Part shown: positions 1 to 64,000 of the stretch, in pieces | Layout of the letters: every line of letters starts with the position of its first letter | Position numbering within the stretch: the first letter of the stretch is position 1 | NCBI GenBank assembly: GCA_006503475.1 | Contig: RSEH01000036.1 | Span: 1-64,000 of the forward strand | DNA length: 64,000 bases | Direction: 5' to 3' | From: Stentor roeselii | Taxonomy: Eukaryota > Ciliophora > Heterotrichea > Heterotrichida > Stentoridae | Program-made: the position numbers and the translations under genes | The notes under the pieces: model-generated | Seen by the model: only the letters and a program-made list of their open reading frames with translations | Databases searched by the model: none | What the model was told of the DNA's origin: nothing

Positions 1-134
1 ACACCCTAACACCCTAACACCCTAACACCCTAACACCCTAACACCCTAACACCCTAACACCCTAACACCCTAACACCTAACACCCTAACACCCTAACACC
101 CTAACACCCTAACACCCTAACACCCTAACACCCT
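1..134. repeat. Telomere, (ACACCCTA)n
   Basis: About sixteen tandem copies of the 8-base unit ACACCCTA start at base 1 and stop at base 134, where unique sequence begins. One copy at 73-79 is a 7-mer that lacks one C. The C-rich strand reads 5' to 3' into the chromosome, as expected at a left end. The unit is a permutation of CCCTAACA, the telomere repeat known from the heterotrich ciliates Stentor and Blepharisma. Confidence 0.97.
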
Positions 135-2289
135 GTACTTTATACAATTTATGAATCAGGATATTTCAGAGTTGCTATGCAATCATAATTTTCAAAACTA
201 TTTAATACAAGAGCCTCAGATGTAATTTAGATATAAATTTAAGGCCTTAATAAGAGGAAATGTGCAAATGATAAAATTATTAATTTAGTTCTTAAATGAA
301 AATCCAATTAAAGTAAAACTTTAGTGATAAATTATAAAAATTTGATTTAGTCTAAGTTCAGAAATTATGCTTGATTGAATTTTTCGAATTGATATAAACT
401 TAGATAATATTAATGAAGTAATATTAATAAAATAGATCCTTCAAATATTATTTAATCTCACTCATGAAAAATATATGGAGTTAAAAAAGACTTTTTTAAG
501 AAATTAAAAGATAAAAGGAGTTCTATTCAAAAAATCTCACAAACCTTCGTGATGAAGAATCTTCCATAATGCATTAGGTATTTTGCCATTTCAAGAGAAA
601 ATGAAAAAATTGATAAAACTTAAATGATACAAATTCAGAGATTATCATAGCAGTAAATATTATACTCATTTGTACAAGATGTGAAATAATTGATTGATTT
701 TAAATATTAAGAACAAATAATACTAATTAAATACTTTTAATTATATAGAGACCTAATTGATCCTCTTACTTAATTGCAAAGATGATAATTATAAATTTTT
801 CTTTCCAAAACCTTAGATTTTTTTGAAATATACTTGCAAATAGATAAAATTATAATTTATGTTTAATCTCTTAAAAATGCTCTTTTATTAAAAATGAAAA
901 TTATTACTTCTAAGTTAAAAAATGAGCCAGTAGTTGACTAAATATTATACTCAATTTTTTAATATAATACTGAATCAATGTTTTCATAATAATTACTGAT
1001 GTTGATTAATATTTATCCCTGATTTAAGAGTGCCTGTGAATATTCAAGATAAAAAAATTAAATTATCATTATACAGTTACTACTATTCTGGCTAAATTTA
1101 GTTCTTATTTTGAATTGATCTAAAAATTAATATAAAATAATCAATTTTCATACAATAATGACCTTCACCAAAATTTGTGATAAATCCTTCAATTACAAAT
1201 TTTTAATATTTTATCTTTCTTTGTTTGGATGTATTCATTTTCAGCATATAAATTCAAAATCTGATAGAATTATAATCTTACTCATTTAATTTCAGCAGTA
1301 AAAAATAAGAGTAGTCCTTGAATGATTCATATGTTCTTATATAATATTTATTCAAGAATATGAATCAAGAATTTAATTACTTTGAATAAATATTTATAGA
1401 ATCTAGTCAATAATAAAATTGAATAATTTAAATCTTGTTTTAGTAGCATTAATATTCAGTATTGTCTTTATATTCATTTTAAAAATTTATTGTTTAATAA
1501 GCTTTGGAATAATACCTTTATATTAATATAAATTTTTAAATGTAAAAGCTTGAAGTAAATTCTATTCACTTTTAATAGCATTTTTTCCAGGAAATATTAA
1601 TAAAATATACAAAGATGTTTAAAATATAAAAATCCTCAGTAAATTATACTTAATTTCCAAATAAATATGAATATTCTAAGGAATGAAATTCTAAAATTCA
1701 GAAAAGAATAATATATAGAAATTTATAATAATTTTAATGCCTGCTATGATTACAGATTCTTTAAAAATCATTCGTTAATTTTACACATTTTTACATTTTA
1801 AAATGAAATTTTAACCAATTTACTTGAAGTATGAATAGCCCACTGATATATTCTCTTTATGATATTCTAACTGATATTATAAAGTTTTGAAAAATTATAA
1901 ATTTGTATCACATTATTAGATCAAAAAACGGTTATGGTGCACATTCTTATACATATTATTTATCATTTCAATCCATCTTCTTTCAAAAATAACTCACATA
2001 GATCAGATACTAGTAATCGTTAAGTTACTTATGGTTTCAGTCACTTAAGTTCAAGTAAAAATATTTCAATCGGATTTTGGAAGTAATCTTTATACTCTCA
2101 ATAGTGTTTTTAATAAGATGGATCAGTAATATATGTTGCAGTAATTCCTTTCTATTTAGGAACCAGAAAAAGGGATTGTAATAATTCATTAACGATACAA
2201 TCGAAATTATTTAATGAATTTGGATCGATAGGGATGATTATACCAAACAATGTCAAATAAATCTAATCTTTTTACTAACTAAGTCTTGT
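135..2289. other. Subtelomeric AT-rich region without a recognisable gene
   Basis: About 2.1 kb of very AT-rich sequence lies next to the telomere. No open frame of useful length occurs on either strand, and no tandem repeat or RNA gene was recognised. A frame from 154 looks protein-like for a few dozen codons, but stop codons occur in it at the rate expected by chance. Confidence 0.7.
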
Positions 2290-2475
2290 TTAGTATCCCC
2301 ACTCTTCATAAACACATTCAGGGTACTTATCCTTCCATTCTCGCGCACTTTTGGATTGATGGTGTATGTCCCATAACACATATTTCTCGGTTTTTAGGTT
2401 GAAAATGAACACAAAATGATTACTACCTGCTGCTTGATTTTTACCATCCTCGTTTCCAATACCTTCATGTTTTGT
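2290..2475 (-). pseudogene. Decayed coding fragment, family unknown
   Basis: On the minus strand about 60 codons read as a convincing protein end, including FVFIFNLKTEKYVLWDIHH and, before the TAA at 2290-2292, KYPECVYEEWGY. The amino-acid mix (several Trp, Tyr and His) is unlike random AT-rich sequence. Upstream the frame closes at once with TAA and no start is seen, so this is a relic or a terminal exon whose partner is lost. It lies downstream of the broken gene at 2694-4197 on the same strand and could be its far 3' end. The family is not recognised. Confidence 0.45.
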
Positions 2476-2693
2476 TTACCTATGCTGGATTTATCTCTTT
2501 CGAAATTTAACCAACTTTTTATAAATACCTTATTTAAATACGATGAGCTGCTAATTTAATACCTTTTTCTATTATTAAAAGTACATGCTTGAAGATTCAG
2601 AATCGACTATAAATACTTACCTTTGTAAATATAACCCTCTTTGTAGAGTTATACCTTTATAAATTTAACCATCTAATTCTCTTATATCAGATT

Positions 2694-4197
2694 CTAACAA
2701 TTTTTTTCTATCATCTGTCGGAATATACCTGAGTTCAAAATACAGACAAATAAATATTTTCCATTATTCGAAATCTTTATTTCGTGTGTTGTATATGAAC
2801 TATTGGTAATTCTTTCATAAACTTCCAAATTTAGCTTACCTGAATATTCTATCTTCTGGTCAATTGGTAAATCTTTAAAATATTCTAAATATATTTGACT
2901 CCTCTCCTCTTCTTCCTCCTTTTTTTTTTCAGTGATGCTTCTCTCTTTGCTTTGTTTTCCTTTTCTTTTCTTCAGCCAACCTTCTTTCTTCTTCTTTTTG
3001 ATTTTTAAGTGCTTCTTCAAATACTTTCCTTAGTCTCTCTTTTTCATTTCTAATCTCTTCTGTTCTTTTTGATTCCTGAAAATCCTCAACTTCTTTTCTT
3101 ACCTTATCTCTTAAATTATTCTCAAAATCTTGAATTCTTGATTCAAGCCAATATTTCGTGTTATTGAATTCATTCTTCATTTTCTCGTTGAAATCATTGA
3201 TAATTTTCAAATCTTTATCAAATTTTATCTTAAACTCATTATTCAACGCTTCCTGAGTTTTTTTCATAGATTCATTTCTAGAGCGGTCATATTCAATGTC
3301 CTGTCGATTTTGATTTGCTCTAAAATCTGCGAGATTTTTCTGAATTCCAACATTAAATTCCTCAAATCTCTTAGAGAGAATCTGAATACTTTCCAAGTTC
3401 TGTCTCTCATGTTTTTTGAACTCCTCATTCTGCTGAATAGTTTCCTGCCTGATACTAAAAACTTTTTCATTGAATTCATAAGTTAATTGGTCATTTTGGT
3501 TGACTCTCTCCTCAATAACCCGAACTAAACTTCCCAAATGTTCTAAATCACTTTTCAATGCAAGTTGATTTACCCTAGACTGAACATTCCATTTAAGTTC
3601 ATTGATTTTCTGGTCAGTTTCATTTCTAATGAAATTCGTAGACTGCTCAATACTTTCAATCCTTTCTATAAGTCTATCGCGATTTTCTCTGTCCTTCGCT
3701 GACTCTTCCCTAGCAACTTGTATAAGTTGGTTGCTTTCTTGAAGTTTCTCCTTGATTCCTTTGATATCTTCTGAAAAAAGAGAGAAGTCGACAGTGGCAT
3801 CGTGTTGGGAGAAGTGCTGGTCAACCAGTTTCGCGAATTCTTCTCGGTTTCTAAGACGAATGCCGACCGAGCCGATCCTCATGATTTCCGCTGCTGCTTG
3901 TTCGTCGACTGTGGTATTCTGGGCCAAATTCAGCAAGTCTTGCTGTCTTCTGGCGAGTTCGTCAGTGATTGAGCAAAGCTTATTGCAGATCTCTTTGAAC
4001 ATGCCTTTGCCTGTTTTCATTACGTCAGATACCAGCCCTGAAAGTTTCCCCATTTCTCTGATTGCGAAGGTAGGGTGGCCTTGAAGTCTCAGTATCTCCT
4101 GGGTTGAGTGCTCGGAGCAGTATACTTGGCTTGGGTCGCTTTGGCTGCAGTACTTTGGACTGCCTGGGCAGCCCTCGATTGAACAACGCTGATCCAT
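2694..4197 (-). pseudogene. Broken zinc-finger/coiled-coil/WD40-type gene
   Basis: The frame begins at ATG 4197 with a B-box-like cluster (CSIEGC, then Cys/Cys/His spacing up to YCSEH, residues 5-30). A long charged coiled coil follows to about residue 420 and ends in a Lys/Glu-rich tract. The frame stops at 2929 in an A-rich run, but another frame that starts earlier (2694-3020) continues with IYLEYFKDLPIDQKIEYSG and a WD40-like strand, HEIKISNNGKYLFVC, before stopping. The two frames differ by one base modulo 3. This could be a frameshift in the A-rich run; a 16-nt GT...AG stretch, GTTGGCTGAAGAAAAG, would also join them but fits the local intron pattern poorly. The WD40 part ends after less than one repeat. 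I read it as a truncated member of a coiled-coil/WD40 family; the first 422 codons may still be translated. Confidence 0.6.
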
Positions 4198-4749
4198 TTA
4201 TTATAAGGAATGATTTGGCTTTATGGAATTGAGAGAAATTGGATTTAGATTTGAAAGAATGAAGATGTAGGCTTTATAGAATACTTGTAGATTTTTAAGT
4301 GTTAATAAAACTTACAAGAGTGTATGTGGGTAGGAAAATTGTCAAATTGATCAAGGGATTCGAGGAAATTCAGGATGTAGGGCTGGAGCTTCTTTGAGTC
4401 TATATTTAACTTATCATATTTATTCATTTTTAATCATTTTGATAGGTAAATCGACTAAATGGTATACCAAACTAAGTAGTAGTTAAATTTATATGTAAAT
4501 CAATAAGCTGAAGGATTGATGAATTTTTGTGTATCTGAATTCATCAAATCCGTCTAAATTTATATTCAGTGATAGATATTCAAAAAAATTCAGAAATTTA
4601 ATTTTTTAAAGTTTTTACTAAGTCTAAGTAAGAAAAAAGCTCTCGATGCCAATCTTCCAACCAATTCATTGAACATCTGATTCTTAAATTTTTAGTTAAA
4701 CAAAAATTATAAACAATCTTCTCACAGCAATTCTCTGTTGTAAATATTT
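4198..4749. other. AT-rich intergenic sequence
   Basis: No reading frame, repeat or RNA gene could be supported here. The first part would hold the 5' flank of the broken minus-strand gene that starts at 4197. Confidence 0.5.
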
Positions 4750-4965
4750 TCAAATAAAATAATCAAATCTCACTCTTAACTGTAATATAAACAGTCTCAT
4801 TCCATCACAATAATTTTCAATAAATTTAAATCTCAACTGATACCCCCCATTAAACTTCAAAAAAATCCTCAAACTTTCCTCATTCAAACCAGTTCTCAAA
4901 CCGCAAAAATTTCTTGATATCCTCTTGAACGCCTTCTCATAACAAATAAAATCTATTAATCCAAG
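4750..4965 (-). pseudogene. Coding relic, family unknown
   Basis: On the minus strand 72 codons are open between TAA upstream and TGA at 4750-4752, without an early ATG. The translation is protein-like, for example NEESLRIFLKFNGGYQLRF and FIENYCDGMRLF, with ordinary Gly, Cys, Arg and Trp use in an otherwise AT-rich desert. No start codon, neighbour exon or known domain is visible, so it is most likely a decayed gene piece. I do not recognise the family. Confidence 0.4.
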
Positions 4966-5029
4966 TGCACATTAGTAAGTCATTTATCAAACAGTAAAGA
5001 AACTGCTTCCATTACCAAGAATCATTAAA

Positions 5030-5466
5030 ATGAATAAATCCGAAAAGTCTAGCAAGACAGGGAAACAATAAATGCTAACTATCCTGAACCCGATCGTTCA
5101 AGGGAATTTTTCAATAGTTTACAAGGCAGAGAGCGTGTAAGACAGCCCGAGTAGCAATGAAGATAATAAAGGTAAATCTAATCAATTTCGACAGATGAAC
5201 CCTAAGCAACGCGAAAAGTGCTTGAAAGAAATTTCAATTCTCCAGTCGCTGAAGCACCTGAACATCATTATCTACCTGAACTCGTTCATTGAAGAAAACT
5301 CCTCATCGCGATTGAATTGGCTAAAAAGGGAGACCTCAAGCGAGTGAAAAAAAGAGCACAGGTAGAAGGCTGCCGATTGAAGAGCTCAAGGTCTGGGAGT
5401 GCATGCATCAAATCGCCTCCACCATGAAACACATGCAAGAAAAGCGCATCATGGATTGTAGCAAAA
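5030..5466 (+). pseudogene. NEK (NIMA-related) kinase pseudogene, N-lobe only
   Basis: Joined over several frames the translation matches the N-lobe of NEK kinases. It has a glycine-loop remnant (GNFSIVYKAES), the beta-3 lysine in VAMKIIKV, the helix-C segment KCLKEISILQSLKHLNII, YLNSFIEENS, and MHQIASTMKHMQEKRIM just ahead of where HRD should stand. The catalytic loop, DFG and the whole C-lobe are missing. In-frame stops follow residue 13 and the glycine loop, and at least two more frame changes occur. NEK6/7-type proteins are the closest match I know. GC content is higher than in the flanks, as expected for a fossil exon. It is dead by sequence and lies on the opposite strand from the relics on either side. 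Confidence 0.8.
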
Positions 5467-6507
5467 CTTATAAGCATTCGATATGATTATCACAAAATTT
5501 ATGCACATAATTTATTTTGTGATATATATTGCCCTAATTCGATGATAAATTATTCAAAAATATTATTGAATCGCCTTTTAAATTTTCTTTAGTCATCATC
5601 AAAATCCTGTAATGATTAATTACTCATCTTTATCTTAAAGACACTAAAGTTATTTAACCAGTTGACAAATGTCGAAAAGGTTTTTTTGTTCCCGAAGTTT
5701 CAAAAAGAAATGGATGTCCAAGCGACTGCCTCAAACACAATCAAATCAGTAATTACAATCTTTAAATTACTGATAACAACGATAGGTACATCAATTTATT
5801 CTTGATAAAGTTATTGGGCTTGCAAATATGCTCTTCCAAGTTATAGTCTTTCCAGAGTGATACAATTTTTGGTGAATAGGTCAAAAGAAGAATAGGCCAA
5901 TTAAATATAATCCTGCCTAAAATTGAAAAAGAATTGAAGAGTGATTTCATCTAATTTTTATCGAATTATTCTTTCCTCAGGTAGGTCATTTTGTCCTGAA
6001 AGTGTCTGAGTCCTAATTCACAAAGAGTAGCCTGAGGTCATTAGCCAAGACAATCAATTCATGGGCTTATGACATTGAGTACCTCAATCGAGTCATTCCC
6101 AACAACTGGAGATTCAATTAGGGTGGATGAGATACTTAATTTTTTTCTGAGTATTTTTGTACTTGGAAAATTGGTTATTGTAAAGGGAAAAATCGTTAAA
6201 AAACTGATTCAAATTTTAGTATTTTTTTTCATTTAAAAACATGTTTTGTTAGGAAAAAGAATATAGTTAAGAACGATTAAAAGTAGTCTAAGTCGATATT
6301 GTCGCTATGTATTTGAAACAGGAGAAAAGAATACTGATTTTATCATGTTTTGTGAGAACCCAGGGCCAGAGGGGTATTAGTTTGACTTTAGTCTTTTTAT
6401 GATTATCGAGTAATCAAAGTAATTGATTTTCTTTTATGTTTTGCTTGAAATTTAAATGGCAGATCTTCCATTAATGTCTATAATTTAGCTTCAACTTCAG
6501 ATTATTA
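5467..6507. other. Subtelomeric sequence with one coding-like scrap
   Basis: Mostly AT-rich sequence without a gene. On the plus strand at about 6000-6120 a frame interrupted by stops gives SLRSLAKTINSWAYDIEYL and RVIPNNWRFN, which looks like decayed coding sequence of no family I recognise. The C-lobe of the NEK relic was looked for and not found. Confidence 0.4.
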
Positions 6508-6687
6508 TCATTCCATTTGATTATCGGCAGCTAAGTAATCATTATTATCATAAACCACGCCTGTAAAGGACCCTGAATCATCCTCCAACTCAAACTCAAA
6601 TCTCCAAGAATTGTAAACTACGATCTTCTGCTTAACTCCAAATATTAATGAATTATAAGCAAAAATCAGACAATCAACTGAAAACAT
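6508..6687 (-). pseudogene. WD40-like relic, part 2
   Basis: A 59-codon minus-strand frame from ATG 6687 to TGA 6508 reads with beta-propeller character: KQKIVVYNSWRFEFELEDD, then SGSFTGVVYDNNDYLAADN, resembling the turn and outer strands of a WD40 blade. It lies about 290 nt downstream of the clearer WD40 piece at 6981-7115 on the same strand. Together they suggest one decayed propeller gene. Taken alone the assignment is weak. Confidence 0.4.
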
Positions 6688-6980
6688 CTAATTTATGACT
6701 TTTCAGTAAGTTTTAATCTAAATCAAAGATCCTAACTGTATAGTTACTGCCAGTTTTAAAAAAAATCGACTGTAACTGAAGTTGCAACAAAAAACAAAAA
6801 AAAATCAAGTTTTCTGAGAATTTTGAGGCTTGTCCTCATCGTCATGGGTTCATATCAAGGGAAATCTTTTTGAAATGATTTTAATGATTAACCTTGGTTT
6901 GGGATGAAGCCATCGATTATATTGAGTCTTTTGAATCTAGCTCTATTTATTAAATGCTCTTGTGCCTGAGTAATCAAACT

Positions 6981-7115
6981 TCAGACTCTTACGATGTTGT
7001 CTTTCGCACTGGTGATCAAGAAAGGATTGTCAGAAGTTAAAGCCACATCAATAATCTCATCGCGATGCCCATCAAGAATTGTTTTGACTAAGTTAACTCT
7101 GAAGAATTTCTTCAT
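6981..7115 (-). pseudogene. WD40 repeat relic, part 1
   Basis: The 44-codon minus-strand frame from ATG 7115 holds one nearly complete WD40 blade: KTILDGHRDEIIDVALTSDN, then PFLITSAKDNIVRV. The GH dipeptide, the DxA strand and the final D-x-I-V-R-V fit the repeat consensus. The next codon should be the closing Trp of the blade and is TGA (6981-6983). Reading on past it gives about 30 further protein-like codons before TAA. The simplest explanation is a TGG-to-TGA nonsense change in a gene that has since lost its other blades. Confidence 0.65.
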
Positions 7116-7919
7116 AAGAATTGACTATTTTTTTATACTGCTTGAAACTTTCTTGTTGATCTGCACATATAAGAGAGTTTGAAATTCTCAATAGATGAAC
7201 TATTTATTATAATTATAACCATTCATATTTATCCTAATCTTTGGACTGAAGTTTTATTTTGAACGATGATTAACTGAAGTAGTTTTTATATATTGTCTTT
7301 TGATTTTTATAAAGAGGATTTTTTTAAAAGAATTGTATTTTAAGGATTATTTGTGTAATTTTTTATTTTTCAAAAGTTTTAATTCAGTTTTAAGGTTTTC
7401 TTTGAATAAACATGCCTATGACTTTAATTTTTGCGTTATTAATTCCTAATTATATCAAAGAACTTTTAAATTTGAAAAATCAACAAGTTATTGAGATTTT
7501 TTAAATTTATCACTTTTAAGCATAATGAGAACCTTCTAACACTTAATCAGATCGAATTTTTTAGCTAATATTATATTTATAGATTTAGAAAATATCTGAA
7601 AAAAGTATCCATTTTATATAAGACTTAACAGAATTACGAAATTTTGCATAGAGTCTAGCCTGGGCACTTTCATGGAAATCCTTGAAGATTTGAAACCTTT
7701 TTATTAAAAATCACTTATATCTATTATTTTAATATCAATAGCCATGTTAAACATCTAATTTTATTTTCTTCAATATATTGTCAAATTAAAGTGCTTCCTG
7801 TTTATAATTTTTGTAAGATGCCATCAGGCGTATAATCTTTAGTATAAATGTGTTTCTGCTCAAGTTATTTATCCATCTATTGCTCTATTAATTTGAATAA
7901 ACTATTATTTAATTCTTTC
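7116..7919. other. AT-rich intergenic sequence
   Basis: About 0.8 kb of AT-rich sequence. I see no gene, tandem repeat or structured RNA here. Confidence 0.6.
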
Positions 7920-8774
7920 TCAACGGTATGCTGTATAAAATTTCAAGCATCCCTCGCATAAGTCAAAATCACAAATTTCATTAATGCATCTATACCTTAC
8001 CCAGCCTGTTGTTTGGTTGAATGCTGTGCATCCACTGCGACAACCTCCAGCCAAACTTCTTCCGTTACAAGCCCATCCATTGTCCCTGTTACATTTTATA
8101 AGAGGATGAGAATGCACTGTCGAAAGATACTCTTGGTTACCTATATTATAAAACATCAAGCATACCTCACATAAATCAAAATCACAAGTTTCATTAATGC
8201 ATCTATACCTTACCCAGCCTGTTGTTTGGTTGATTGCTGTGCATCCACTGCGACAACCTCCAGGCAATCTTCTTCCATTACAAGCCCATCCATTGTCCCT
8301 GTAATTTTTTCTAAGAGGATGAGGATGTTGACTTGAAAGATACTCCTTGATTTCCAAACCTTGATTTGTCAAGCATGCCTCACATAAGTCGAAATTGCAG
8401 CCTTCACAAATGCATCTATACCTTACCCAGCCGGTTGTTTGATTGAATCCTGTGCATCCACCACGACAGCCTCCAGGTAATTGTATTCCATTACAAGCCC
8501 ATCCATTATCTTCCATACATCTTTTAAGAGGATGAAGGTGTTTCTCGGAACGATACTCCCTGTTTTGAGTATTCTGATTTGTTAAGCATGCCTCACATAA
8601 GTCAAAATTACAGCTTTCATGAATACATTTATATCTTATCCAGCCAGTTGTTTGATTGAATCCTGTGCATCCACCACGACAGCCTTCAGGTAATTGTATT
8701 CCATTACAAGCCCATCCATTATCTATATCACTTTTCCTTAGAGGGTGATGATGCTTCTCCGAATGATACTCCAT
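7920..8774 (-). CDS. Four-repeat Cys-rich (DC1/ZZ-like) protein
   Basis: The 284-residue protein consists almost wholly of four tandem units of about 71 residues. Each has a His-rich start (H-x-HPL), DNGWACNG, GGCR(G/S)GCT, NQTTGW(V/I)RY(R/K)C and C(N/D)FDLCE-x-CL. The Cys/His spacing recalls the DC1 (C1-like) and ZZ zinc-binding folds; the function is unknown. Units 1 and 2 resemble each other, as do 3 and 4, which suggests duplication of a pair. I chose ATG at 8774 because the frame upstream has only TTG. Beyond the start, to about 8860, the sequence still resembles the beginning of a fifth, decayed unit (EYRSEDYPHSLRKSGIDN). No signal peptide or membrane helix is visible. It is the only intact-looking gene in the first 10.8 kb, so expression is uncertain. 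Confidence 0.7.
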   Translation of the reverse strand: MEYHSEKHHHPLRKSDIDNGWACNGIQLPEGCRGGCTGFNQTTGWIRYKCIHESCNFDLCEACLTNQNTQNREYRSEKHLHPLKRCMEDNGWACNGIQLPGGCRGGCTGFNQTTGWVRYRCICEGCNFDLCEACLTNQGLEIKEYLSSQHPHPLRKNYRDNGWACNGRRLPGGCRSGCTAINQTTGWVRYRCINETCDFDLCEVCLMFYNIGNQEYLSTVHSHPLIKCNRDNGWACNGRSLAGGCRSGCTAFNQTTGWVRYRCINEICDFDLCEGCLKFYTAYR

Positions 8775-8860
8775 TATATAATACTCTACAAAAGCCAAAT
8801 TATCTATGCCACTTTTTCTTAGAGAATGAGGATAATCTTCCGAACGATACTCTATTTATA
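8775..8860 (-). pseudogene. Degenerate fifth Cys-rich repeat unit
   Basis: Directly upstream of the four-repeat gene, the minus strand encodes IEYRSEDYPHSLRKSGIDN, which aligns with the start of the repeat unit (EYxSExHxHPLRK). It then loses the Trp and Cys positions. This is a leftover of an earlier, longer array. Confidence 0.55.
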
Positions 8861-10866
8861 TAAATACTTTAAAAAACAGTCTAAATATTATATTAAATCC
8901 TCTCCAAAATAATCCAGATATGATTAAGAGATATATTGTGCTTTTTTGTTAAAAATAGTATGAAATTTACTTTCTGGTCATTTTCTCTAAAAAAAACGCC
9001 GAAACATTTAAAAAATTATTCATAATTAAATTTAAATATCTTGTTTATATTATATATAATTGAAAGTTTAATCGCACTCATCATGTTTCAATAGATCCAC
9101 ATTATAATTAATTGGGTTATGGAATTCGCTGCACTTGGGGCTTCATTTTTCTAATAATAAAAAATTATTCTAAGATTCATAAAAACCTAAGAATTCCTAT
9201 GTTAAAAAAATCACTGAGTTGACTCCAAAAACCATATTGATTCAACTCCTGACATTCATAAATTATATATAAAATAGAAAAGCCTAACTTAACGAAACTC
9301 TGAAACCCATAAATAGAGTATTTCAAAACATTTATATCTTTGAATCAAAACTTATTAAAGTAAAATCTCTTTAATTAAATAGAAATCAAAAGATTATCCA
9401 TGGCATAGTTTCTCTTGATATCTCTTTAAGTTTAACCAGGCTATCTGACCTCTTTCACCAATATTGAATCATTGTAAGTTCCTCTGAATAGTAAAGATGA
9501 AAAGAATGTTCTGAATTCGATACAATTATTTTTTTAAAGAAATCTGATGCACTAATACTGTTGAAATTTAAATAAAAAATTTCATATCGAATGTTTTTAG
9601 ATAAATGCTCTAAAATGAGATAGACTCAAATTATGTGAATTACATCAGTAGACGAAAGTTATATCATTTTGAAGAGATATTACATATATCGAGAAGATAT
9701 CTTATCATGTAGGTGAAATGCTCATTGACACTTTAGATTTACATAGATGAATTTTAAGCTCGAAATGTAACTAAAATTGAAAAATAGCGTTCAGTTGGTT
9801 TCAGTTTAAAGAGTAGCGATAGTTTAAGTTACTATCAGTTGATTCTCAGGCCTGATACCATAAGCTCATCAGCAAGATTCGATTCTTTAATGAGCGATAG
9901 GTAACTCTCAAATGAAGATCATCATGGATTTGATAGAAGGGATTCTGGGAGTGAAGTTTTATCGCTGGCAACCCTAATCTCATCATTTATTCCATAAAGA
10001 ATTGACAGAGTACACATCAAAAAAAAAGAATAATCATCAAGTGTCTGTGGCCTTCACAGTTTAAGCGCTCAGAAACACTTATGAAACTTCTAAAGCCTTC
10101 CCTTGATGACCATTTTTATTATAAGCCCTGGTCAATCAGCTTATCAGGCCCTTAGGCCTGATTCAGATCTCTCAAATCAAACTGCCTATCAAAACATTAC
10201 TCAAGGTCCTCTGCTCATACAAAAATTTGAAAAATCTACAAAAACCCAGAAAAATCTGAACATCTGAAAACTTGTGGTTTTATTTGGAAAAAGGATGAAA
10301 TATTCAACAAAGACGACGATTTTTAACTGGGTCCTATTTTTGTTTAGAAATATGAACTTATCCTGATAATCGAGCTATTTTGGAAAGTTGGAGTAGATGA
10401 TATTGTTTCTTTTGTGATTTCAAGCTTTGGATATTGTCAGCAACCATCAAAGACAATAATGTATGGGCGAGGTAAAGTCCCCGACTTTTGCTTCAAAGTT
10501 CTTGAAAATGCTGTCTGGAAAGACCTTCAGAACGTCAATAAGTGATTCATCTAAACCATTTTTACGAAAAGGCAGGCCAAACTAAAATTATTTTCCTTGA
10601 CAATCGCTCAGCAAGTGAACCCAAAAGTTTGCCCTGTTAAAGAACTATATAAAAAAATCTTGAAGTAAACGACAGTCGTGCTGCTACCAAAAAAAAACAC
10701 TTTTCGTCATAGGTCGACAAGTGCTGAGTGAATCCAAATATCTCTTTCTCTGTTTCTTATATCTTTCATCGATTTATTGTTTTACTGACAGTTCTCAAAC
10801 TTTTTGAAACCTACAAGAAATTATTCATAATAATCCCTCCAAACTTTTTAGTTTCATATATTTAAA
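8861..10866. other. Gene-poor region with scattered coding relics
   Basis: No intact frame is present. On the plus strand between about 10040 and 10680 short stretches in different frames look formerly coding, for example FKRSETLMKLLKPSLDDHFY, YKPWSISLSGP, PDFCFKVLENAVWKDLQNVN and LTIAQQVNPKVCPVKELY. They alternate with stops and frame changes, and I cannot name the family. From 8861 to about 9760 nothing is recognisable. Confidence 0.45.
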
Positions 10867-11625
10867 ATGAAAGTTTTGGTATCCGAATGCAATATTTGCT
10901 TAGGTGAACTTAAAGAAAATCTATCAACAACTACCTGCGGACACGTATTCCACAGCGCATGTATTAAGAATTGTCAAGATAAACATATCATCAACTGTCC
11001 AATCTGCAGATCTAACTATCAAGTGATACCTTTGAAAAATTTCAACCTCAGTTTACTGAAAAGTGATTCGCCAAACAAGGACTCAGATGAATCAAACCAA
11101 TCTTCAAGTACTTTATCTACAGACTTCATGAATCATTTGAACAGCTTGAACTCTCAAATCGAAAAACTCACAAAAAAAAATAAAATCCTAGATGCTGAGT
11201 TAAAGTTAAGCAAAAAAAATACAGATTACTCTTTGACTATATATAACGATCTTTATAATAAGGTTGATTTTTTGAAAAACTCACTCAAAATTCAAGAAGA
11301 TATTTCTAAGGATTTAATGAAAAAAAATCAAGATTTGACTAAAATGCTTTATTTAGCTGCGGAAGGAAAAGAATATTATAAAAATGCTCTAAAGAATAAT
11401 AATGAAGATATCAAAAGGCTTACAGAAGAATTGAAGAATAGTGAAGAACAACTGAAAAAAACTCGTGCGAAGAATGCTGAACTCATAAAAGAAAACAAAA
11501 AATTATTTCAAGTTCAAGGAAATAGAGATCTTAGCAAGGAGAGGAAAAGAAATTATAATCAAGCTGGGATAGAAGCGAGCAATGTTGATAAGGAAATAAA
11601 TACAGCAAAAACTAAGAAAAATTAA
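10867..11625 (+). CDS. RING-H2 finger and coiled-coil protein
   Basis: A single-exon protein of 252 residues. An N-terminal RING-H2 finger (C8, C11, C24, H26, H29, C32, C44, C47; CNIC, CGHVFH, CPIC) suggests an E3 ubiquitin ligase that recruits an E2 enzyme. Residues 85-210 are a coiled coil rich in Lys, Asn and Leu, followed by a basic tail (KERKRNYNQAG and a Lys-rich end) that could be a nuclear signal. RING followed directly by coiled coil resembles TRAIP, but the tail shows no diagnostic PCNA motif, so only the domain call is safe. It is the first ordinary gene inward from the telomere and is isolated by more than 700 bases on each side. Confidence 0.85.
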   Translation: MKVLVSECNICLGELKENLSTTTCGHVFHSACIKNCQDKHIINCPICRSNYQVIPLKNFNLSLLKSDSPNKDSDESNQSSSTLSTDFMNHLNSLNSQIEKLTKKNKILDAELKLSKKNTDYSLTIYNDLYNKVDFLKNSLKIQEDISKDLMKKNQDLTKMLYLAAEGKEYYKNALKNNNEDIKRLTEELKNSEEQLKKTRAKNAELIKENKKLFQVQGNRDLSKERKRNYNQAGIEASNVDKEINTAKTKKN

Positions 11626-12420
11626 ATAATAATGATTTAATAAAGAATTTCTGCACAGCATTAAATCTAGTGCTTGAATAAAAATATCAGTAATAATTTC
11701 ATTTCATCATTCCTGAAAGTGAATTATTTAAGTTAATATTATTAATTAGTAATACTTGTAAATGTATCAGAATTTTGAAACAATTTTTGGTAAATTTAGA
11801 TTTATGGCTTATCTTCTTTGATAGTCTTTTAATATTACTTCAGTCATTTTATAAGGGGATGTAAAAGAGTGCTATTTCTGGATTCTAAAGGTACTCTTAT
11901 TGTTTTTGTAGTCTTATCAAATTCTGTAGTTGTTCACAATTGACTATTAAAGTTAATTAATAAGGCTGATATAAGAAAAAAATTGTTTTTATTCAAACAG
12001 TGTCACAATTTATGTAGGCTTTGGAAGATCTTTAGTAATATTTCTTATGATTTCTTCTTCTCGAAAACAGAGTGATAAAAGCTGAATTGTCAGAAAGATC
12101 AGCACAATTAAATATTTTGAATGTTTGCAGGCTAAATTTTTAATAAAAACCAAGAAAAGCAAAGAAGGCTTAGAACTAAGATCAAGTTCACGTTTAACGG
12201 TATATGGATTATTATTTTATTTGAATTAATTTTCAATTTACTTAAATAGTAAAGGAATGACCCTATACAGATAATTTTTATTTAGTTAGAGTTTCGAAAA
12301 TAACAGCTCACATAAACTTTGTAGTGTATAAGCTAGTATAATGAAAAACCTGAATGAATTAAAACCTTGAATTTTCTCAAACCATTTCAACCTTTAAAAT
12401 TTATATCAATCTAAAAAAAG
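11626..12420. other. AT-rich intergenic sequence
   Basis: About 0.8 kb between the RING gene and the convergent p62-like gene. It would hold both 3' flanks. No reading frame, repeat or RNA gene is supported. Confidence 0.6.
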
Positions 12421-13194
12421 TTAAAATCCTATCAGAGCAGATAAAGTTCTGCTAACACTTAAATTCGAGCTTAAAAGTAATGATTTAATTTTTTCAATAT
12501 CTTTGAAGCCTAGTTTCTGAATTCTTTTTATTGACTCACTAAGTCCAACATGCTTCAAAATGTCTTTTTTAATGACTTTATGCTGATGACCATTCGATTT
12601 ATAGCAAGAGTCACACATCTTATAGTTTTCACATATATCACATTCATTAATTACCGATTTTAGTTGAATATAACAAAAAGAACAGTGAAATTTCAACGGC
12701 ATCCTTTTCACAGCGAAATTTGGTAAAATATTAATAGGCTCTTGTTCAGCGATTTTAAACAAAGTTGCGAGTTTCTTTCGTGACTCTAAATTTTTAAGAT
12801 TAATCGAACTGTTGTTAAATTCAAAGCTTATCGGAACCTCAGCAAGACTTTTCAGATATTTTCCAGATTTCTCTTCAAAAACCTCAGACTCATGAGTAAT
12901 ATTTAAAGATAAATCCACGTAGTGAGTAACGATTTTCTCATTTTCAGCACTTTCCCTAATATCCAGTTCCTTGACTTCAAAAGTTCCTCTATTTTCTCTG
13001 TACTTCTTAATACATTCTTCATATTCAGTCTGATTATCAACAAGTCTAGAGTTATTTTTTTCCGCAGTGCCAAACCAAAGTTCAATATTAAAACACCCAA
13101 CAACATTTTCAATTTTTTCTTTAAAAATCCAAAGTTCCTTGCTGATTTTCATCTGAATCTTAATATCATAAAAGAAAACCACGACAATATCCAT
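12421..13194 (-). CDS. p62/NBR1-like autophagy receptor (PB1-ZZ-UBA)
   Basis: The 257-residue protein has the compact layout of p62/SQSTM1 and NBR1. Residues 2-80 look like a PB1 domain: NIELWFGTAEKNN and VDNQTEYEECIKKYREN line up with NBR1's beta strands and GEYEEALK helix. Residues 171-205 are a ZZ zinc finger (C171, C174, C185, C188, C194, C197, H203, H205). Residues 218-257 resemble a UBA domain (RIQKLGFKDIEKIKSLL, then LSALIGF). Such proteins bind ubiquitinated cargo, self-assemble through PB1 and tether cargo to Atg8. HYVDLSL (91-97) is a possible Atg8-interacting motif but is unproven. The FW domain of NBR1 is absent. It lies 28 nt downstream of the OSCP stop on the same strand. Domain calls are from motif spacing; ZZ is the surest. 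Confidence 0.75.
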   Translation of the reverse strand: MDIVVVFFYDIKIQMKISKELWIFKEKIENVVGCFNIELWFGTAEKNNSRLVDNQTEYEECIKKYRENRGTFEVKELDIRESAENEKIVTHYVDLSLNITHESEVFEEKSGKYLKSLAEVPISFEFNNSSINLKNLESRKKLATLFKIAEQEPINILPNFAVKRMPLKFHCSFCYIQLKSVINECDICENYKMCDSCYKSNGHQHKVIKKDILKHVGLSESIKRIQKLGFKDIEKIKSLLLSSNLSVSRTLSALIGF

Positions 13195-13222
13195 TTATTG
13201 ATTCTTCTAATCAACCTATAAA

Positions 13223-13792
13223 CTAAATCGCTATATTCGAGACTTCATCTCTGATCTTATCCAGTCTCGACTTCAAAGACAACTCCATAAAAGCAGCTGG
13301 GAAGTACAGCTGAAGTCCTCCCAAGATACTCGGGTCAACAGCGAAGGTGAGTTCGTACTTCTTATTCTTATCCATTTCCTGCAAAGCCTTCTGCACCTGT
13401 GCTTTTTCTTCATCGCTGAGTGATTCAGCAGAGACGACCTTCACAGTTTCTTTTTTATCAAGCAACTTGACATGGACTTCAAAAGTCTTGGCGACTTCAT
13501 GCAAGTAGTTGAGTCTCTTGTTGTTGGTCATCAAAGCAAGCACCTTGTTGGTAGTTTCGCAAAACTGGGCCTTTTTGCCCAGATCTTCCAGAATTTCCAA
13601 AAGAGTTCCCTTGTTTATTGTCGGGTCTGTCAGCAAGACCTTGAAATCTGGACTTACCGCTAGAAGTTCTCGAATGTAGCTCATGTCTGATGAAACTTCC
13701 TTCACTTGATTTGCTGATTGGGAAGAGTTGAATAAGGTTAAAGCGTATCTGTCGCCGAAACTAGTAAAGTTGCGAATCACCCTTGATAACAT
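13223..13792 (-). CDS. ATP5PO: Mitochondrial ATP synthase subunit OSCP
   Basis: The 189-residue protein matches the OSCP/delta family over its full length. It has the start pattern FGDRYALTLFNSSQSANQV, the helical N-terminal domain, LMTNNKRLNYLHEVAKTFE, and the C-terminal VDPSILGGLQLYF with SRLDKIRDEV. OSCP sits on top of F1 and ties it to the peripheral stalk of ATP synthase in mitochondria. The first 10-15 residues (MLSRVIRNFTSF) are a short basic, hydroxylated targeting peptide. The length is near the usual 190-210. The start codon is only 6 nt from that of the divergent gene at 13799, leaving no room for separate untranslated leaders unless they overlap. Confidence 0.93.
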   Translation of the reverse strand: MLSRVIRNFTSFGDRYALTLFNSSQSANQVKEVSSDMSYIRELLAVSPDFKVLLTDPTINKGTLLEILEDLGKKAQFCETTNKVLALMTNNKRLNYLHEVAKTFEVHVKLLDKKETVKVVSAESLSDEEKAQVQKALQEMDKNKKYELTFAVDPSILGGLQLYFPAAFMELSLKSRLDKIRDEVSNIAI

Positions 13793-13798
13793 TTACTA

Positions 13799-14584
13799 AT
13801 GGAGATAGTTACTTTGAGTACCAATAATAAGGAAGACTTCAAGTCTCTTAAACTGGAGATCTTGAGGTTTCTGGCGTTTAGGAGAATGGCTGAATCTCAA
13901 GAAAGTGATGAGGTTTTTATCAAAAGAAAGGAGAATGGCAAACATCCTAATCGATTCACGATACAGATTCCTAATGAGAATTTAAACTTTTTACACTACC
14001 CGGTATATAATAGATCTGTTGTTTCTGCAACTTTACCTAGAGAAAATTTCACTTTAAGTGATACCTTTTACTCGTTATTCGAAGAAAATATGTCAACAGG
14101 TCTATGCAGACTAAATAATTCCCAAAAAGAAGTCCACATCTCATTACTAAAGCACTTCTGGTTAGACTCAAGCGTAACCTTCCAAGTTTTCTACAACATC
14201 CTGTTAGCTCCATTAAACAACAAACAATGGATAACTCAAAGTGACTTTTTGCGATCAATCGAAGCAACACATTCGAAAAACATGTGCCGAGCCTTCATCC
14301 CAGAGAAAAACGAGCGAAAATTCAGTTCAGGGATGCGAATCCAGCAGTTTTTATGTGATTGATAAACAGTCTATTTCCGCATCATCGAAAAAGAGTTCTT
14401 CGCAGTAGACCTGGCAGGTCTCATCAAAGTCGTGCAGTTGGCAAGGCGAATGAGCAGCAGCAAACAAGTGGACGACTGCAAGTTGGCCAACAACTTCATG
14501 AACATCGCGAATATCAAGCGAAAAGGACCCAGTCCCTTCATTACTTTTAATGAGTTCTTGAGTGTTTTAATGAATAAACTTTGA
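13799..14584 (+). CDS. Hypothetical protein, one 15-nt intron
   Basis: Two exons (13799-14354 and 14370-14584) encode 256 residues of no family I recognise. Removing the 15-nt intron GTGATTGATAAACAG (14355-14369) eliminates the in-frame TGA TAA and continues the protein as YFRIIEKEFFAVDLAGLIKV to TGA at 14582. The protein looks globular and helical, with no signal peptide, membrane segment or clear Cys cluster. The helix-loop pattern around SDTFYSLFEEN and FNEFLSVLMNKL is loosely reminiscent of EF-hand-like helices, without a convincing Ca2+ loop. It is divergent from OSCP (6 nt between start codons) and convergent with the next gene (4 nt between stops). Confidence 0.8.
14355..14369 (+). other. 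15-nt intron
   Basis: GTGATTGATAAACAG, with GT...AG ends. It carries TGA and TAA in frame, so retention would end the protein. Excision restores a 256-residue frame. Confidence 0.9.
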
Positions 14585-14588
14585 ATTA

Positions 14589-15011
14589 TTAAGGATTTTG
14601 ACCTCGCTTTATTTCTTGGCAGGCTGAACTGATCAGTGATGAAAGTTTGGATGATTTGTGCGTCGATGACTGAGACATTCCTGGACCTGATTTTCTTCCG
14701 AGAAGTTTTACTGTGCTTGTCGCAAGTTTGATGATTTCGTCGTTTTGAGAATGCTTTTTTATCAGTTTTGAAGGCTTTTTGAATGAAATTTTACTTGGAG
14801 TGTACTTTGTTGTCTTGTACTTGGTCCACTCGTCTTCGATTGAAGTGATTTTTTCTTTTTGGAAGTCAGCTGATTCTTTGACCTTTTTCTCTTTTTGTAA
14901 GTTCCGCAAAGAGGTCAAGTCTGAAGGACGTGAAATGTGAAAAGCTTTTAATTTAGAACATTTTAGGGAATCTGAAAGGTTTGGGCTAGTGAAGGAAAAA
15001 CTGTTGCTCAT
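14589..15011 (-). CDS. Hypothetical basic Ser/Lys-rich protein
   Basis: A 140-residue protein rich in Ser and Lys, probably largely disordered. Recognisable stretches are SFSFTSPNLSDSLKCSKLK and KYTPSKISFKKPSKLIKKH. I see no known domain, membrane segment or targeting signal. Such small basic proteins are common in ciliate cytoskeletal and axonemal inventories, but nothing here proves that role. Its stop lies 4 nt from the stop of the convergent gene at 13799-14584. Confidence 0.65.
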   Translation of the reverse strand: MSNSFSFTSPNLSDSLKCSKLKAFHISRPSDLTSLRNLQKEKKVKESADFQKEKITSIEDEWTKYKTTKYTPSKISFKKPSKLIKKHSQNDEIIKLATSTVKLLGRKSGPGMSQSSTHKSSKLSSLISSACQEIKRGQNP

Positions 15012-15278
15012 ATTATTTTATGATCTTCAGAAATCTTAGTAGATATGAAAATTAAGCAGGTTCGAGTATTCATTTATGCAGGATAACAAATTTCCTGATT
15101 AAATTCCTAAAAGCTCTCTCTTCACAACAATAAAAAAAACCACCCGAAAATCCCGATTCTCTTAAAATAATTAAAAAATCCCATCTTCATCAAATCCCTA
15201 AAATTTCTTCATTCCGTTAAAATCTGTGTCTTTCTCCAACTTTCAAGCAAAAACGGTTAAGTTTCCAAATTTCCATAA

Positions 15279-16526
15279 ATGTCTGGATCATTTTCTAAAA
15301 TCGACGTGTCAAACCCAGTGGCAGACCTTGACGGCGACGAAATGACTCGCGTGATTTGGAGAATGATTAAAGAAAAGCTGATCCTTCCCTATCTGAACCT
15401 TCAGATCCTTTACTTCGACCTGGGCATTGAGAACCGAGACCGGACCTCTGACCAGGTGACTCTGGATGCGGCGAAAGCGATTCTGGACTGCAAAGTGGGA
15501 ATCAAATGCGCGACAATCACTCCTGACGAGGAAAGAGTCAAAGAGTTTAACCTTAAAAAGATGTGGAAGTCTCCCAATGGAACCATCAGAAATGAACTCA
15601 GAGGGACAGTCTTCAGAGAACCTATCATTATTAAGAATATTCCGAGACTTGTACCTGGGTGGACTAAACCTATCGTCATTGGAAGACATGCACATGCTGA
15701 TCAGTATCGAGCTGTTGACTTGCAAGTACCTAATGGCTCTAAGGTCTCGTTAGTGGTGGAAACTCCTTCGGGTAGAGAGGTTCATGAAGTTTTTGCGTTT
15801 AAGACCTCCGCAGGTGTAGCATTGGCAATGTACAACACAGACGAGTCAATCATAGAATTCGCAAAAGCCTGTTTCGACTTCGCTCTAGAAAGAAACCTTC
15901 CTCTTTTCTTCAGTTCAAAAAACACGATTCTAAAGAAATACGACGGTAGATTCAAAGACATCTTCGAGCGGATTTACAATTCAGACTACAAGTCACGATT
16001 CGACGAGAGAAGACTAACTTACGAGCACCGACTGATCGACGACATGGTTGCTCAGTCTTTAAAATCAAGCGGGGGATTTATCTGGGCCTGCAAAAACTAC
16101 GACGGCGACGTGCAAAGCGACATAGTCGCCCAAGGCTACGGGTCCCTGGGCCTGATGACCAGCGTCCTCACGACTCCCACAGGCGCCATCGAGGCCGAAG
16201 CCGCGCACGGCACCATCACCAGACACTTCCGAGTCCATCAAAAAGGCGGAGAAACTTCGAGCAACCCCATCGCAAGCATCTTCGCCTGGACCCGAGGACT
16301 TCTGCATCGCGCAAAACTTGACAAGAATCTCCGACTTCAGCACTTTTGTGAGACTCTGGAAAAAGCAGTCATTGAAACTGTTGAAAGTGGAAAAATGACT
16401 AAAGATCTCGCAATTTGCATTCATGGAGAAGCAGTTAAACGAGAACATTGGCTGAATACTGAACAGTTTATGGATGCTGTCAAAAATTCACTTGATCGGG
16501 CTTTGAACCCTGCTCCTAAGATTTAA
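15279..16526 (+). CDS. IDH1: NADP-dependent isocitrate dehydrogenase
   Basis: The 415-residue protein matches eukaryotic NADP-IDH throughout. It has the N-terminal [14 protein letters not shown], the substrate-binding segment [19 protein letters not shown], the dinucleotide and metal region [35 protein letters not shown] with the metal-binding aspartates, and [12 protein letters not shown] followed by [13 protein letters not shown]. It converts isocitrate to 2-oxoglutarate and makes NADPH. No presequence precedes the conserved start and the C terminus (PAPKI) is not a peroxisomal SKL-type signal, so a cytosolic enzyme is most likely. The stretch 16080-16300 is much more GC-rich than the rest of the gene. 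The next gene starts 14 nt after the stop. Confidence 0.97.
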
Positions 16527-16540
16527 TTAATAGGTAAGAT

Positions 16541-18226
16541 ATGGAGGATCAGAATTGGATTAGGGAAGTTGATCGCACTTGTGATCTTAGATTGTGGAGG
16601 GAAAGGCTTGAGGGAATGATTGAAGGGGATTGTTGTGGGTTTCAGATGTTTTGGAAAAGTGTGAAGGGTGAAGTGGCTCGGGCTCAGGAGAGGGTTTTTG
16701 AGATTGGTGTCAGTGATTTGATTGACTTGCAAGTGAGAGAGAGAGAAAGTCAGGATTCTGATGATTTAAATCGCTTTCAGGTAAAGGTTTCTATTAGAGA
16801 ATATGATGAATGTATTAGGGATTATGGAAGAAGGATTGATTTGCTGAATGGATTTGTAGAACAGATGAATAAAATTTCGGAACAGGGATTCAGTTGTCAG
16901 GGACTTGAGTATCAGATTTTTTTTAGTGTTTTTGAAGAAATTCAGAATGGTAGGGATATTGAGAGCTTTTTCCCTGTCTTTCAAATCTTAATGGAGTACA
17001 AAAAGCTATTTGAAGATTTGCCTGAAGTTCTCAAGGCACTCAATCTTACTGAAAGCGTGATTAAAACACTTAAAACTATCACAAGGTTGGAATCCGAATG
17101 CAAAAAGAATGAAATCTATAAAAATGCTTTCTTGAATGATTATTTCTCTTGTTCTGATAAATCATTCATCTCCAAACATCACAAGATGTTTAATTCACAA
17201 TTTACACCCGATAGTCTTTTCAATCATCCCCAAGACCTTTTCATTAAAATTGCAAAGTACCTAGTCTCATTCAATGAAAACATTAATCTCGATTCAAATA
17301 TCGGAAAATGCTTCAAATCTTTCATAGAAAATTTTCAAGTTAATCCAAATTTGATCCGGCCAGATTTCAATACTTTTGAATTTCTGCAAAAGACCTTTAA
17401 AAAAGGCCTGAAAAAAGGATTAAAAGTAAGCAATAAAAAAGTTACAGATATGAAAAATAACCTTACCCAAAAAATTCAGGAAAAATTCTCAGATTTAAAA
17501 GAATTTCTTTCAAATCAATTTAAAAATAAGATTTTATTAGACCTTAGTTCAATCCTTAATGATTTTGAAAATCTACAAAAAAAAAATTTCACAGAAACAA
17601 CTGAATATTTGCTTAAAATTCACTCAGAACAAAAAGAAGAACTTTCAGAGAAAATTTCAAAGCTTTTGGAAAATGTAAAATCAAAAGAAAGGGAAATCTC
17701 TGTCTTGAAAGAGGAGAATAATCAACTTTCTGAGAGATTAAAAACCTTATCCAGGACAATCGAAGAAGTCCAAACAAATTACGTAAAACCTTTTATTAAA
17801 ATGAAAAGTGACAAAGAAATCATCGAAAGAAACAACTCGTCTCTGAGCATCACCTTGTCACAAAAAGACAAAGAATACCAAAACCTACTCATCCAAAAGC
17901 AAGAAATAGAAAAAAAATTCAAAATTGAAATCCATAACTTAGAAAAGTCGAAAGAATTCCTAGAGCATAAAATTACTGAATCAAAAATCTCACAAGACCT
18001 TCAAGACTTCTTGAAAGCCGTTGAAAAAGAGCAAGACCTGAAAAACCAGCTACTTGCAAAAGAGAGAATCATCAAAAAGCTCCTGGCGGAAAAAAAAAAT
18101 GAGTTCTCAAGTTTCGATCAGTTGACAGTTCTAGTAAAAGCTCTTGAACAGGAGAACAAATCTCTGAAAACTCAGCTGGAATCTGCCTTATTTTTCAACA
18201 TCTCCTCAAATAACTTTAATCAATAA
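16541..18226 (+). CDS. Coiled-coil protein of unknown function
   Basis: A 561-residue protein. Residues 1-330 are helical and globular in character, with several Cys and Trp near the start (LRLWRERLEGMIEGDCCGF). Residues 340-550 are a long coiled coil (KEREISVLKEENNQLSERLK and similar heptads). No catalytic motif, membrane segment or known domain is visible. It follows IDH by 14 nt and precedes another coiled-coil gene by 26 nt on the same strand, so the two coiled-coil proteins could be partners; that is only a guess from position. Base composition changes sharply near 17000 from G/T-rich to A/C-rich within the frame. Confidence 0.8.
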   Translation: MEDQNWIREVDRTCDLRLWRERLEGMIEGDCCGFQMFWKSVKGEVARAQERVFEIGVSDLIDLQVRERESQDSDDLNRFQVKVSIREYDECIRDYGRRIDLLNGFVEQMNKISEQGFSCQGLEYQIFFSVFEEIQNGRDIESFFPVFQILMEYKKLFEDLPEVLKALNLTESVIKTLKTITRLESECKKNEIYKNAFLNDYFSCSDKSFISKHHKMFNSQFTPDSLFNHPQDLFIKIAKYLVSFNENINLDSNIGKCFKSFIENFQVNPNLIRPDFNTFEFLQKTFKKGLKKGLKVSNKKVTDMKNNLTQKIQEKFSDLKEFLSNQFKNKILLDLSSILNDFENLQKKNFTETTEYLLKIHSEQKEELSEKISKLLENVKSKEREISVLKEENNQLSERLKTLSRTIEEVQTNYVKPFIKMKSDKEIIERNNSSLSITLSQKDKEYQNLLIQKQEIEKKFKIEIHNLEKSKEFLEHKITESKISQDLQDFLKAVEKEQDLKNQLLAKERIIKKLLAEKKNEFSSFDQLTVLVKALEQENKSLKTQLESALFFNISSNNFNQ

Positions 18227-18252
18227 TCCAGCCCCTCACCTCTTCTCAGATA

Positions 18253-19068
18253 ATGTATCTAAGTTCAAATGAAATCTTGCATCAGCACTATTTTTCTCTC
18301 AGTGGAAGCTTCCAACAAGCCTTAGAGACTTCGAAGCACTTCAACTTCATTCAAAGCCAAGTATCTCGGGTCACTGAAACAGAAAAAATCACTCAATCAG
18401 AAATCGATTCACTTGAAAGTCTTTACTTTGAAAAAAAACTGAAGCTACAACTAAAAAAAAATGACCTCGACTCTAGGTCAAATCAAGTTTTGATGGAAAT
18501 CGAAGACCAAATTTCTTTCAACGGCAGAATAAACGAAAATAATGAACTTAAAGCTTTGCAAGAATCTCATCAAAATAAGTTAGAAATTTTTGAAGATCTT
18601 CAGAAAAATTTTTCGAAACTTGCTGAACAGAACAAAAATTTAGAACAGTTGAAAAATTCTCAGGAAGCAACCATTCGAGACTTGATTCAAGAAAAGGATG
18701 ATAATCAAATGTATTCTCTTTGTTTAGTTGAAGAAAAGAAGGAATTTGGGGAAAAAATCAAGGAACTTGAAGAGATAATCAAGGTGAAAAAAGAATGTGA
18801 AGCTCAAGTTGATAGTCGCAATGAATTCTTGTTGAAGGAAATGAATGAGAGCTTGAATTCAGTTGAAAAGATTGAGAAAGAAAATGAAGAGTTAAGGATG
18901 AGCTTGTTTGAAGATGGAGATAGACATGAATGTAAAGATTTAATCATTTGTGGAATATGCTCGGAGCCTGAAATGGGAAGAATGAAATCTTGCATCAAAT
19001 GCTCTGTACAGGTTCATGCAAGATGTACAAAAGACTTGAGGTATGTGTGCTTGAAATGTAAGAATTAG
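18253..19068 (+). CDS. Coiled-coil protein with C-terminal PHD/RING-like zinc finger
   Basis: A 271-residue protein. Residues 50-215 form a coiled coil, and the last 45 residues carry a compact zinc-binding cluster: CGIC, a spaced C-x2-C (SCIKC), H-x2-C (VHARC) and a final C-x2-C (CLKC). The Cys4-His-Cys3 order is that of a PHD finger and can also read as a treble-clef RING relative; the short spacing prevents a firm choice. A reader of histone tails or a ubiquitin ligase are both possible. It is 26 nt downstream of the coiled-coil gene ending at 18226. No 15- or 16-nt GT...AG intron bridges the gap, so I keep the two genes separate. Confidence 0.75.
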   Translation: MYLSSNEILHQHYFSLSGSFQQALETSKHFNFIQSQVSRVTETEKITQSEIDSLESLYFEKKLKLQLKKNDLDSRSNQVLMEIEDQISFNGRINENNELKALQESHQNKLEIFEDLQKNFSKLAEQNKNLEQLKNSQEATIRDLIQEKDDNQMYSLCLVEEKKEFGEKIKELEEIIKVKKECEAQVDSRNEFLLKEMNESLNSVEKIEKENEELRMSLFEDGDRHECKDLIICGICSEPEMGRMKSCIKCSVQVHARCTKDLRYVCLKCKN

Positions 19069-20045
19069 TCTGTTTTATCATAATCAGTTTTTGTTTATCA
19101 TTTCTTGTAAATTTCTTCAGCATAATCTAAAAAAACTTGCTGAAAGTTTTGAAAATTTTAAATGATTTTTTTCAATTCATAGAAAAGAATATCTAATTAG
19201 ATTTAAGATCATAAATACATTAAAGCAATAGCCTAGTTATTGCAATATTAATTGAATACAAAAGGCAAGTGCCAGTAATTCAATATTACTGCTTTAAAAA
19301 CCCAGGACTTACTTTTATTTAAAATATTTGAAGATTAGTAAATTTAATGAATTTCTTTGGTTTCACTTACTCACTCTACATAAATCTTGAAAACTTCTTA
19401 ATATCTAAGAGCTTCAGATCTCCAAGAAGGCTCCTTTGAATTAAATATATGTTTAAGTTTTCAATGGCCAGTAAATTCAGCCCAACAGCTTTTACCTGTT
19501 AAACTATGCAAGATATCCTAGTCTTGAGAGGCAAAAACTGTTTCGAATAACTGAAAAAATCTCTTATTATATCTTAAAACGACTTAAACATACTTGGGAC
19601 TCTTGAATCAAGATTTTTTTATTTGAAACAAGATGCAAAGAAATCTTGAACCTGCCTCTTGCTTTCTGAAATTTAAAGATTTTATAGTTGAAAGATTGAA
19701 AGCGAGTCTTAAAGCACAACTAAGTAAAAAATACCAAAACTACAAATGTATTCTTTTGCATAAGTGGGTAGGTAAAACAAGTCCGAAAGAGAAAATCATT
19801 GTAATTAATGAATTAATATAAAAAGAGTCAAAATACATAAACTTAGATCAATTTTTTCAACTTTCATAAAAAAATCACAATAACTTGAAATACCCAAACA
19901 ATTCGAAATTAATAAATAGTCCATTCACCCTCTCATTTTATTAAAACAATTACAGCAGCAAATCCTTTAAACCTCTAAAAAATAAAATGACTAATAATAA
20001 AACATCTAGAATTCTATTACCTACTGTTCGAAATATTCAGTATAA
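19069..20045. other. Long AT-rich intergenic region
   Basis: Nearly 1 kb between the zinc-finger gene and the monooxygenase. Apart from the uncertain small frame at 19633-19821 and a coding-like scrap just before it (LERQKLFRITEKISYYILK, about 19530-19600, ended by TGA), I see no gene or repeat. Confidence 0.5.
19633..19821 (+). CDS. Doubtful 62-residue reading frame
   Basis: The frame starts at ATG 19633 and ends at TAA; it is basic and Lys-rich, with FKDFIVERLKASLKAQLSKK and YKCILLHKWVGKTSPKE. The middle faintly recalls the yK-x-I-V strand of Tctex-type dynein light chains, but the rest of that fold is missing. It may be a relic, a small real gene or chance. Only the open frame itself is supported. 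Confidence 0.2.
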   Translation: MQRNLEPASCFLKFKDFIVERLKASLKAQLSKKYQNYKCILLHKWVGKTSPKEKIIVINELI

Positions 20046-21506
20046 ATGGAAGTTTGTATAATCGGGGGAGGATACTCCGCAATCATCTCAGCCAAAGTAA
20101 GCATATCACAAGGCCTAACCCCATTCATCCTAAACAAATCACCTGCAACAGGAGGTCTTTGGAAAGGTTCACCAAACGAGATCGGAGTTTGGAGGTCAAT
20201 AACAGCAAACAACAGTAAATACATCACATGTTTTTCCGACCAGCCGTGGGAAACTTCAATTCCTGACTACCCGACAGGCAACCAATTTTTAGACTACCTT
20301 TCAAGTTACATCGAAAAGCACAACCTCTCCCAATTCATCCACAACAATTGCGAAGTAAGTCTAATCGAGAGATCCTCAGAAGGCTTTCTCGTTTACTGGA
20401 CTTGTGGTTCCGAAACTCATTCAAAGTACTTCAAATACGTCATCATCGCTTCAGGCCGCAACGCGCGAGAAGTCATTCCTTTCAGCAACTCCGAAGTCTT
20501 TCAAGGCACCATCATAAAAGGAGGTGACTACCGAGAGCCTTCAGTCTTTCAAGGGAAAAACGTCCTGGTAATCGGCAGAAGCTTCACCGCTTCAGACATC
20601 GCTCTCGACGCTTTAGAAACCGCGAAGTCAGTTTCCCAGATCTACCGAAAACCTTATCTAATAATCCGAAAGTACCTCAACCAGATCCCTTCCGACTTTT
20701 TTATTTTTTCAGTTCACGAATCAGAAAAAGTTCAGAATTTTTTAAATAATTCTCAAGAACGGCTTGAAAAATGCAAAAAAATCATAAAGTTGATGGGAAA
20801 CCCTTCAGAAGTACTGAAAGACTGGAAAGTTGATGAAGACTCTCTCGACGCTGACCATTTCAACGTCTCAGTTTCAAACGACGCTTATTACTCAGCGGTC
20901 AGTCAAGGCTCCATCAAGTGCGTCAGAGGCTCGGCTGCTGAGTTTTATGAAAATGGAGTCGTTTTGCATGATGGCCGACGAGTCCCTGCTGACGTGGTGG
21001 TCGTCGCGATGGGGTACCAGGCGAACTACTCGTTTTTGAGCAAGGAAATCCAGGACATCATTCAATATGACCCTCTCGATAAACTCGTTCCTGTTATTTT
21101 GTATCGCGCTGTCTGTCATCCTGACCTCCCTGGCCTTTGCTTTGTCGGAAACTTTTCAAATCATGCACCTGGATTCGAAGTTGAAGCGGAAATGGGAGTC
21201 AAGTTCTTGACTGGAAATATTCAAGCCACTTATGAGGAAATGAGTCAAGGGGTTAGAACTGAAGAAGATATCAGGAAACATGGAAGACATTTTGTTAGAG
21301 CTTATGATTCGGTCGGGTTCACTAAAGAGTGCTTGAAAAATGTAGGGGTTAGAATCAATTATGAGATGATTAAGGAAGAACTTGGATTTGGCAATGGACC
21401 TTTATTGCCTTGCTTTTATTATCTTGATAGGCCTGGACAACTTGAGATTTGTAGGCAAACAGTTAAAGAAATAAAAGAAAAGTACCCGGAATATGGGTTT
21501 GCTTAG
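20046..21506 (+). CDS. Flavin-containing monooxygenase-like protein
   Basis: The 486-residue protein has the two Rossmann folds of class B flavin monooxygenases. The FAD motif CIIGGGYSAIISAK is at residues 4-17, followed by GGLWKG. The FMO signature region is FQGTIIKGGDYREP, a variant of FxGxxxHxxxY. The NADPH motif is VLVIGRSFTASDIALD. Near the end, VVVAMGYQANYSFL fits the ATG-type linker. Such enzymes oxygenate nitrogen or sulfur in small molecules using NADPH and O2. The His of the signature is replaced by Lys/Gly, so activity as a true FMO is not certain. No C-terminal membrane anchor is visible. The start at 20046 directly precedes the FAD-binding strand. Confidence 0.88.
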   Translation: MEVCIIGGGYSAIISAKVSISQGLTPFILNKSPATGGLWKGSPNEIGVWRSITANNSKYITCFSDQPWETSIPDYPTGNQFLDYLSSYIEKHNLSQFIHNNCEVSLIERSSEGFLVYWTCGSETHSKYFKYVIIASGRNAREVIPFSNSEVFQGTIIKGGDYREPSVFQGKNVLVIGRSFTASDIALDALETAKSVSQIYRKPYLIIRKYLNQIPSDFFIFSVHESEKVQNFLNNSQERLEKCKKIIKLMGNPSEVLKDWKVDEDSLDADHFNVSVSNDAYYSAVSQGSIKCVRGSAAEFYENGVVLHDGRRVPADVVVVAMGYQANYSFLSKEIQDIIQYDPLDKLVPVILYRAVCHPDLPGLCFVGNFSNHAPGFEVEAEMGVKFLTGNIQATYEEMSQGVRTEEDIRKHGRHFVRAYDSVGFTKECLKNVGVRINYEMIKEELGFGNGPLLPCFYYLDRPGQLEICRQTVKEIKEKYPEYGFA

Positions 21507-21531
21507 TGTAATAAGAAAGTTGATAACATGA

Positions 21532-22062
21532 TTAGATATATAAGAGATTGTAAGTCAAAAGTGACTTTCGATCTGCTTGAATACTTTCGAAAGATTTCTG
21601 GATTTCTTCATATCCTGAAAATCTGGATTTTTCGAGCTTTTCATTCAACTTTTGAGTATTCTCAACACTTGTTCGTGATATTTCTATCGGAATTCGTTGA
21701 TTCTTAAGCTGGTATCGCCATTCTAAAAAACGCATCACTTTTTGAGGGCTGTTCACAGTAGCGTCGAATATTTCCTTTTTCTTCTCGAAAGTCTCTTTGC
21801 TGAAGAGCAACAAGGCCACGATCAGCTCAAATTTGTTGACAAAACCGTTGATTGCGAAGAAGTGAAAACTTGATTTGATGTTCCAATTTTTCAGAAAAAG
21901 GTCAAATGTTTGAGCATCGAGTCTGCTTGCAATAAGCTGGGTATCCAGGCGTTGTAGTTCAGAAAATGAAAAAATATCCAACCTCGCACTTTCCAGAAAC
22001 CCAAGAACAACTTCATGTTTATTCATGTCACCATAGGTATTTCTAGAAGCACAACAGCCCAT
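21532..22062 (-). CDS. Predicted N-myristoylated protein, function unknown
   Basis: The frame is open from 22080, but the second ATG at 22062 gives MGCCASRNTYGD, a textbook N-myristoylation site (Gly2, Ser6) with two palmitoylatable Cys. I therefore prefer it, giving 176 residues. The body is helical (RLDTQLIASRLDAQTFDLFL, FELIVALLLFSKETFEKKKE) and resembles degenerate EF-hand pairs of calcium-sensor relatives, but no canonical Ca2+ loop is present. It is probably membrane-attached. It is divergent from RanBP1, with 76 nt between the chosen start codons, which must hold both promoters. Confidence 0.75.
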   Translation of the reverse strand: MGCCASRNTYGDMNKHEVVLGFLESARLDIFSFSELQRLDTQLIASRLDAQTFDLFLKNWNIKSSFHFFAINGFVNKFELIVALLLFSKETFEKKKEIFDATVNSPQKVMRFLEWRYQLKNQRIPIEISRTSVENTQKLNEKLEKSRFSGYEEIQKSFESIQADRKSLLTYNLLYI

Positions 22063-22138
22063 AAATATAAAATCAGCCATTCAGCATCCTCAAGTCTCAC
22101 TTTTCCATTTTCAACTAAACCAAGTGAATCTAATAAAT

Positions 22139-22696
22139 ATGAGCGAAAATCTTCAAGCTTTCCTAGCCAGCAAAAAAGAAGAGGACGAGGAAGGCGGAGA
22201 AGACGTAAACCCCGAAGAAGAAGTGAAGGGCGACTGGAAAGCCGTCGATCTTCCTGAAGTCGAAGTCAAGACTGGTGAAGAGAACAAAGAACTGATCTAC
22301 AAAGGACGAGGAAAGCTCTACAGATGGGGCGAAGAACAATGGAAAGAAAGAGGTCTCGGCGATGTCAAGCTTCTCAGAGACAAAGACGACAAAAAGGTCT
22401 CGTTTGTCATGAGACAGGACAGCACAAAGAAAGTCATCGCCAACTTCATCATTGAAGACGACCCCCTTTGTCAACTTGTTCCTCATGCTGGAAGCGACAA
22501 GGCTTGGCTTTGGATGGCTCATGATTATTCGGATGGAGAACCCAAAAGACATAAGTTTGCTCTTAGGTTTGGAACACCTGATGCTTGTCAAGAGTTTAAG
22601 AGGGCTTTTGATGATGCGAAGATTTATAATCATTGCATTAGGGCTGGCACTGAGGCTACACCTGCACCTGTTATTGAGGAGAAGAAAACTGAATAA
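22139..22696 (+). CDS. RANBP1: Ran-binding protein 1
   Basis: The 185-residue protein has an acidic N terminus and one Ran-binding domain at about residues 40-170: GRGKLYRWGEEQWKERGLGD, KVSFVMRQDSTKKVIANF and WMAHDYSDGEPKRHKFALRF. RanBP1 binds Ran-GTP released with export complexes and helps RanGAP hydrolyse the nucleotide in the cytoplasm. An acidic, Glu-rich tail ends the protein. ATG at 22139 is the only ATG near the domain; an upstream in-frame GTG was ignored. A short repeat cluster follows the stop. Confidence 0.95.
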   Translation: MSENLQAFLASKKEEDEEGGEDVNPEEEVKGDWKAVDLPEVEVKTGEENKELIYKGRGKLYRWGEEQWKERGLGDVKLLRDKDDKKVSFVMRQDSTKKVIANFIIEDDPLCQLVPHAGSDKAWLWMAHDYSDGEPKRHKFALRFGTPDACQEFKRAFDDAKIYNHCIRAGTEATPAPVIEEKKTE

Positions 22697-22709
22697 GGAT
22701 ATATCTTAA

Positions 22710-22885
22710 TAGGAATAGTTCAATTGTGGATAGGAAAATAGGAAGAGGTGGCTTGTGGATAGGAAAATAGGAATTCGAAGGGAATTGAATAGGAAAATAG
22801 GAAGAGTTTTGGATGGAAAATAGGAATGTGTGAATAGGAAAATAGGAAGGTTTAATGGATTGAGGAGAATAGGAAAATAGGAAAA
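22710..22885. repeat. Dispersed AGGAAAATAGGAA repeat cluster
   Basis: At least six near-identical copies of ATAGGAAAATAGGA begin at about 22732, 22761, 22791, 22814, 22836 and 22871, separated by 22-35 nt of varied sequence. The cluster lies in the 3' flank of RanBP1. The spacers are G/T-rich and hold no reading frame. The rest of the gap to 23130 shows nothing recognisable. Confidence 0.8.
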
Positions 22886-23130
22886 CGGGGATCTTTTGAT
22901 TTGATCGTTTTGGAAGATATTATTTTATGGCTTGATCGTGAAACTGCTAAATTATTTTCCAATGGTTTTCAGTATTTTTTAAAGGAAGAGAGTAATGAGT
23001 AAAATATTTAATGATAATTCCTTCTTGTTTGAAATACAAAAAAACTTGCACAAAGAAAATCTCTGAGTCAATTAAAAATAATAATAAATCTTGATAACCA
23101 ACAACATCACCGCCAACAGTCTCTATTAAT

Positions 23131-23832
23131 TTAAAGAAGATTACTTAATTGACCCTCTAATTTCTTAATGTGTTCCAACATCTCGGCCTCCTGCTCACTG
23201 TAAAATTGAGACCTGATGACTTTAAAAGCTTCTCTATTCGCATAAAATTTTCCAGTCAAAGGATCTTTATACTTAGCATATGCGCCAGTAACAGCACAAA
23301 TTCTTTTAATAGGTTTACTTCTAAAAAAACTTTCCAGTGGCTGAGTATGCCAAATGGTAGTCTTTCTTTTTCCAGCCTTTGCGATTTCCTTCAACCTCCA
23401 AGTGACAGGTCCTCGATCCTTTTTACAAACAACTGAGTTTTTCGAGTTTTCTTCATTTCTCAGCAATTTAGTAAGGTCATGCGCGTTGTACATCTCAACA
23501 ATAGCAGCTTGTTCAAGCATTTCCTTCTGAGTGATTCCTTCAACCCTTTTAAACTTGATAGTTTTCTTCTGAACCTTCTTACTTCTGATCTTTCCCTTCT
23601 TTTTATCCTCTTCAGGTAGAACTTTTTGCTCTTCTTGGTCAGATTCGCTTTCTCCTTTAAAAAAATCATCATCAAACCTGTCTTCTTTCTCACTTTCCTC
23701 TTCATACTCGTCATCTGACCTTGCTTCCTTGAAGATCTCCTGAGCCCAGAAGGCCCCATCAAGTTCTTTTTCATCTCCAATCAACTCTTTCATCCTCTTT
23801 CCCCGAGTGGACCTGCTGGGCAGTTCTTTCAT
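23131..23832 (-). CDS. VPS72: VPS72/YL1 (SWC2) subunit of the H2A.Z exchange complex
   Basis: The 233-residue protein has both halves of the YL1 family. The N terminus (LPSRSTRGKRMKELIGDE, then FW, then an acidic run with DRFDDDFFKGESESD) is the H2A.Z-H2B binding region. The C terminus holds the YL1_C motif (KRICAVTGAYAKYKDPLTGK, then FYANREAFKVIR). In animals and yeast this subunit of SRCAP/SWR1 delivers H2A.Z to nucleosomes. A Lys-rich middle part (GKIRSKKVQKKTIKFKR) fits nuclear import. It is shorter than the human protein (about 364 residues), mainly in the linker. It is head-to-tail with the PP2C gene upstream on the same strand. Confidence 0.93.
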   Translation of the reverse strand: MKELPSRSTRGKRMKELIGDEKELDGAFWAQEIFKEARSDDEYEEESEKEDRFDDDFFKGESESDQEEQKVLPEEDKKKGKIRSKKVQKKTIKFKRVEGITQKEMLEQAAIVEMYNAHDLTKLLRNEENSKNSVVCKKDRGPVTWRLKEIAKAGKRKTTIWHTQPLESFFRSKPIKRICAVTGAYAKYKDPLTGKFYANREAFKVIRSQFYSEQEAEMLEHIKKLEGQLSNLL

Positions 23833-23890
23833 CTATTAAATATTAAAGCCTACAAAACTCACTCGGCAACACCCAAGATTCCATTTCTCT

Positions 23891-25165
23891 TCAATTGAAA
23901 AATCCTGAACTAGTACTAAGTCTTCCTTCCAAGTCACAACTTTGACTTGTTTTAACATGTTCTGGAGTGTCTCTTAATTCAAAAACAACGCAAGAAATAT
24001 CATCCATGTTCACATCACTGCTGGTCATCAGTGACAACCACCTGACCCTCGCCTCTTCACAGAGCAGTTGCGCGATACACGAGTTGCTAAGGCCGACATT
24101 TAAGTCGTTGTTCAACTGGTCTTTGCAGAGACTGCGAAAAGTTTCAACGAAAGCGACGACTTCTTCATTTTCCATCACGTCCCAAACGCCGTCTGAAGCC
24201 AGGACTATGAAAAAGTCGTCTTGTTTTATTGGAAAAATTTTGATGGAGGCTTCGCTGGACACCCCAAGTCTTCGAAGCGAGAAGTCACCCTGAGCGCGAC
24301 TTACTGAAACACTTGGCAACTGCTTGGAAGGGTCGAAGATTCGGAATGGACTCATGGAAAGGTTCTCAGAATGAGGAAATCGCTCAATTTTTCCTCCTGC
24401 ATTAAGAATTCGAAGGTTTTCCTCAGAATCGCTTGGTTTGTGGTCTTTTGTCAGTTGACAAGGCACAAGATGTCTTGAATAATGCTGGCTTCGAGTGAAT
24501 CTTACCTTGTTCAACTCCTGGTTACTTAAAAAGTGACTTCGGTTTAATAGAGAAAGAGAATGCGTTGATGCGGAAGCTAAAACTGCTCTTGAGTCTCCAA
24601 TGTTGCAGGAAAAAATCGAGTTTGGAGTCACCAGGACTATCAGCTGCGTGCTTTATAATCATTACCTTCCTGATTGAGAACAGTCAAAAGATGCAAATTT
24701 TAACTCTTCAGTGCTTTTTTCTGCCAAATCTGCTAAAAAAAACTCTGGAATCACCTGTCTGAGACTTACTTCACTCGAAAATTGTTGAAAATGCTTTATC
24801 GAAATGTTTAAAAGCAACTCGACCACCTTATCACCATTTTTTCCGTGACCATCAAAAAGGCCTAAAAGAACAAATTCTGAGTTTTGAATAAAAAAACAGT
24901 TGTCTTGGCAGAGTTTTCGAGATTTTTTATGGGGATTCAAACCTGGAAGCACACAAAGTGAAAGTTTTTTTGATGGAAAAAGAGGAAATGAGTCTTCTAT
25001 TAACACCTTTAGAGGTTTCGGGAGTTTTAAGTCGAGTTCGATAAACGAATTTCTTCTGAAACTTGTCCGGGTTCTTAATTTGAGTCTTGCACTTTGAGGG
25101 TAAGACAAAACTACTGGCTGTTCAGGTGATGATATTTTTTGTTTCTTCCTAGCACAAGTTCCCAT
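23891..25165 (-). CDS. PP2C-type protein phosphatase, one intron
   Basis: Exons 24666-25165 and 23891-24650 encode 419 residues after removal of a 15-nt intron. Motifs of the metal-dependent PPM family are clear: QDNCFFIQNSEFVLLGLFDGHG (DGHG at residues 105-108), SGSTQLIVL across the splice junction, CNIGDSRAVLA, LTKDHKP, SRAQGDFSLRRLG, VLASDGVWDVMENEEV and NMDDISCVVF. It removes phosphate from Ser/Thr using two Mn2+/Mg2+ ions. The start MGTCARKK allows N-myristoylation, so the enzyme may be membrane-bound. The gene at 36758-38125 is a paralogue with the intron at the same site and phase. Confidence 0.93.
24651..24665 (-). other. 15-nt intron in the PP2C gene
   Basis: On the coding strand GTAATGATTATAAAG. 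It splits a Ser codon (AG|C, phase 2) inside the conserved SGST motif. Retention gives a stop at once. The paralogous PP2C at 36758 has its intron at the same codon and phase. Confidence 0.95.
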
Positions 25166-25658
25166 AAAAATAAGTTTATTAGATTTTTACTTCGTAGAAA
25201 TGTCATGATGTAGATTTTTTTATAATTGGATTGTTTTGGATTTGATAAGGTTATTATAGAATTGTTTAGACTTATTAAGGAGTTTTAGGAATATTTAAAG
25301 ATAAGTGAGAGTTTTAATCAATTTTATGAATTTAATTGAAAAATATTTGGATCAAAGCTTTAGCTTTTAATTATTCATGAGATTTTAACAATGTAATATT
25401 TATTGATCTAACATAGAGTAACAACCCAGCAGATTCTCATAATTGTAATCTCAAATTTAATAAAAATAAAACATCTTAAAAAATTATTCGAAATATTCTT
25501 TAATTCCTCTAATCATCACATATTTCCCAATCAACTATCTAATAATATCCATCTTTAATAAATCACTAATGATTTTCTTGCATTGCTAATCATCCCAACC
25601 TTCATTTCCGAAAAGTCTATCCACCTCACTAACCCACAAAAATATTAAATACTTGACT
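25166..25658. other. AT-rich intergenic sequence
   Basis: About 0.5 kb between the divergently placed 5' end of PP2C and the 3' end of the kinase gene. No gene or repeat is recognised; the sequence changes from G/T-rich to A/C-rich near 25400. Confidence 0.6.
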
Positions 25659-27068
25659 TTATTTTCTCGAACTCGCATAAAACATTCCAGAAACTCCCAT
25701 ATTCTTTGACAAAAAGCTAAGATCCAACTTACTAACATTTTTCTTACTAAAGTTCTTTGAAGAACTTCCAGAGTATCCGATTCCATTATCATAAGTAGGT
25801 CTATTCCTAATGCTAGTGGACTGATTATGAAAGCTGAACTTAACCAGACTTTCATTAGACTGATTCGGAAGCAAAGAGTACTTTTTTTTCATTTGTTCTT
25901 TTTCCAAATACCCTCCTTTTAAAGTCGACTTTGCGCCATATCTGATTTTACTCACATCAAGCACAATTTTTTTCCTGGTTTCAATAACTTGCTTGATATT
26001 CGGAAGTTTTTCATGAAATTTTCGATACCCTTCCTCACGAATCTTATTAACCGCTTCATTTTCCTTTGAAGGTGAGACTTTTCTCCCAAAAGCAGGTGAG
26101 TTGCTGAGATATTGCAAGTTTTTCCTACTTTTATAAGGCGAAAAATAGTTTTTTCTTGATCTTTTCGATGATTTCTGCGAAATCTCTTCAAAAAAATGAT
26201 GATTCAGGAGCTTGTCAACTGAAACTCGCTGATCTGGGTCAAGTTCAACACAGACTTTAATGAAATCTGCCAAGTCTTTCGGGAAATTCGTTAAATGGTT
26301 GTCGAGACTTGATGAGGACTTCGGCAGCTTTTTGGGAATTACGATGAAGGACTGGAAGGCTGGATTCGTGTTAAATGAACGTTGAAGGGATTGAGGCAGG
26401 CTTCCACAGGTCTTTACTATTAGACTCAGAGTGTCCATGTCTGAAGAACCTGGGAACAACGGCTGATTTGTAAACATCTCGTATGTCAGACAGCCTAAGG
26501 CCCATACATCGATTGAGAAGTGGTAACGGCTTCGGACTAGAAGCTCAGGGGATCGATACCATCTTGTTGAAACGTATTCTGTTAGGATCTCTGATGATCG
26601 AATTGACCTCGCAAACCCAAAATCGCAGACTTTTAAATGTCCTTGCTTTGAGACTAATAGGTTTTCAGGTTTTATGTCACGGTGAATGATTTTCATAGAA
26701 TGGCAATGTTGAAGTGCTTTGGCTGTCTGAAAAACCAAACTTTTTATTTCTGTTAATGATATTCCTCCAGACTTTGCATTCAACAATTCCAACAAATTAC
26801 AATCAACGAACTCAAAAATCAGATAAAGGTTGTCATTAATTGTGATAACTTCTTCAAGGCTGACGACATTAGGATGTTTGACACTTTTCAATATCTTGAT
26901 TTCTCGATAAGCAATTTTTTTTATTTGTGGGATCGTCTCAATATTTTTGATTTTCTTGATGGCGACGAATTTCTGAGTGTCTTTGTTAACGGCTTTCATT
27001 ACTTTTCCATAAGTCCTGAATGAATTTTACCCTTCGCCGATTTTAAAAAGAATGTCAAACTTTTCCAT
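25659..27068 (-). CDS. CDKL-type protein kinase, one intron
   Basis: Exon 1 (27031-27068) encodes MEKFDILFKIGEG. A 15-nt intron (27016-27030) follows, and exon 2 continues TYGKVMKAVNKDTQKFVAIK, completing the glycine loop, for 464 residues in total. The kinase domain (about 4-290) has the VAIKK lysine, HRDIKPENLL, CDFGFA and an activation loop LTEYVSTRWYRSPELL. A TEY motif with CMGC-type RWYRSPE is typical of CDKL kinases, closest to CDKL5, which act at cilia and flagella. All catalytic residues are present. The tail of about 170 residues is basic, Ser- and Asn-rich and probably disordered. An internal ATG at 26999 would remove the glycine loop and is not the start. Confidence 0.92.
27016..27030 (-). 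other. 15-nt intron in the kinase gene
   Basis: On the coding strand GTAAAATTCATTCAG. It interrupts the glycine-rich loop (GEG|TYGKV); splicing restores the frame and the conserved motif exactly. Confidence 0.95.
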
Positions 27069-27412
27069 TAGTTTATAATTTAGGCCAAAAAAGCTCATTC
27101 TTCACTTGAGACAAGAAGGAGAAGGTTTAAGTTATAATAAAACTTTGTAGATCTTAAAGTTTTGATAATAATTTTTATAAGGCTATCAATTGATTATCTT
27201 TCTTATTCAAGAAAAATTTAGCGATTTACCCGAAATACTTTAAAGATCTTAAATAATTAGAAATTTGAAGATTTTTACAAGGGAAACTTTCCATTATTTT
27301 TATTTAAATATGAAAACATTTCGGGAAATTCATGCGTTTTTTCCAGTTTTTCCTAGAAAACTGAAATTTCCGTACATAAATTTTTCACTATATATGCAGG
27401 CAATTATTTATA
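27069..27412. other. Bidirectional 5' intergenic region
   Basis: A 344-base AT-rich spacer between the start codons of the CDKL-type kinase (minus) and the hypothetical gene (plus). It must contain both promoters. I recognise no specific element. Confidence 0.6.
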
Positions 27413-28057
27413 ATGATATTTACACCAGTAACTCCATCTGATAAAGATAAGAATCAAATCCCAAGTATCGAAGGCCTGAATTTCAGCGAAGAACTTCAAA
27501 CATTCAATGAAAATCTTTCAAAAAGCTTTAGAAATTCTCTAGAAAAAGGTGAACAAAACATTGAAAAATCTCAGAAGTTTGATCAACCTTTCTTATCATC
27601 TCAGCTTCCGCTAATTCCGAAGCTGTTCAGTCAATATCAGTTCAAACTAGAACTTGAAAGCCACATCGAAATGCCAGTCAACAAAAGTAAATACTTTTCT
27701 TTTAAGCTGGTTTTGAATCCCTTAGGCGATTGTATTCTTCCTATGAGTGAGACAGTCAACTTGAAAGTTGTCATTTTAAGCCAAGATGGGAAGAAAATTA
27801 TTAAAAACATGAAAGGCGGAAATATTTTAAGAGGAAATTACAAGCAGACTATGAAATTTTTTCCAAAAGAAAATAAGCATATTGCTTATTTTCGCATTCA
27901 AATCACGGAAGTATCATGCCACTTCCTCGGCAAGTCAGTAAGCTTAAAAGTCCTTGCAAAAAAGTCCGACTTCCTTCGAAACCAAAGCTGGAAAATCAAA
28001 TCATTTTCTTTAAAAGACCTGAAAGTAAAAGCCAAAGATTACCGAAAAAAAAAATAG
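27413..28057 (+). CDS. Hypothetical protein with a beta-rich C-terminal half
   Basis: A 214-residue protein. Residues 1-65 are polar and probably disordered. Residues 70-190 alternate hydrophobic strands in the way of a beta sandwich (YQFKLELESHIEMP, YFSFKLVLNPLGDCILPM, VNLKVVILSQDGKKI, HIAYFRIQITEVS, VSLKVLAKKSDFL). The tail is basic (KDYRKKK). I recognise no family and no catalytic residues. A strand pattern like this occurs in immunoglobulin-like, C2 and transcription-factor folds, and sequence alone does not decide between them. Confidence 0.7.
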   Translation: MIFTPVTPSDKDKNQIPSIEGLNFSEELQTFNENLSKSFRNSLEKGEQNIEKSQKFDQPFLSSQLPLIPKLFSQYQFKLELESHIEMPVNKSKYFSFKLVLNPLGDCILPMSETVNLKVVILSQDGKKIIKNMKGGNILRGNYKQTMKFFPKENKHIAYFRIQITEVSCHFLGKSVSLKVLAKKSDFLRNQSWKIKSFSLKDLKVKAKDYRKKK

Positions 28058-28265
28058 TCCTAATAAATGGAATATAAATGAATAAATAGCTGATGAAAAA
28101 CCTAAGCCGTTTCTCAAATTTTTACTGAGATCATGGTGATTCCTTAGATGCCTGAGTCTTTTTCCTAATCCTCTAAATCCCATCCTCCTCCATCATCCAC
28201 TTCTCATCTCCTCTCCTAAAATCCAAGAACCTTCAAAGGCCGACGCAGCAGAGCCAGTCTTTAAA

Positions 28266-30857
28266 ATGGCATTTTCCGGTATCAAAAACCTCTTCGGTGG
28301 CAAGTCCGACGCAAGCAAAAAAGAAAAAGCTTTCGAAACCTCTGAAATCTCAGACGACTTCAAATTCCTAAAAATCATCGAAATGCAGTACCTCGGAATT
28401 CCAGCAAACGCGACTCCAACTCTGACCTTCGACCGAGTCCAAGGCTTGTTGGCTTTAGGAACAATGGACGGGAACCTAAAGATGTAAGTCAAATTCAGCT
28501 TTGGCAAGGAGGGCATCGAAATAATGTTAGTGGGAAACGACACGAATCCAGTAGAAATGCTTGTTTTTCTCACCAACAAAGGAGGACTCGTGTCTTATAG
28601 TGGACTGAGCCGGTATCTTACCTTGTGGAGTCTGAAAACTTTGTCATTTGACTTGATTCCCATCAGTTTTCGGTAAGTCTCAGACAGAGTGACTAAACTT
28701 TACTATGACCACGGCGAGTACCTCTTGATCGGCACTGATCAAGGCTCGCTCAGGGTGTTAAATTTAAATGAAAAAAGAATGACTTGCTTTGAACTTAAAC
28801 CACAAAGTCTTGGAGTCGACTCTGAGCCTTTAGTGGATTTGTTGCCTTGTCCTACAAACCCTGCGAGGCTTGTTTTGGCTTTTGAGACTCAGGGGGTCGT
28901 TGTTTGGGACCTTCCGGATCATAAAGTCACTCATAAAATTACTTCTGAATCGCCTGTCCATGTCACGGCCTGGGCACCTGATGGACTCTCACTTGCTATT
29001 GGAAGACGTGATGGAAGTATTCTTGTATATAAAGTGGAAAAACATGCTAAAGTTCAGAAGTCTTTTAGACCTGATTTGGATTCTGGAAATCTTAATGTTT
29101 CTTCTGTTAGTGCAATTTATTGGCTTGAGTCTGGAATGCTTGTGCTTGGCGGGAAAGCGTTTGGTACCAATCAGCAGCTTACTTTTATCAATGGACTTGA
29201 ATTGAATGAGTCTAAGGGAATCAGAGTACCCGAAAAATTCATTCCAATGCAGCTTCTCCTAACGCCTCTACCAGAGAGTCCAGAAACCTTTCTAGTAATG
29301 TCAGAAGACGAAGTCTTAAAGTTTTCATTACCAGACAGTCGACTAGAGTACATAAACGAGTTATTCGGCGGCAGTGAGGTTTTAACAAGTCAATTTTACA
29401 CAATAAGTAACCACGGAGAAGAGCTTGATTCAGTGATAAAAACTTTAGCAAAAATCAGAAAAACCAGCATTTTAAACGGAGGAGTCACCGACGACAGCGA
29501 GGTCTACGGAATGCTGATCACAGGCCACTCCGAAGGAATCGTGCGATTCTGGAACGTCGGAAACAGTCGAATCGCTCACGTTTTCAACCTCTGCTTATTA
29601 TCCGGAGTCAAAAGCAAGTTTCAATCAAACACCGTCTTTTTCGACATCTCCGAGACTGACCCTTGCAAAGTGTCTTGTTTAGAACTTCAAAGCTTTCGCT
29701 TGTTCATCGGCTTTGACATGGGAAAAGTAGGGGTTTGGGAAATTCAGGAAGAATTAACACTAGTCAACGTTTACAAGTACCACAAAGTCCCGGTCCTTGT
29801 CGTTAAAGTCATTCATCCTTTTGTCGTCTCTGGAGACATGGACGGACAAGTCACTTTTTTTAACTGCGAAACAAGTGACGTGATTTTTGAAGAAAGTGAA
29901 ATTAAAAAAACGCAGAAACTTACAGTCACAACAGTTGAAGTCATTAATCGACTTGTGTATATCGGGTATTCAAATGGGACTTTACAGATCTTCAACCCTT
30001 TCTCAGCAGTTTTCCTGCCAAGTCCTAAACTGAGCAAGGTGGACTTGAAATCAGAAGTTCCGAAAAGGTCAGAAACTGGAATTTTCAAGCTTCTTTTCAC
30101 TTCTCTTCAAAGCCAGTCAGTGATTCTTAGTTATGAGAGAAGTATGTTTCACTGTAACTTGTCTGACTTTTCAGCGAAGGCCTCTCAATGTTGGACATGT
30201 CCCATGATTTCATGCAATTTAGCGCATATTAGAAGTGAAGTTTATGTTTATGTCCTTCATGCTGATTGTGTTATTTCAATGCTTGATTTTTTCTCGTTAG
30301 CTCGTCTGTGGAAAAGCAGTCTGCCCGTGCCTTTACAGTGATTTTTAAGTAGACTCAACTTTCGAGAGTTCCACTTGGCCCTTGACGGCCACTTCATTAT
30401 CAATACTTCAGGAAAAAACTTGATTGCTGGGTGGATCACTTTGCATGATGAGGATGACATGGCTAGGCCTTCGCTTTGGAAAGAAATTCAAGAGACACCC
30501 AAACCAGACAAAAAAAGAAAAAGTTTCTTGGGCTTCAAGTTTTCTTCTGAAATTAACTACTCCGCTCTTTGTAAGACTTATGCAGTCGACCGCCCTGGTA
30601 ATAAGTTCAGAACTGATGACGACGACGATGAACCTCCTGAAGAAATCAAAGACCTCAAAGTTGAGAGTCTTCAAAGAGAAACCATGACTGCCAAAAACGC
30701 TATTCAGGAAACTCTACAGAAAGTCAGTGAAAGAGGAGATAAAATCAAGTCACTTGAAGATAAAATGAAAGAAATGAGTGAAAAATCGAAAAACTTCGCA
30801 ATGATGGCTGCAGAAATCGCCAAAAAGGAAAAAAACAAGAAGTGGTGGCAGGTTTAG
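28266..30857 (+). CDS. Tomosyn/Lgl-family protein with R-SNARE tail, three introns
   Basis: Four exons (28266-28483, 28499-28672, 28688-30337, 30353-30857) joined over three 15-nt introns encode 848 residues. Most of the protein is made of WD40-type repeats (HVTAWAPDGLSLAIGRRDGS, GMLITGHSEGIVRFWNVG, LVYIGYSNGTLQIFN), forming the double beta-propeller of the Lgl/Sro7/tomosyn family. The last 60 residues are an R-SNARE-like helix (TLQKVSERGDKIKSLEDKMK, then EKSKNFAMMAAEIAKKEKNK) ending in KKWWQV, as in tomosyn. Tomosyn occupies syntaxin/SNAP25 complexes and restrains exocytosis. In a ciliate a role in vesicle or pigment-granule secretion is plausible but inferred. The length is shorter than mammalian tomosyn (about 1100). 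Confidence 0.9.
28484..28498 (+). other. 15-nt intron 1 of the tomosyn-like gene
   Basis: GTAAGTCAAATTCAG. It splits the codon AT|C and would end the protein if kept. Confidence 0.93.
28673..28687 (+). other. 15-nt intron 2 of the tomosyn-like gene
   Basis: GTAAGTCTCAGACAG. Removal joins SFR to VTKLYYDHGEYL and keeps the WD40 register. Confidence 0.92.
30338..30352 (+). other. 15-nt intron 3 of the tomosyn-like gene
   Basis: GTGATTTTTAAGTAG, with GTGA rather than GTAA at the donor. Removal joins the propeller to LQLNFREFHLALDG and the SNARE tail. Confidence 0.93.
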
Positions 30858-30946
30858 TTAATTCTTGTCATCCTTTAAATAAACCTTTATTATTCCTCTT
30901 TCTTGAAATTTACCGTAATTCAAACTCTTATTTAAATAATTAAACT

Positions 30947-32248
30947 ATGAAAGAAGACGACTCAAGAGCCTCAATGTCTCTGGGTAAGCCAATGATTTCA
31001 AACCGTCTACCAAAAGCTTTTTCTCAGCCAAAACACTTAAACCAGAAGAAATTCCAAGAGCATCACCAGGAGTTATCCGCAGTAAACGAGTTCAAAAACG
31101 TGAAAAAGCTTTTATCTCCACTAAAACAACAATCCTCCAAGAATAGTGCCTTAAGCCGTGCACTAAACAAGCTAAGTTTTTTCCCATCAATCTCTCTAAA
31201 CACCCCATCACACAATCTTCAAATCGACCTGCTTCTCCAAACAGACTTGAAATTAAACGAAATGTTGACTTTATCAATACTAAAAGCATCCTGTAGGTCA
31301 GGCATCGTAAAAAAAAGCCTTCATGCGCCTTCATTAAAGCTCTATGCAAGTAAAGAAGTTCCAGTCAGCACCTTTACAACCCGGCAGAAGCTTCTAGACT
31401 CTATCAGGGCCTGGCAAGGGATTCAAAGCCAAGCGCGTTACTTAGTCGAAATTTACAGCAGCTTCTGGAATACCCCCGAAGGCTGTGTCACAATCGTGCA
31501 GGAGTACATGGCGAAGGACTCACTTGCCCGGCTTTGCGAAATCATTGGAGCAGTCCCTGAAAAAGTCCTTAAAAGTATCAGTCGAAGGGTCTTGTCTGCT
31601 CTTGGACTGCATCATAGAAAGATTGGACCTCATGGAGGAGTTGATTTGCATCATGTCATGTTTACCAGGTATGGAAAAGCGAAACTTGGACTCGCATTGA
31701 CTGGAAAATTGGGATTGAGGGATGATAATAATGGGAAAAAGAACTCTAGCTTGAATGAAGATGTTTTTGATTTTGGAGTCACTCTTCTGGCAGCGGCCCT
31801 CGGCTCTGCTGAATGGGCCCAAGAGTGTCTTTCGTTGGAAGGAGATTGTTGTGTGGTTCATTCTGCTTTGAAAAATAAAGAAATTCCTTATATTCAAGCG
31901 TTTTCTGCGAAATTTTTAGGGTTTTTGTGCAGTGCTACAAGGTTTAAAGAAGAGGAAAGAGCTTCTGTGAATAATCTTATTAAAGATGAGTGGCTTAAAA
32001 GTGATGAGTGTGTTGGAGCTGAAGTTTGTGTTCAGGATTTGCTTTGTTTGAGGGTTATTTCAGCTGGAAAGGAGAATGTGTTTAATGTTGAAAGGCATCT
32101 TGCTATGGTTTTAGAGTCTTTGCATGTTGTTTTGTCTGTGGCTAACTTTAACCCTGATCAGGAGGCAGTTAAAGAACTTGCTTCCGAGTTTGGGGTCACT
32201 GCTGAAAGTTTGCAGGAAAGACTGGATCTGTTGAAAAAAAATGATTAA
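30947..32248 (+). CDS. MAP2K-like pseudokinase
   Basis: The 433-residue protein has a degenerate kinase fold after a disordered, basic 90-residue N terminus. Retained features are the beta-3 region SLKLYASKEV (Lys present), the helix after it, the hinge (GCVTIVQEYMAKDSLARL) and the helix before the catalytic loop (ISRRVLSALGLHHR). The HRD segment has become GPHGGVDLHHVMF and the DFG position reads GLALTG, so the catalytic and metal-binding aspartates are gone. The overall pattern (EYM, DSLARL, LHHRKIGPHG) is closest to MAP kinase kinases. Residues 350-433 form a helical tail of unknown type. It is probably a scaffold or regulator rather than an enzyme. Confidence 0.8.
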   Translation: MKEDDSRASMSLGKPMISNRLPKAFSQPKHLNQKKFQEHHQELSAVNEFKNVKKLLSPLKQQSSKNSALSRALNKLSFFPSISLNTPSHNLQIDLLLQTDLKLNEMLTLSILKASCRSGIVKKSLHAPSLKLYASKEVPVSTFTTRQKLLDSIRAWQGIQSQARYLVEIYSSFWNTPEGCVTIVQEYMAKDSLARLCEIIGAVPEKVLKSISRRVLSALGLHHRKIGPHGGVDLHHVMFTRYGKAKLGLALTGKLGLRDDNNGKKNSSLNEDVFDFGVTLLAAALGSAEWAQECLSLEGDCCVVHSALKNKEIPYIQAFSAKFLGFLCSATRFKEEERASVNNLIKDEWLKSDECVGAEVCVQDLLCLRVISAGKENVFNVERHLAMVLESLHVVLSVANFNPDQEAVKELASEFGVTAESLQERLDLLKKND

Positions 32249-32872
32249 ATTAAAGAATATTTTAACTTTGGAATAATGAAGGATTTGTATTTAGGTTTAT
32301 ACTAATTTAAAAGGGTTTTTATTAAATTAGTATTTTACTTAAGTTGATTGAAATGGATTATTATATTCAAAATATGAATTTGGACTCACCTGATAATTAA
32401 TTCAACTTTTTATTAAAGTTAAAGATTAAACATTTCTGAATGATACGCACTTCATTGAAAGATTTGACTATACACTAACTTTCTTCATTTCGGTAATTTC
32501 ATGTAAGTTTTCACAAACAATCTCGAAATAGACATATATAAATATGAAAGCCATCCTAAATTTCTGTCTCAGATTCCCAAAATTTTCTTTATCATCTCTA
32601 AATATACTCAAAACAAGCTAAAATCTTCTAAATCCTAACAAAAATACTTAATATACCCTTCCCCTTATGAAAATTCATAAATCTATAAGTCTAATTAAAT
32701 CCCTAAACCCACTCTTCCTTCCTCCTATATCTTTAAAACTTCAAAAATTCCCTATCAAAATCCCTTGCTACCCTTCGAAATAACTCCAATAAAAACTCCC
32801 CAAGTTTCTTTTATCTTCTCAAAATTTGCATTCCATTAAATCGTCAGATAATTTCGCTCAAATAAATCGAAA
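32249..32872. other. Intergenic sequence
   Basis: About 0.6 kb between two plus-strand genes. The first third is T-rich; from about 32520 it becomes strongly C/A-rich up to the next start codon. No gene, RNA or repeat is recognised. Confidence 0.6.
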
Positions 32873-33799
32873 ATGAAAGCAAGAAAATTACAGAGACCAA
32901 AGTCAATCACCTCATTTTCATCCAAATACGACCTAGACTTTACATCCCCTTACTTCCAACACGTCAAACCTTCAAATCCTTGCCTGACAATAAAAAATCA
33001 ATCAGTCTACCTGAAAAAACGCGTTAAAACCTCTGTAAACCAAACAATAAACAACTCATCATTAATTCTTCCAGATCTAGAAGGACTTCCTCAGAAGTCT
33101 TTATCCGCTGAAGTTTTGATGAACTCAGACTGTGCTTTAAACTCAGAAACTTTTGACTTGAAAACTTTTCGATATGAAGAGACTTATGTGAAACTTCAGG
33201 AAAGATTAGCAAATCTTCCACATGGGGACTACAAAGAAATAAAAAAAATTTACTTTGAAGTGTTTGAAGAACTTATTTCAAAGGATTTTTGTTTGGGAAA
33301 AATTCTTCTTTCGTTTAAAGACGGGCTGTTGGCAGCTGTTAAAAGTCATTATAAGGGAAAAATCAAGAAACTCGAGCAAGATCTTTTATTACAAAAAAAA
33401 ATGGTTGTTGGACTGAAAAATGAAAAAGAATCTTTTGTTTTGAAGTTGAATAACTTGTCCTCGCAAAACATTGACTTGATAAATTCTTGTGAAAAACTTG
33501 AAGAAAGTCTTAAAAGGTTCGAACCTAAACACTTGCATCATAATGGATCGAAAAAAGAATTGACCAGTGCTGAGATCATTGATAAGAATGAAATTATCAG
33601 AGAACTTTCATTGAAAATCGAGGAAATGAGGTCTCATGAAAATAAACTCATGCAAATTATTCAAAAACTCAATGTTGATGGAGTTGAATTGCAAAAGATC
33701 TACTCGCAAACACCGGTTAAGCAGAATTTGTTTACTATTAAGAAAAGGAAAAGAGTCCAAGTTCCAGAAATCGATTTGACCAAATTACCAGTTGATTAG
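32873..33799 (+). CDS. Coiled-coil protein of unknown function
   Basis: A 308-residue basic protein. The N-terminal 80 residues are Ser/Thr/Lys-rich and probably disordered. Residues 105-150 are helical (YEETYVKLQERLANLPHGDY), and 155-275 form a coiled coil (KIKKLEQDLLLQKKMVVGLK, ELSLKIEEMRSHENKLMQI). The C terminus is basic (TIKKRKRVQVPEID) and could be nuclear. The layout resembles small ciliary and centriolar coiled-coil proteins, but I see no family signature. DPH3 follows 66 nt downstream on the same strand. Confidence 0.75.
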   Translation: MKARKLQRPKSITSFSSKYDLDFTSPYFQHVKPSNPCLTIKNQSVYLKKRVKTSVNQTINNSSLILPDLEGLPQKSLSAEVLMNSDCALNSETFDLKTFRYEETYVKLQERLANLPHGDYKEIKKIYFEVFEELISKDFCLGKILLSFKDGLLAAVKSHYKGKIKKLEQDLLLQKKMVVGLKNEKESFVLKLNNLSSQNIDLINSCEKLEESLKRFEPKHLHHNGSKKELTSAEIIDKNEIIRELSLKIEEMRSHENKLMQIIQKLNVDGVELQKIYSQTPVKQNLFTIKKRKRVQVPEIDLTKLPVD

Positions 33800-33865
33800 A
33801 GTACAATAATTTAATTATAGTTTTCGATTACTTAAGAATTTATCAAAGACTGATCTGATATAAAA

Positions 33866-34075
33866 ATGAGTACCTATGATGAGATTGAAATCGAGGACAT
33901 GGAATGGGTAGCAGAGCTCGAAACCTTCTTCTACCCATGTCCATGCGGTGACCGATTTCAAGTAACTCTCGAAGAACTCATGATGGGTGAGGAGATCGCT
34001 CGTTGTCCAAGTTGTTCCCTAATGATAAAAGTGATCTACGACGAAGAAGCCTTATCCCGTTTCTCTCCATCTTAA
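33866..34075 (+). CDS. DPH3: Diphthamide biosynthesis protein 3 (CSL zinc finger)
   Basis: A complete 69-residue DPH3/Kti11 protein. It shows the start [13 protein letters not shown], the CSL zinc-binding residues C25, C27, C47 and C50 ([10 protein letters not shown] and [16 protein letters not shown]) and the usual family length. DPH3 is the electron donor for the radical-SAM step catalysed by DPH1-DPH2, which starts diphthamide formation on translation factor eEF2. In yeast the same protein also serves Elongator and tRNA wobble-uridine modification. The SNM1-family gene starts 32 nt after the stop on the same strand. Confidence 0.96.
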
Positions 34076-34107
34076 CCTCTGCTAATCCATAACCTAATCA
34101 ATAATCA

Positions 34108-35202
34108 ATGAAAGTGCCTCATCTAAACGCGATAGTTGACGGTTTTTCCTATTCAAACTCTTTAGAATCCAGTTCATTCGCCTTCTTCCTGACCCACTTC
34201 CACTCAGACCACTACAAAGGCCTTTCTTCCTCTTGGCGCTCAGGGCGTATCTACTGTTCCAGGCCGACGGCGGTGCTTCTTCGAGACGAGTTTCCCCAGC
34301 TCGACGTGCAAAGCCTCGAACTCGACGTGCCTCACTGGATAACCCTCGACGGAAAAACCGGGAAAGGCGTGAACGTGACGCTTATGGACGCGAATCACTG
34401 CATTGGCTCTGTCATGTTTTTATTTCAAAGTCTTGAAACAGGAAGTATTTTGTTCACAGGAGACTTTCGGTTTATTCCTTCCATGTTACAACACCCTGCA
34501 CTTAGGAACTCTTCTGGAGATTTGATTGAAATTTCTCATTTGTTCCTTGATAATACTTTTGCAAGACCGGAATTTCAATTTCCTCCGCAGCAGGTTTGTA
34601 AAGAAATGATTTTTAAGGCGATTGAAGAGAACCCGGATTTTGATGTTTTTATTAAAAGTGAATGCTTTGGAAGGGAAGCTCTTCTGGTGGAACTGGCTGA
34701 AAGGTTTAATACGATTGTTGTTGTTAATGAAAAAATGATGAAAAGGATTCGCCTGCTTAAGAAAAACCCTGAAAAGTTCAGTGTTAATGAAGCGGATGGA
34801 TTTATTAGGGTTGTTGGAAAAGAGGCTTTTAGGACTTTGTATGAAAGGAACTTGAACCAGATCAGGACTATCGGAATTTGTTTGACTGGATGGTGCAAAA
34901 CTTTCTCTAAAAGTGAAGACTTTGGAGTCATCAGGTATAAAATTCCTTACTCAGGGCATTCAAACTGTGAGGAAATCAATGCTTTTGTTAAGGAAATCAA
35001 CCCGAATAAAATCACTACCATCAACTCCTGCTCTAGTCGCAAAGAGCTAGATTTTATTAGTTTGGACTTTTCTTATCGTGAAAAATATATCAATGAAAAG
35101 ACGGTCAGTGATGAAATCCCTGTGAAGAGGAAAAATATTTATGCGAATCAATCTTCACTTAAAAAAGTCAAACCTAAATCACTTGGCTCGAAGATTATTT
35201 AA
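34108..35202 (+). CDS. SNM1/DCLRE1-family metallo-beta-lactamase nuclease
   Basis: The 364-residue protein has the metallo-beta-lactamase and beta-CASP motifs of SNM1 nucleases: FFLTHFHSDHYKGLSS (HxHxDH, residues 28-43), TLMDANHCIGSVMFLF, SILFTGDFRF, and near the end YSGHSNCEEINAFVKEINPN. Members are 5' exonucleases or structure-specific endonucleases acting in crosslink repair, telomere processing (Apollo) or end joining (Artemis). It is small, close to the bare catalytic core, and carries only a short basic tail (KKVKPKSLGSKII) that could direct it to the nucleus. Which subfamily it belongs to cannot be settled by eye. The stretch 34230-34400 is unusually GC-rich for this region. Confidence 0.9.
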   Translation: MKVPHLNAIVDGFSYSNSLESSSFAFFLTHFHSDHYKGLSSSWRSGRIYCSRPTAVLLRDEFPQLDVQSLELDVPHWITLDGKTGKGVNVTLMDANHCIGSVMFLFQSLETGSILFTGDFRFIPSMLQHPALRNSSGDLIEISHLFLDNTFARPEFQFPPQQVCKEMIFKAIEENPDFDVFIKSECFGREALLVELAERFNTIVVVNEKMMKRIRLLKKNPEKFSVNEADGFIRVVGKEAFRTLYERNLNQIRTIGICLTGWCKTFSKSEDFGVIRYKIPYSGHSNCEEINAFVKEINPNKITTINSCSSRKELDFISLDFSYREKYINEKTVSDEIPVKRKNIYANQSSLKKVKPKSLGSKII

Positions 35203-35498
35203 CTTTGATAAGGTTGTTTTAATAATTTAAGCATGGAGAACACAATTTCTAATCTCTTAAAACTTAAAATTTTCAAGTCTTCTCATTTTTCCTTGCAAAA
35301 ATATTCCTGCTCCATTTAGAACTTCTGAAAGAATGTTTAAACCAGTTCAATTAATTAACAAGAAGCAAACCTTAAGACTTTCTTATCAAAATTAACGAAA
35401 AGGCTGAAAGAGCTATAATTAAGAATTCTCTTCATCTTCTTTAAACCCAGTCTAATAATCTTTGAACCTTCTCGAACGTAACGACTTATAATTAAAAT

Positions 35499-35921
35499 AT
35501 GAGACCCACTGAAATTCAGTTAAAACGACCAGAAGACCGTACGCCTGGGCCGAAGTACAACTTTAACGTGACAAATGCTGGCAAATCTTTAGAATACGCG
35601 AAAAAAGGCAAGGACCGAAAGACCTTCAGCACTGAAAAAAGGTTCAAGTCTTATGAAGATCTACGCAAAAGGACTGGAGACAGTGTCGGTCCAGGTTCTT
35701 ATATAAAAGATCATAACTCAATGCTTAAAAACTCTTTAAGTCGATCGACTATCAGGTATCTTCCAACTCTGCAAAAGTACGACTTTACCAAAAACAACTT
35801 TTATATGGTTGGCAATTTACTTGTTAGTGAACCTAATGAGTACCTGGGCGAAAAGAAAAAAAGACAAAAACTTAGAAGGTCTGCTTCTAAGACTTTAAGG
35901 AAAAGTCCTCTTCTTTTATAA
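35499..35921 (+). CDS. Sperm-tail PG-rich (STPGR/SHIPPO) type protein
   Basis: A 140-residue very basic protein with two Pro-Gly elements: EDRTPGPKYNF near residue 15 and DSVGPGSYIKDHN near residue 66. These match the STPGR consensus (xPGPxxY) found in ODF3 and other proteins of ciliary microtubules, some of them inside the doublets. The rest is Lys/Arg/Ser-rich with no other domain. A role in cilia or cortical microtubules is likely for a ciliate but inferred. The tail KTLRKSPLLL ends directly at TAA. Confidence 0.7.
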   Translation: MRPTEIQLKRPEDRTPGPKYNFNVTNAGKSLEYAKKGKDRKTFSTEKRFKSYEDLRKRTGDSVGPGSYIKDHNSMLKNSLSRSTIRYLPTLQKYDFTKNNFYMVGNLLVSEPNEYLGEKKKRQKLRRSASKTLRKSPLLL

Positions 35922-36757
35922 GATAATGAAAAATGTAGTTTTTCTATTGGATAAGGGTTTTTTTTGGGATTTCAGGGATTTAGGGTAATTTTTTTAGAGT
36001 TTTTTTTATGGATTGAGAGAAATAATGATGATAAGTGTGGATTAGTAGAATTGGTTGAGTTAAATAATAGGAGTTGTTTAATTCATGTTAGTGAGGATGT
36101 ACCTTCTGAATGTCTTTAGGATTTAATTTAATATAAGCTCATCAAATAAGACTAAATAATTCTTATCAGCTCGGATTAGAATTACTATAAACATACTAAT
36201 TTCCGTTTGATAATTTCAATACTATAATAGTAAACAATGACTCTTGAAATAATTTGAATCTTCAAATTGCTTATCAATTTTATTTTTTTTTCAGATTTGT
36301 TTAAACTGATCTTTTGCTTTCTCAAATATTAGACTTTGTAAAGGATTGTATTCTCTTGTTCAATATTAGATCCAGTAAGTTAACTCATCCTATTGAAGTG
36401 TTTTGAAGAAGAAAAAGAAGCCCCTTCAATCATAAAATCTTGATTTGTTTCATCTTAACTTACTGTTACTTTCCACTATATCTGTGCCTAATTAAAAAAC
36501 CCCAACATACCTACTATATACTAAACCCTTCAAAAAAAGTCTAAAACCAAAACCATTTAAAAACTTTTCATATCATCCTTCAAATCTTTGAATTATCCTT
36601 AAATATTTTAAAAACATTAAAAATGGTAAACCTTAATCATCAAAGTCTACAAATTTCCAAGAAAAATTCTTAAAAATTTCCAAAAATCCAAAAATCCAAT
36701 CCAATCCTTATTTGAAACATAAATAAAATTTTCTAAATCCGACAATATCAATAATAA
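35922..36757. other. AT-rich intergenic sequence
   Basis: A spacer of about 0.84 kb. G/T-rich in its first 150 bases and C/A-rich from about 36400 to the PP2C start. No reading frame, repeat or RNA gene is supported. Confidence 0.65.
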
Positions 36758-38125
36758 ATGGGAGCCTGTTCAACCATAATTCGTCCAAAGAATAACCTCT
36801 TAGACCAAGTATCCGCTCAATGCACCTACCCAAGATCTTCAGTGATAAACATCGTAAAACGAAACGAAAAGCAAGAAATAATCCATTCAGACCGGTACGA
36901 GTTCATTTTATCCGATCCTTGCCAGTCTTACATCGAGACCCTTTCAATATTCAGCGACCCTGTGCAAGTCTCTCAATGCACGCTTTCAGGTTTCGACCCC
37001 AGAGGCAGTTTATACAAAAAGTGCCAAGACACTTGCCTGGTGCAACACAACGATTTCTCAGTATTCATCGGGTTATTCGATGGTCACGGCTCAGAAGGTG
37101 AAAAAGTAGCTTTTTTTTGCATGGCCTTCGCTGAAAAGTTCTACAAGTCAAACGATTCCCTGATAAAATCAGAAGAAACCACGAAATTTCTCTTAAATTT
37201 AACAGAATCTTGCGAAAACGAACTTCAATCATCATCTCGAATAAACAGTTCTTTATCAGGTTGGTAAAATTTAAGCAGTACCGCAGTTTTTATAGTGATA
37301 ACATCTTCAGCGATATACACCGCAAGTGTAGGAGACTCTCGAGCGATTATAGCGAAAAACACTCCAAGTAGTGACCTGGTGACTTCTCCAGTTCTAGAGC
37401 CAAGTCAAGTAGTTCGAGACTTCAAAAAATCCCGGCCGAGTGAATTGGTTCAGAATATTTTCGCAGTCCAGTTGACGAAAGACCAGAAGCCTGAAGACCC
37501 AGAAGAGCTCAGCAGACTTCTGGACTCCGGGGCAAGGGTCAAGCGCCTGGTCGATGAAAATGGCGACCGGGTAGGACCTTACCGTGTCTGGGAAATGAAC
37601 TCGAATATCCCCGGCTTGTCCATGTCTCGGTCTATTGGCGATCAAATCGCGAAGAACTTGGGAGTCATCGCGACGCCCATCGTCACTCAGATGAAAATTG
37701 AAGCACTTCAGGATTTGTTCATTGTTGTTGCCTCTGATGGCGTTTGGGATACTATGGATAATCATGATGTCTGTAATTTTGTTGAGTACTTCAGGACTAA
37801 ATGTCTAAGGGAACAGAGAAAAGTACCGAAAGGAGAACCTATTTCTTTTAAAAATGCGAATATCGCTCATATGCTTTGTGAAGAAGCGAGAACTAGATGG
37901 CTTAGTATTGTTGAAGAGGAAGATGTTATTGTTGATGATATCTCTTGTGTTATCGTTGAAATCAACCCTGGAGATAATCGCGCGATCCTTAATCAAAAAA
38001 AGGCGAAGGTTGTGAAAGTTAACCAGGACTCGGATCCTCAGTCTTTTGTGAGAGCTCCGAGTATGAAAGAAGTAAAAGTTAAAGATCCGAGAAGAGGGAC
38101 AGTGATTGAAGCGGTTGTAAATTGA
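36758..38125 (+). CDS. PP2C-type protein phosphatase, one intron
   Basis: Exons 36758-37263 and 37279-38125 encode 450 residues. PPM-family motifs are FIGLFDGHGSEGEKVA (DGHG at 108-111), SGCTAVFIV across the splice junction, ASVGDSRAI, LTKDQKPEDPEE, LSMSRSIGDQIAKNLGVI, VASDGVWDTMDNHDV and VDDISCVIVEINPGDN. All metal-binding aspartates are in place. MGACSTII at the start is a good N-myristoylation signal, as in the paralogue at 23891-25165, so both are likely membrane-associated. A basic C-terminal extension of about 60 residues (MKEVKVKDPRRGT) is specific to this copy. The substrate is unknown. Confidence 0.95.
37264..37278 (+). other. 15-nt intron in the second PP2C gene
   Basis: GTAAAATTTAAGCAG. 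It splits a Cys codon (TG|T, phase 2) in SGCTAV, the same position and phase as in the PP2C gene at 23891-25165. Confidence 0.96.
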
Positions 38126-38240
38126 AAGAAATAATAGTAAAGGATAAATTTTAGAATTTTAGAAAAATTTAGAATATTCTTTTATTCATTGATCAAAACT
38201 ATATTCAAGACTAAAGAAATATCTAATTATTTAGCTTGGA

Positions 38241-39251
38241 TTAGCTGGATGTATCAAAACAAGCTGCTATCAAATAAGCAAAGAGACCGATTATGTCAAC
38301 GTAGAGGATTAGTGACCCGATAATGTAATCGTCTAGTTCTATTTCTTTATATCGCCCGCCAGCGATCAGCTGAGTGTCGAAGACAATGAAAATCGAGTAG
38401 AAGAGAATGAAGATCTCACAGATTATCAAGTTCACATAAAACTTACTGAAGAATATCAAAAGAATTAAGAAAATCACCAGACTTGTTGTACATGATACTA
38501 AAATACCTCCAATTGTTGTGAAATCATTTTTTGACAAACAAGCATAAATCATTAAACTCACTGCAACACTTAGAGTTATCAATGCAGCGAAAGTAACTAT
38601 CAGAGGATTGTAAAAGGCGCATATGTAAGCAACGATATAAGACTGAAATAAAGTGAACATAAAAAGTGCTGCATAATTGTAAGGCACTTTTCTTGCTAAT
38701 TTTTTGAATGATAAGATGCAGATTATTAGAATGAGCAGTAATACAGAGACTAATATTACTACAGGATTGGCTTTCTTGATACCTTTCTGCAGTGAAGGAT
38801 ATGCGAATGTCACTCCTGTGAACAGTGAGGTGATCAGAAGCTGGATACTGAGCAGGGTGTAGACTTTGATGATGAAACCACTTCTGTCATTTTTTAACCT
38901 TGCTCTTATTGAAACAGTTGAAAGTCGCCTGGTTTCCAGTGAGTCAGCTGCTGTATTAAGTGAATTTCTGAAAGTAATATCTTTTGGTTCACCATTTTCA
39001 ACATTTTTTTCATGTGGTTGAAGGATTTGGTTAACTTTTTCGCTTTTTTTCTTCTTTTTAGGAGGCAGGAAGACAGACCTGTCTGACTGGTCTTGGTCAT
39101 CCTTAACTCTTTGAAGGTTATTAGAAACAGATTTTGATGATTTACTATTCAAGGCCAAAGTCCCCTTGAAGTGCTTAGAGTTGTTCTGAATCGATTTACT
39201 ATGATAGCTGAGATTCTCAGCTTTCTTAGTCACAAGATCTTGTTCAGACAT
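38241..39251 (-). CDS. TMBIM/Lifeguard (Bax inhibitor-1-like) membrane protein
   Basis: A cytosolic, basic N terminus of about 110 residues leads into seven hydrophobic helices, beginning with IIKVYTLLSIQLLITSLFTG and ending with IIGSLILYVDIIGLFAYLI. The signature of the Lifeguard branch is present: FDTQLIAGGRYKEIELDDYI, with the acidic loop before the last helix. TMBIM proteins leak or exchange Ca2+ from ER and Golgi stores and modulate stress responses. I chose ATG 39251 (MSEQDLVTKK), giving 336 residues; the frame is open further upstream from a TTG, and an ATG at 39290 adds 13 unremarkable residues. Confidence 0.9.
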   Translation of the reverse strand: MSEQDLVTKKAENLSYHSKSIQNNSKHFKGTLALNSKSSKSVSNNLQRVKDDQDQSDRSVFLPPKKKKKSEKVNQILQPHEKNVENGEPKDITFRNSLNTAADSLETRRLSTVSIRARLKNDRSGFIIKVYTLLSIQLLITSLFTGVTFAYPSLQKGIKKANPVVILVSVLLLILIICILSFKKLARKVPYNYAALFMFTLFQSYIVAYICAFYNPLIVTFAALITLSVAVSLMIYACLSKNDFTTIGGILVSCTTSLVIFLILLIFFSKFYVNLIICEIFILFYSIFIVFDTQLIAGGRYKEIELDDYIIGSLILYVDIIGLFAYLIAACFDTSS

Positions 39252-39554
39252 ATCAATTATTATTGTTCGAAATCTATCATTCAATATCATTCTGTTAATA
39301 TGTTCGTTTATCAAATATAGAATTAACCATAGTCTTTTTTTACTCGGTTAATATATTCGTTTTTTATTATATAAATGATAACCTATTCGTTTTTCAACAG
39401 CAAATATTATTTTTGTATAATAAATTTATCATAGTTTAATGTTTTAAGTATCCGTTTTCTATATTATTAACTAATCTCAACCGAATTCACAAAAAAACTC
39501 AAAAAAATCTTTCCCTTATTCTCAATGTGTCAAATCTAAACCCTAATAAAAACA

Positions 39555-41027
39555 ATGTCATTTCAAAACTACTTAAAACCTGCTCGTGAAGTCCTCAAAC
39601 GTTTCGACATCTACGAAGACCTTTACTACGACGAGGGGTACTCTATAAGCAAGGCGAGTTTAAAATCGAACATTTCTTTGCACTACCTTCTGATAATTGA
39701 AACTTTTGCCTCAAGCGCGGTCAACTTAGAACGTTTAAATGAATTGATTGCAGCCTTTGAAAACGAGATCATTTTGCTTGACTCTCTGTGGATTGACAGT
39801 GAAAGTCAAACCACGTTGATCCTGTCAGTCCCGCTTCCAGGCCATGCTGATTTGGATTACTTTTCCATAAGTTCTTCTAAAGATAATTCATTTTCAGAAC
39901 TTTTGAACCTGCTTCAACGTCTGCATTCCTTGAAAATCGCTTATCTTGAGCTCAGCCCAAATAAACTCTTGGTGAAAAACAGTCAACTCTTTCTCTTTCC
40001 ATTCAGAATCACAGGAAATCTTGAATCTGACTATGCAGCTCCTGAGGTCTTAGCTGGGAGTACTGATTTTTCAATAGCTTCAGATGTCTGGTCACTCGGA
40101 TGCATTTTCGCAGATCTTTTCATAAGTCTTACACCTTTATTCGAAGCAGTGACCAGTTACGAAAGACTTTTAAAGATGTTCGAAATTCTGGGCATTCCCG
40201 AATGGAGAAGTGTAGAAAAATACCTCACCTGGGAAACTTTCAAAGGACTAAAAATGCTCTGCGGTAATTCTTTACGCGAAACAGTATTCAAAACTGCAAA
40301 ACCAGTTATTTTTAAAATGCTTGAATTCGACCCTCATCGAAGATCAACTGTCCAAGATCTAATCTCAAAGAACTGGGCAGAAGAGGACTCAAAAGACTTC
40401 AGCAAAATCTCTGAAGGTCCAAAAGTTTGGCTTCAAACAAAGGAAATCGACAATTATTTAAACATTGAACTTCTCTGTCTAAAAGGACTGAATCTTGGAG
40501 GTGCTCAAGAAAATCTGGTAGTTTGTCTTGGTTATGAACTTCTTCTTAACACCCAAGTTCACGCGATTTCTGATAACTTTGACATTTGCCCTAAAATTGA
40601 TTTAGGATTTAAGCAGAATTTTGGAATAAACTCTGAATTATTCAAAGCAAAATACAGACATACTCCAATTATCATCAATGTTTATAAGTCTATCAAATGC
40701 TCTGCCAGGAAGTCGAAGGAAGTTTTGATTGGATCTGCTGAGGTTTTCATTGGTTTGCTTTTCTCGAATTCAAGTCAACATCGGAATGATAATTCAGTTT
40801 ATGGGTGGTATAATGTTATGAACGGTAGTTACATTGTTGGGCAGATACTCGTTGAAATAAATACTCAAAATCCTTTTGGATCTACGTCAGTCGAAGCACT
40901 TTACACAAGTGAAGAAAGTGTTGAAGCGAAATGTGAAAGTATTCGAGATATCAAAGACGACCTTACAAGACTTAACACCCAGTTAACCAGATGGGGAGTT
41001 GAAAGTGAGACTACTTCAAAAGCGTAA
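39555..41027 (+). CDS. CMGC-like pseudokinase with C2-like domain
   Basis: The 490-residue protein has a degenerate kinase domain at about 20-290. The C-lobe is well kept (DYAAPEVLAGSTDFSIASDV, WSLGCIFADLF, ILGIPEWRSVEKYL, KMLEFDPHRRSTVQDL) and is CMGC/MAPK-like. The N-lobe has no VAIK lysine, the catalytic loop reads AYLELSPNKLLV instead of HRDxKPxNLLV, and DFG is replaced by FPF. Catalysis is therefore unlikely. Residues 300-450 look like a C2 beta sandwich (IELLCLKGLNLGGAQENLVV, INVYKSIKC, VLIGSAEVFIGLL, GWYNVMNG), which could bind lipid or Ca2+. It is probably a membrane-recruited scaffold. Confidence 0.8.
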   Translation: MSFQNYLKPAREVLKRFDIYEDLYYDEGYSISKASLKSNISLHYLLIIETFASSAVNLERLNELIAAFENEIILLDSLWIDSESQTTLILSVPLPGHADLDYFSISSSKDNSFSELLNLLQRLHSLKIAYLELSPNKLLVKNSQLFLFPFRITGNLESDYAAPEVLAGSTDFSIASDVWSLGCIFADLFISLTPLFEAVTSYERLLKMFEILGIPEWRSVEKYLTWETFKGLKMLCGNSLRETVFKTAKPVIFKMLEFDPHRRSTVQDLISKNWAEEDSKDFSKISEGPKVWLQTKEIDNYLNIELLCLKGLNLGGAQENLVVCLGYELLLNTQVHAISDNFDICPKIDLGFKQNFGINSELFKAKYRHTPIIINVYKSIKCSARKSKEVLIGSAEVFIGLLFSNSSQHRNDNSVYGWYNVMNGSYIVGQILVEINTQNPFGSTSVEALYTSEESVEAKCESIRDIKDDLTRLNTQLTRWGVESETTSKA

Positions 41028-41113
41028 CTTTTACTTAGAAATGATGATTTCGCAGAAACTCTTAAACAACTTCGTCAAATGTTGTTAAGTTAATTCTATC
41101 CATTTATTCAAAA

Positions 41114-41587
41114 CTAGTCTTTAATACCTCGCCTTATTAAAGAGTTGTGCGGTTTGACTTTTTCGTAGTAATAGTCTTTCATCACTTTTCTCTTGTCTAA
41201 TGGCGTCAGATGTCTTCTTGAAAAAGACTTTTTAGATGAAAAACTTTTATTTGATTCTGATTTTCGGGTCAAGACTTGATTTGAGGTCTCATCTGATGGT
41301 AAGTTTTCAGCATCTAATTCAAAAACAGTCTTAATCCGTGGTTGTAACTTTTTTAGTCTAACTTCTGAAAGGTTATCTTGTCTGGGAAGACTGGCCCGGC
41401 TTTCAAGTTTAATGAATAACTTATTCACTTTTTTTTTAACATACTCTTTATACAAAGGCCAGTTTTGCTGATTTTGAAAGGAAGTGAAAGTCAAGTTTGA
41501 CTGAGGTTTTGCAAGAATTTCCAAGATTCGATTTGTGGACTGATTGATTTTTTCTAAATGTTTATTGACAGGTCCCGTTAATTTCAT
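41114..41587 (-). CDS. Hypothetical basic protein
   Basis: A 157-residue, strongly basic protein (for example LYKEYVKKKVNKLFIKLESR and SKKSFSRRHLTPLDKRKVMK), mostly disordered apart from one amphipathic helix around residues 50-70. There is no known domain, membrane segment or targeting signal. It is convergent with the pseudokinase gene (86 nt between stops) and divergent from the coiled-coil gene at 41700. The open frame and codon use support a real gene; the function is unknown. Confidence 0.6.
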   Translation of the reverse strand: MKLTGPVNKHLEKINQSTNRILEILAKPQSNLTFTSFQNQQNWPLYKEYVKKKVNKLFIKLESRASLPRQDNLSEVRLKKLQPRIKTVFELDAENLPSDETSNQVLTRKSESNKSFSSKKSFSRRHLTPLDKRKVMKDYYYEKVKPHNSLIRRGIKD

Positions 41588-41699
41588 ATTAATAATTCAT
41601 ATTAATAACTCAATCATTATTACCTAAAATCTTGATAGTTCCTCACCTCTTCCTAATAAACCCCGATTATCCCTCCGAAATTTCTCCAATATAATAATA

Positions 41700-44117
41700 A
41701 TGAAACTCCTTAAACAAAAAGGAAACCTCTCCTTAAAACCCCTAATCTCCCGTCCTCAAGTCCTACCCGACCAGTCACTATCAACCAGCAACCTAAATTC
41801 AAACGATTTCAGAAAATTAAGTCCAGAGTTAAGTTCACCAATGACCCCAAAGCAAGAGCCTCTAAAACTCTTCAACTATTTAAGCCACGAGCCTTTTCTA
41901 AGCCTGTCTCCAAATCACGATTCAAGCAAATCTCGACCGACAAGGAAATCTCCTCCGATTGACCCTCATCAGCCGAAGTCCGGTCACAATAAACTCATTC
42001 CTGGCCAAAGCTCAAACGTTGAACAACTTGAAACCTGGCTGGAGAAAATGAAAGAAACTCATCTTCCTGAACTTGAGTCCATCATCAGGAAAAACCTCGT
42101 CCCTCGTTCAGATATTACGAAAAAAGTAGAAGATATTTTTTCCATCGCTTTAAATGAAATTGTGAAACAAGTCACTGCTCAAAATCGTCTTCGGGGAGAA
42201 TTACTTGAAAAGGTGTTGAATACTTTAAGGTATGTGTGGAGCAAGTACCCTCAACACCTGAATTTTCTGTTGGAAAAGGAAAAAGACTTTTTTGAAAAGA
42301 GCTTTCAAGAGATTGAGGTTAAATATCAGACGAAAATTGAGAAACATAAGCAAAGGTCTCGAGTTTTTCAAATTAAAATGAAAAAATTAGAAGATGAAAA
42401 AGATATGCTTGTAAAAGAACTGGTTATTCTTCGGAAAAGCGCGAGTGATTACCGCAGTGAAGTGAGTCAGCTGGTTCAAAACAGCGTAAAAACAACAGTT
42501 TCAGTCGCTGTGCAAGTGAAAGACCCGGACGAACGGCTTACGAAAACGATCCAAAAGTCGATCACTAGATACAACTCAATGAAAGAATGCAATTCAATGA
42601 AAGAATACAATTCAATCAAAGAATTTAACTCAATAAAAGAATGCAACTCAATAAAAGAATTCAACTCAATAAAAAAATTCAACTCAAAAATCCAACCCGT
42701 CCTCAAGTCCTTCAAAGAAACTTCCAGAATTGAGTCAAAACTCATAACTCAAGAAAAACTCTTGGAAGAAATCTTGAAAACCCTTACGAATGCTGAACTT
42801 TCACCTGAAGTCGACTTAGATACCCTTGTCGAGACTGTTTTTCGACAATCTTCTAATATTTTAGATTGGCTTTCTGGATTTCGACTAGGAATCAACTTGG
42901 CTGGAAAAGGGTCTGTCAAGTCTAAAAGTTTAAAAGTGAAGGATTTCAATGAAAAGCTGGAAATTTCAACAATCACGAATAAGTCAGGTAAAGTCAGGTC
43001 CCCTCGGAATGAATCATCAGAGAACGTCTCAGCTGAAGTGATTTTAAAAGGAATTCTTTCTTTAAAAGAAGAAATGCTTTCGACTTATTCAAAAAATACT
43101 TCAAAGAAAATCCTGAAAAACGTGATGAAATCAATTTACAATAGTTTCGGAAAGAAGTTTTCAAAAGACTTTTCAATGATTGACCTGGTATTTCAAGAGT
43201 TGAACAACAGGTATAATATACGAAAAATCGCTGAGAGGAAGTTGAAGGAGTTGATTGTAGGATGTATGATGAATGCTTCAGAGTCTATAAGGATTCGCAT
43301 GTTTGCCGGCGCACTGGGGTGCGCCGGTTATTTAAAGGGCAGGGACTTTTCATTGGAAGGTACAGTGATATACGTGAAGCTCTATGAAAGTATGGCTTTC
43401 AGTAAAACAGGGATCGTTCTTGACTCTGCAGACCCTCTTTCAGTCGAGTTTTACCCCTTGTCTCGTGCAAATGAAACCATGAAGACCTTATTTTCCCGAC
43501 TTTTTCCTTTCGACCTGCTCAACTCTCTTTTCCTCTCAGTTAAAAAACACAGTGAAGTCGATCCTAGTCATATTAACAAAGAAGGAGTCGTCAAACTTGA
43601 CTGTTTTGTTGACACTTGTCTTGTTTTCTATGAAGACTTCCGAATTTCTATTAAAAAAGGAGTCGCTTTCGCTGTGAAAAGCATTACAGACCTCAACTAC
43701 CTCAATAAAGGAGAAGTTAATGTCTTGTTTAAACATCTGGCTTATGATAAAAAGGAAATTTTTAGAGAATTGTTTGAAAAAAATGATGAAATCGACTTGG
43801 AACTCTTTGAACAGTTCTGCATTAATAATGGAGTACTTTCTGAAGATGATGTCATGAAATTTTTCGCGAATTGTGAAAAAGACTGGAAAAAAATGGAATT
43901 TGATGTTAAACAATTAGAAAAAGAATTAACAGAAGAAAGGTTTGAATCTTGTAAAGGGCTTAGTTTTGATGAGGTTAAGGGAAAGTTAGAAGATTTGCAG
44001 ATAGTCATTCGGGGAAAACGACATGAAAGAGCTTTTTACATGTGGCATCTGATTAAAAAGGAGATGAACGACTTGAAAACCACGAATCAAATCATTGTTA
44101 ATAATAAATTATTATGA
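41700..44117 (+). CDS. Large coiled-coil protein with internal hexapeptide repeats
   Basis: An 805-residue protein. Residues 1-110 are Ser/Pro/Lys-rich and disordered. Residues 110-270 are helical with a coiled coil (KIEKHKQRSRVFQIKMKKLE). Residues about 291-330 are seven tandem hexapeptides of the NSIKEF type. The C-terminal half is globular and helical, with segments resembling degenerate EF-hands (SHINKEGVVKLDCFVDTCLV, EIDLELFEQFCINNGVLSED). There is no enzyme motif or membrane helix. The TGA stop overlaps the ATG of the kinase gene at 44114. A fusion through a normal intron is excluded because the frames differ by two, which neither a 15- nor a 16-nt intron can bridge. Confidence 0.82.
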   Translation: MKLLKQKGNLSLKPLISRPQVLPDQSLSTSNLNSNDFRKLSPELSSPMTPKQEPLKLFNYLSHEPFLSLSPNHDSSKSRPTRKSPPIDPHQPKSGHNKLIPGQSSNVEQLETWLEKMKETHLPELESIIRKNLVPRSDITKKVEDIFSIALNEIVKQVTAQNRLRGELLEKVLNTLRYVWSKYPQHLNFLLEKEKDFFEKSFQEIEVKYQTKIEKHKQRSRVFQIKMKKLEDEKDMLVKELVILRKSASDYRSEVSQLVQNSVKTTVSVAVQVKDPDERLTKTIQKSITRYNSMKECNSMKEYNSIKEFNSIKECNSIKEFNSIKKFNSKIQPVLKSFKETSRIESKLITQEKLLEEILKTLTNAELSPEVDLDTLVETVFRQSSNILDWLSGFRLGINLAGKGSVKSKSLKVKDFNEKLEISTITNKSGKVRSPRNESSENVSAEVILKGILSLKEEMLSTYSKNTSKKILKNVMKSIYNSFGKKFSKDFSMIDLVFQELNNRYNIRKIAERKLKELIVGCMMNASESIRIRMFAGALGCAGYLKGRDFSLEGTVIYVKLYESMAFSKTGIVLDSADPLSVEFYPLSRANETMKTLFSRLFPFDLLNSLFLSVKKHSEVDPSHINKEGVVKLDCFVDTCLVFYEDFRISIKKGVAFAVKSITDLNYLNKGEVNVLFKHLAYDKKEIFRELFEKNDEIDLELFEQFCINNGVLSEDDVMKFFANCEKDWKKMEFDVKQLEKELTEERFESCKGLSFDEVKGKLEDLQIVIRGKRHERAFYMWHLIKKEMNDLKTTNQIIVNNKLL
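42572..42690 (+). repeat. Seven 18-bp tandem repeats (hexapeptide NSIKEF)
   Basis: In-frame copies of an 18-base unit (AACTCAATAAAAGAATTC type) encode NSMKEC, NSMKEY, NSIKEF, NSIKEC, NSIKEF, NSIKKF and a final NSK. The period is exact and the variation is mostly at the last residue (C, Y or F), which points to recent slippage or unequal exchange. Confidence 0.9.
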
Positions 44118-45736
44118 ACTGGAAAGCAAGTAACTTTAACTACTTTAAACATCTTTATGCTGAAAGTAAATCCACTCATCCAGTCAGAGTGAAAAGAGGA
44201 GAAGTCACGTTCCAAGGAAGGGTTATTGACTTAGTGGTAAAGGAATACGAAAAGACCTGCCTTGATAACCATGAAAACGAGATCGAAACAATGAAGTTCA
44301 TATCAAACAAACATCACACTTTCATCCAGTATTACGACTCCTTCACTGAAAACGACTCAGTCTTCATCCTGATGGAATTCTGGGAAAAAGGACTAAACCA
44401 CTTCATGACTTCTCTCAGTAAACATCCGAATTCAGTGACAGAAGAAGACCTTCATTCAATAGTGAACTCTTTAATAGACGGCTTTTCTTATCTGGAATCT
44501 CTTTCAATCTACCACCACGACATAAAGCCTCAAAACATCCTGATCAACCAGACCCTTCAAGTGAAAATCATTGACTTCAACCTCGCGATTCGTCTATCAA
44601 AACCAGAAGAAAAAGGAAAAAAATCTAAATATCCTTCATCAGGCACCCGGAAGTTCATGAGTCCTGAAGTTCTTCAATTACATGTCACGGGTCAGAAAGA
44701 AGGACTTTACAACTTAGGTCTTTCTGATGTTTATTCTTTAGGACTTGTTTTTCTCATCTTACTTGCAAAGATCAACCCGGAAAATCTTCCAAATTTGCAA
44801 AACTTGGAAGTACTTTCTAACAACTTGAGGAAAATCAATGACAAGTTTTATTATGATTTGGTTAAAAATATGCTTGAACAGAATCCTGATGATCGGAAGA
44901 CTTTTAAAGAACTTCGAGAGATGATTGACTTGAAAATATTTTATTTGCCTCTTGGATTTTTGTGTGATTTTCAGGAATTTAAAAATGTTCAGTCTTGTAG
45001 GATGATTAAGGAAGGATTTTACTCTTATTATCCTTCTTTTCACCAGGGAATGGCTCAGGTATTGTTTTTTGCAGAGGGTCTTTATGAGCAAGGACTTCGA
45101 TGTGCGAATCTTATGTGTAAAGCTTGCAAAATCGCAGGAGATAGTTGGTTTCATGCAGCTTTTGAGAAGGAAAGATGTATTTATATTGTGATTACGCCAA
45201 CAATGACATCTCTTCGACAGTTTATTAGGATGAAAAATCATGATGAAAGTCGATTTTCAATGGAGGAAATCTTTTATTATGTGAAAAAAATTGTTGATTA
45301 TTTGATTATGCTTTGGAATCAAGGAATCTTTCATTACGAAATCACTTCTGAGTCAATTTTGATTACTTCTTCTGGAGTTATTTTAGTGGGTTACAGCCTC
45401 CCTCTTGGTGTTAGAGTGAAAAAATCATCAGATTCTCTGAAAGAAGCTCAAAAGTCTCCTTACATCGCTCCAGAGTTGTTGATGTGTTTAGAAAACCAGG
45501 ATTTTAGTTTTTATGATTATGAAAAAGCTGAGGTTTACAGTTTAGGAATAGTTTTATATGAAATGTATTCACTGTTGCCACCAGATTCAATTAAAATTAA
45601 CAGGAAGTCAGTTATGACGAATTTGATACTGAGTAGGTTTAATGACTCGTTGAGCCCTTATCTAAGGCAAATGCTAGACCCAGACCCTTGCAATCGAATT
45701 TCGATATCTGAGCTTCACAGATATTTGAATCATTAA
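44114..45736 (+). CDS. Tandem protein kinase-pseudokinase
   Basis: The 540-residue protein holds two kinase folds and little else. Domain 1 (about 15-275) keeps the beta-3 lysine (VVKEYE, K43), a catalytic loop HHDIKPQNIL (HRD changed to HHD, D136 and N141 kept), IIDFNLA (DFG changed to DFN, D154 kept) and MSPEVL, so it may be active. Domain 2 (about 280-540) has IFHYEITSESILIT at the catalytic loop, VGYSLP at DFG and SPYIAPELL, YSLGIVLYEMYSLL and LDPDPCNRISISEL in the C-lobe; it lacks both catalytic aspartates. A catalytic domain followed by a pseudokinase is the reverse of the JAK order. The start ATG overlaps the upstream stop (ATGA); the next ATG would delete the N-lobe. Confidence 0.85.
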   Translation: MNWKASNFNYFKHLYAESKSTHPVRVKRGEVTFQGRVIDLVVKEYEKTCLDNHENEIETMKFISNKHHTFIQYYDSFTENDSVFILMEFWEKGLNHFMTSLSKHPNSVTEEDLHSIVNSLIDGFSYLESLSIYHHDIKPQNILINQTLQVKIIDFNLAIRLSKPEEKGKKSKYPSSGTRKFMSPEVLQLHVTGQKEGLYNLGLSDVYSLGLVFLILLAKINPENLPNLQNLEVLSNNLRKINDKFYYDLVKNMLEQNPDDRKTFKELREMIDLKIFYLPLGFLCDFQEFKNVQSCRMIKEGFYSYYPSFHQGMAQVLFFAEGLYEQGLRCANLMCKACKIAGDSWFHAAFEKERCIYIVITPTMTSLRQFIRMKNHDESRFSMEEIFYYVKKIVDYLIMLWNQGIFHYEITSESILITSSGVILVGYSLPLGVRVKKSSDSLKEAQKSPYIAPELLMCLENQDFSFYDYEKAEVYSLGIVLYEMYSLLPPDSIKINRKSVMTNLILSRFNDSLSPYLRQMLDPDPCNRISISELHRYLNH

Positions 45737-45917
45737 CTAATAATAAACTGTATTTAATAATGAATCTTAAAATCTTCAATGTTTGAAATATTTTTTAATT
45801 TTACTCATAAATTTTCCATGAAATATAATATTTTTAATACTGACAGTTTTAGTCAAATTCTCTTTTTAGAAAGTTGATAATTTCGTCATTTATTTATAAA
45901 AAATGATTGATTAACGA

Positions 45918-47144
45918 TTAGAAACGAGAGGAATAGTAATTTAAATGCTGCTTGATTAAACTTTTGTCATTTTCCTCGATTTGTCTGCCTAAAGGATGTT
46001 TTCCTGTAAAACCATCTTCAAGTATTTCACTCATCATTTCACTTGCTTTGAACAACATAAGTTCAACATTCCTTTGGTTCTTAGGATTTAAACTCCTACT
46101 AAAATCAACTCTAAACAAATCCTGATAACTCTTAACCCCAAGTTCCCTAATATCACTTTCATTCAAAAAAACAATCCTAAACACAGTTTCAAGATCAACA
46201 TCAGGAACCATTCTAGAAAACCCACATTCAGCAAGTCCATTTTTCGTAAATTTCTGAAAAAGTCTTATTTTCAATTTACTCATTGAAAGTCCTTCAGGAT
46301 TTTCCAGTTTATCCAAGACTTCCTTACTCATAAGTCCAAGTCTTTGACTGACTTCAGCCCATTGCGGAATATTTTCTAAAGGAAAGACGACTCGATGAAA
46401 AGGGTTATCTTTAGGAACGAACCCAAAGTTCAATAAGAACAAATAATTATTCATTTTTCCGTAATTCCTCGTCAATACCGAACCTGCAGGGATATCAGTG
46501 CTTGAAAAGACCCTAATGACTGCAGCTTCTCTCATAATTTCAGTGTTCGCATTGAAACTATGAGGAAATGAGTCATAAATCGGAACCACATGCATTGAAT
46601 TTCTTTCTTTAACTGCTGTGAGACTGATTAAATGATTAATCCAAAGAAATTCCTCGAATTTCACATTTGATAAAAGTTGCTTGTCCAAGTCGAACATCTT
46701 GTCAAACGTGTTTCGATAAAGCAAGAACTCTTCACCCATCATAGTCCGAAGAGGAATGCTGGAAGTGGACTCAGGGTCATTCCAGTATAAAGGAAGATTC
46801 ATGTTTGAATTAGGAAGTGACTCGACGAAATCATATAAAAGTGACCCTTTATTCCTCATTATTGCAGAAAGTTGGAAAAAGAGTCTTAAACGATTATCAA
46901 GTAATTCTTTTTCAGGGTTTATTTCTGTGATGTAGTCGATTATTCCACTCATGATTGAAGATTTCATCTGTTCAAGTTGATTCATCTTGTGTCCTGAGAT
47001 CCAAGTGTTTATTTCTAAAAGTTCTGTTCCTCTTGGTATGTCTGAAGATGTCTTTACTAAAGAGTCGAAGTAAAGATCAGGATAAGTCTTGAATGAAAGA
47101 GGAGCGTATTTCGTGAGTTGTGATAACTTTATTAAAGACTTCAT
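45918..47144 (-). CDS. SET-domain protein, SETD3/Rubisco-LSMT type
   Basis: The 408-residue protein has a split SET domain. PRGTELLEI is the first strand pair; a helical insert follows (LRLFFQLSAIMRNKGSLLYD, VESLPNSNMNLPLYW). Then come VVPIYDSFPHSFNANTEIM, corresponding to the D-x-x-N-H cofactor motif, and IPAGSVLTRNYGKMNNYLF, LLNFGFVPKDNP, corresponding to the YG-x-x-N-x-x-L-L-x-x-YGFV motif. A C-terminal helical Rubisco-LSMT substrate-binding region completes it. Homologues methylate Lys or His in non-histone proteins such as actin or ribosomal proteins. The NH pair of the first motif is changed to PHS, so activity needs proof. It is head-to-tail with the gene at 47172-48299 (27 nt). Confidence 0.82.
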   Translation of the reverse strand: MKSLIKLSQLTKYAPLSFKTYPDLYFDSLVKTSSDIPRGTELLEINTWISGHKMNQLEQMKSSIMSGIIDYITEINPEKELLDNRLRLFFQLSAIMRNKGSLLYDFVESLPNSNMNLPLYWNDPESTSSIPLRTMMGEEFLLYRNTFDKMFDLDKQLLSNVKFEEFLWINHLISLTAVKERNSMHVVPIYDSFPHSFNANTEIMREAAVIRVFSSTDIPAGSVLTRNYGKMNNYLFLLNFGFVPKDNPFHRVVFPLENIPQWAEVSQRLGLMSKEVLDKLENPEGLSMSKLKIRLFQKFTKNGLAECGFSRMVPDVDLETVFRIVFLNESDIRELGVKSYQDLFRVDFSRSLNPKNQRNVELMLFKASEMMSEILEDGFTGKHPLGRQIEENDKSLIKQHLNYYSSRF

Positions 47145-47171
47145 TTATAAAGTTTACTACTTATTACCATT

Positions 47172-48299
47172 TCACTCTAAATTTTTCGATTTGATGTAAT
47201 TTTTTATTATCAGGTAAGACCTTCTCAAGTTTGGGTGATTTAACAAAATTGACTCAGATCGATTCAACTTTTGGTAAATTTCTTTTATGAAGTTATCTTC
47301 AATTGGATAGTCGAGAAGTAAAGCAGATCCAATAATTTTAGTGTCTAAAGCTGATATGGATTCAGAATGTAAATGCCCTATGTTGATATTCTTGCGATTT
47401 TCAGTGTAATAATTGAATATTTCTCTAGGAAAGTTCGATGATCGAATGTTTTTCAAAGCTGGGTTAGCGACGTAAGATCCAATGCAATTTGCGATTTGTT
47501 TTAAATTGATCAAATTGATTTTTTTTAGAATTTTGGTTTCTACACCTTGAATCAAATTATAAGAAATCCTCATAATAAACATGTTGCTAATCATTCTGCT
47601 CAATTCATCAATATCAGCCTGGTCGATATTCTTGAGAAATCTTGCAAAAAGAATATGAGCGAATTCCAATTCTTCATTATCATCGACAATCTTCGTGATG
47701 ATACTGACTAAAAGTGGAGGTTTTAACTCGTGAATATTGATCAAAATCACATTTTTTAAATAATCTCTACTTTCAGCTGACCCAGCACGAGCCATGAATA
47801 AAGATTTTAAAGTAAGAGCAGCTGTGACAATATTCAATTCATTTTTCTTTAAATATTCAAGCAGCTTTTTATCGAGAAGGGTCCAAAGTTCAGAGTTTTT
47901 CGTTTGAGAATAAGCGAAACCAGTGATAACATGAGGAATATCATTAATATCCAACAAAGGATGAGTCACATTCAAGAACTGATCTTCTAAATGGCTCCAA
48001 ATTGGATGTCTTTGAATAGATAAATAAGAAATATTGACTATAAGATTGTTTACCAGCTTCGGGCTTATCTTATTCAGATGAGGGATCAAAGAGTTCAAAC
48101 TCATTTTTATATTCGAATCATTCGACCAATAAATAATTGTGTTTGATAACTTTGCATTTGTGTAAAGTTCTCTGTAGTTTTGTATCAGGTTCGCCATATC
48201 TTTTACTGAAGGGTTTATTTGTGTGATCGGCTTTAGAGATTCTGTGAATGAGAAAGATTTGGAAAATACTGAAAAGACTCTTTGAAATCTTGCAAGCAT
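47172..48299 (-). CDS. Predicted mitochondrial helical-repeat protein
   Basis: A 375-residue protein. The N terminus (MLARFQRVFSVFSKSFSFTE) is basic, rich in Ser and Phe and free of acids for 18 residues, as in a mitochondrial targeting peptide. The rest is a chain of short helices without Cys clusters or membrane spans (LIPHLNKISPKLVNNLIVNI, HVITGFAYSQTKNSELWTLL). This resembles the helical-repeat RNA-binding proteins of mitochondria (FASTK/HPR-like). No RAP domain or PPR consensus is visible, so the fold class is an inference. The start codon is 18 nt from that of the divergent TPR gene. Confidence 0.6.
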   Translation of the reverse strand: MLARFQRVFSVFSKSFSFTESLKPITQINPSVKDMANLIQNYRELYTNAKLSNTIIYWSNDSNIKMSLNSLIPHLNKISPKLVNNLIVNISYLSIQRHPIWSHLEDQFLNVTHPLLDINDIPHVITGFAYSQTKNSELWTLLDKKLLEYLKKNELNIVTAALTLKSLFMARAGSAESRDYLKNVILINIHELKPPLLVSIITKIVDDNEELEFAHILFARFLKNIDQADIDELSRMISNMFIMRISYNLIQGVETKILKKINLINLKQIANCIGSYVANPALKNIRSSNFPREIFNYYTENRKNINIGHLHSESISALDTKIIGSALLLDYPIEDNFIKEIYQKLNRSESILLNHPNLRRSYLIIKNYIKSKNLE

Positions 48300-48317
48300 T
48301 TTTTTTATATTACGTTA

Positions 48318-49736
48318 ATGAAGGATTTGAATACGGATAAAGAACCTCTTGCGACTGATATAATCAAAATTAATCAGATTGCTTTAGAGGAGGTTAAAGG
48401 TTACAGGTTTAAAAAAGCTATTGGATTATTGCATCGGGCTGAAGAGTTGATTATGGGACGTGAAGGGCTTTTGGAACTTTCTTGTATTACTTGGAATAAT
48501 CTTGCTATGGTTTATAAGAAAATTGGGAATTTGAATCTTGCTATGAAATATTTTTATCTTTGTGTTAAAAATAGTCGAGGGTTTAAAGATTCTCTTAGTG
48601 AAGCTACTGTTTATTTGAACCTTGCCTCAATACACTCAGAATTAAAGCAAGTCGATATTTCTACAACATTTGTAACAAAAGCCTTAGAAATCAGTGACTC
48701 CTTCACAGAAAAAAACTTAAAAGCAAAAATGACCCAAATTATCGGAAACAGTATAAAAGCTTCAAATCTTCAAATTCAATCAAAACACTGGCTTGCAGTC
48801 CAAGAGTTCAAAAAAACCTGGGAACAATCAGAAGACCTTCTAGGAACATCTCATGAATTAACTAAAAACTTAAAAAAAAAATTCGAGACACTTGTTCAAA
48901 ACGATGACCAAAACCACTTCAAAATATCAAAAAGTCTAACAAAAAATCACCTTTCTTCAAAAAATTACAGAAAAACTCCATCTTGTAGACCTGTAAGACT
49001 CGAAAGTTTACCTAAAATCGAAACAAGAAAAAAGTCTTCAATGAGTTTCACAGAAAAGCAGAAAACTTCAGATTTTTACTCAGATTCCCTTTACCTTAAT
49101 AAAGATCTCTTGAAAATTTCAAGAAAAGTAAAAGTTCAGAGTTTTCGGAAGGAAAAAATCGAGAATTTAAATCAATTGATTGAAGAGGTTGAAAAAAATC
49201 TTTCGAATTTTCAGAGAAATAAGGAAAAAACAGCTGAAGTCAGTGAAAGGTTTCAGAAATCTTCAAAGGCTGCGAGCACACAAGTGAATATTTTGAAAAA
49301 TAATGAAAATTTCAGCTTAAGGCATCGAATAAATCGAGCGAATTTGGTTAAAACAAGTGAAAATACGGGATATGAGCGGAAAAGTAGAACTTCGACGCAA
49401 CTTACTCGAGTACTGAAGGAAAGTAACCAAAGTGAACTTATTCCTGTTCCAATAAAAAGAAAAATTAAGCTTTTTAGAGAAAAAGGACTAGGAACTATTT
49501 TTGAATCAAGATCTGAAGACTTTCACGATGTCGCTATTTTCATTCAAACTTTTTGGAGAATGTTTCATCAGAAAAAAAAATACCTCCGTACTAAAAAAGC
49601 CGCTGTTACTATTCAAAAGAATATAAGAAAATTTTTCGTCAGAAGGATTTTCGAAAACATACTAAAAGCCGTTATTTTTATTCAAAGTGTATTCAGAGGA
49701 CACAGAGTTCGAAAATTGATAAAATATTTCTATTAA
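48318..49736 (+). CDS. TPR and IQ-motif protein
   Basis: The 472-residue protein starts at ATG 48318 (upstream codons in this frame offer only TTG). Residues 15-190 contain tetratricopeptide repeats (KKAIGLLHRAEELIMGREGL, TWNNLAMVYKKIGNLNLAMK, ATVYLNLASIHSELKQ). A basic Ser/Lys-rich linker follows. The last 75 residues hold three IQ motifs (AIFIQTFWRMFHQKKKYLR, AAVTIQKNIRKFFVRRIF, AVIFIQSVFRGHRVRKLI), which bind calmodulin or centrin. Ciliates have many centrins in the cortex, and Stentor contraction relies on centrin-like fibres, so a cortical adaptor role is attractive but inferred. Confidence 0.82.
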   Translation: MKDLNTDKEPLATDIIKINQIALEEVKGYRFKKAIGLLHRAEELIMGREGLLELSCITWNNLAMVYKKIGNLNLAMKYFYLCVKNSRGFKDSLSEATVYLNLASIHSELKQVDISTTFVTKALEISDSFTEKNLKAKMTQIIGNSIKASNLQIQSKHWLAVQEFKKTWEQSEDLLGTSHELTKNLKKKFETLVQNDDQNHFKISKSLTKNHLSSKNYRKTPSCRPVRLESLPKIETRKKSSMSFTEKQKTSDFYSDSLYLNKDLLKISRKVKVQSFRKEKIENLNQLIEEVEKNLSNFQRNKEKTAEVSERFQKSSKAASTQVNILKNNENFSLRHRINRANLVKTSENTGYERKSRTSTQLTRVLKESNQSELIPVPIKRKIKLFREKGLGTIFESRSEDFHDVAIFIQTFWRMFHQKKKYLRTKKAAVTIQKNIRKFFVRRIFENILKAVIFIQSVFRGHRVRKLIKYFY

Positions 49737-49822
49737 AAATCTTTAAAAAAAATCCAAAAATTAAAACCTCATCTTCTTCAAATTTCCCAAAAAAAACTCC
49801 AACCAAAACCCTTCAATTAATT

Positions 49823-50572
49823 TTAAACTTTACCACTTTTCACCTCCTCAACCCTCTCAGGGTTAAGATACTGATTCATGGGTACAAACTCAGTCTGTCC
49901 AAACGAAATTTCCAAGTCATCAGGGAAAATTTTCCTTAGCGTCCAGTTAAACATGGCAATCGAGCTGAAAGGGCCTTGGACTCTTCCAGCAGGGTCTCTG
50001 TAGTACCAGACAGGCTTATACGGCCCGAGTCCCAACGGCAGATAAATTTTGTCATCATCGCCGCCGTCAAGGCCGATTCGAATCATCGCATTAGCGAAAG
50101 GGTTTCCTTTTTGAACGTACTCCAAAAGGAGTTTTTTTTCAAAAACAGGCACCATGCAGACTGTTTCTTCATTTTTTGAACCTTGCTCTGGACGCAGACT
50201 CGCTTTTGGTGTCATTGCTGATGGTTGAACTTCTGGCTTGAATGACGGCGGCTTTTTAGGGGTTTTCGCAGATCGTTTTTTAGGAGATTCTAAATAATCT
50301 TCTCGCTTTTTTGGACTTGATCGACTGTTTTCGGCTTCTGGGAAGGGAGTTTGGGTTGAATGATACCCGCAGGGGTCTGATGATGTGTGAAGATAGAGGG
50401 AAAGGGCTTCGTCTGGCACGATACCTAAAAATAAGTTATTTCGACTGAATTTTGACAGAATTATTTCACGAGAATAACGATTTGAAGCCAAATTTACAGT
50501 AGTTTGGACCCTGTGAAAAGTGTCCATTGAATCACCTGTCAATAGTGGACGAGGCTTGGGTCGAGTGGACAT
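49823..50572 (-). CDS. GYF-domain protein
   Basis: A 249-residue protein. The C-terminal residues about 185-240 form a GYF domain: VWYYRDPAGRVQGPFSSIAM, FNWTLRKIFPDDLEIS. This carries the W-x-Y-x-D, GPF-x-x-x-M-x-x-W and F-x-x-D-L signature of the Smy2/GIGYF class, which binds proline-rich ligands and takes part in mRNA translation control or ER-Golgi traffic. The N-terminal half is Ser/Pro/Lys-rich and disordered. The gene starts 9 nt after the Sec24 stop on the same strand. Yeast Smy2 interacts genetically with COPII mutants, so the adjacency is suggestive, but a shared role is only a possibility. Confidence 0.85.
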   Translation of the reverse strand: MSTRPKPRPLLTGDSMDTFHRVQTTVNLASNRYSREIILSKFSRNNLFLGIVPDEALSLYLHTSSDPCGYHSTQTPFPEAENSRSSPKKREDYLESPKKRSAKTPKKPPSFKPEVQPSAMTPKASLRPEQGSKNEETVCMVPVFEKKLLLEYVQKGNPFANAMIRIGLDGGDDDKIYLPLGLGPYKPVWYYRDPAGRVQGPFSSIAMFNWTLRKIFPDDLEISFGQTEFVPMNQYLNPERVEEVKSGKV

Positions 50573-50581
50573 ATTATTATT

Positions 50582-52978
50582 CTAGTTATCTTTCCTTGAT
50601 TTGCTCAACACAACTTTATGCATCCTCATTAAAAAATCCGGATAACTGAACTCAGTTGAAGTATTATCCTCAGTCATAACCCTTCTTAAAAATGCTCCAT
50701 CACCAATTCCTAGAAAGTAATAAACCAAAGGCAAATAACACCCAGAGCTTCTTCTTCTGACCTCTTCAACAATAGCTAACACCCTGAAATTTTCCTCATT
50801 TTCCAAATCCCTTAAATTCCAATACTCTTCATTTTGAGCCAAGTCATCAACAGTTTCGATACCCCAGACCTGACTGACAAACTGGGAATCCGCATTTTTT
50901 CCAATGATAAAAGCAAGAACTTCTCCATTATTGACCAAATAAATGCCATCAGCCTTCAAAAACTCACTTGAGCACCCGACCATCTTCGGAAGAACAACAA
51001 GTCCAGCATCATTGATAATTCCAGGAAAAGGCTCCTGATTCATAATATCATGAATAGAGTACACACTAGGATACACAAGAAGTTGAATAGCGAAAGCGCT
51101 CATTCCAAGTATAGCATGAATAGAAGCAAGGCGAGAGTCACTAGAAACTGCAGCAAGGGTGATTCCAGGTACTTTTAAAGAACAACTGCAGTAAAGCGGC
51201 AGTAGTTTCAATTCTTCAGGTACTAAAATCTTAGAATTATCAGCATCTCCTAAGGTAATACGATGAGTGAGAAGAACTTTAATAATATTTGAATGCCAAG
51301 CTTCTCTAACTGAATTTAAACTCTGTTCAAAGACCTGTGCAGCGCTGATCTTTAGTAGAACAGAATTGATGACTTCAGGGTCAGCAGCTTTAAAAATATT
51401 TGGAACACTTTTAGTCGCTGAGACTTTTCCATTAAAAATTCTAATCAGTCTTCTCCCCTGTTGATCAGTGAACAACATGGCGCATTGAACATGATACTCA
51501 TCTCCTTCCACAAGTTTTTCATCATACTTCAAAACAATGGCCAAGGCTTTGTCACTGTCAAGTCCAGCGACTTCCATTTCAACAGGTCCTCTTCTTTTGA
51601 ATTTTCCGACATAATGATCAACACTAAGGCCATTGCTGCATCGAGCACGCATCACGACTTGGCTAGCAGAAGGTCGAGTGAGAATTCGAGCAATCAAGTA
51701 ATAAACCCGTTCTCCATCTGTTTCACTTTTGTAATTCGGGAAGAAGTGCAAGTCTCCACCTGTTTGAGAGGAAAGAACTGCTAGACTGTTATTGTTTGTT
51801 GCACTGTCACATGTGAAGATATCGACACAAATGTCTTCTGAAGCCAGTTCTTGACTTAGGGTGAAAAAAGACTCTGCGGGTAAAAAACTTTTATCTTTCT
51901 CATGAGGCGAAAACTTCGGCTCTCCTTTATTTGAAAGCGAATTTTTCCCTACCAGGCCGTTTTGACTGGTAAAAACAATCACACGGCCACCTCGAGATTT
52001 AAGTATCGAGTTTTTCACTGCAGTTAAAAGAGCACCAAGGGAAAGAACCTGTTTAGAACTAGGATTAAACTGTTTTTCCAACATTTTCGATAAAAACAGG
52101 TCAAGTACTTCTCTTTGACTTTCAACATTAAAGCAAAGTCCTGAGACAGGTTCAGGTACAAAAGGATCTTCCACGTCATTCATGACGATTTCTAACAATT
52201 CTCCATTATTCAACAATTTATAACTTTGCAAACAACAGTCAAAAGTGACCAAGCCGATTAAAGTCTTATCAGGGAAAGGCAGGTAGTCAAGAATGGCCTG
52301 AATAGAAGAAACGACTTGTTGAACTAGTCCAAGTTGAAGAGCTCCTGCGCTGACATCGACACAAAATAAAAACAAAGGCATCTGGGCAGGTCGATTTGAG
52401 TACTCGCCAGGTGCGATAAAGTCATAAGTCCCTCTGTAAAGCTCCACTCGAGAAGCCTTGTCTCTTTGGTAGACCTCTGGGCAGTCCTGACTCAATCCAC
52501 AAATATTGCAAACCACTTTTCGTCCCCCGTCACTAAATCTAAAATAAGGGTTCACGTAGGCCAAACATCGAGAACAACGGAAAGGAATCCCTTCGGCTTG
52601 CGCTGGGGATTCTTCATTGTTTTTTAACTCTGCTAATGGATGCCAGAGAGCTGATAGTGGAAGACCGATTTCAGTTGTTTTTGAAGATTCTGTTGGGATT
52701 CGCGTCATTGAAAAACGGAGATAACGCGGATTTGAGGTCCCTTGTTCTCGTGATTTGAAGTCGTAGGATAGTCTTGGAGGAAGGTGACCGGAACTTGTGA
52801 AGGGTATGGTTGAACTGTTGTTCAGGTCTAGTGGACGTGGAAGGGACTCGGATGATAGCTTTGATACTCTTGGAAGTGAAGGAGTCGCATTGGTTGGATG
52901 TGGGGATGGCTGAGGAAGGGATTCGGTGGATGAGTATAATGGTCTTTGAAGATGAGGAAGTCTACCTCCTTCTGCCAT
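50582..52978 (-). CDS. SEC24: COPII coat protein Sec24
   Basis: The 798-residue protein has the full Sec24 order. A Pro/Ser-rich N terminus (1-100) is followed by the zinc finger (C135, C138, C157, C160; RCSRCLAYVNPYFRFSDGGR), the trunk (LFLFCVDVSAGALQLGLVQQ, TLIGLVTFD), the beta-sandwich (GRVIVFTSQNG nearby), a helical region and a C-terminal gelsolin-like domain (ADGIYLVNNGEVLAFIIGKN, PDFLMRMHKVVLSK). Sec24 selects cargo on the ER and pairs with Sec23 in the inner COPII coat. The length is slightly below the usual 870-1100, mainly in the N terminus. Confidence 0.95.
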   Translation of the reverse strand: MAEGGRLPHLQRPLYSSTESLPQPSPHPTNATPSLPRVSKLSSESLPRPLDLNNSSTIPFTSSGHLPPRLSYDFKSREQGTSNPRYLRFSMTRIPTESSKTTEIGLPLSALWHPLAELKNNEESPAQAEGIPFRCSRCLAYVNPYFRFSDGGRKVVCNICGLSQDCPEVYQRDKASRVELYRGTYDFIAPGEYSNRPAQMPLFLFCVDVSAGALQLGLVQQVVSSIQAILDYLPFPDKTLIGLVTFDCCLQSYKLLNNGELLEIVMNDVEDPFVPEPVSGLCFNVESQREVLDLFLSKMLEKQFNPSSKQVLSLGALLTAVKNSILKSRGGRVIVFTSQNGLVGKNSLSNKGEPKFSPHEKDKSFLPAESFFTLSQELASEDICVDIFTCDSATNNNSLAVLSSQTGGDLHFFPNYKSETDGERVYYLIARILTRPSASQVVMRARCSNGLSVDHYVGKFKRRGPVEMEVAGLDSDKALAIVLKYDEKLVEGDEYHVQCAMLFTDQQGRRLIRIFNGKVSATKSVPNIFKAADPEVINSVLLKISAAQVFEQSLNSVREAWHSNIIKVLLTHRITLGDADNSKILVPEELKLLPLYCSCSLKVPGITLAAVSSDSRLASIHAILGMSAFAIQLLVYPSVYSIHDIMNQEPFPGIINDAGLVVLPKMVGCSSEFLKADGIYLVNNGEVLAFIIGKNADSQFVSQVWGIETVDDLAQNEEYWNLRDLENEENFRVLAIVEEVRRRSSGCYLPLVYYFLGIGDGAFLRRVMTEDNTSTEFSYPDFLMRMHKVVLSKSRKDN

Positions 52979-53171
52979 TATTAAGTTAAGAATAAAGAGA
53001 GATTATTTCAACTAAAAATCAAATAATGATCCTGGAATTTACATGAAATCCAAAAAATCATAAAAAATCTAATTCAAAAATGTTTCATCTTCAACTACTC
53101 CAATCAAAAATTCACAAAAAAACTAAAAATTCCAAATAAATCACCCATAATCTTTACAATTATAACCGAGC

Positions 53172-54479
53172 TTAAATCTCTTCTTCCTGTTCTTCAGACT
53201 CCTGCAATATAGGATACAAAGTTTTCAACTTATCATTATCTTTCAGAATCTTCTCCTGCAAGTCTTCTCCAAGATAAATAAACCTCTTAACAGGAAACCT
53301 CGAATGATGAAGAAAAGCGATAAGTTGAACAAGTTCCTGATTCATCTTATGTATAGATTCATAAGTCGATTTAGCAGTAGGCTCATCATCAGACATAAGT
53401 TTAAGCATAAAATCTTCCCGAACATGAACAGTTTTCAATATTTTCACAACAATAGCTCTAACCTTAAACAAATTCAAACAAGTAGCAAGTAGACCATCAA
53501 CACTTTCATAAGTTTTTGGGACTCCTTCCATATAACCACTTGGAATTTTTAATTCTTTTTTTAACCTTTCAAGAGTTTCAATACTTTTTTTAAAGACCAC
53601 ATCAATATCATCATATTCCTTAGAGCACATCAACTCTTCAACCTGTGAACAAGAGTAACAATCAGGATCAGCCTGAAAGTGAAAAATTCCTTTAATGACA
53701 AGTCCATCAATCTCAGACTGACTCCAGTCGACATAAATTTGCCTTCTCTGCATATTTTTCCCAGATGATGTCTTAACCTGTCGATTTTTTAATTCCTGAG
53801 AAGCGATGACTCTTTTACCTTTATTCGCAGTGTTGGTCCTTTTGCCATTTCCCAAGTCAAAGTAACAATAATACCTGTCGTTTTTATCTAAAACGAACTT
53901 CATAAGTCCTGGGTCTTTCCTGAACTGCCCCATCAGGTCCTTCCAGCTTTGATGATTTTGACTGTCCTGATAAAGCATGTCTGAAATCAAGCTGCTGTTG
54001 AACTTCTTGCTTGACTTGGACTTCACCTTCTTGCCTTCGAAACCTCGCTTTAGTCGAGAGGACTTCTTTTTAATCATTTGCATCAAACGGTCCTCTGCTG
54101 GACTTTCTGGCTTTAATTTGACTGTGTTGCTTGTGGGTGCAAGTCTTGGAAACTCTTGGATTGTGAATGTGTCTAAAGGCACATTTTTCAACAGTTTTGA
54201 ACCTTTGCGGCTTTCATCAAAACTCGAACGAACTATCGGAGTTGATGTGCGGGGCTTTATTGAGTCTTCGGAAAGATGGGAAAGACTTGGAGAGGCTTTT
54301 AAGGATTGCTGGATTGTCTGTTGGAGACTCTCGAGTTTTTGCTTGTAGAACTTTAGCTTTGAGGAGAGTTGGATGATTTCGGATTCTTTTTGATGTAGCT
54401 TTTCTTGGAAGTTTAGAAAGGAAAAGTCTGTTTGGGTCGGCTGGGAAACTTTCTGTATGTTTGATTGAGGAGATGTCAT
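53172..54479 (-). CDS. Hypothetical protein with N-terminal coiled coil
   Basis: A 435-residue protein. A coiled coil at about 22-62 (EKLHQKESEIIQLSSKLKFY) is followed by a Ser/Pro/Lys-rich linker and a globular C-terminal half. The half contains YYCYFDLGNGKR, YVDWSQSEIDGLVIKGIFHF and several helices (DDIDVVFKKSIETLERLKKE), ending in a Glu-rich tail. I recognise no family. The two Cys around DCYSCSQ do not form a clear zinc site. A cytoskeletal role would be a guess. The gene is upstream of Sec24 on the same strand and divergent from SERCA. Confidence 0.72.
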   Translation of the reverse strand: MTSPQSNIQKVSQPTQTDFSFLNFQEKLHQKESEIIQLSSKLKFYKQKLESLQQTIQQSLKASPSLSHLSEDSIKPRTSTPIVRSSFDESRKGSKLLKNVPLDTFTIQEFPRLAPTSNTVKLKPESPAEDRLMQMIKKKSSRLKRGFEGKKVKSKSSKKFNSSLISDMLYQDSQNHQSWKDLMGQFRKDPGLMKFVLDKNDRYYCYFDLGNGKRTNTANKGKRVIASQELKNRQVKTSSGKNMQRRQIYVDWSQSEIDGLVIKGIFHFQADPDCYSCSQVEELMCSKEYDDIDVVFKKSIETLERLKKELKIPSGYMEGVPKTYESVDGLLATCLNLFKVRAIVVKILKTVHVREDFMLKLMSDDEPTAKSTYESIHKMNQELVQLIAFLHHSRFPVKRFIYLGEDLQEKILKDNDKLKTLYPILQESEEQEEEI

Positions 54480-54806
54480 TTTTAGGATAAGTGAATATAA
54501 AATTGATGACGTTTGATATAAATAAGGAAGAGTTTTAAAATTTTTTCTTGAGTAAATCTCAGAAGTTCCTCAAACCGCGCAACTTTTAATCTCCAAACAA
54601 ATTCTAAAATATTTAAACTTTCATAATTTTTCAGTCTAACACCCTGCAAACCCTTATCTCCTCATGCACTTCCAAACCCCTTCAAACCCCCTTCAAACCC
54701 TTTCAAACCCTTTCAAACCCCTTCAAACCCCTTCAAACCCCTTCAAACCCCTCCGATGATTCTCCCCCTGCCACGTATCATTAGAAATTGATGGCCCAGT
54801 ATATAA
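54480..54806. promoter_or_regulatory. Bidirectional 5' region with a 10-bp repeat array
   Basis: The 327 bases between the start codons of the hypothetical gene (minus) and the SERCA pump (plus) must hold both promoters. The part nearest SERCA is C/A-rich and includes the 10-bp tandem array at 54671-54752. TATAAA at 54802-54807 is too close to the ATG to be a promoter element. Confidence 0.5.
54671..54752. repeat. 10-bp tandem array (CTTCAAACCC)n
   Basis: Eight consecutive 10-base units of the form (C/T)TTCAAACCC, with small variation only in the first units. The array ends 54 bases before the SERCA start codon. The G strand reads GGGTTTGAAG, telomere-like in flavour but not the telomere unit. 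Confidence 0.92.
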
Positions 54807-57782
54807 ATGTGGCACGAGCTGGACGAGAGCGAAGTACTCAAACGACAAGAAACCTCACTCAAAACCGGTTTAACCTCTTCAGAAGTATCAAAGCGCCGTC
54901 AAACTCACGGATGGAACGAGTTAGAAAAGCCAGAAGGCAAAAGTCTAATCGCTCTGATTCTAGAACAGTTCGAAGACCTGATGGTGATAATTCTTCTAGT
55001 GGCAGCAGTGGTCTCGACAGTGATTGCCATTCTTGACAGTCATGAAGGCATTTTAGGATTTGTGGAGCCTATCGTTATTCTTCTTATTCTTATCGCTAAT
55101 GCGACTGTTGGAGTCTGGCAAGAGTCAAACGCTGAAGCAGCTTTGGAAGCATTGAAAGACCTGCAGTCCGAACATGCCAGGGTGTTAAGAGATGGAGAGT
55201 GGAGCACTGTGCTTTCGAAAGAACTCGTCCCTGGCGATGTGATTGAATTGACGATGGGAAACCGATCACCTGCCGATGTTAGAGTCGTGCAGTTGTTGAC
55301 TCCTAGCTTGAAAGTTGATCAGTCTTCTTTAACTGGAGAAACTGAACCAATTTCGAAAAGTACTAAAAAGAATAAGGGAGAGGCCTTGGAATTTAAGACG
55401 AATATTGTTTTTAGTAGCTCGAATATTGCAAGTGGGTCTGGAATTGCGGTGGTTGTTGAAACTGGAATGAAAACTATGATTGGAGGAATTCAGAAATTGG
55501 TGGAAAAAGGGGATGAGGAAGAGGAATCTACACCGTTACAGAAGAAACTTGATGAGTTTGGGAATAAGTTGGCTTGGACTATATTTTTCATTTGTTTACT
55601 TGTATGGGTTATGAATTATAAAAATTTCTTTGATGAAATACATGGATCTCCATTCAGAGGAGCAATCTACTACTTCAAAATCGCAGTAGCCCTAGCAGTA
55701 GCAGCAGTTCCAGAAGGTCTTCCAGCAGTGATAACAACTTGCCTTGCCCTAGGAACTCGAAGAATGGCCAAAAGAAACGCGATAGTAATGAGACTTCCAA
55801 GTGTAGAGACTCTTGGTTGCACAACAATAATCTGCAGCGATAAAACAGGAACATTGACTACAAACGAAATGACAGTAACAACATTCTTAACAACAGACGA
55901 ATCCGGTTCGAACCTGCGCAGTTTCAAAGTAACCGGCCATTCATTCGACCCCGAAGGGGAAGTCCTAGGTTTAGAGCCAAAGCATTTCGACGAGGTCCTG
56001 AAACAATTCGCTCTGACAGCCGACCTCTGCAACAGTTCTTCACTCGAAAAAAAAGAAGGCGGAAGATACAAAGTAACAGGAATGGCAACAGAAGCAGCTC
56101 TAAGAGTTTTAATTGAAAAGTTAAAAAAAGCTGATAAAAAGGGCTTTTTTGATTTCTCTTCTTACAAGAAAATAGTAAATCTTGAATTTTCCTCTTCCAG
56201 GAAGTCCATGAGTGTGATCTGCTCAGGAAAAGCAGGAAATGTGCTTTATGTGAAAGGAGCTCCTGAAAAGATCATAGACCGTGCCTCAAGTGTCTTAGTG
56301 AATGAAAAGTCTCAGAACATGACAGGTCAAACAAAGCAGAAAGTTTTAGAAGCTTGTCAGAAGTTAAGTGAAGAAGGCCTCAGATGTCTTGCCTTGGCCT
56401 ACAAAACGAATTTATCTGAATTAAACGACTACAACGGCCCTAGTCACAAAGCTCACAGTTTACTTGAAAATCATGAAAACTTCGAAGGAATTGAATCAGG
56501 CCTTACATTTTTAGGAGTCGCAGCAATGAGAGACCCTCCAAGACCTGAAGTCCCTGACGCTATTCGTCTTTGCAAGCAGGCAGGAATCAAGGTCTTCATG
56601 ATCACCGGCGATAATCAGAAGACTGCAGAGGCCATCGCAGGTCAAGTCAAGATCATGGACGGGAAGACTTTAAGTTTGACTGGCCCTGAACTAGACAAGC
56701 TTTCTGATGACTCTTTGAAGGCGAAACTCGCTTCAGCTGAATCTTGTGTCTTTAGTCGAACGACTCCTGAGAATAAATATCGTCTTGTTAACCTTTTGAA
56801 AAGTTTGAACGAAGTCGTCGCCATGACTGGCGACGGAGTCAACGACGCCCCTGCCTTGAAAGCGGCAAGTATCGGAGTCGCTATGGGAATAACTGGCACT
56901 GAAGTCGCTAAAAATGCCTCAGATATGGTCCTGGCTGATGATAAGTTCTCAACAATAGTAGCAGCAGTGGAGGAAGGCCGAAGTATTTACAACAACACAA
57001 AAGCTTTTATAAGGTACTTGATTTCTTCTAATATCGGAGAAGTCGTCAGCATATTTTTAACGGCGATGCTTGGACTTCCTGAAGGTTTCACTTCTGTGCA
57101 GCTTTTGTGGGTTAATCTTGTGACTGACGGACCTCCTGCAACTGCTTTAGGGTTTAACCCGCCTGATCTGGACATTATGAAGACACCTCCACGGAAAAAT
57201 GATGAGCAGTTGATTAACGGGTGGGTTTACTTCAGGTACTTCGTGATCGGCATTTATGTCGGAGCGGCGACTGTTGGAATCTTTGTTTATTGGTATTTGT
57301 TCTTCGAGTCACCTGATGGACATCCTCTTATTTCTTATGCACAGTTGTCGAACTGGTCCGAATGTCCTTCTTGGAAAGGTTTTTCACTCGCTAACTGGGG
57401 AGGACTTAACTTGGAAAAAAACCCTTGTTTGTACTTCACTGAAGGGAAAGTCAAGGCAAGTACCTTGAGTCTTTCTGTACTGGTCACTATTGAGATGTTC
57501 AATGCTTTCAATGCACTTTCAGAAGATAACTCTTTACTTCAGATGCCGCCTTGGATCAACCCTTGGCTCTTGGTCGCTACAGCTTCTTCAATGATTTTAC
57601 ATTGCATGATCCTTTATGTGCCTTTTTTCAATGGAATCTTCGGAATTCAGCCTTTGGATCAGAGCGAGTGGGTCTTAGTCCTCGCTTTTTCCGCACCTGT
57701 CACAGTCATTGATGAAGTTCTTAAACTCGTCAGCAGGACACTCAATTCTAATCGAATCGCTGCAAGCAAAAAGACAAATTAG
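54807..57782 (+). CDS. SERCA-type Ca2+-transporting P-type ATPase
   Basis: The 991-residue protein fits class IIA pumps end to end. It has the cytosolic start (TSSEVSKRRQTHGWNELEKP), actuator motif SSLTGETEP, PEGLPAVITTCLALGTRRMA with the Ca2+-binding EGLPA, phosphorylation site CSDKTGTLTTNEM (about residue 350), nucleotide site KGAPE, MITGDN, and MTGDGVNDAPALKAASIGVA. Membrane helices 5-10 follow, with NIGEVVSIFLTAMLGLPEG and NLVTDGPPATALGFNPPD carrying the other Ca2+ ligands. The length is typical of SERCA (about 1000), and no C-terminal calmodulin-binding tail of plasma-membrane pumps is present. It pumps Ca2+ into ER or cortical alveolar stores, important for Ca2+-driven contraction and ciliary reversal. 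Confidence 0.96.
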   Translation: MWHELDESEVLKRQETSLKTGLTSSEVSKRRQTHGWNELEKPEGKSLIALILEQFEDLMVIILLVAAVVSTVIAILDSHEGILGFVEPIVILLILIANATVGVWQESNAEAALEALKDLQSEHARVLRDGEWSTVLSKELVPGDVIELTMGNRSPADVRVVQLLTPSLKVDQSSLTGETEPISKSTKKNKGEALEFKTNIVFSSSNIASGSGIAVVVETGMKTMIGGIQKLVEKGDEEEESTPLQKKLDEFGNKLAWTIFFICLLVWVMNYKNFFDEIHGSPFRGAIYYFKIAVALAVAAVPEGLPAVITTCLALGTRRMAKRNAIVMRLPSVETLGCTTIICSDKTGTLTTNEMTVTTFLTTDESGSNLRSFKVTGHSFDPEGEVLGLEPKHFDEVLKQFALTADLCNSSSLEKKEGGRYKVTGMATEAALRVLIEKLKKADKKGFFDFSSYKKIVNLEFSSSRKSMSVICSGKAGNVLYVKGAPEKIIDRASSVLVNEKSQNMTGQTKQKVLEACQKLSEEGLRCLALAYKTNLSELNDYNGPSHKAHSLLENHENFEGIESGLTFLGVAAMRDPPRPEVPDAIRLCKQAGIKVFMITGDNQKTAEAIAGQVKIMDGKTLSLTGPELDKLSDDSLKAKLASAESCVFSRTTPENKYRLVNLLKSLNEVVAMTGDGVNDAPALKAASIGVAMGITGTEVAKNASDMVLADDKFSTIVAAVEEGRSIYNNTKAFIRYLISSNIGEVVSIFLTAMLGLPEGFTSVQLLWVNLVTDGPPATALGFNPPDLDIMKTPPRKNDEQLINGWVYFRYFVIGIYVGAATVGIFVYWYLFFESPDGHPLISYAQLSNWSECPSWKGFSLANWGGLNLEKNPCLYFTEGKVKASTLSLSVLVTIEMFNAFNALSEDNSLLQMPPWINPWLLVATASSMILHCMILYVPFFNGIFGIQPLDQSEWVLVLAFSAPVTVIDEVLKLVSRTLNSNRIAASKKTN

Positions 57783-57826
57783 TTAGTTAGTAGAAGTTAA
57801 ACTGATAAGAATTTTTTTAAATATAA

Positions 57827-60028
57827 ATGACTGAACCTGTTAGAAACATCTCTGATGATTTTATTATTGTCTCTGTCCCGCCCAAAGGCGTCAATTATCA
57901 GGCTCCGGTCTTTAAAAGACTGAAAATTTTGCAAGAAAGTGAAAAAAACTCTTGGCTTGGAATTGATATTAATTCTATTGGGAAAACTGGAACTAAAGCT
58001 AGCTTTTTACCTAGTTATTTGATTGCTTTTGAGAAGAAAATGAAGAAGTTTTTGAGGAAGGGGTTTGGGGAAGATTCTCGACCACCTTTGGTTTGTTTTC
58101 AACCAGTCACAGAAGAGCAGCTCTGCAAAGAAGGACCTCCTTCAAACATGTACTCAAAAGGTTGTTTTTCCCAAAACAAAGACCTCCTCTACCGAGTCTT
58201 TAAAACCGACTCAAGGCTCGTTCGATCAATATTAGAATCATCAGGTTTTTCATCAACTGACTCTCACGATTGGAACGTTTTATGGGTCGGTTCAAGTGCG
58301 CAGATGTATTTATACGAAGGTCTAAACGAATACCAAAGAATAAATCATTTCCCCAACTCATACGAATTGACTCGCAAGGACAAGATGCATTTGAATATTT
58401 CAAACATGATAAGTTTATACGGCAGAGATGATTATGACTTTGTTCCAGATACTTTTTTACTTCCTGATCAATTTAATGAATTTTATGCACAGTATATGAA
58501 AAACAGATCAAATATGTGGATTCATAAACCTTGTGGGTCGTCTCAGGGAAGAGGCATCTTTTTGGTCAACTCTCCTTCGGATATACCTCAAGGAGAACCT
58601 TGTATTATTTCCAAGTATATTCCTAACCCTCTTCTTATCAATGAACTTAAATTTGATGTTAGGATTTATGTGCTAGTCAGCTCGTTTGATCCTCTTAGGG
58701 TTTATGTTTATGATGAAGGATTGGCGAGATTTGCAAGTGAAAAATACAACCCAGTAAACAAATCCAACCGTTTTAGCCACCTAACAAACTACAGCGTAAA
58801 CAAGAAAAACGAAAAATTCATCCAAAACCAAGACTGGCGTCAAGACAACATCGGTCACAAATGGAGTCTAAACGCCTTAAACAAGCACCTCGAGTCAATA
58901 GGAGTAGACACAACCCTTCTCTGGTTAAAAATATACGACCTGATAATAAAAAGCCTGATATCAATTGAGCCAATCGTATTAGACTCTCTAAGAAACTTAG
59001 TAGTCCACCGCAACAACTGTTTCGACTTATTCGGTTTCGACGTCTTAATCGATTCAGACCTAAAGCCCTGGCTCTTAGAAGTAAACCTCAGCCCATCGCT
59101 GGCAACAGACTCTCCTCTAGACCTTCACATAAAATCATCTCTAATCTCAGACACCTTCAACCTAATCGGAATCCGAGGCTTCGACCGTAAAAAAGAATCG
59201 GCAAACAAAGTACGAGCACGAATAAAAGCACGTCAAATGCAATTAGACCGTGAACGAAAAAAGTTAGGAGAAAGTTTCATGTCTTTAAACGACTCCAGAT
59301 CGAAATCTTCAGAAATTTTTCGAGATACTTTAGAAGAATACGAACATAAAGGGTCATTTTTAAGGATTTACCCTTCGAAAGGTTGTGATCATTATGATAG
59401 GTTTTTTTCAGGACTTCGGCCGAATAATAAACTTTTGTATCGGTTCTTGTTTTATGATATCTGGGATGAAGGGATTTCTTTACAGCCTTCGATAAAGGAA
59501 AATGTTAAAAGTAAAGCTGATGAAAGGCCTTCTATGTTTGAAGATCTACTTTTTGAGTATGTCACAAGACTTGTCCATGCTTTGAAAACTCTTCCAGAGG
59601 ACAGCTTGAAACAGGACTGGAAAATTAACATAGAAAATTTTGTAAGTCACTCGTATTGGAACTCTTCAGTTGCCAAAGCTTCTGGAAATCTTTGGCAAAC
59701 TCTTGAAGGTCGATTGAATGAGATGAAAAAAAGAGCTGATGAAAAAAAAGCAGAAGGGTTTAGAGGTTTAAGTGCTGTTAGAATTGAAGGAAATTTAAAA
59801 GCTGCTGCTAAGGCAGGACAGGTTGAATTGGTTAATACTTTGTTTGTTGATGAAAAAATAGGGATTTTGTCTGATATTATCAAGTGGCTTTCAATTAAAA
59901 CTCAAAAAAGAAGCTCGTATGTCTCGGTTCGAAAGTATCGTGAAGAGGAAAGCTCGGTTGAAAATCATGCACTTTATTCTTCTTGTTCACCTATTCCAGG
60001 AAATAAACCTGGACATCGAAAAAAGTAA
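57827..60028 (+). CDS. Tubulin tyrosine ligase-like polyglutamylase (TTLL)
   Basis: A 733-residue protein with a TTL domain at about 150-460. Key motifs are WIHKPCGSSQGRGIFLVNS (ATP-grasp lysine and glycine loop), CIISKYIPNPLLIN, KFDVRIYVLVSSFDPLRVYV, NRFSHLTNYSVNKKN, NNCFDLFGFDVLIDSDLKPW and LLEVNLSPSLATDSPLD (Mg2+-binding E-x-N). FDLFGFDVLID with the SLA-x-D-SPLD end points to the TTLL4/5/6 polyglutamylase group. These add glutamate chains to tubulin of cilia and cortical microtubules. The C-terminal 270 residues are helical and basic and may bind microtubules. It starts 44 nt after the SERCA stop. The coding strand shows four alternating G/T and A/C blocks. Confidence 0.93.
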   Translation: MTEPVRNISDDFIIVSVPPKGVNYQAPVFKRLKILQESEKNSWLGIDINSIGKTGTKASFLPSYLIAFEKKMKKFLRKGFGEDSRPPLVCFQPVTEEQLCKEGPPSNMYSKGCFSQNKDLLYRVFKTDSRLVRSILESSGFSSTDSHDWNVLWVGSSAQMYLYEGLNEYQRINHFPNSYELTRKDKMHLNISNMISLYGRDDYDFVPDTFLLPDQFNEFYAQYMKNRSNMWIHKPCGSSQGRGIFLVNSPSDIPQGEPCIISKYIPNPLLINELKFDVRIYVLVSSFDPLRVYVYDEGLARFASEKYNPVNKSNRFSHLTNYSVNKKNEKFIQNQDWRQDNIGHKWSLNALNKHLESIGVDTTLLWLKIYDLIIKSLISIEPIVLDSLRNLVVHRNNCFDLFGFDVLIDSDLKPWLLEVNLSPSLATDSPLDLHIKSSLISDTFNLIGIRGFDRKKESANKVRARIKARQMQLDRERKKLGESFMSLNDSRSKSSEIFRDTLEEYEHKGSFLRIYPSKGCDHYDRFFSGLRPNNKLLYRFLFYDIWDEGISLQPSIKENVKSKADERPSMFEDLLFEYVTRLVHALKTLPEDSLKQDWKINIENFVSHSYWNSSVAKASGNLWQTLEGRLNEMKKRADEKKAEGFRGLSAVRIEGNLKAAAKAGQVELVNTLFVDEKIGILSDIIKWLSIKTQKRSSYVSVRKYREEESSVENHALYSSCSPIPGNKPGHRKK

Positions 60029-60153
60029 GGGTTATATAGGGCTAAAACTATTAACGCGGATACTTTGCATCAATTGAATAACCAGAATTATATGGTTAAA
60101 GTTGGAAGATATTCCATCAGCACTTCTTAAGTTAAATAATTATTTAATTACTC

Positions 60154-62022
60154 TTATGATTGTGACAGCAACTTGCAATGACTCAGGTAAGACGGTAAAT
60201 TAGTAACCTGTTTCACAAACTTAATTATTTCATTTTTCTCATTTTCCACATATTTTTTCTCCTGATATATCTGATTAGCTAAAGTTTTAAGTTTTCCTTT
60301 CTCAAGTTCATTTTCCAGTTTCCTGTTATAAACATTTTTTTTCTCATTCTCATACAAAAACTTCTCCTTATCCATTTTTTCCTTCTCTCTAGCAAGTTTT
60401 TCAGTGACTTTCTGTAAAATTTCAATAATTTCCTTAGCACTATAATTTTTTTTCCAATTTTCCAACAAAAACTTTTCCCTTTGTTTGAGTTCCAATTGTT
60501 TAGCTTCGATTTTGATTTTTTCTTTCTCCAAGTTCTTTTTAATCATCATGTCAAATTTGAACAAGGCATTGATTTGAGTGCGAAGTTCATTTAAATTGTA
60601 CCCATCTTCATTAAAATTTTCATTATTTCCTGACCGTTTTTTAAGAATAGCCTTTTCTTCAAGTTTCATCAAACTTTTACTAAGACTTTCCTGGATTTCT
60701 TGCTTTAAACTCTCAGAGTCCCCGTTAGAGTCTCTTAAAAGTTGTTTAATTAGTTTTCCTCTTTTTTGGTTTTCTTTTTTGACGGTTTTCTCAATAGTTT
60801 CGAATTTTTTAAACATTGTTTTTGTTTGAATTTTGCAGTCTTGAATAGCTTGTTCCCCTCGTTTATTCGTGATTTTTGTTTTACATCTTTCTATTTCAAT
60901 CATAAGCTTTTCATTCGGAGTAGAAGTGGAAGCTTTGTCCTCCAAGAACCTGAGATGTTCCTGCAGTGATTCTAAAGTAACGTTTTTATAAGAAGGGACA
61001 GGCACCTGCAGTTCATGAGAAGAAAGTTCGATTCCTGCCATTAATTTCGAGTTTAAAACAGTAGTTTCTTCAATGACTTCCGGGTCAGGACTAGCGTCAG
61101 GTTCTCTTTTCTGTCTTTTCTTCTGTTCCCTGATAAGCGGGGGGTTATAAGTAGAAGGTTCAACAATTTTAGCTTGTTTTTCAATTTCTTTTTTATATTC
61201 ATTCAATTCTGAAATTTTTCCTAATAAATGCTGTTTCAAGATCTTGACTTCATTTAACTGCCACTCGATATCTTTCTGAGTTTTTTCCAAAGCTTTGTTT
61301 TTCGAAGTGTAATTTTTTACCTCCACCTGCAACGCAGCTTCTTTGATCAGGTCCTGTGAGGTAGGAATGAATTTATGAACTTCATTAATAGGATCAGCGC
61401 AAACAATTTTGAACTGATTAAACATTTCTTGTATCACTTCCTGTTCTTTTTCGCAAAACATATTTATTTCAGTTAAAAAATAGTTCTCTGATTCAAGCAG
61501 TGAAATTTTGTCTTTTAAAGAAGTTTCAGTGAGTTTTCTTTGCATTGCTGAAACAAAACCTTTATCAGGGTAGTCCTTCGACTCAGTATCAACAGTCCTT
61601 ATTTTCAACTGCACGCCTGGAATAGATAAAACTGCAAATTCAAGTCTTCCTCGCAGGACTAGTTTTAAATCATTTAAAATTTTCCGAAGTTCTTTAGAGT
61701 TTAAACAGATTTCACTGATGTTCCGACAAGAATGAGCGAGAAAGTCTTCAACCTGCATTTGAAGTCTGTCGTTTTCAAGTAAAATTTCTTCGAATTTTCT
61801 GTCGATTTTGTCTTCTAACGACTCTGGGTTGCTTTCTGAGTCGGAAAACGAGTTTTTGAAGTTACTGCTGGAAAGGTTGTTTAAAGAGAACTGGTTACTG
61901 CGAGACATGTCCATGTTGCCCATCAGGTTTTGGATCACGCCGTTAAGTCTTTCGATTTGGTCTTCCACGTCTTCTGAAGCAGGATGAACAACGAAAACTC
62001 TTCTAGGAGGTAAGCAGGCCAT
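60154..62022 (-). CDS. Long coiled-coil protein of unknown function
   Basis: A 622-residue protein dominated by coiled coil. A helix lies at about 70-130 (EDKIDRKFEEILLENDRLQM); a short globular part contains FAVLSIPGVQLKIRTVD; coiled coils run from 160 to 290 and from 430 to 600 (KEKIKIEAKQLELKQREKFL, EKEKMDKEKFLYENEKKN). In between lies a disordered basic segment (REQKKRQKREPDASPDPEVI). There is no motor, zinc or enzyme motif. It is likely structural, for example ciliary, basal-body or cortical, but no family signature confirms that. It starts 9 nt after the stop of the next gene on the same strand. Confidence 0.78.
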   Translation of the reverse strand: MACLPPRRVFVVHPASEDVEDQIERLNGVIQNLMGNMDMSRSNQFSLNNLSSSNFKNSFSDSESNPESLEDKIDRKFEEILLENDRLQMQVEDFLAHSCRNISEICLNSKELRKILNDLKLVLRGRLEFAVLSIPGVQLKIRTVDTESKDYPDKGFVSAMQRKLTETSLKDKISLLESENYFLTEINMFCEKEQEVIQEMFNQFKIVCADPINEVHKFIPTSQDLIKEAALQVEVKNYTSKNKALEKTQKDIEWQLNEVKILKQHLLGKISELNEYKKEIEKQAKIVEPSTYNPPLIREQKKRQKREPDASPDPEVIEETTVLNSKLMAGIELSSHELQVPVPSYKNVTLESLQEHLRFLEDKASTSTPNEKLMIEIERCKTKITNKRGEQAIQDCKIQTKTMFKKFETIEKTVKKENQKRGKLIKQLLRDSNGDSESLKQEIQESLSKSLMKLEEKAILKKRSGNNENFNEDGYNLNELRTQINALFKFDMMIKKNLEKEKIKIEAKQLELKQREKFLLENWKKNYSAKEIIEILQKVTEKLAREKEKMDKEKFLYENEKKNVYNRKLENELEKGKLKTLANQIYQEKKYVENEKNEIIKFVKQVTNLPSYLSHCKLLSQS

Positions 62023-62031
62023 TTAACAATA

Positions 62032-63285
62032 TTAGTCAAAAAGGGTTTTATTTAAAAATTCAAGGAATTCAAGACTCTTTAACATCGTAACTGAACAAAT
62101 CTCAACATTTTGTAGTTTCTTCATTTTTTTAAAGTCCTTTTCGTGCTCTTCTTGTAAAATTTTCACAGAAATTTGCCCAAGGGTCAGAAAAATCCGGTTT
62201 TTTTGTAAGAAGTTATTAAAAATTAAGTCAACTTTGATACTTAAGTTCTTTATCATCATTGATTCGCTGATGATAACTTCTTCAAATTGTTCAAGTTTAT
62301 CTCTTCTTTCGCAGAGTATTTTTTTTACCAGGTTTGTAGGAGTTGTTATGTTTAATGATTTGTTGATCGTCAACTGGGAGAGATTCCAGTTTAATTCGCA
62401 GTTGCTGAAGCTTAAATTCTGCTCGATGATATTTCTTACGAGACTTCTTTTCCCTGAATCTTTCATTTCACTTATTGAAGCGATTTTGAAGTTGGATTTA
62501 GTGAATTGTGATGAAGTGTCTAATACTTTTAGTAAGAATTCTGAGTCTTTTTCACTTATAGTGATGCAGGTTTTGTTTGGAATGCCTTTTATTGTTGATA
62601 CTATTGACTCCTCGTCTGATATCGACTCTCGGAAACGAAGGACTATTCGGTCTTGGAACATTGAAAAGTAAAGACGTGGTAAAACTAGTGAGTTTAAGTT
62701 GAACACGAGATGGGAAAAAGTGGACTTTAGAGGCTGGGATAAGTGGTAGGAGTAGATTTCGTGGTCGTTTTGGCTGTACACGTTTATGTCGAATTGGGAG
62801 AAGTTTCGGTTGTAGCTGATTTGTGAAATGCAGTAGACTCCGGAGATATTTGAACAGATTTTTACCAACCCATCATCCTCCTTCTCCTCTTCAACAAAAT
62901 GCTTTCTCTCTACTTTAACATGATTCAACCTATCTAAACTGAAAGCAAGTCCATCCCTGACCTCAGTATCAATTCTAATCCTTTCAGCTGAAATCTGCAG
63001 CAAAGAGTCAAGTTTTTTGCTAAGTTTCAATATTTTCGAGAACCTTGCCCTCATCGAGTATTCATCCTGATACTTGTTACTAAGCGAAATCAAGTCCCTG
63101 ATAAGTCCAAGTTTCAAGCTATACAAGTTGAGGTTTTCCAGATGTTCCAAACCATTCGTCATCAACTTCGAGTCTTTATTTTTTTTGATCCCTGAGCTTA
63201 TCGGGTTCCGAATCTTCAGAAGCGGCTGAATTTTCTTCACTTCGATTTTTTTACCGAGAATGGCTTCACTCTGGACTTTTTGCAT
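62032..63285 (-). CDS. Hypothetical protein
   Basis: A 417-residue protein, basic at the N terminus, with a helical stretch at 45-110 (LKLGLIRDLISLSNKYQDEY, LKLSKKLDSLLQISAERI). A beta-rich middle follows (VYCISQISYNRNFSQFDINV, EIYSYHLSQPL, SLVLPRLYFSMFQDRIVLRF), which repeats the exposed-strand pattern of C2-like or propeller-like folds. The C terminus is helical. No family, membrane helix or catalytic motif is recognised. The start codon is only 9 nt from that of the divergent membrane-protein gene. Strand composition flips sharply at about 62860, inside this frame. Confidence 0.72.
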   Translation of the reverse strand: MQKVQSEAILGKKIEVKKIQPLLKIRNPISSGIKKNKDSKLMTNGLEHLENLNLYSLKLGLIRDLISLSNKYQDEYSMRARFSKILKLSKKLDSLLQISAERIRIDTEVRDGLAFSLDRLNHVKVERKHFVEEEKEDDGLVKICSNISGVYCISQISYNRNFSQFDINVYSQNDHEIYSYHLSQPLKSTFSHLVFNLNSLVLPRLYFSMFQDRIVLRFRESISDEESIVSTIKGIPNKTCITISEKDSEFLLKVLDTSSQFTKSNFKIASISEMKDSGKRSLVRNIIEQNLSFSNCELNWNLSQLTINKSLNITTPTNLVKKILCERRDKLEQFEEVIISESMMIKNLSIKVDLIFNNFLQKNRIFLTLGQISVKILQEEHEKDFKKMKKLQNVEICSVTMLKSLEFLEFLNKTLFD

Positions 63286-63294
63286 GTAATAAAT

Positions 63295-63801
63295 ATGAAC
63301 TGCTGCTTGTCTATCAATCGATACGACCCTGTTACTTCAAATGTCAGAAAATTAACTCGGATTTTAAAGGTTTTAGGCTTGGTGCTTATTGTTTTTGCGT
63401 TTTTTACTCTGATTTTTAATTTGATTTCTGCAGTTTTAATGATTTTCACCTGGTTTTTAATTTGTTTTGTGTTGTTGACTAGAAATTGGCAGGCTTGTGT
63501 AGGGATTATTGTTGTTTTGACTGGAGATTTTATTTGGGCTGTTTTGATTTTTTTACATGTTTTGATTGGAGAAAGAGGAGATTTGGAAAGAGTTGGGATT
63601 AGACCTTTACTTTTTTTGGTTAAATTGCCTTTGATTTTACTGATTTTGTTTTATACTTTTTTGATGTATCGGGAACTTAAGGCCTTGGCTATTGAATCTG
63701 TTGAGTCTGTCGCTGTTTTTTTCAACTATGGGGCGAATCTGACACAGGATGAGGACGGACAACAAACTAATCAGTTTCCAGGACCTTCTTATAAAATTTA
63801 A
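63295..63801 (+). CDS. Small membrane protein with four hydrophobic helices
   Basis: A 168-residue protein from ATG 63295 (upstream codons in the frame offer only TTG). Four hydrophobic segments follow a short N terminus: LKVLGLVLIVFAFFTLIFNL, VLMIFTWFLICFVLLT, ACVGIIVVLTGDFIWAVLIF and LLFLVKLPLILLILFYTFLM. The tail is polar (NLTQDEDGQQTNQFPGPSYK). MNCC at the start could be palmitoylated. A tetraspan layout of this size occurs in MARVEL-like proteins and in many unrelated families, so no function is assigned. The region is strongly G/T-rich. Confidence 0.75.
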   Translation: MNCCLSINRYDPVTSNVRKLTRILKVLGLVLIVFAFFTLIFNLISAVLMIFTWFLICFVLLTRNWQACVGIIVVLTGDFIWAVLIFLHVLIGERGDLERVGIRPLLFLVKLPLILLILFYTFLMYRELKALAIESVESVAVFFNYGANLTQDEDGQQTNQFPGPSYKI

Positions 63802-64000
63802 TTTGAAGTTTAATTAAGTTATAATTTTAATAGTTTATTTCGGTGAATATTATGGATTTATTCAAGTTCATGACTTGATTTTAATGAATGTAACTTTAAA
63901 CTATCGCCATTTAAAGTAAAGAAATTTTTAATATTTTCAACTTTTTTAATACTTAATAATTACGGGTACATTTCCAGCATAACTTAAAATATTCATTATT
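63802..64000. other. AT-rich 3' flank at the window edge
   Basis: The last 199 bases are AT-rich and without a reading frame. There is no telomere repeat, so the chromosome continues beyond the window. Confidence 0.7.

Follow-up and report, generated by a model that had tools for sequence, protein, structure and literature searches.

What makes the plus strand of a ciliate chromosome turn from G/T-rich to A/C-rich and back every few hundred bases, even inside a single gene? The question is raised by a window of 64,000 nucleotides, the whole stretch analysed here (Stentor roeselii contig RSEH01000036.1, positions 1 to 64,000), in which a preliminary description had noticed such blocks. Its counts per 60-base line are exact in all seven cases (G21:C3 at 58021-58080, G7:C16 at 58141-58200, G5:C17 at 58741-58800, G20:C6 at 48421-48480, G6:C13 at 48661-48720, G20:C7 at 62761-62820 and G2:C18 at 62881-62940), and the flips picked out by eye around 17000, 29230 and 55645 correspond to steps called at 16966, at about 29216-29219 and at about 55649-55652. 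Our analysis covers 264 kb (the window and 200 kb of contig C511) plus 18 loci on 18 other contigs, out of 44.39 Mb; the loci are homology matches, many of them TTLL genes, and L002 (the window itself), L006, L035, L037, L038 and L041 were removed as overlapping. Open reading frames (ORFs) were defined mechanically, from stop to stop, with at least 150 amino acids, the standard code and greedy non-overlap; they are not gene models, so that an ORF start may precede the ATG. ATA codons were left out of the synonymous counts.

The blocks of base bias are real and reach beyond the window. Synonymous third bases alternate between G/T-rich (K) and A/C-rich (M) in blocks of about 300 nt, both in the window and in the 200 kb of C511. 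In the 37 window ORFs of at least 150 amino acids, the choice of T with G versus C with A is positively coupled between sites 3-300 nt apart (z 4.9 to 14.5) and negatively coupled at 401-800 nt (z -11.6 and -10.3), the baseline being synonymous shuffles within ORFs. The same coupling is found in C511 (115 ORFs, 51,019 sites), where as in the window the blocks go far beyond those of shuffled ORFs, and is not seen in a 50-kb stretch of E. coli K-12 with 32 ORFs (z -1.4 to 1.3). Raw GC and TA skews taken over 300 nt are weakly correlated (0.17, window from 12.4 kb on); amino acids mask a pattern that the synonymous sites expose.

The alternation also has a fixed direction. We measured step size (D) within genes as the difference of 120-nt means, a width picked after several had been tried (z -1.8, -2.6, -3.0, -2.3, -1.1 and +1.3 at 60, 90, 120, 180, 240 and 360 nt). 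In the window and C511 together, K-to-M steps stand against M-to-K steps as 22:0 at D of at least 1.0, 37:8 at 0.9 and 49:22 at 0.8, followed by 79:52, 105:116 and 155:225 at 0.7, 0.6 and 0.5. That the weaker steps are mostly M-to-K is expected if the returns are gradual, and the 22:0 bears out the one-way sharp change that had been described by eye. The window alone gives 5:0, 7:1, 10:4 and 15:11 at D of 1.0, 0.9, 0.8 and 0.7. Another normalisation of the same counts yields 21:0 at 1.0 and 37:9 at 0.9, and a second scoring over 20 sequences yields 65:13 at its top threshold, 94:56 at the next, and then 117:139 down to 183:241. The largest K-to-M excess in 40 simulations with random polarity was 9 at D of at least 1.0 and 8 at 0.9, and the loci on other contigs repeat the direction (11:1 beside the 22:0, and 14:2 at D of at least 0.9). 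In plus-strand terms the sharp direction is K-to-M on genes of either orientation, in agreement with the earlier claim that neither translation nor gene strand explains it. The 79 K-to-M steps with D of at least 0.7 are located to a median span of 60 nt (30 nt or less in 18 of them), and probably represent zones and not single-base edges.

Several steps in the window can be mapped with their flanks, none of which is assigned to a strand. At 48617 (log-likelihood ratio 21.5, 80% span 12 nt, D -1.23), a K flank at 48282..48617, its left limit being approximate and set at the ORF start, meets an M flank at 48618..48950, its right limit approximate and taken from the mean tract length. One TTLL frame holds two steps. 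Its K flank at 57827..58099 (left limit approximate, at the ORF start) ends in a step at 58099 (ratio 10.5, span 45 nt, D -1.16), and the M flank at 58100..58429 is back to K by 58429 (M-to-K D 0.70); a second K flank at 58430..58738 then leads to the step at 58738 (ratio 19.9, span 30 nt, D -1.21) and to an M flank at 58739..59347, which returns at 59347 (M-to-K D 0.87). The strongest step of the window, at 62863 (ratio 14.6, span 27 nt, D -1.50), lies inside a minus-strand gene between a K flank at 62728..62863 and an M flank at 62864..63200 (right limit approximate). Another, at about 29216 (ratio 14.3, span 15 nt, D -0.96), follows a K flank at 28823..29216 that begins at a return at 28823, and precedes an M flank at 29217..29550 (right limit approximate), while the step at about 55649 (ratio 11.1, span 36 nt, D -1.08) separates flanks at 55320..55649 (K) and 55650..55980 (M), whose outer limits are approximate. 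Further K-to-M steps were called at 15806 (D -0.99), 14080 (D -0.83), 27910 (D -0.83) and 56810 (D -0.82).

The signal breaks down into isolated odd pulses, each extending roughly 330 nt to either side. Its autocorrelation is positive to about 300 nt, has a minimum near 500-600 nt and nears zero by about 950 nt (C511) or about 1200 nt (window), with no periodic return and no nucleosome-scale spacing. Simulation fits (241 of 14,497 draws accepted) give a mean tract of about 325 nt per side (10-90% range 223-431), and a spacing of about 1000 nt (578-2376) and a zone s.d. of about 74 nt (21-137) that are weakly informed beyond the prior. Around 60 called steps the log-odds shift is 1.8-2.25 within 150 nt, 1.1-1.9 at 150-300 nt and 0.54-0.65 at 300-500 nt, sizes that are inflated because the steps were selected for strength. 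As to increment skew, 93% of the 241 accepted simulations (median -0.65) are stronger than the data (-0.30), and the observed steps have likelihood ratios of 12.8 versus 14.9-18.0 in simulations, which suggests that part of the variation is non-polar or that the model is too simple.

Across the two states of fourfold sites, T/(T+C) rises from 0.45 to 0.94 and G/(G+A) from 0.14 to 0.52, while the pyrimidine share shifts no further than 0.52-0.63, and the change therefore consists mostly of transitions. Over 16 trinucleotide contexts the C/T response correlates at 0.915 with the complement of the A/G response (0.44 for same-strand pairing), so that one strand-specific transition process explains both kinds of site. 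The response is smallest at sites preceded by GC and largest at CpG. CpG methylation is not a likely source of the latter effect, there being no match to the C5-methyltransferase profile PF00145 in the genome (the control matched in 10 of 14 genomes), nor does loss of uracil repair suit a genome with one UDG-family match. Third-site GC, at 0.345-0.373 up to 1 kb from the steps and 0.32 farther away, does not fall near them, which means that pure C-to-T damage is not demonstrated; AT content does not change at the steps either. As for a sequence motif, GGCA/GCC and other words are mildly enriched at K-to-M steps, and CCG and ACG are raised at M-to-K steps too. The step-calling procedure itself may cause such word enrichment, and we put forward no motif.

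With respect to genes, the preliminary description held that the blocks ignore gene limits, and here our data disagree. Strong drops from K to M occur at 26% of tandem (n=57), 27% of divergent (n=15) and 9% of convergent (n=22) ORF boundaries compared with 5.5% of in-gene points, and on the sense strand ORFs are A/C-rich at their 5' ends and G/T-rich at their 3' ends. The gap is zero or less at 21 of the 57 tandem boundaries, some of which are exons split by an intron. On average the bias drops across boundaries of each of the three orientations, the drop of the 15 divergent pairs lying within two standard errors of zero. Transcription-start strand bias makes the sense strand G/T-rich just past the start, and thus has the wrong sign for these A/C-rich 5' ends. 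Introns were also considered as a cause: the 264 kb contain 18 candidates of 15-16 nt (GTA..AG, recognised by stop interruption and thus a lower bound), and the 12 usable ones give mean D values of -0.15, -0.12, -0.11 and 0.00 at widths of 60-240 nt, of the same sign, though the introns are too few.

Diverged paralogs hardly have block profiles in common (mean r 0.07-0.10 in 177 pairs with 20-60% amino acid identity and synonymous identity of 0.41-0.44; the pairs are not independent, and 3 of 189 fell outside the identity bins). The tandem paralogs c511_165150 and c511_166424, at 79% amino acid and 0.56 synonymous identity, have a profile r of -0.32. In this one pair, changes from T/G to C/A stand against the reverse as 19:3 in codons 100-159 and 0:6 in codons 240-279, and come out even in the other codons, at 9:8 (0-99) and 9:9 (160-239). 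A change that is close to transition-only, depends on context and is unshared by diverged paralogs points to an imprint on the DNA of each copy, not to codon or protein selection.

We thus have odd pulses of fixed polarity and defined length, near transition-only in chemistry, ruled by context and placed differently in each gene copy. A mutational or repair-tract origin fits them best, in so far as polarity, flank length, transitions and context all favour the repair tracts among the causes proposed earlier. The explanation we prefer, and to which we give about an even chance, is that the exposure of single strands around fixed zones, through recurrent germline breaks and resection, has left a mutational imprint over the long term. 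We infer double-strand breaks with resection, most likely meiotic, acting in the germline micronucleus. DNA would be broken, or opened, again and again at each zone in a nucleus whose DNA is inherited, and 5'-to-3' trimming would expose 3' overhangs, formed by the plus strand on the left and by the minus strand on the right. In the course of evolution these exposed strands would gain strand-specific transitions (C to T, possibly A to G) over a few hundred bases, such that the plus strand becomes G/T-rich in the left flank and A/C-rich in the right, with a step where the zone lies and a bias fading outward, which selection on proteins would confine mainly to synonymous sites.

The polarity, as read from composition and not from individual substitutions, fits plus-strand damage to the left and minus-strand damage to the right of a centre (22:0 and 37:8; 14:2 on other contigs). 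On both sides the flanks, at about 325 nt with log-odds decaying to 500 nt, fall in the resection range of hundreds of bases to 2 kb. The zone s.d. of 21-137 nt in accepted simulations, weakly informed and with small spreads fitting too, may be set against the central zone of some 100 nt, free of asymmetry, that breaks would predict. Transitions predominate under a strong context rule, C>T and A>G being inseparable in composition with GC3 flat. The genome also appears to carry Spo11-type and Rad51/Dmc1-type genes, as judged from one match (3.9e-18) to profile PF04406, which we take to be TP6A_N, a domain of Spo11 and topoisomerase VI-A, and from two Rad51-family matches to PF08423. More tentatively, and with a probability that we put below even, the somatic genome could be a fossil map of germline break zones, about one per 1 kb, with break-overhang damage rather than replication errors as the main source of transitions. 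The zones would then have to be stable enough to push synonymous sites towards equilibrium, yet be turned over between paralogs. So dense a set of zones, nearly one per 1 kb, with damage enough for such a bias, would far exceed every meiotic break map that we know of.

The composition evidence requires strand exposure from a point and not a meiotic break as such. Topoisomerase or nuclease sites, stalled-fork gaps or transient opening, in an inherited nucleus or a long-asexual macronucleus, could therefore leave the same trace, a possibility that we consider unlikely though well worth bearing in mind. Passages on Blepharisma report 46,705 potential alternative telomere-addition sites, most of them in a single read (PMC9942806), while those on Halteria attribute a 3' subtelomeric skew of the coding strand to deamination-associated mutation (PMC7858049). 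However, a macronuclear process is normally not inherited, and the long open frames show long-term selection.

Replication start zones, which had been suggested beforehand, are in our estimation improbable. Near a start the leading-strand template would be single-stranded until synthesis takes over, on the plus strand to the left and the minus strand to the right, and if that template is the exposed strand the polarity would be the one observed; the preference for ORF boundaries would suit origins as well. The scale fits poorly, however, since the bias is gone by about 1 kb and the fitted spacing is near 1 kb, whereas forks run for kilobases. The usual origin skew, in which the leading strand is G/T-rich, is also opposite in sign.

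We find it harder still to credit that the steps mark micronucleus-limited segments (internal eliminated sequences, IESs) that are cut out, with mutation gradients around each in the micronucleus, as the main form of the old DNA junctions suggested earlier. According to passages on Blepharisma, another heterotrich, a 41-Mb somatic genome has about 40,000 IESs, 70% of them intragenic (PMC9942856, PMC9942806) and about three quarters TA-bound (PMC9942856), and this density fits. Exact excision would also yield sharp steps, like the 18 of 79 located to 30 nt or less. Against this, TA is not enriched at 111 steps (weight 31.3 versus 33.5 expected, s.d. 3.1) or in a set of 155 (45.6 versus 46.6), whereas z came out at 7.6-9.4 in four simulations that placed exact steps on TAs (with 178-198 steps called, so that power at 111 is somewhat lower). 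Exact steps with linear flanks predict median spans of 16-18 nt and a skew near -1.2, and we observed 48 nt and -0.30, although broader simulation parameters still allow small spreads. Exact junctions bounded by TA thus fail and zones fit better; non-TA or inexact junctions are still conceivable. The PiggyBac-type profile PF13843 had no match in the genome, nor in any control, and a DNA search of the assembly with 49700-60100 for a micronuclear copy gave 16 matches of 64-83% identity, none near-identical.

Selection on codons, mRNA structure or translation is very improbable as the maker of the blocks: the signal is measured at synonymous ORF sites and the two ends of sense strands differ in bias, but the plus-strand polarity is constant over both gene strands, drops run across ORF boundaries, diverged paralogs have little of their profiles in common (mean r 0.07-0.10) and complementary contexts agree (0.915). 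Segments inverted in a scrambled micronuclear genome of uniform strand bias would make alternating strand blocks within exons, yet they predict equal sharpness both ways, and at 22:0 (D of at least 1.0) and 37:8 (0.9) we give them next to no credence, unless some further process acts with them.

The sawtooth is thus a direction-fixed bias repeated every thousand bases or so, and looks like the lasting scar of one-strand damage spreading to either side of fixed spots, probably through recurrent breaks. If breaks are indeed responsible, they would be a dominant force on codon choice, and a single assembly could serve to map where the zones lie, how long their flanks are and what chemistry the damage follows, in a group in which mating may be difficult to achieve, as is stated for Stentor in PMC9942806. 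Even with another source of exposure, a gene-scale, direction-fixed and context-ruled bias would confound work on codon usage and molecular evolution in this group. Titles, abstract openings and passages of the literature consulted on strand bias and skew yielded no report of such a gene-internal pattern.

Among known systems, the skew jumps at origins and the skews of bacteria and mitochondria share with Stentor an asymmetry between G/T and A/C that arises when single strands are unevenly exposed, but those skews span kilobases to megabases and that of Stentor hundreds of bases, with a jump opposite in sign to that of the usual origin. In yeast and tumours, resected DNA can carry clusters of strand-coordinated mutations that likewise switch from a C side to a G side at the break; these are single events in cells, whereas the Stentor pattern is a genome-wide evolutionary imprint. 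Human meiotic break hotspots, according to passages of PMC7615360, have single-stranded DNA on the forward strand to the left and on the reverse strand to the right, the substitutions of the forward side being C>N and A>N and those of the opposite side G>N and T>N, with CpG-elevated C>T with deaminase-like preferences. Their odd symmetry has the polarity of the Stentor steps and lies, as we propose for Stentor, in single-stranded flanks. The human signal consists of rare variants of all substitution types around PRDM9 sites, with 1-2 kb of resection (PMC7615360), in contrast to the fixed composition, mostly transitions, flanks of about 0.3 kb and apparently one zone per 1 kb of Stentor, where the transversions known from human breaks are not evident. 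The IES junctions described in PMC9942856 resemble the Stentor steps in density and in being mostly intragenic; the Stentor steps differ in having no TA enrichment and in fitting zones better than exact joints. Finally, passages on Halteria (PMC7858049) and Nyctotherus (PMC2633312) describe macronuclear strand biases tied to fixed chromosome ends and to the coding strand, namely a GC skew in the 3' subtelomere of the coding strand in the former and a purine skew over approximately the first 130 nt in the latter, whereas the Stentor bias lies inside long chromosomes and genes and is independent of gene strand.

Our recount reproduced exactly all seven of the 60-base G:C counts with which the preliminary description had illustrated an alternation of G/T-rich and A/C-rich blocks on the plus strand, and we followed this signal in the third bases of synonymous codons alone, after subtracting the average of each codon group. 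In the 37 open reading frames (ORFs) of the window, the autocorrelation of the T/C choice is about 0.16, declining to 0.04 at 201-300 nt and then to zero. Over distances of 3-300 nt, T is coupled to G and C to A (z 4.9-14.5), and at 401-800 nt the sign of this coupling is inverted (z -11.6 and -10.3). The variance exceeds that of codon-shuffled genes. The same coupling, with larger z, is found in 200 kb of a second contig, C511 (115 ORFs, 51,019 sites), and it is absent from one 50-kb stretch of E. coli.

Another feature of the blocks is the polarity of their limits, which had been described as sharp in one direction and gradual in the other. Local increments are negatively skewed (-0.30 at a width of 120 nt, z -3.0), similarly in genes on the plus (-0.315, z -2.0) and minus (-0.288, z -2.2) strands; across widths from 60 to 360 nt the z of this skewness runs through -1.8, -2.6, -3.0, -2.3, -1.1 and +1.3. 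Within genes, steps from G/T-rich to A/C-rich outnumber those in the reverse direction by 22:0, 37:8, 49:22 and 79:52 at thresholds of 1.0, 0.9, 0.8 and 0.7 (difference between 120-nt means), while weak steps are mostly of the reverse kind (105:116 at 0.6, 155:225 at 0.5), the pattern expected of gradual returns. Eighteen loci on 18 other contigs, obtained as homology matches, showed ratios of 11:1 (threshold 1.0) and 14:2 (threshold 0.9), and the pooled skewness was -0.356 (z -3.85). In 40 simulations with random polarity, the skewness had a standard deviation of 0.11 and the excess of G/T-to-A/C steps at 1.0 never exceeded 9.

Measured across genes, the autocorrelation stays positive up to 300 nt, has its minimum at about 500-600 nt and is close to zero by about 950 nt (C511) or 1200 nt (window); at longer lags it swings up to 0.3 in the window (near 2.8 kb) and up to 0.14 in C511. 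This is the form of isolated odd pulses, G/T-rich to the left of a centre and A/C-rich to the right, rather than that of a periodic wave. Fitting by simulation, with 241 of 14,497 draws accepted, gave a mean flank of 325 nt (223-431), together with a spacing of 1001 nt (578-2376) and a zone spread of 74 nt (21-137) that are both little narrower than their priors. The fit overshoots the skewness, with an accepted median of -0.65 and values of -0.30 or weaker in 7% of accepted draws. Simulated exact steps with linear flanks have a median span of 16-18 nt, 53-59% of them within 18 nt, whereas the real steps (n = 49) have a median span of 48 nt and 10% within 18 nt, a contrast that is weaker under other accepted parameter sets. 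We take the steps to be zones; exact edges are disfavoured.

The blocks also bear a relation to gene limits. On the sense strand, ORFs are A/C-rich at the 5' end and G/T-rich at the 3' end, and the plus-strand mean drops from G/T-rich to A/C-rich across ORF boundaries of all three kinds (57 tandem, 15 divergent, 22 convergent), with large standard errors for the divergent and convergent pairs. Drops below -0.5 occur at 26% of tandem boundaries, where some pairs are exons of one gene, and at 27% of divergent and 9% of convergent ones, against 5.5% of in-gene points; for rises above 0.5 the figures are 2%, 7% and 0%, against 4.1%. Between paralogs of 20-60% amino acid identity, the mean profile correlation is 0.07-0.10 (standard error 0.04-0.065; 177 of 189 pairs, which share members and are not independent), rising to 0.37 at 60-80% identity (7 pairs) and to 0.71 in the two closest pairs. 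Because the correlation is low in diverged paralogs, the position of a block seems to belong to the individual DNA copy and not to the protein, and to turn over about as fast as synonymous sites diverge.

The assembly (44.39 Mb, 522 contigs) is a ciliate macronuclear genome. Median gaps between neighbouring ORFs no more than 300 nt apart are 15 (tandem), 31 (divergent) and 86 nt (convergent), the standard code keeps long frames open, and introns of 15-16 nt are found. Those of 15 nt (GTA...AG) occur at 37264-37278 and other sites alongside standard stop codons, a likeness to the tiny-intron heterotrichs. The window also holds a tubulin-tyrosine-ligase-like gene (57827-60028) of the TTL-domain family, a very large one with at least 105 PF03133 matches in the genome. 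Tandem copies of a two-exon gene (C511, 174673-178254) are 93% and 88% similar in amino acids and share an identical 15-nt intron. Telomere repeats, CCCTAACA, occupy the left end of the window (1-134), and a search with three repeats gave 220 forward and 327 reverse matches genome-wide, overlapping ones included; the telomere repeat of Blepharisma is given as CCCTAACA too (PMC9942806).

At fourfold sites, T/(T+C) is 0.45 at one extreme of block state and 0.94 at the other, and G/(G+A) is 0.14 and 0.52, while the pyrimidine share shifts only from 0.52 to 0.63. The response is set by both neighbouring bases: over 16 contexts, C/T sites correlate with the complement of A/G sites at r 0.915, against 0.44 for same-strand pairing. 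At C/T sites ACG, CCG, ACA and TCG respond most strongly; sites preceded by GC have the weakest response (slopes of 0.3-1.2, with the exception of a GCG value of 2.5 on one view), and GCT runs in the reverse direction on both views (-1.08 and -1.25; synonymous sites, 186 ORFs, 20 sequences). One strand-specific transition process, swapped between the flanks, is enough to account for this. Since third-site GC stays level around steps (0.345-0.373 up to 1 kb away, 0.32 farther out), these equilibrium data fit C>T alone or C>T plus A>G alike. The C5 DNA methyltransferase domain PF00145 had no match in the genome, in a search whose control was positive in 10 of 14 genomes.

The imprint can be read directly from base composition. 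For its source we infer breaks, resection, meiosis and the micronucleus: a resected double-strand break has this geometry, in which the plus strand is exposed leftward and the minus strand rightward from a point. The genome has one match to TP6A_N, which we take to be a Spo11-type domain, and two to the Rad51 family. The main rivals to recurrent breaks are replication starts, or other strand-exposing sites, as the fixed points. TA-bounded excision junctions failed a test calibrated by simulation; the PiggyBac-type domain DDE_Tnp_1_7 (PF13843) had no match in the genome, but its control search likewise matched nowhere.

In the literature on strand bias and skew that was within scope, in part and mostly outside subscription journals, we found no report of a sawtooth inside genes. 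The published skews, as far as the sections consulted describe them, concern the ends of chromosomes or a breakage motif (PMC7858049, PMC2633312, PMC5182062). A human study states the same left/right geometry of strand exposure and finds C>N and A>N on the forward side and, opposite, G>N and T>N (PMC7615360). We place the blocks of Stentor roeselii with a known phenomenon, unequal damage to the two strands about fixed points, which in this genome would show itself as fixed composition.
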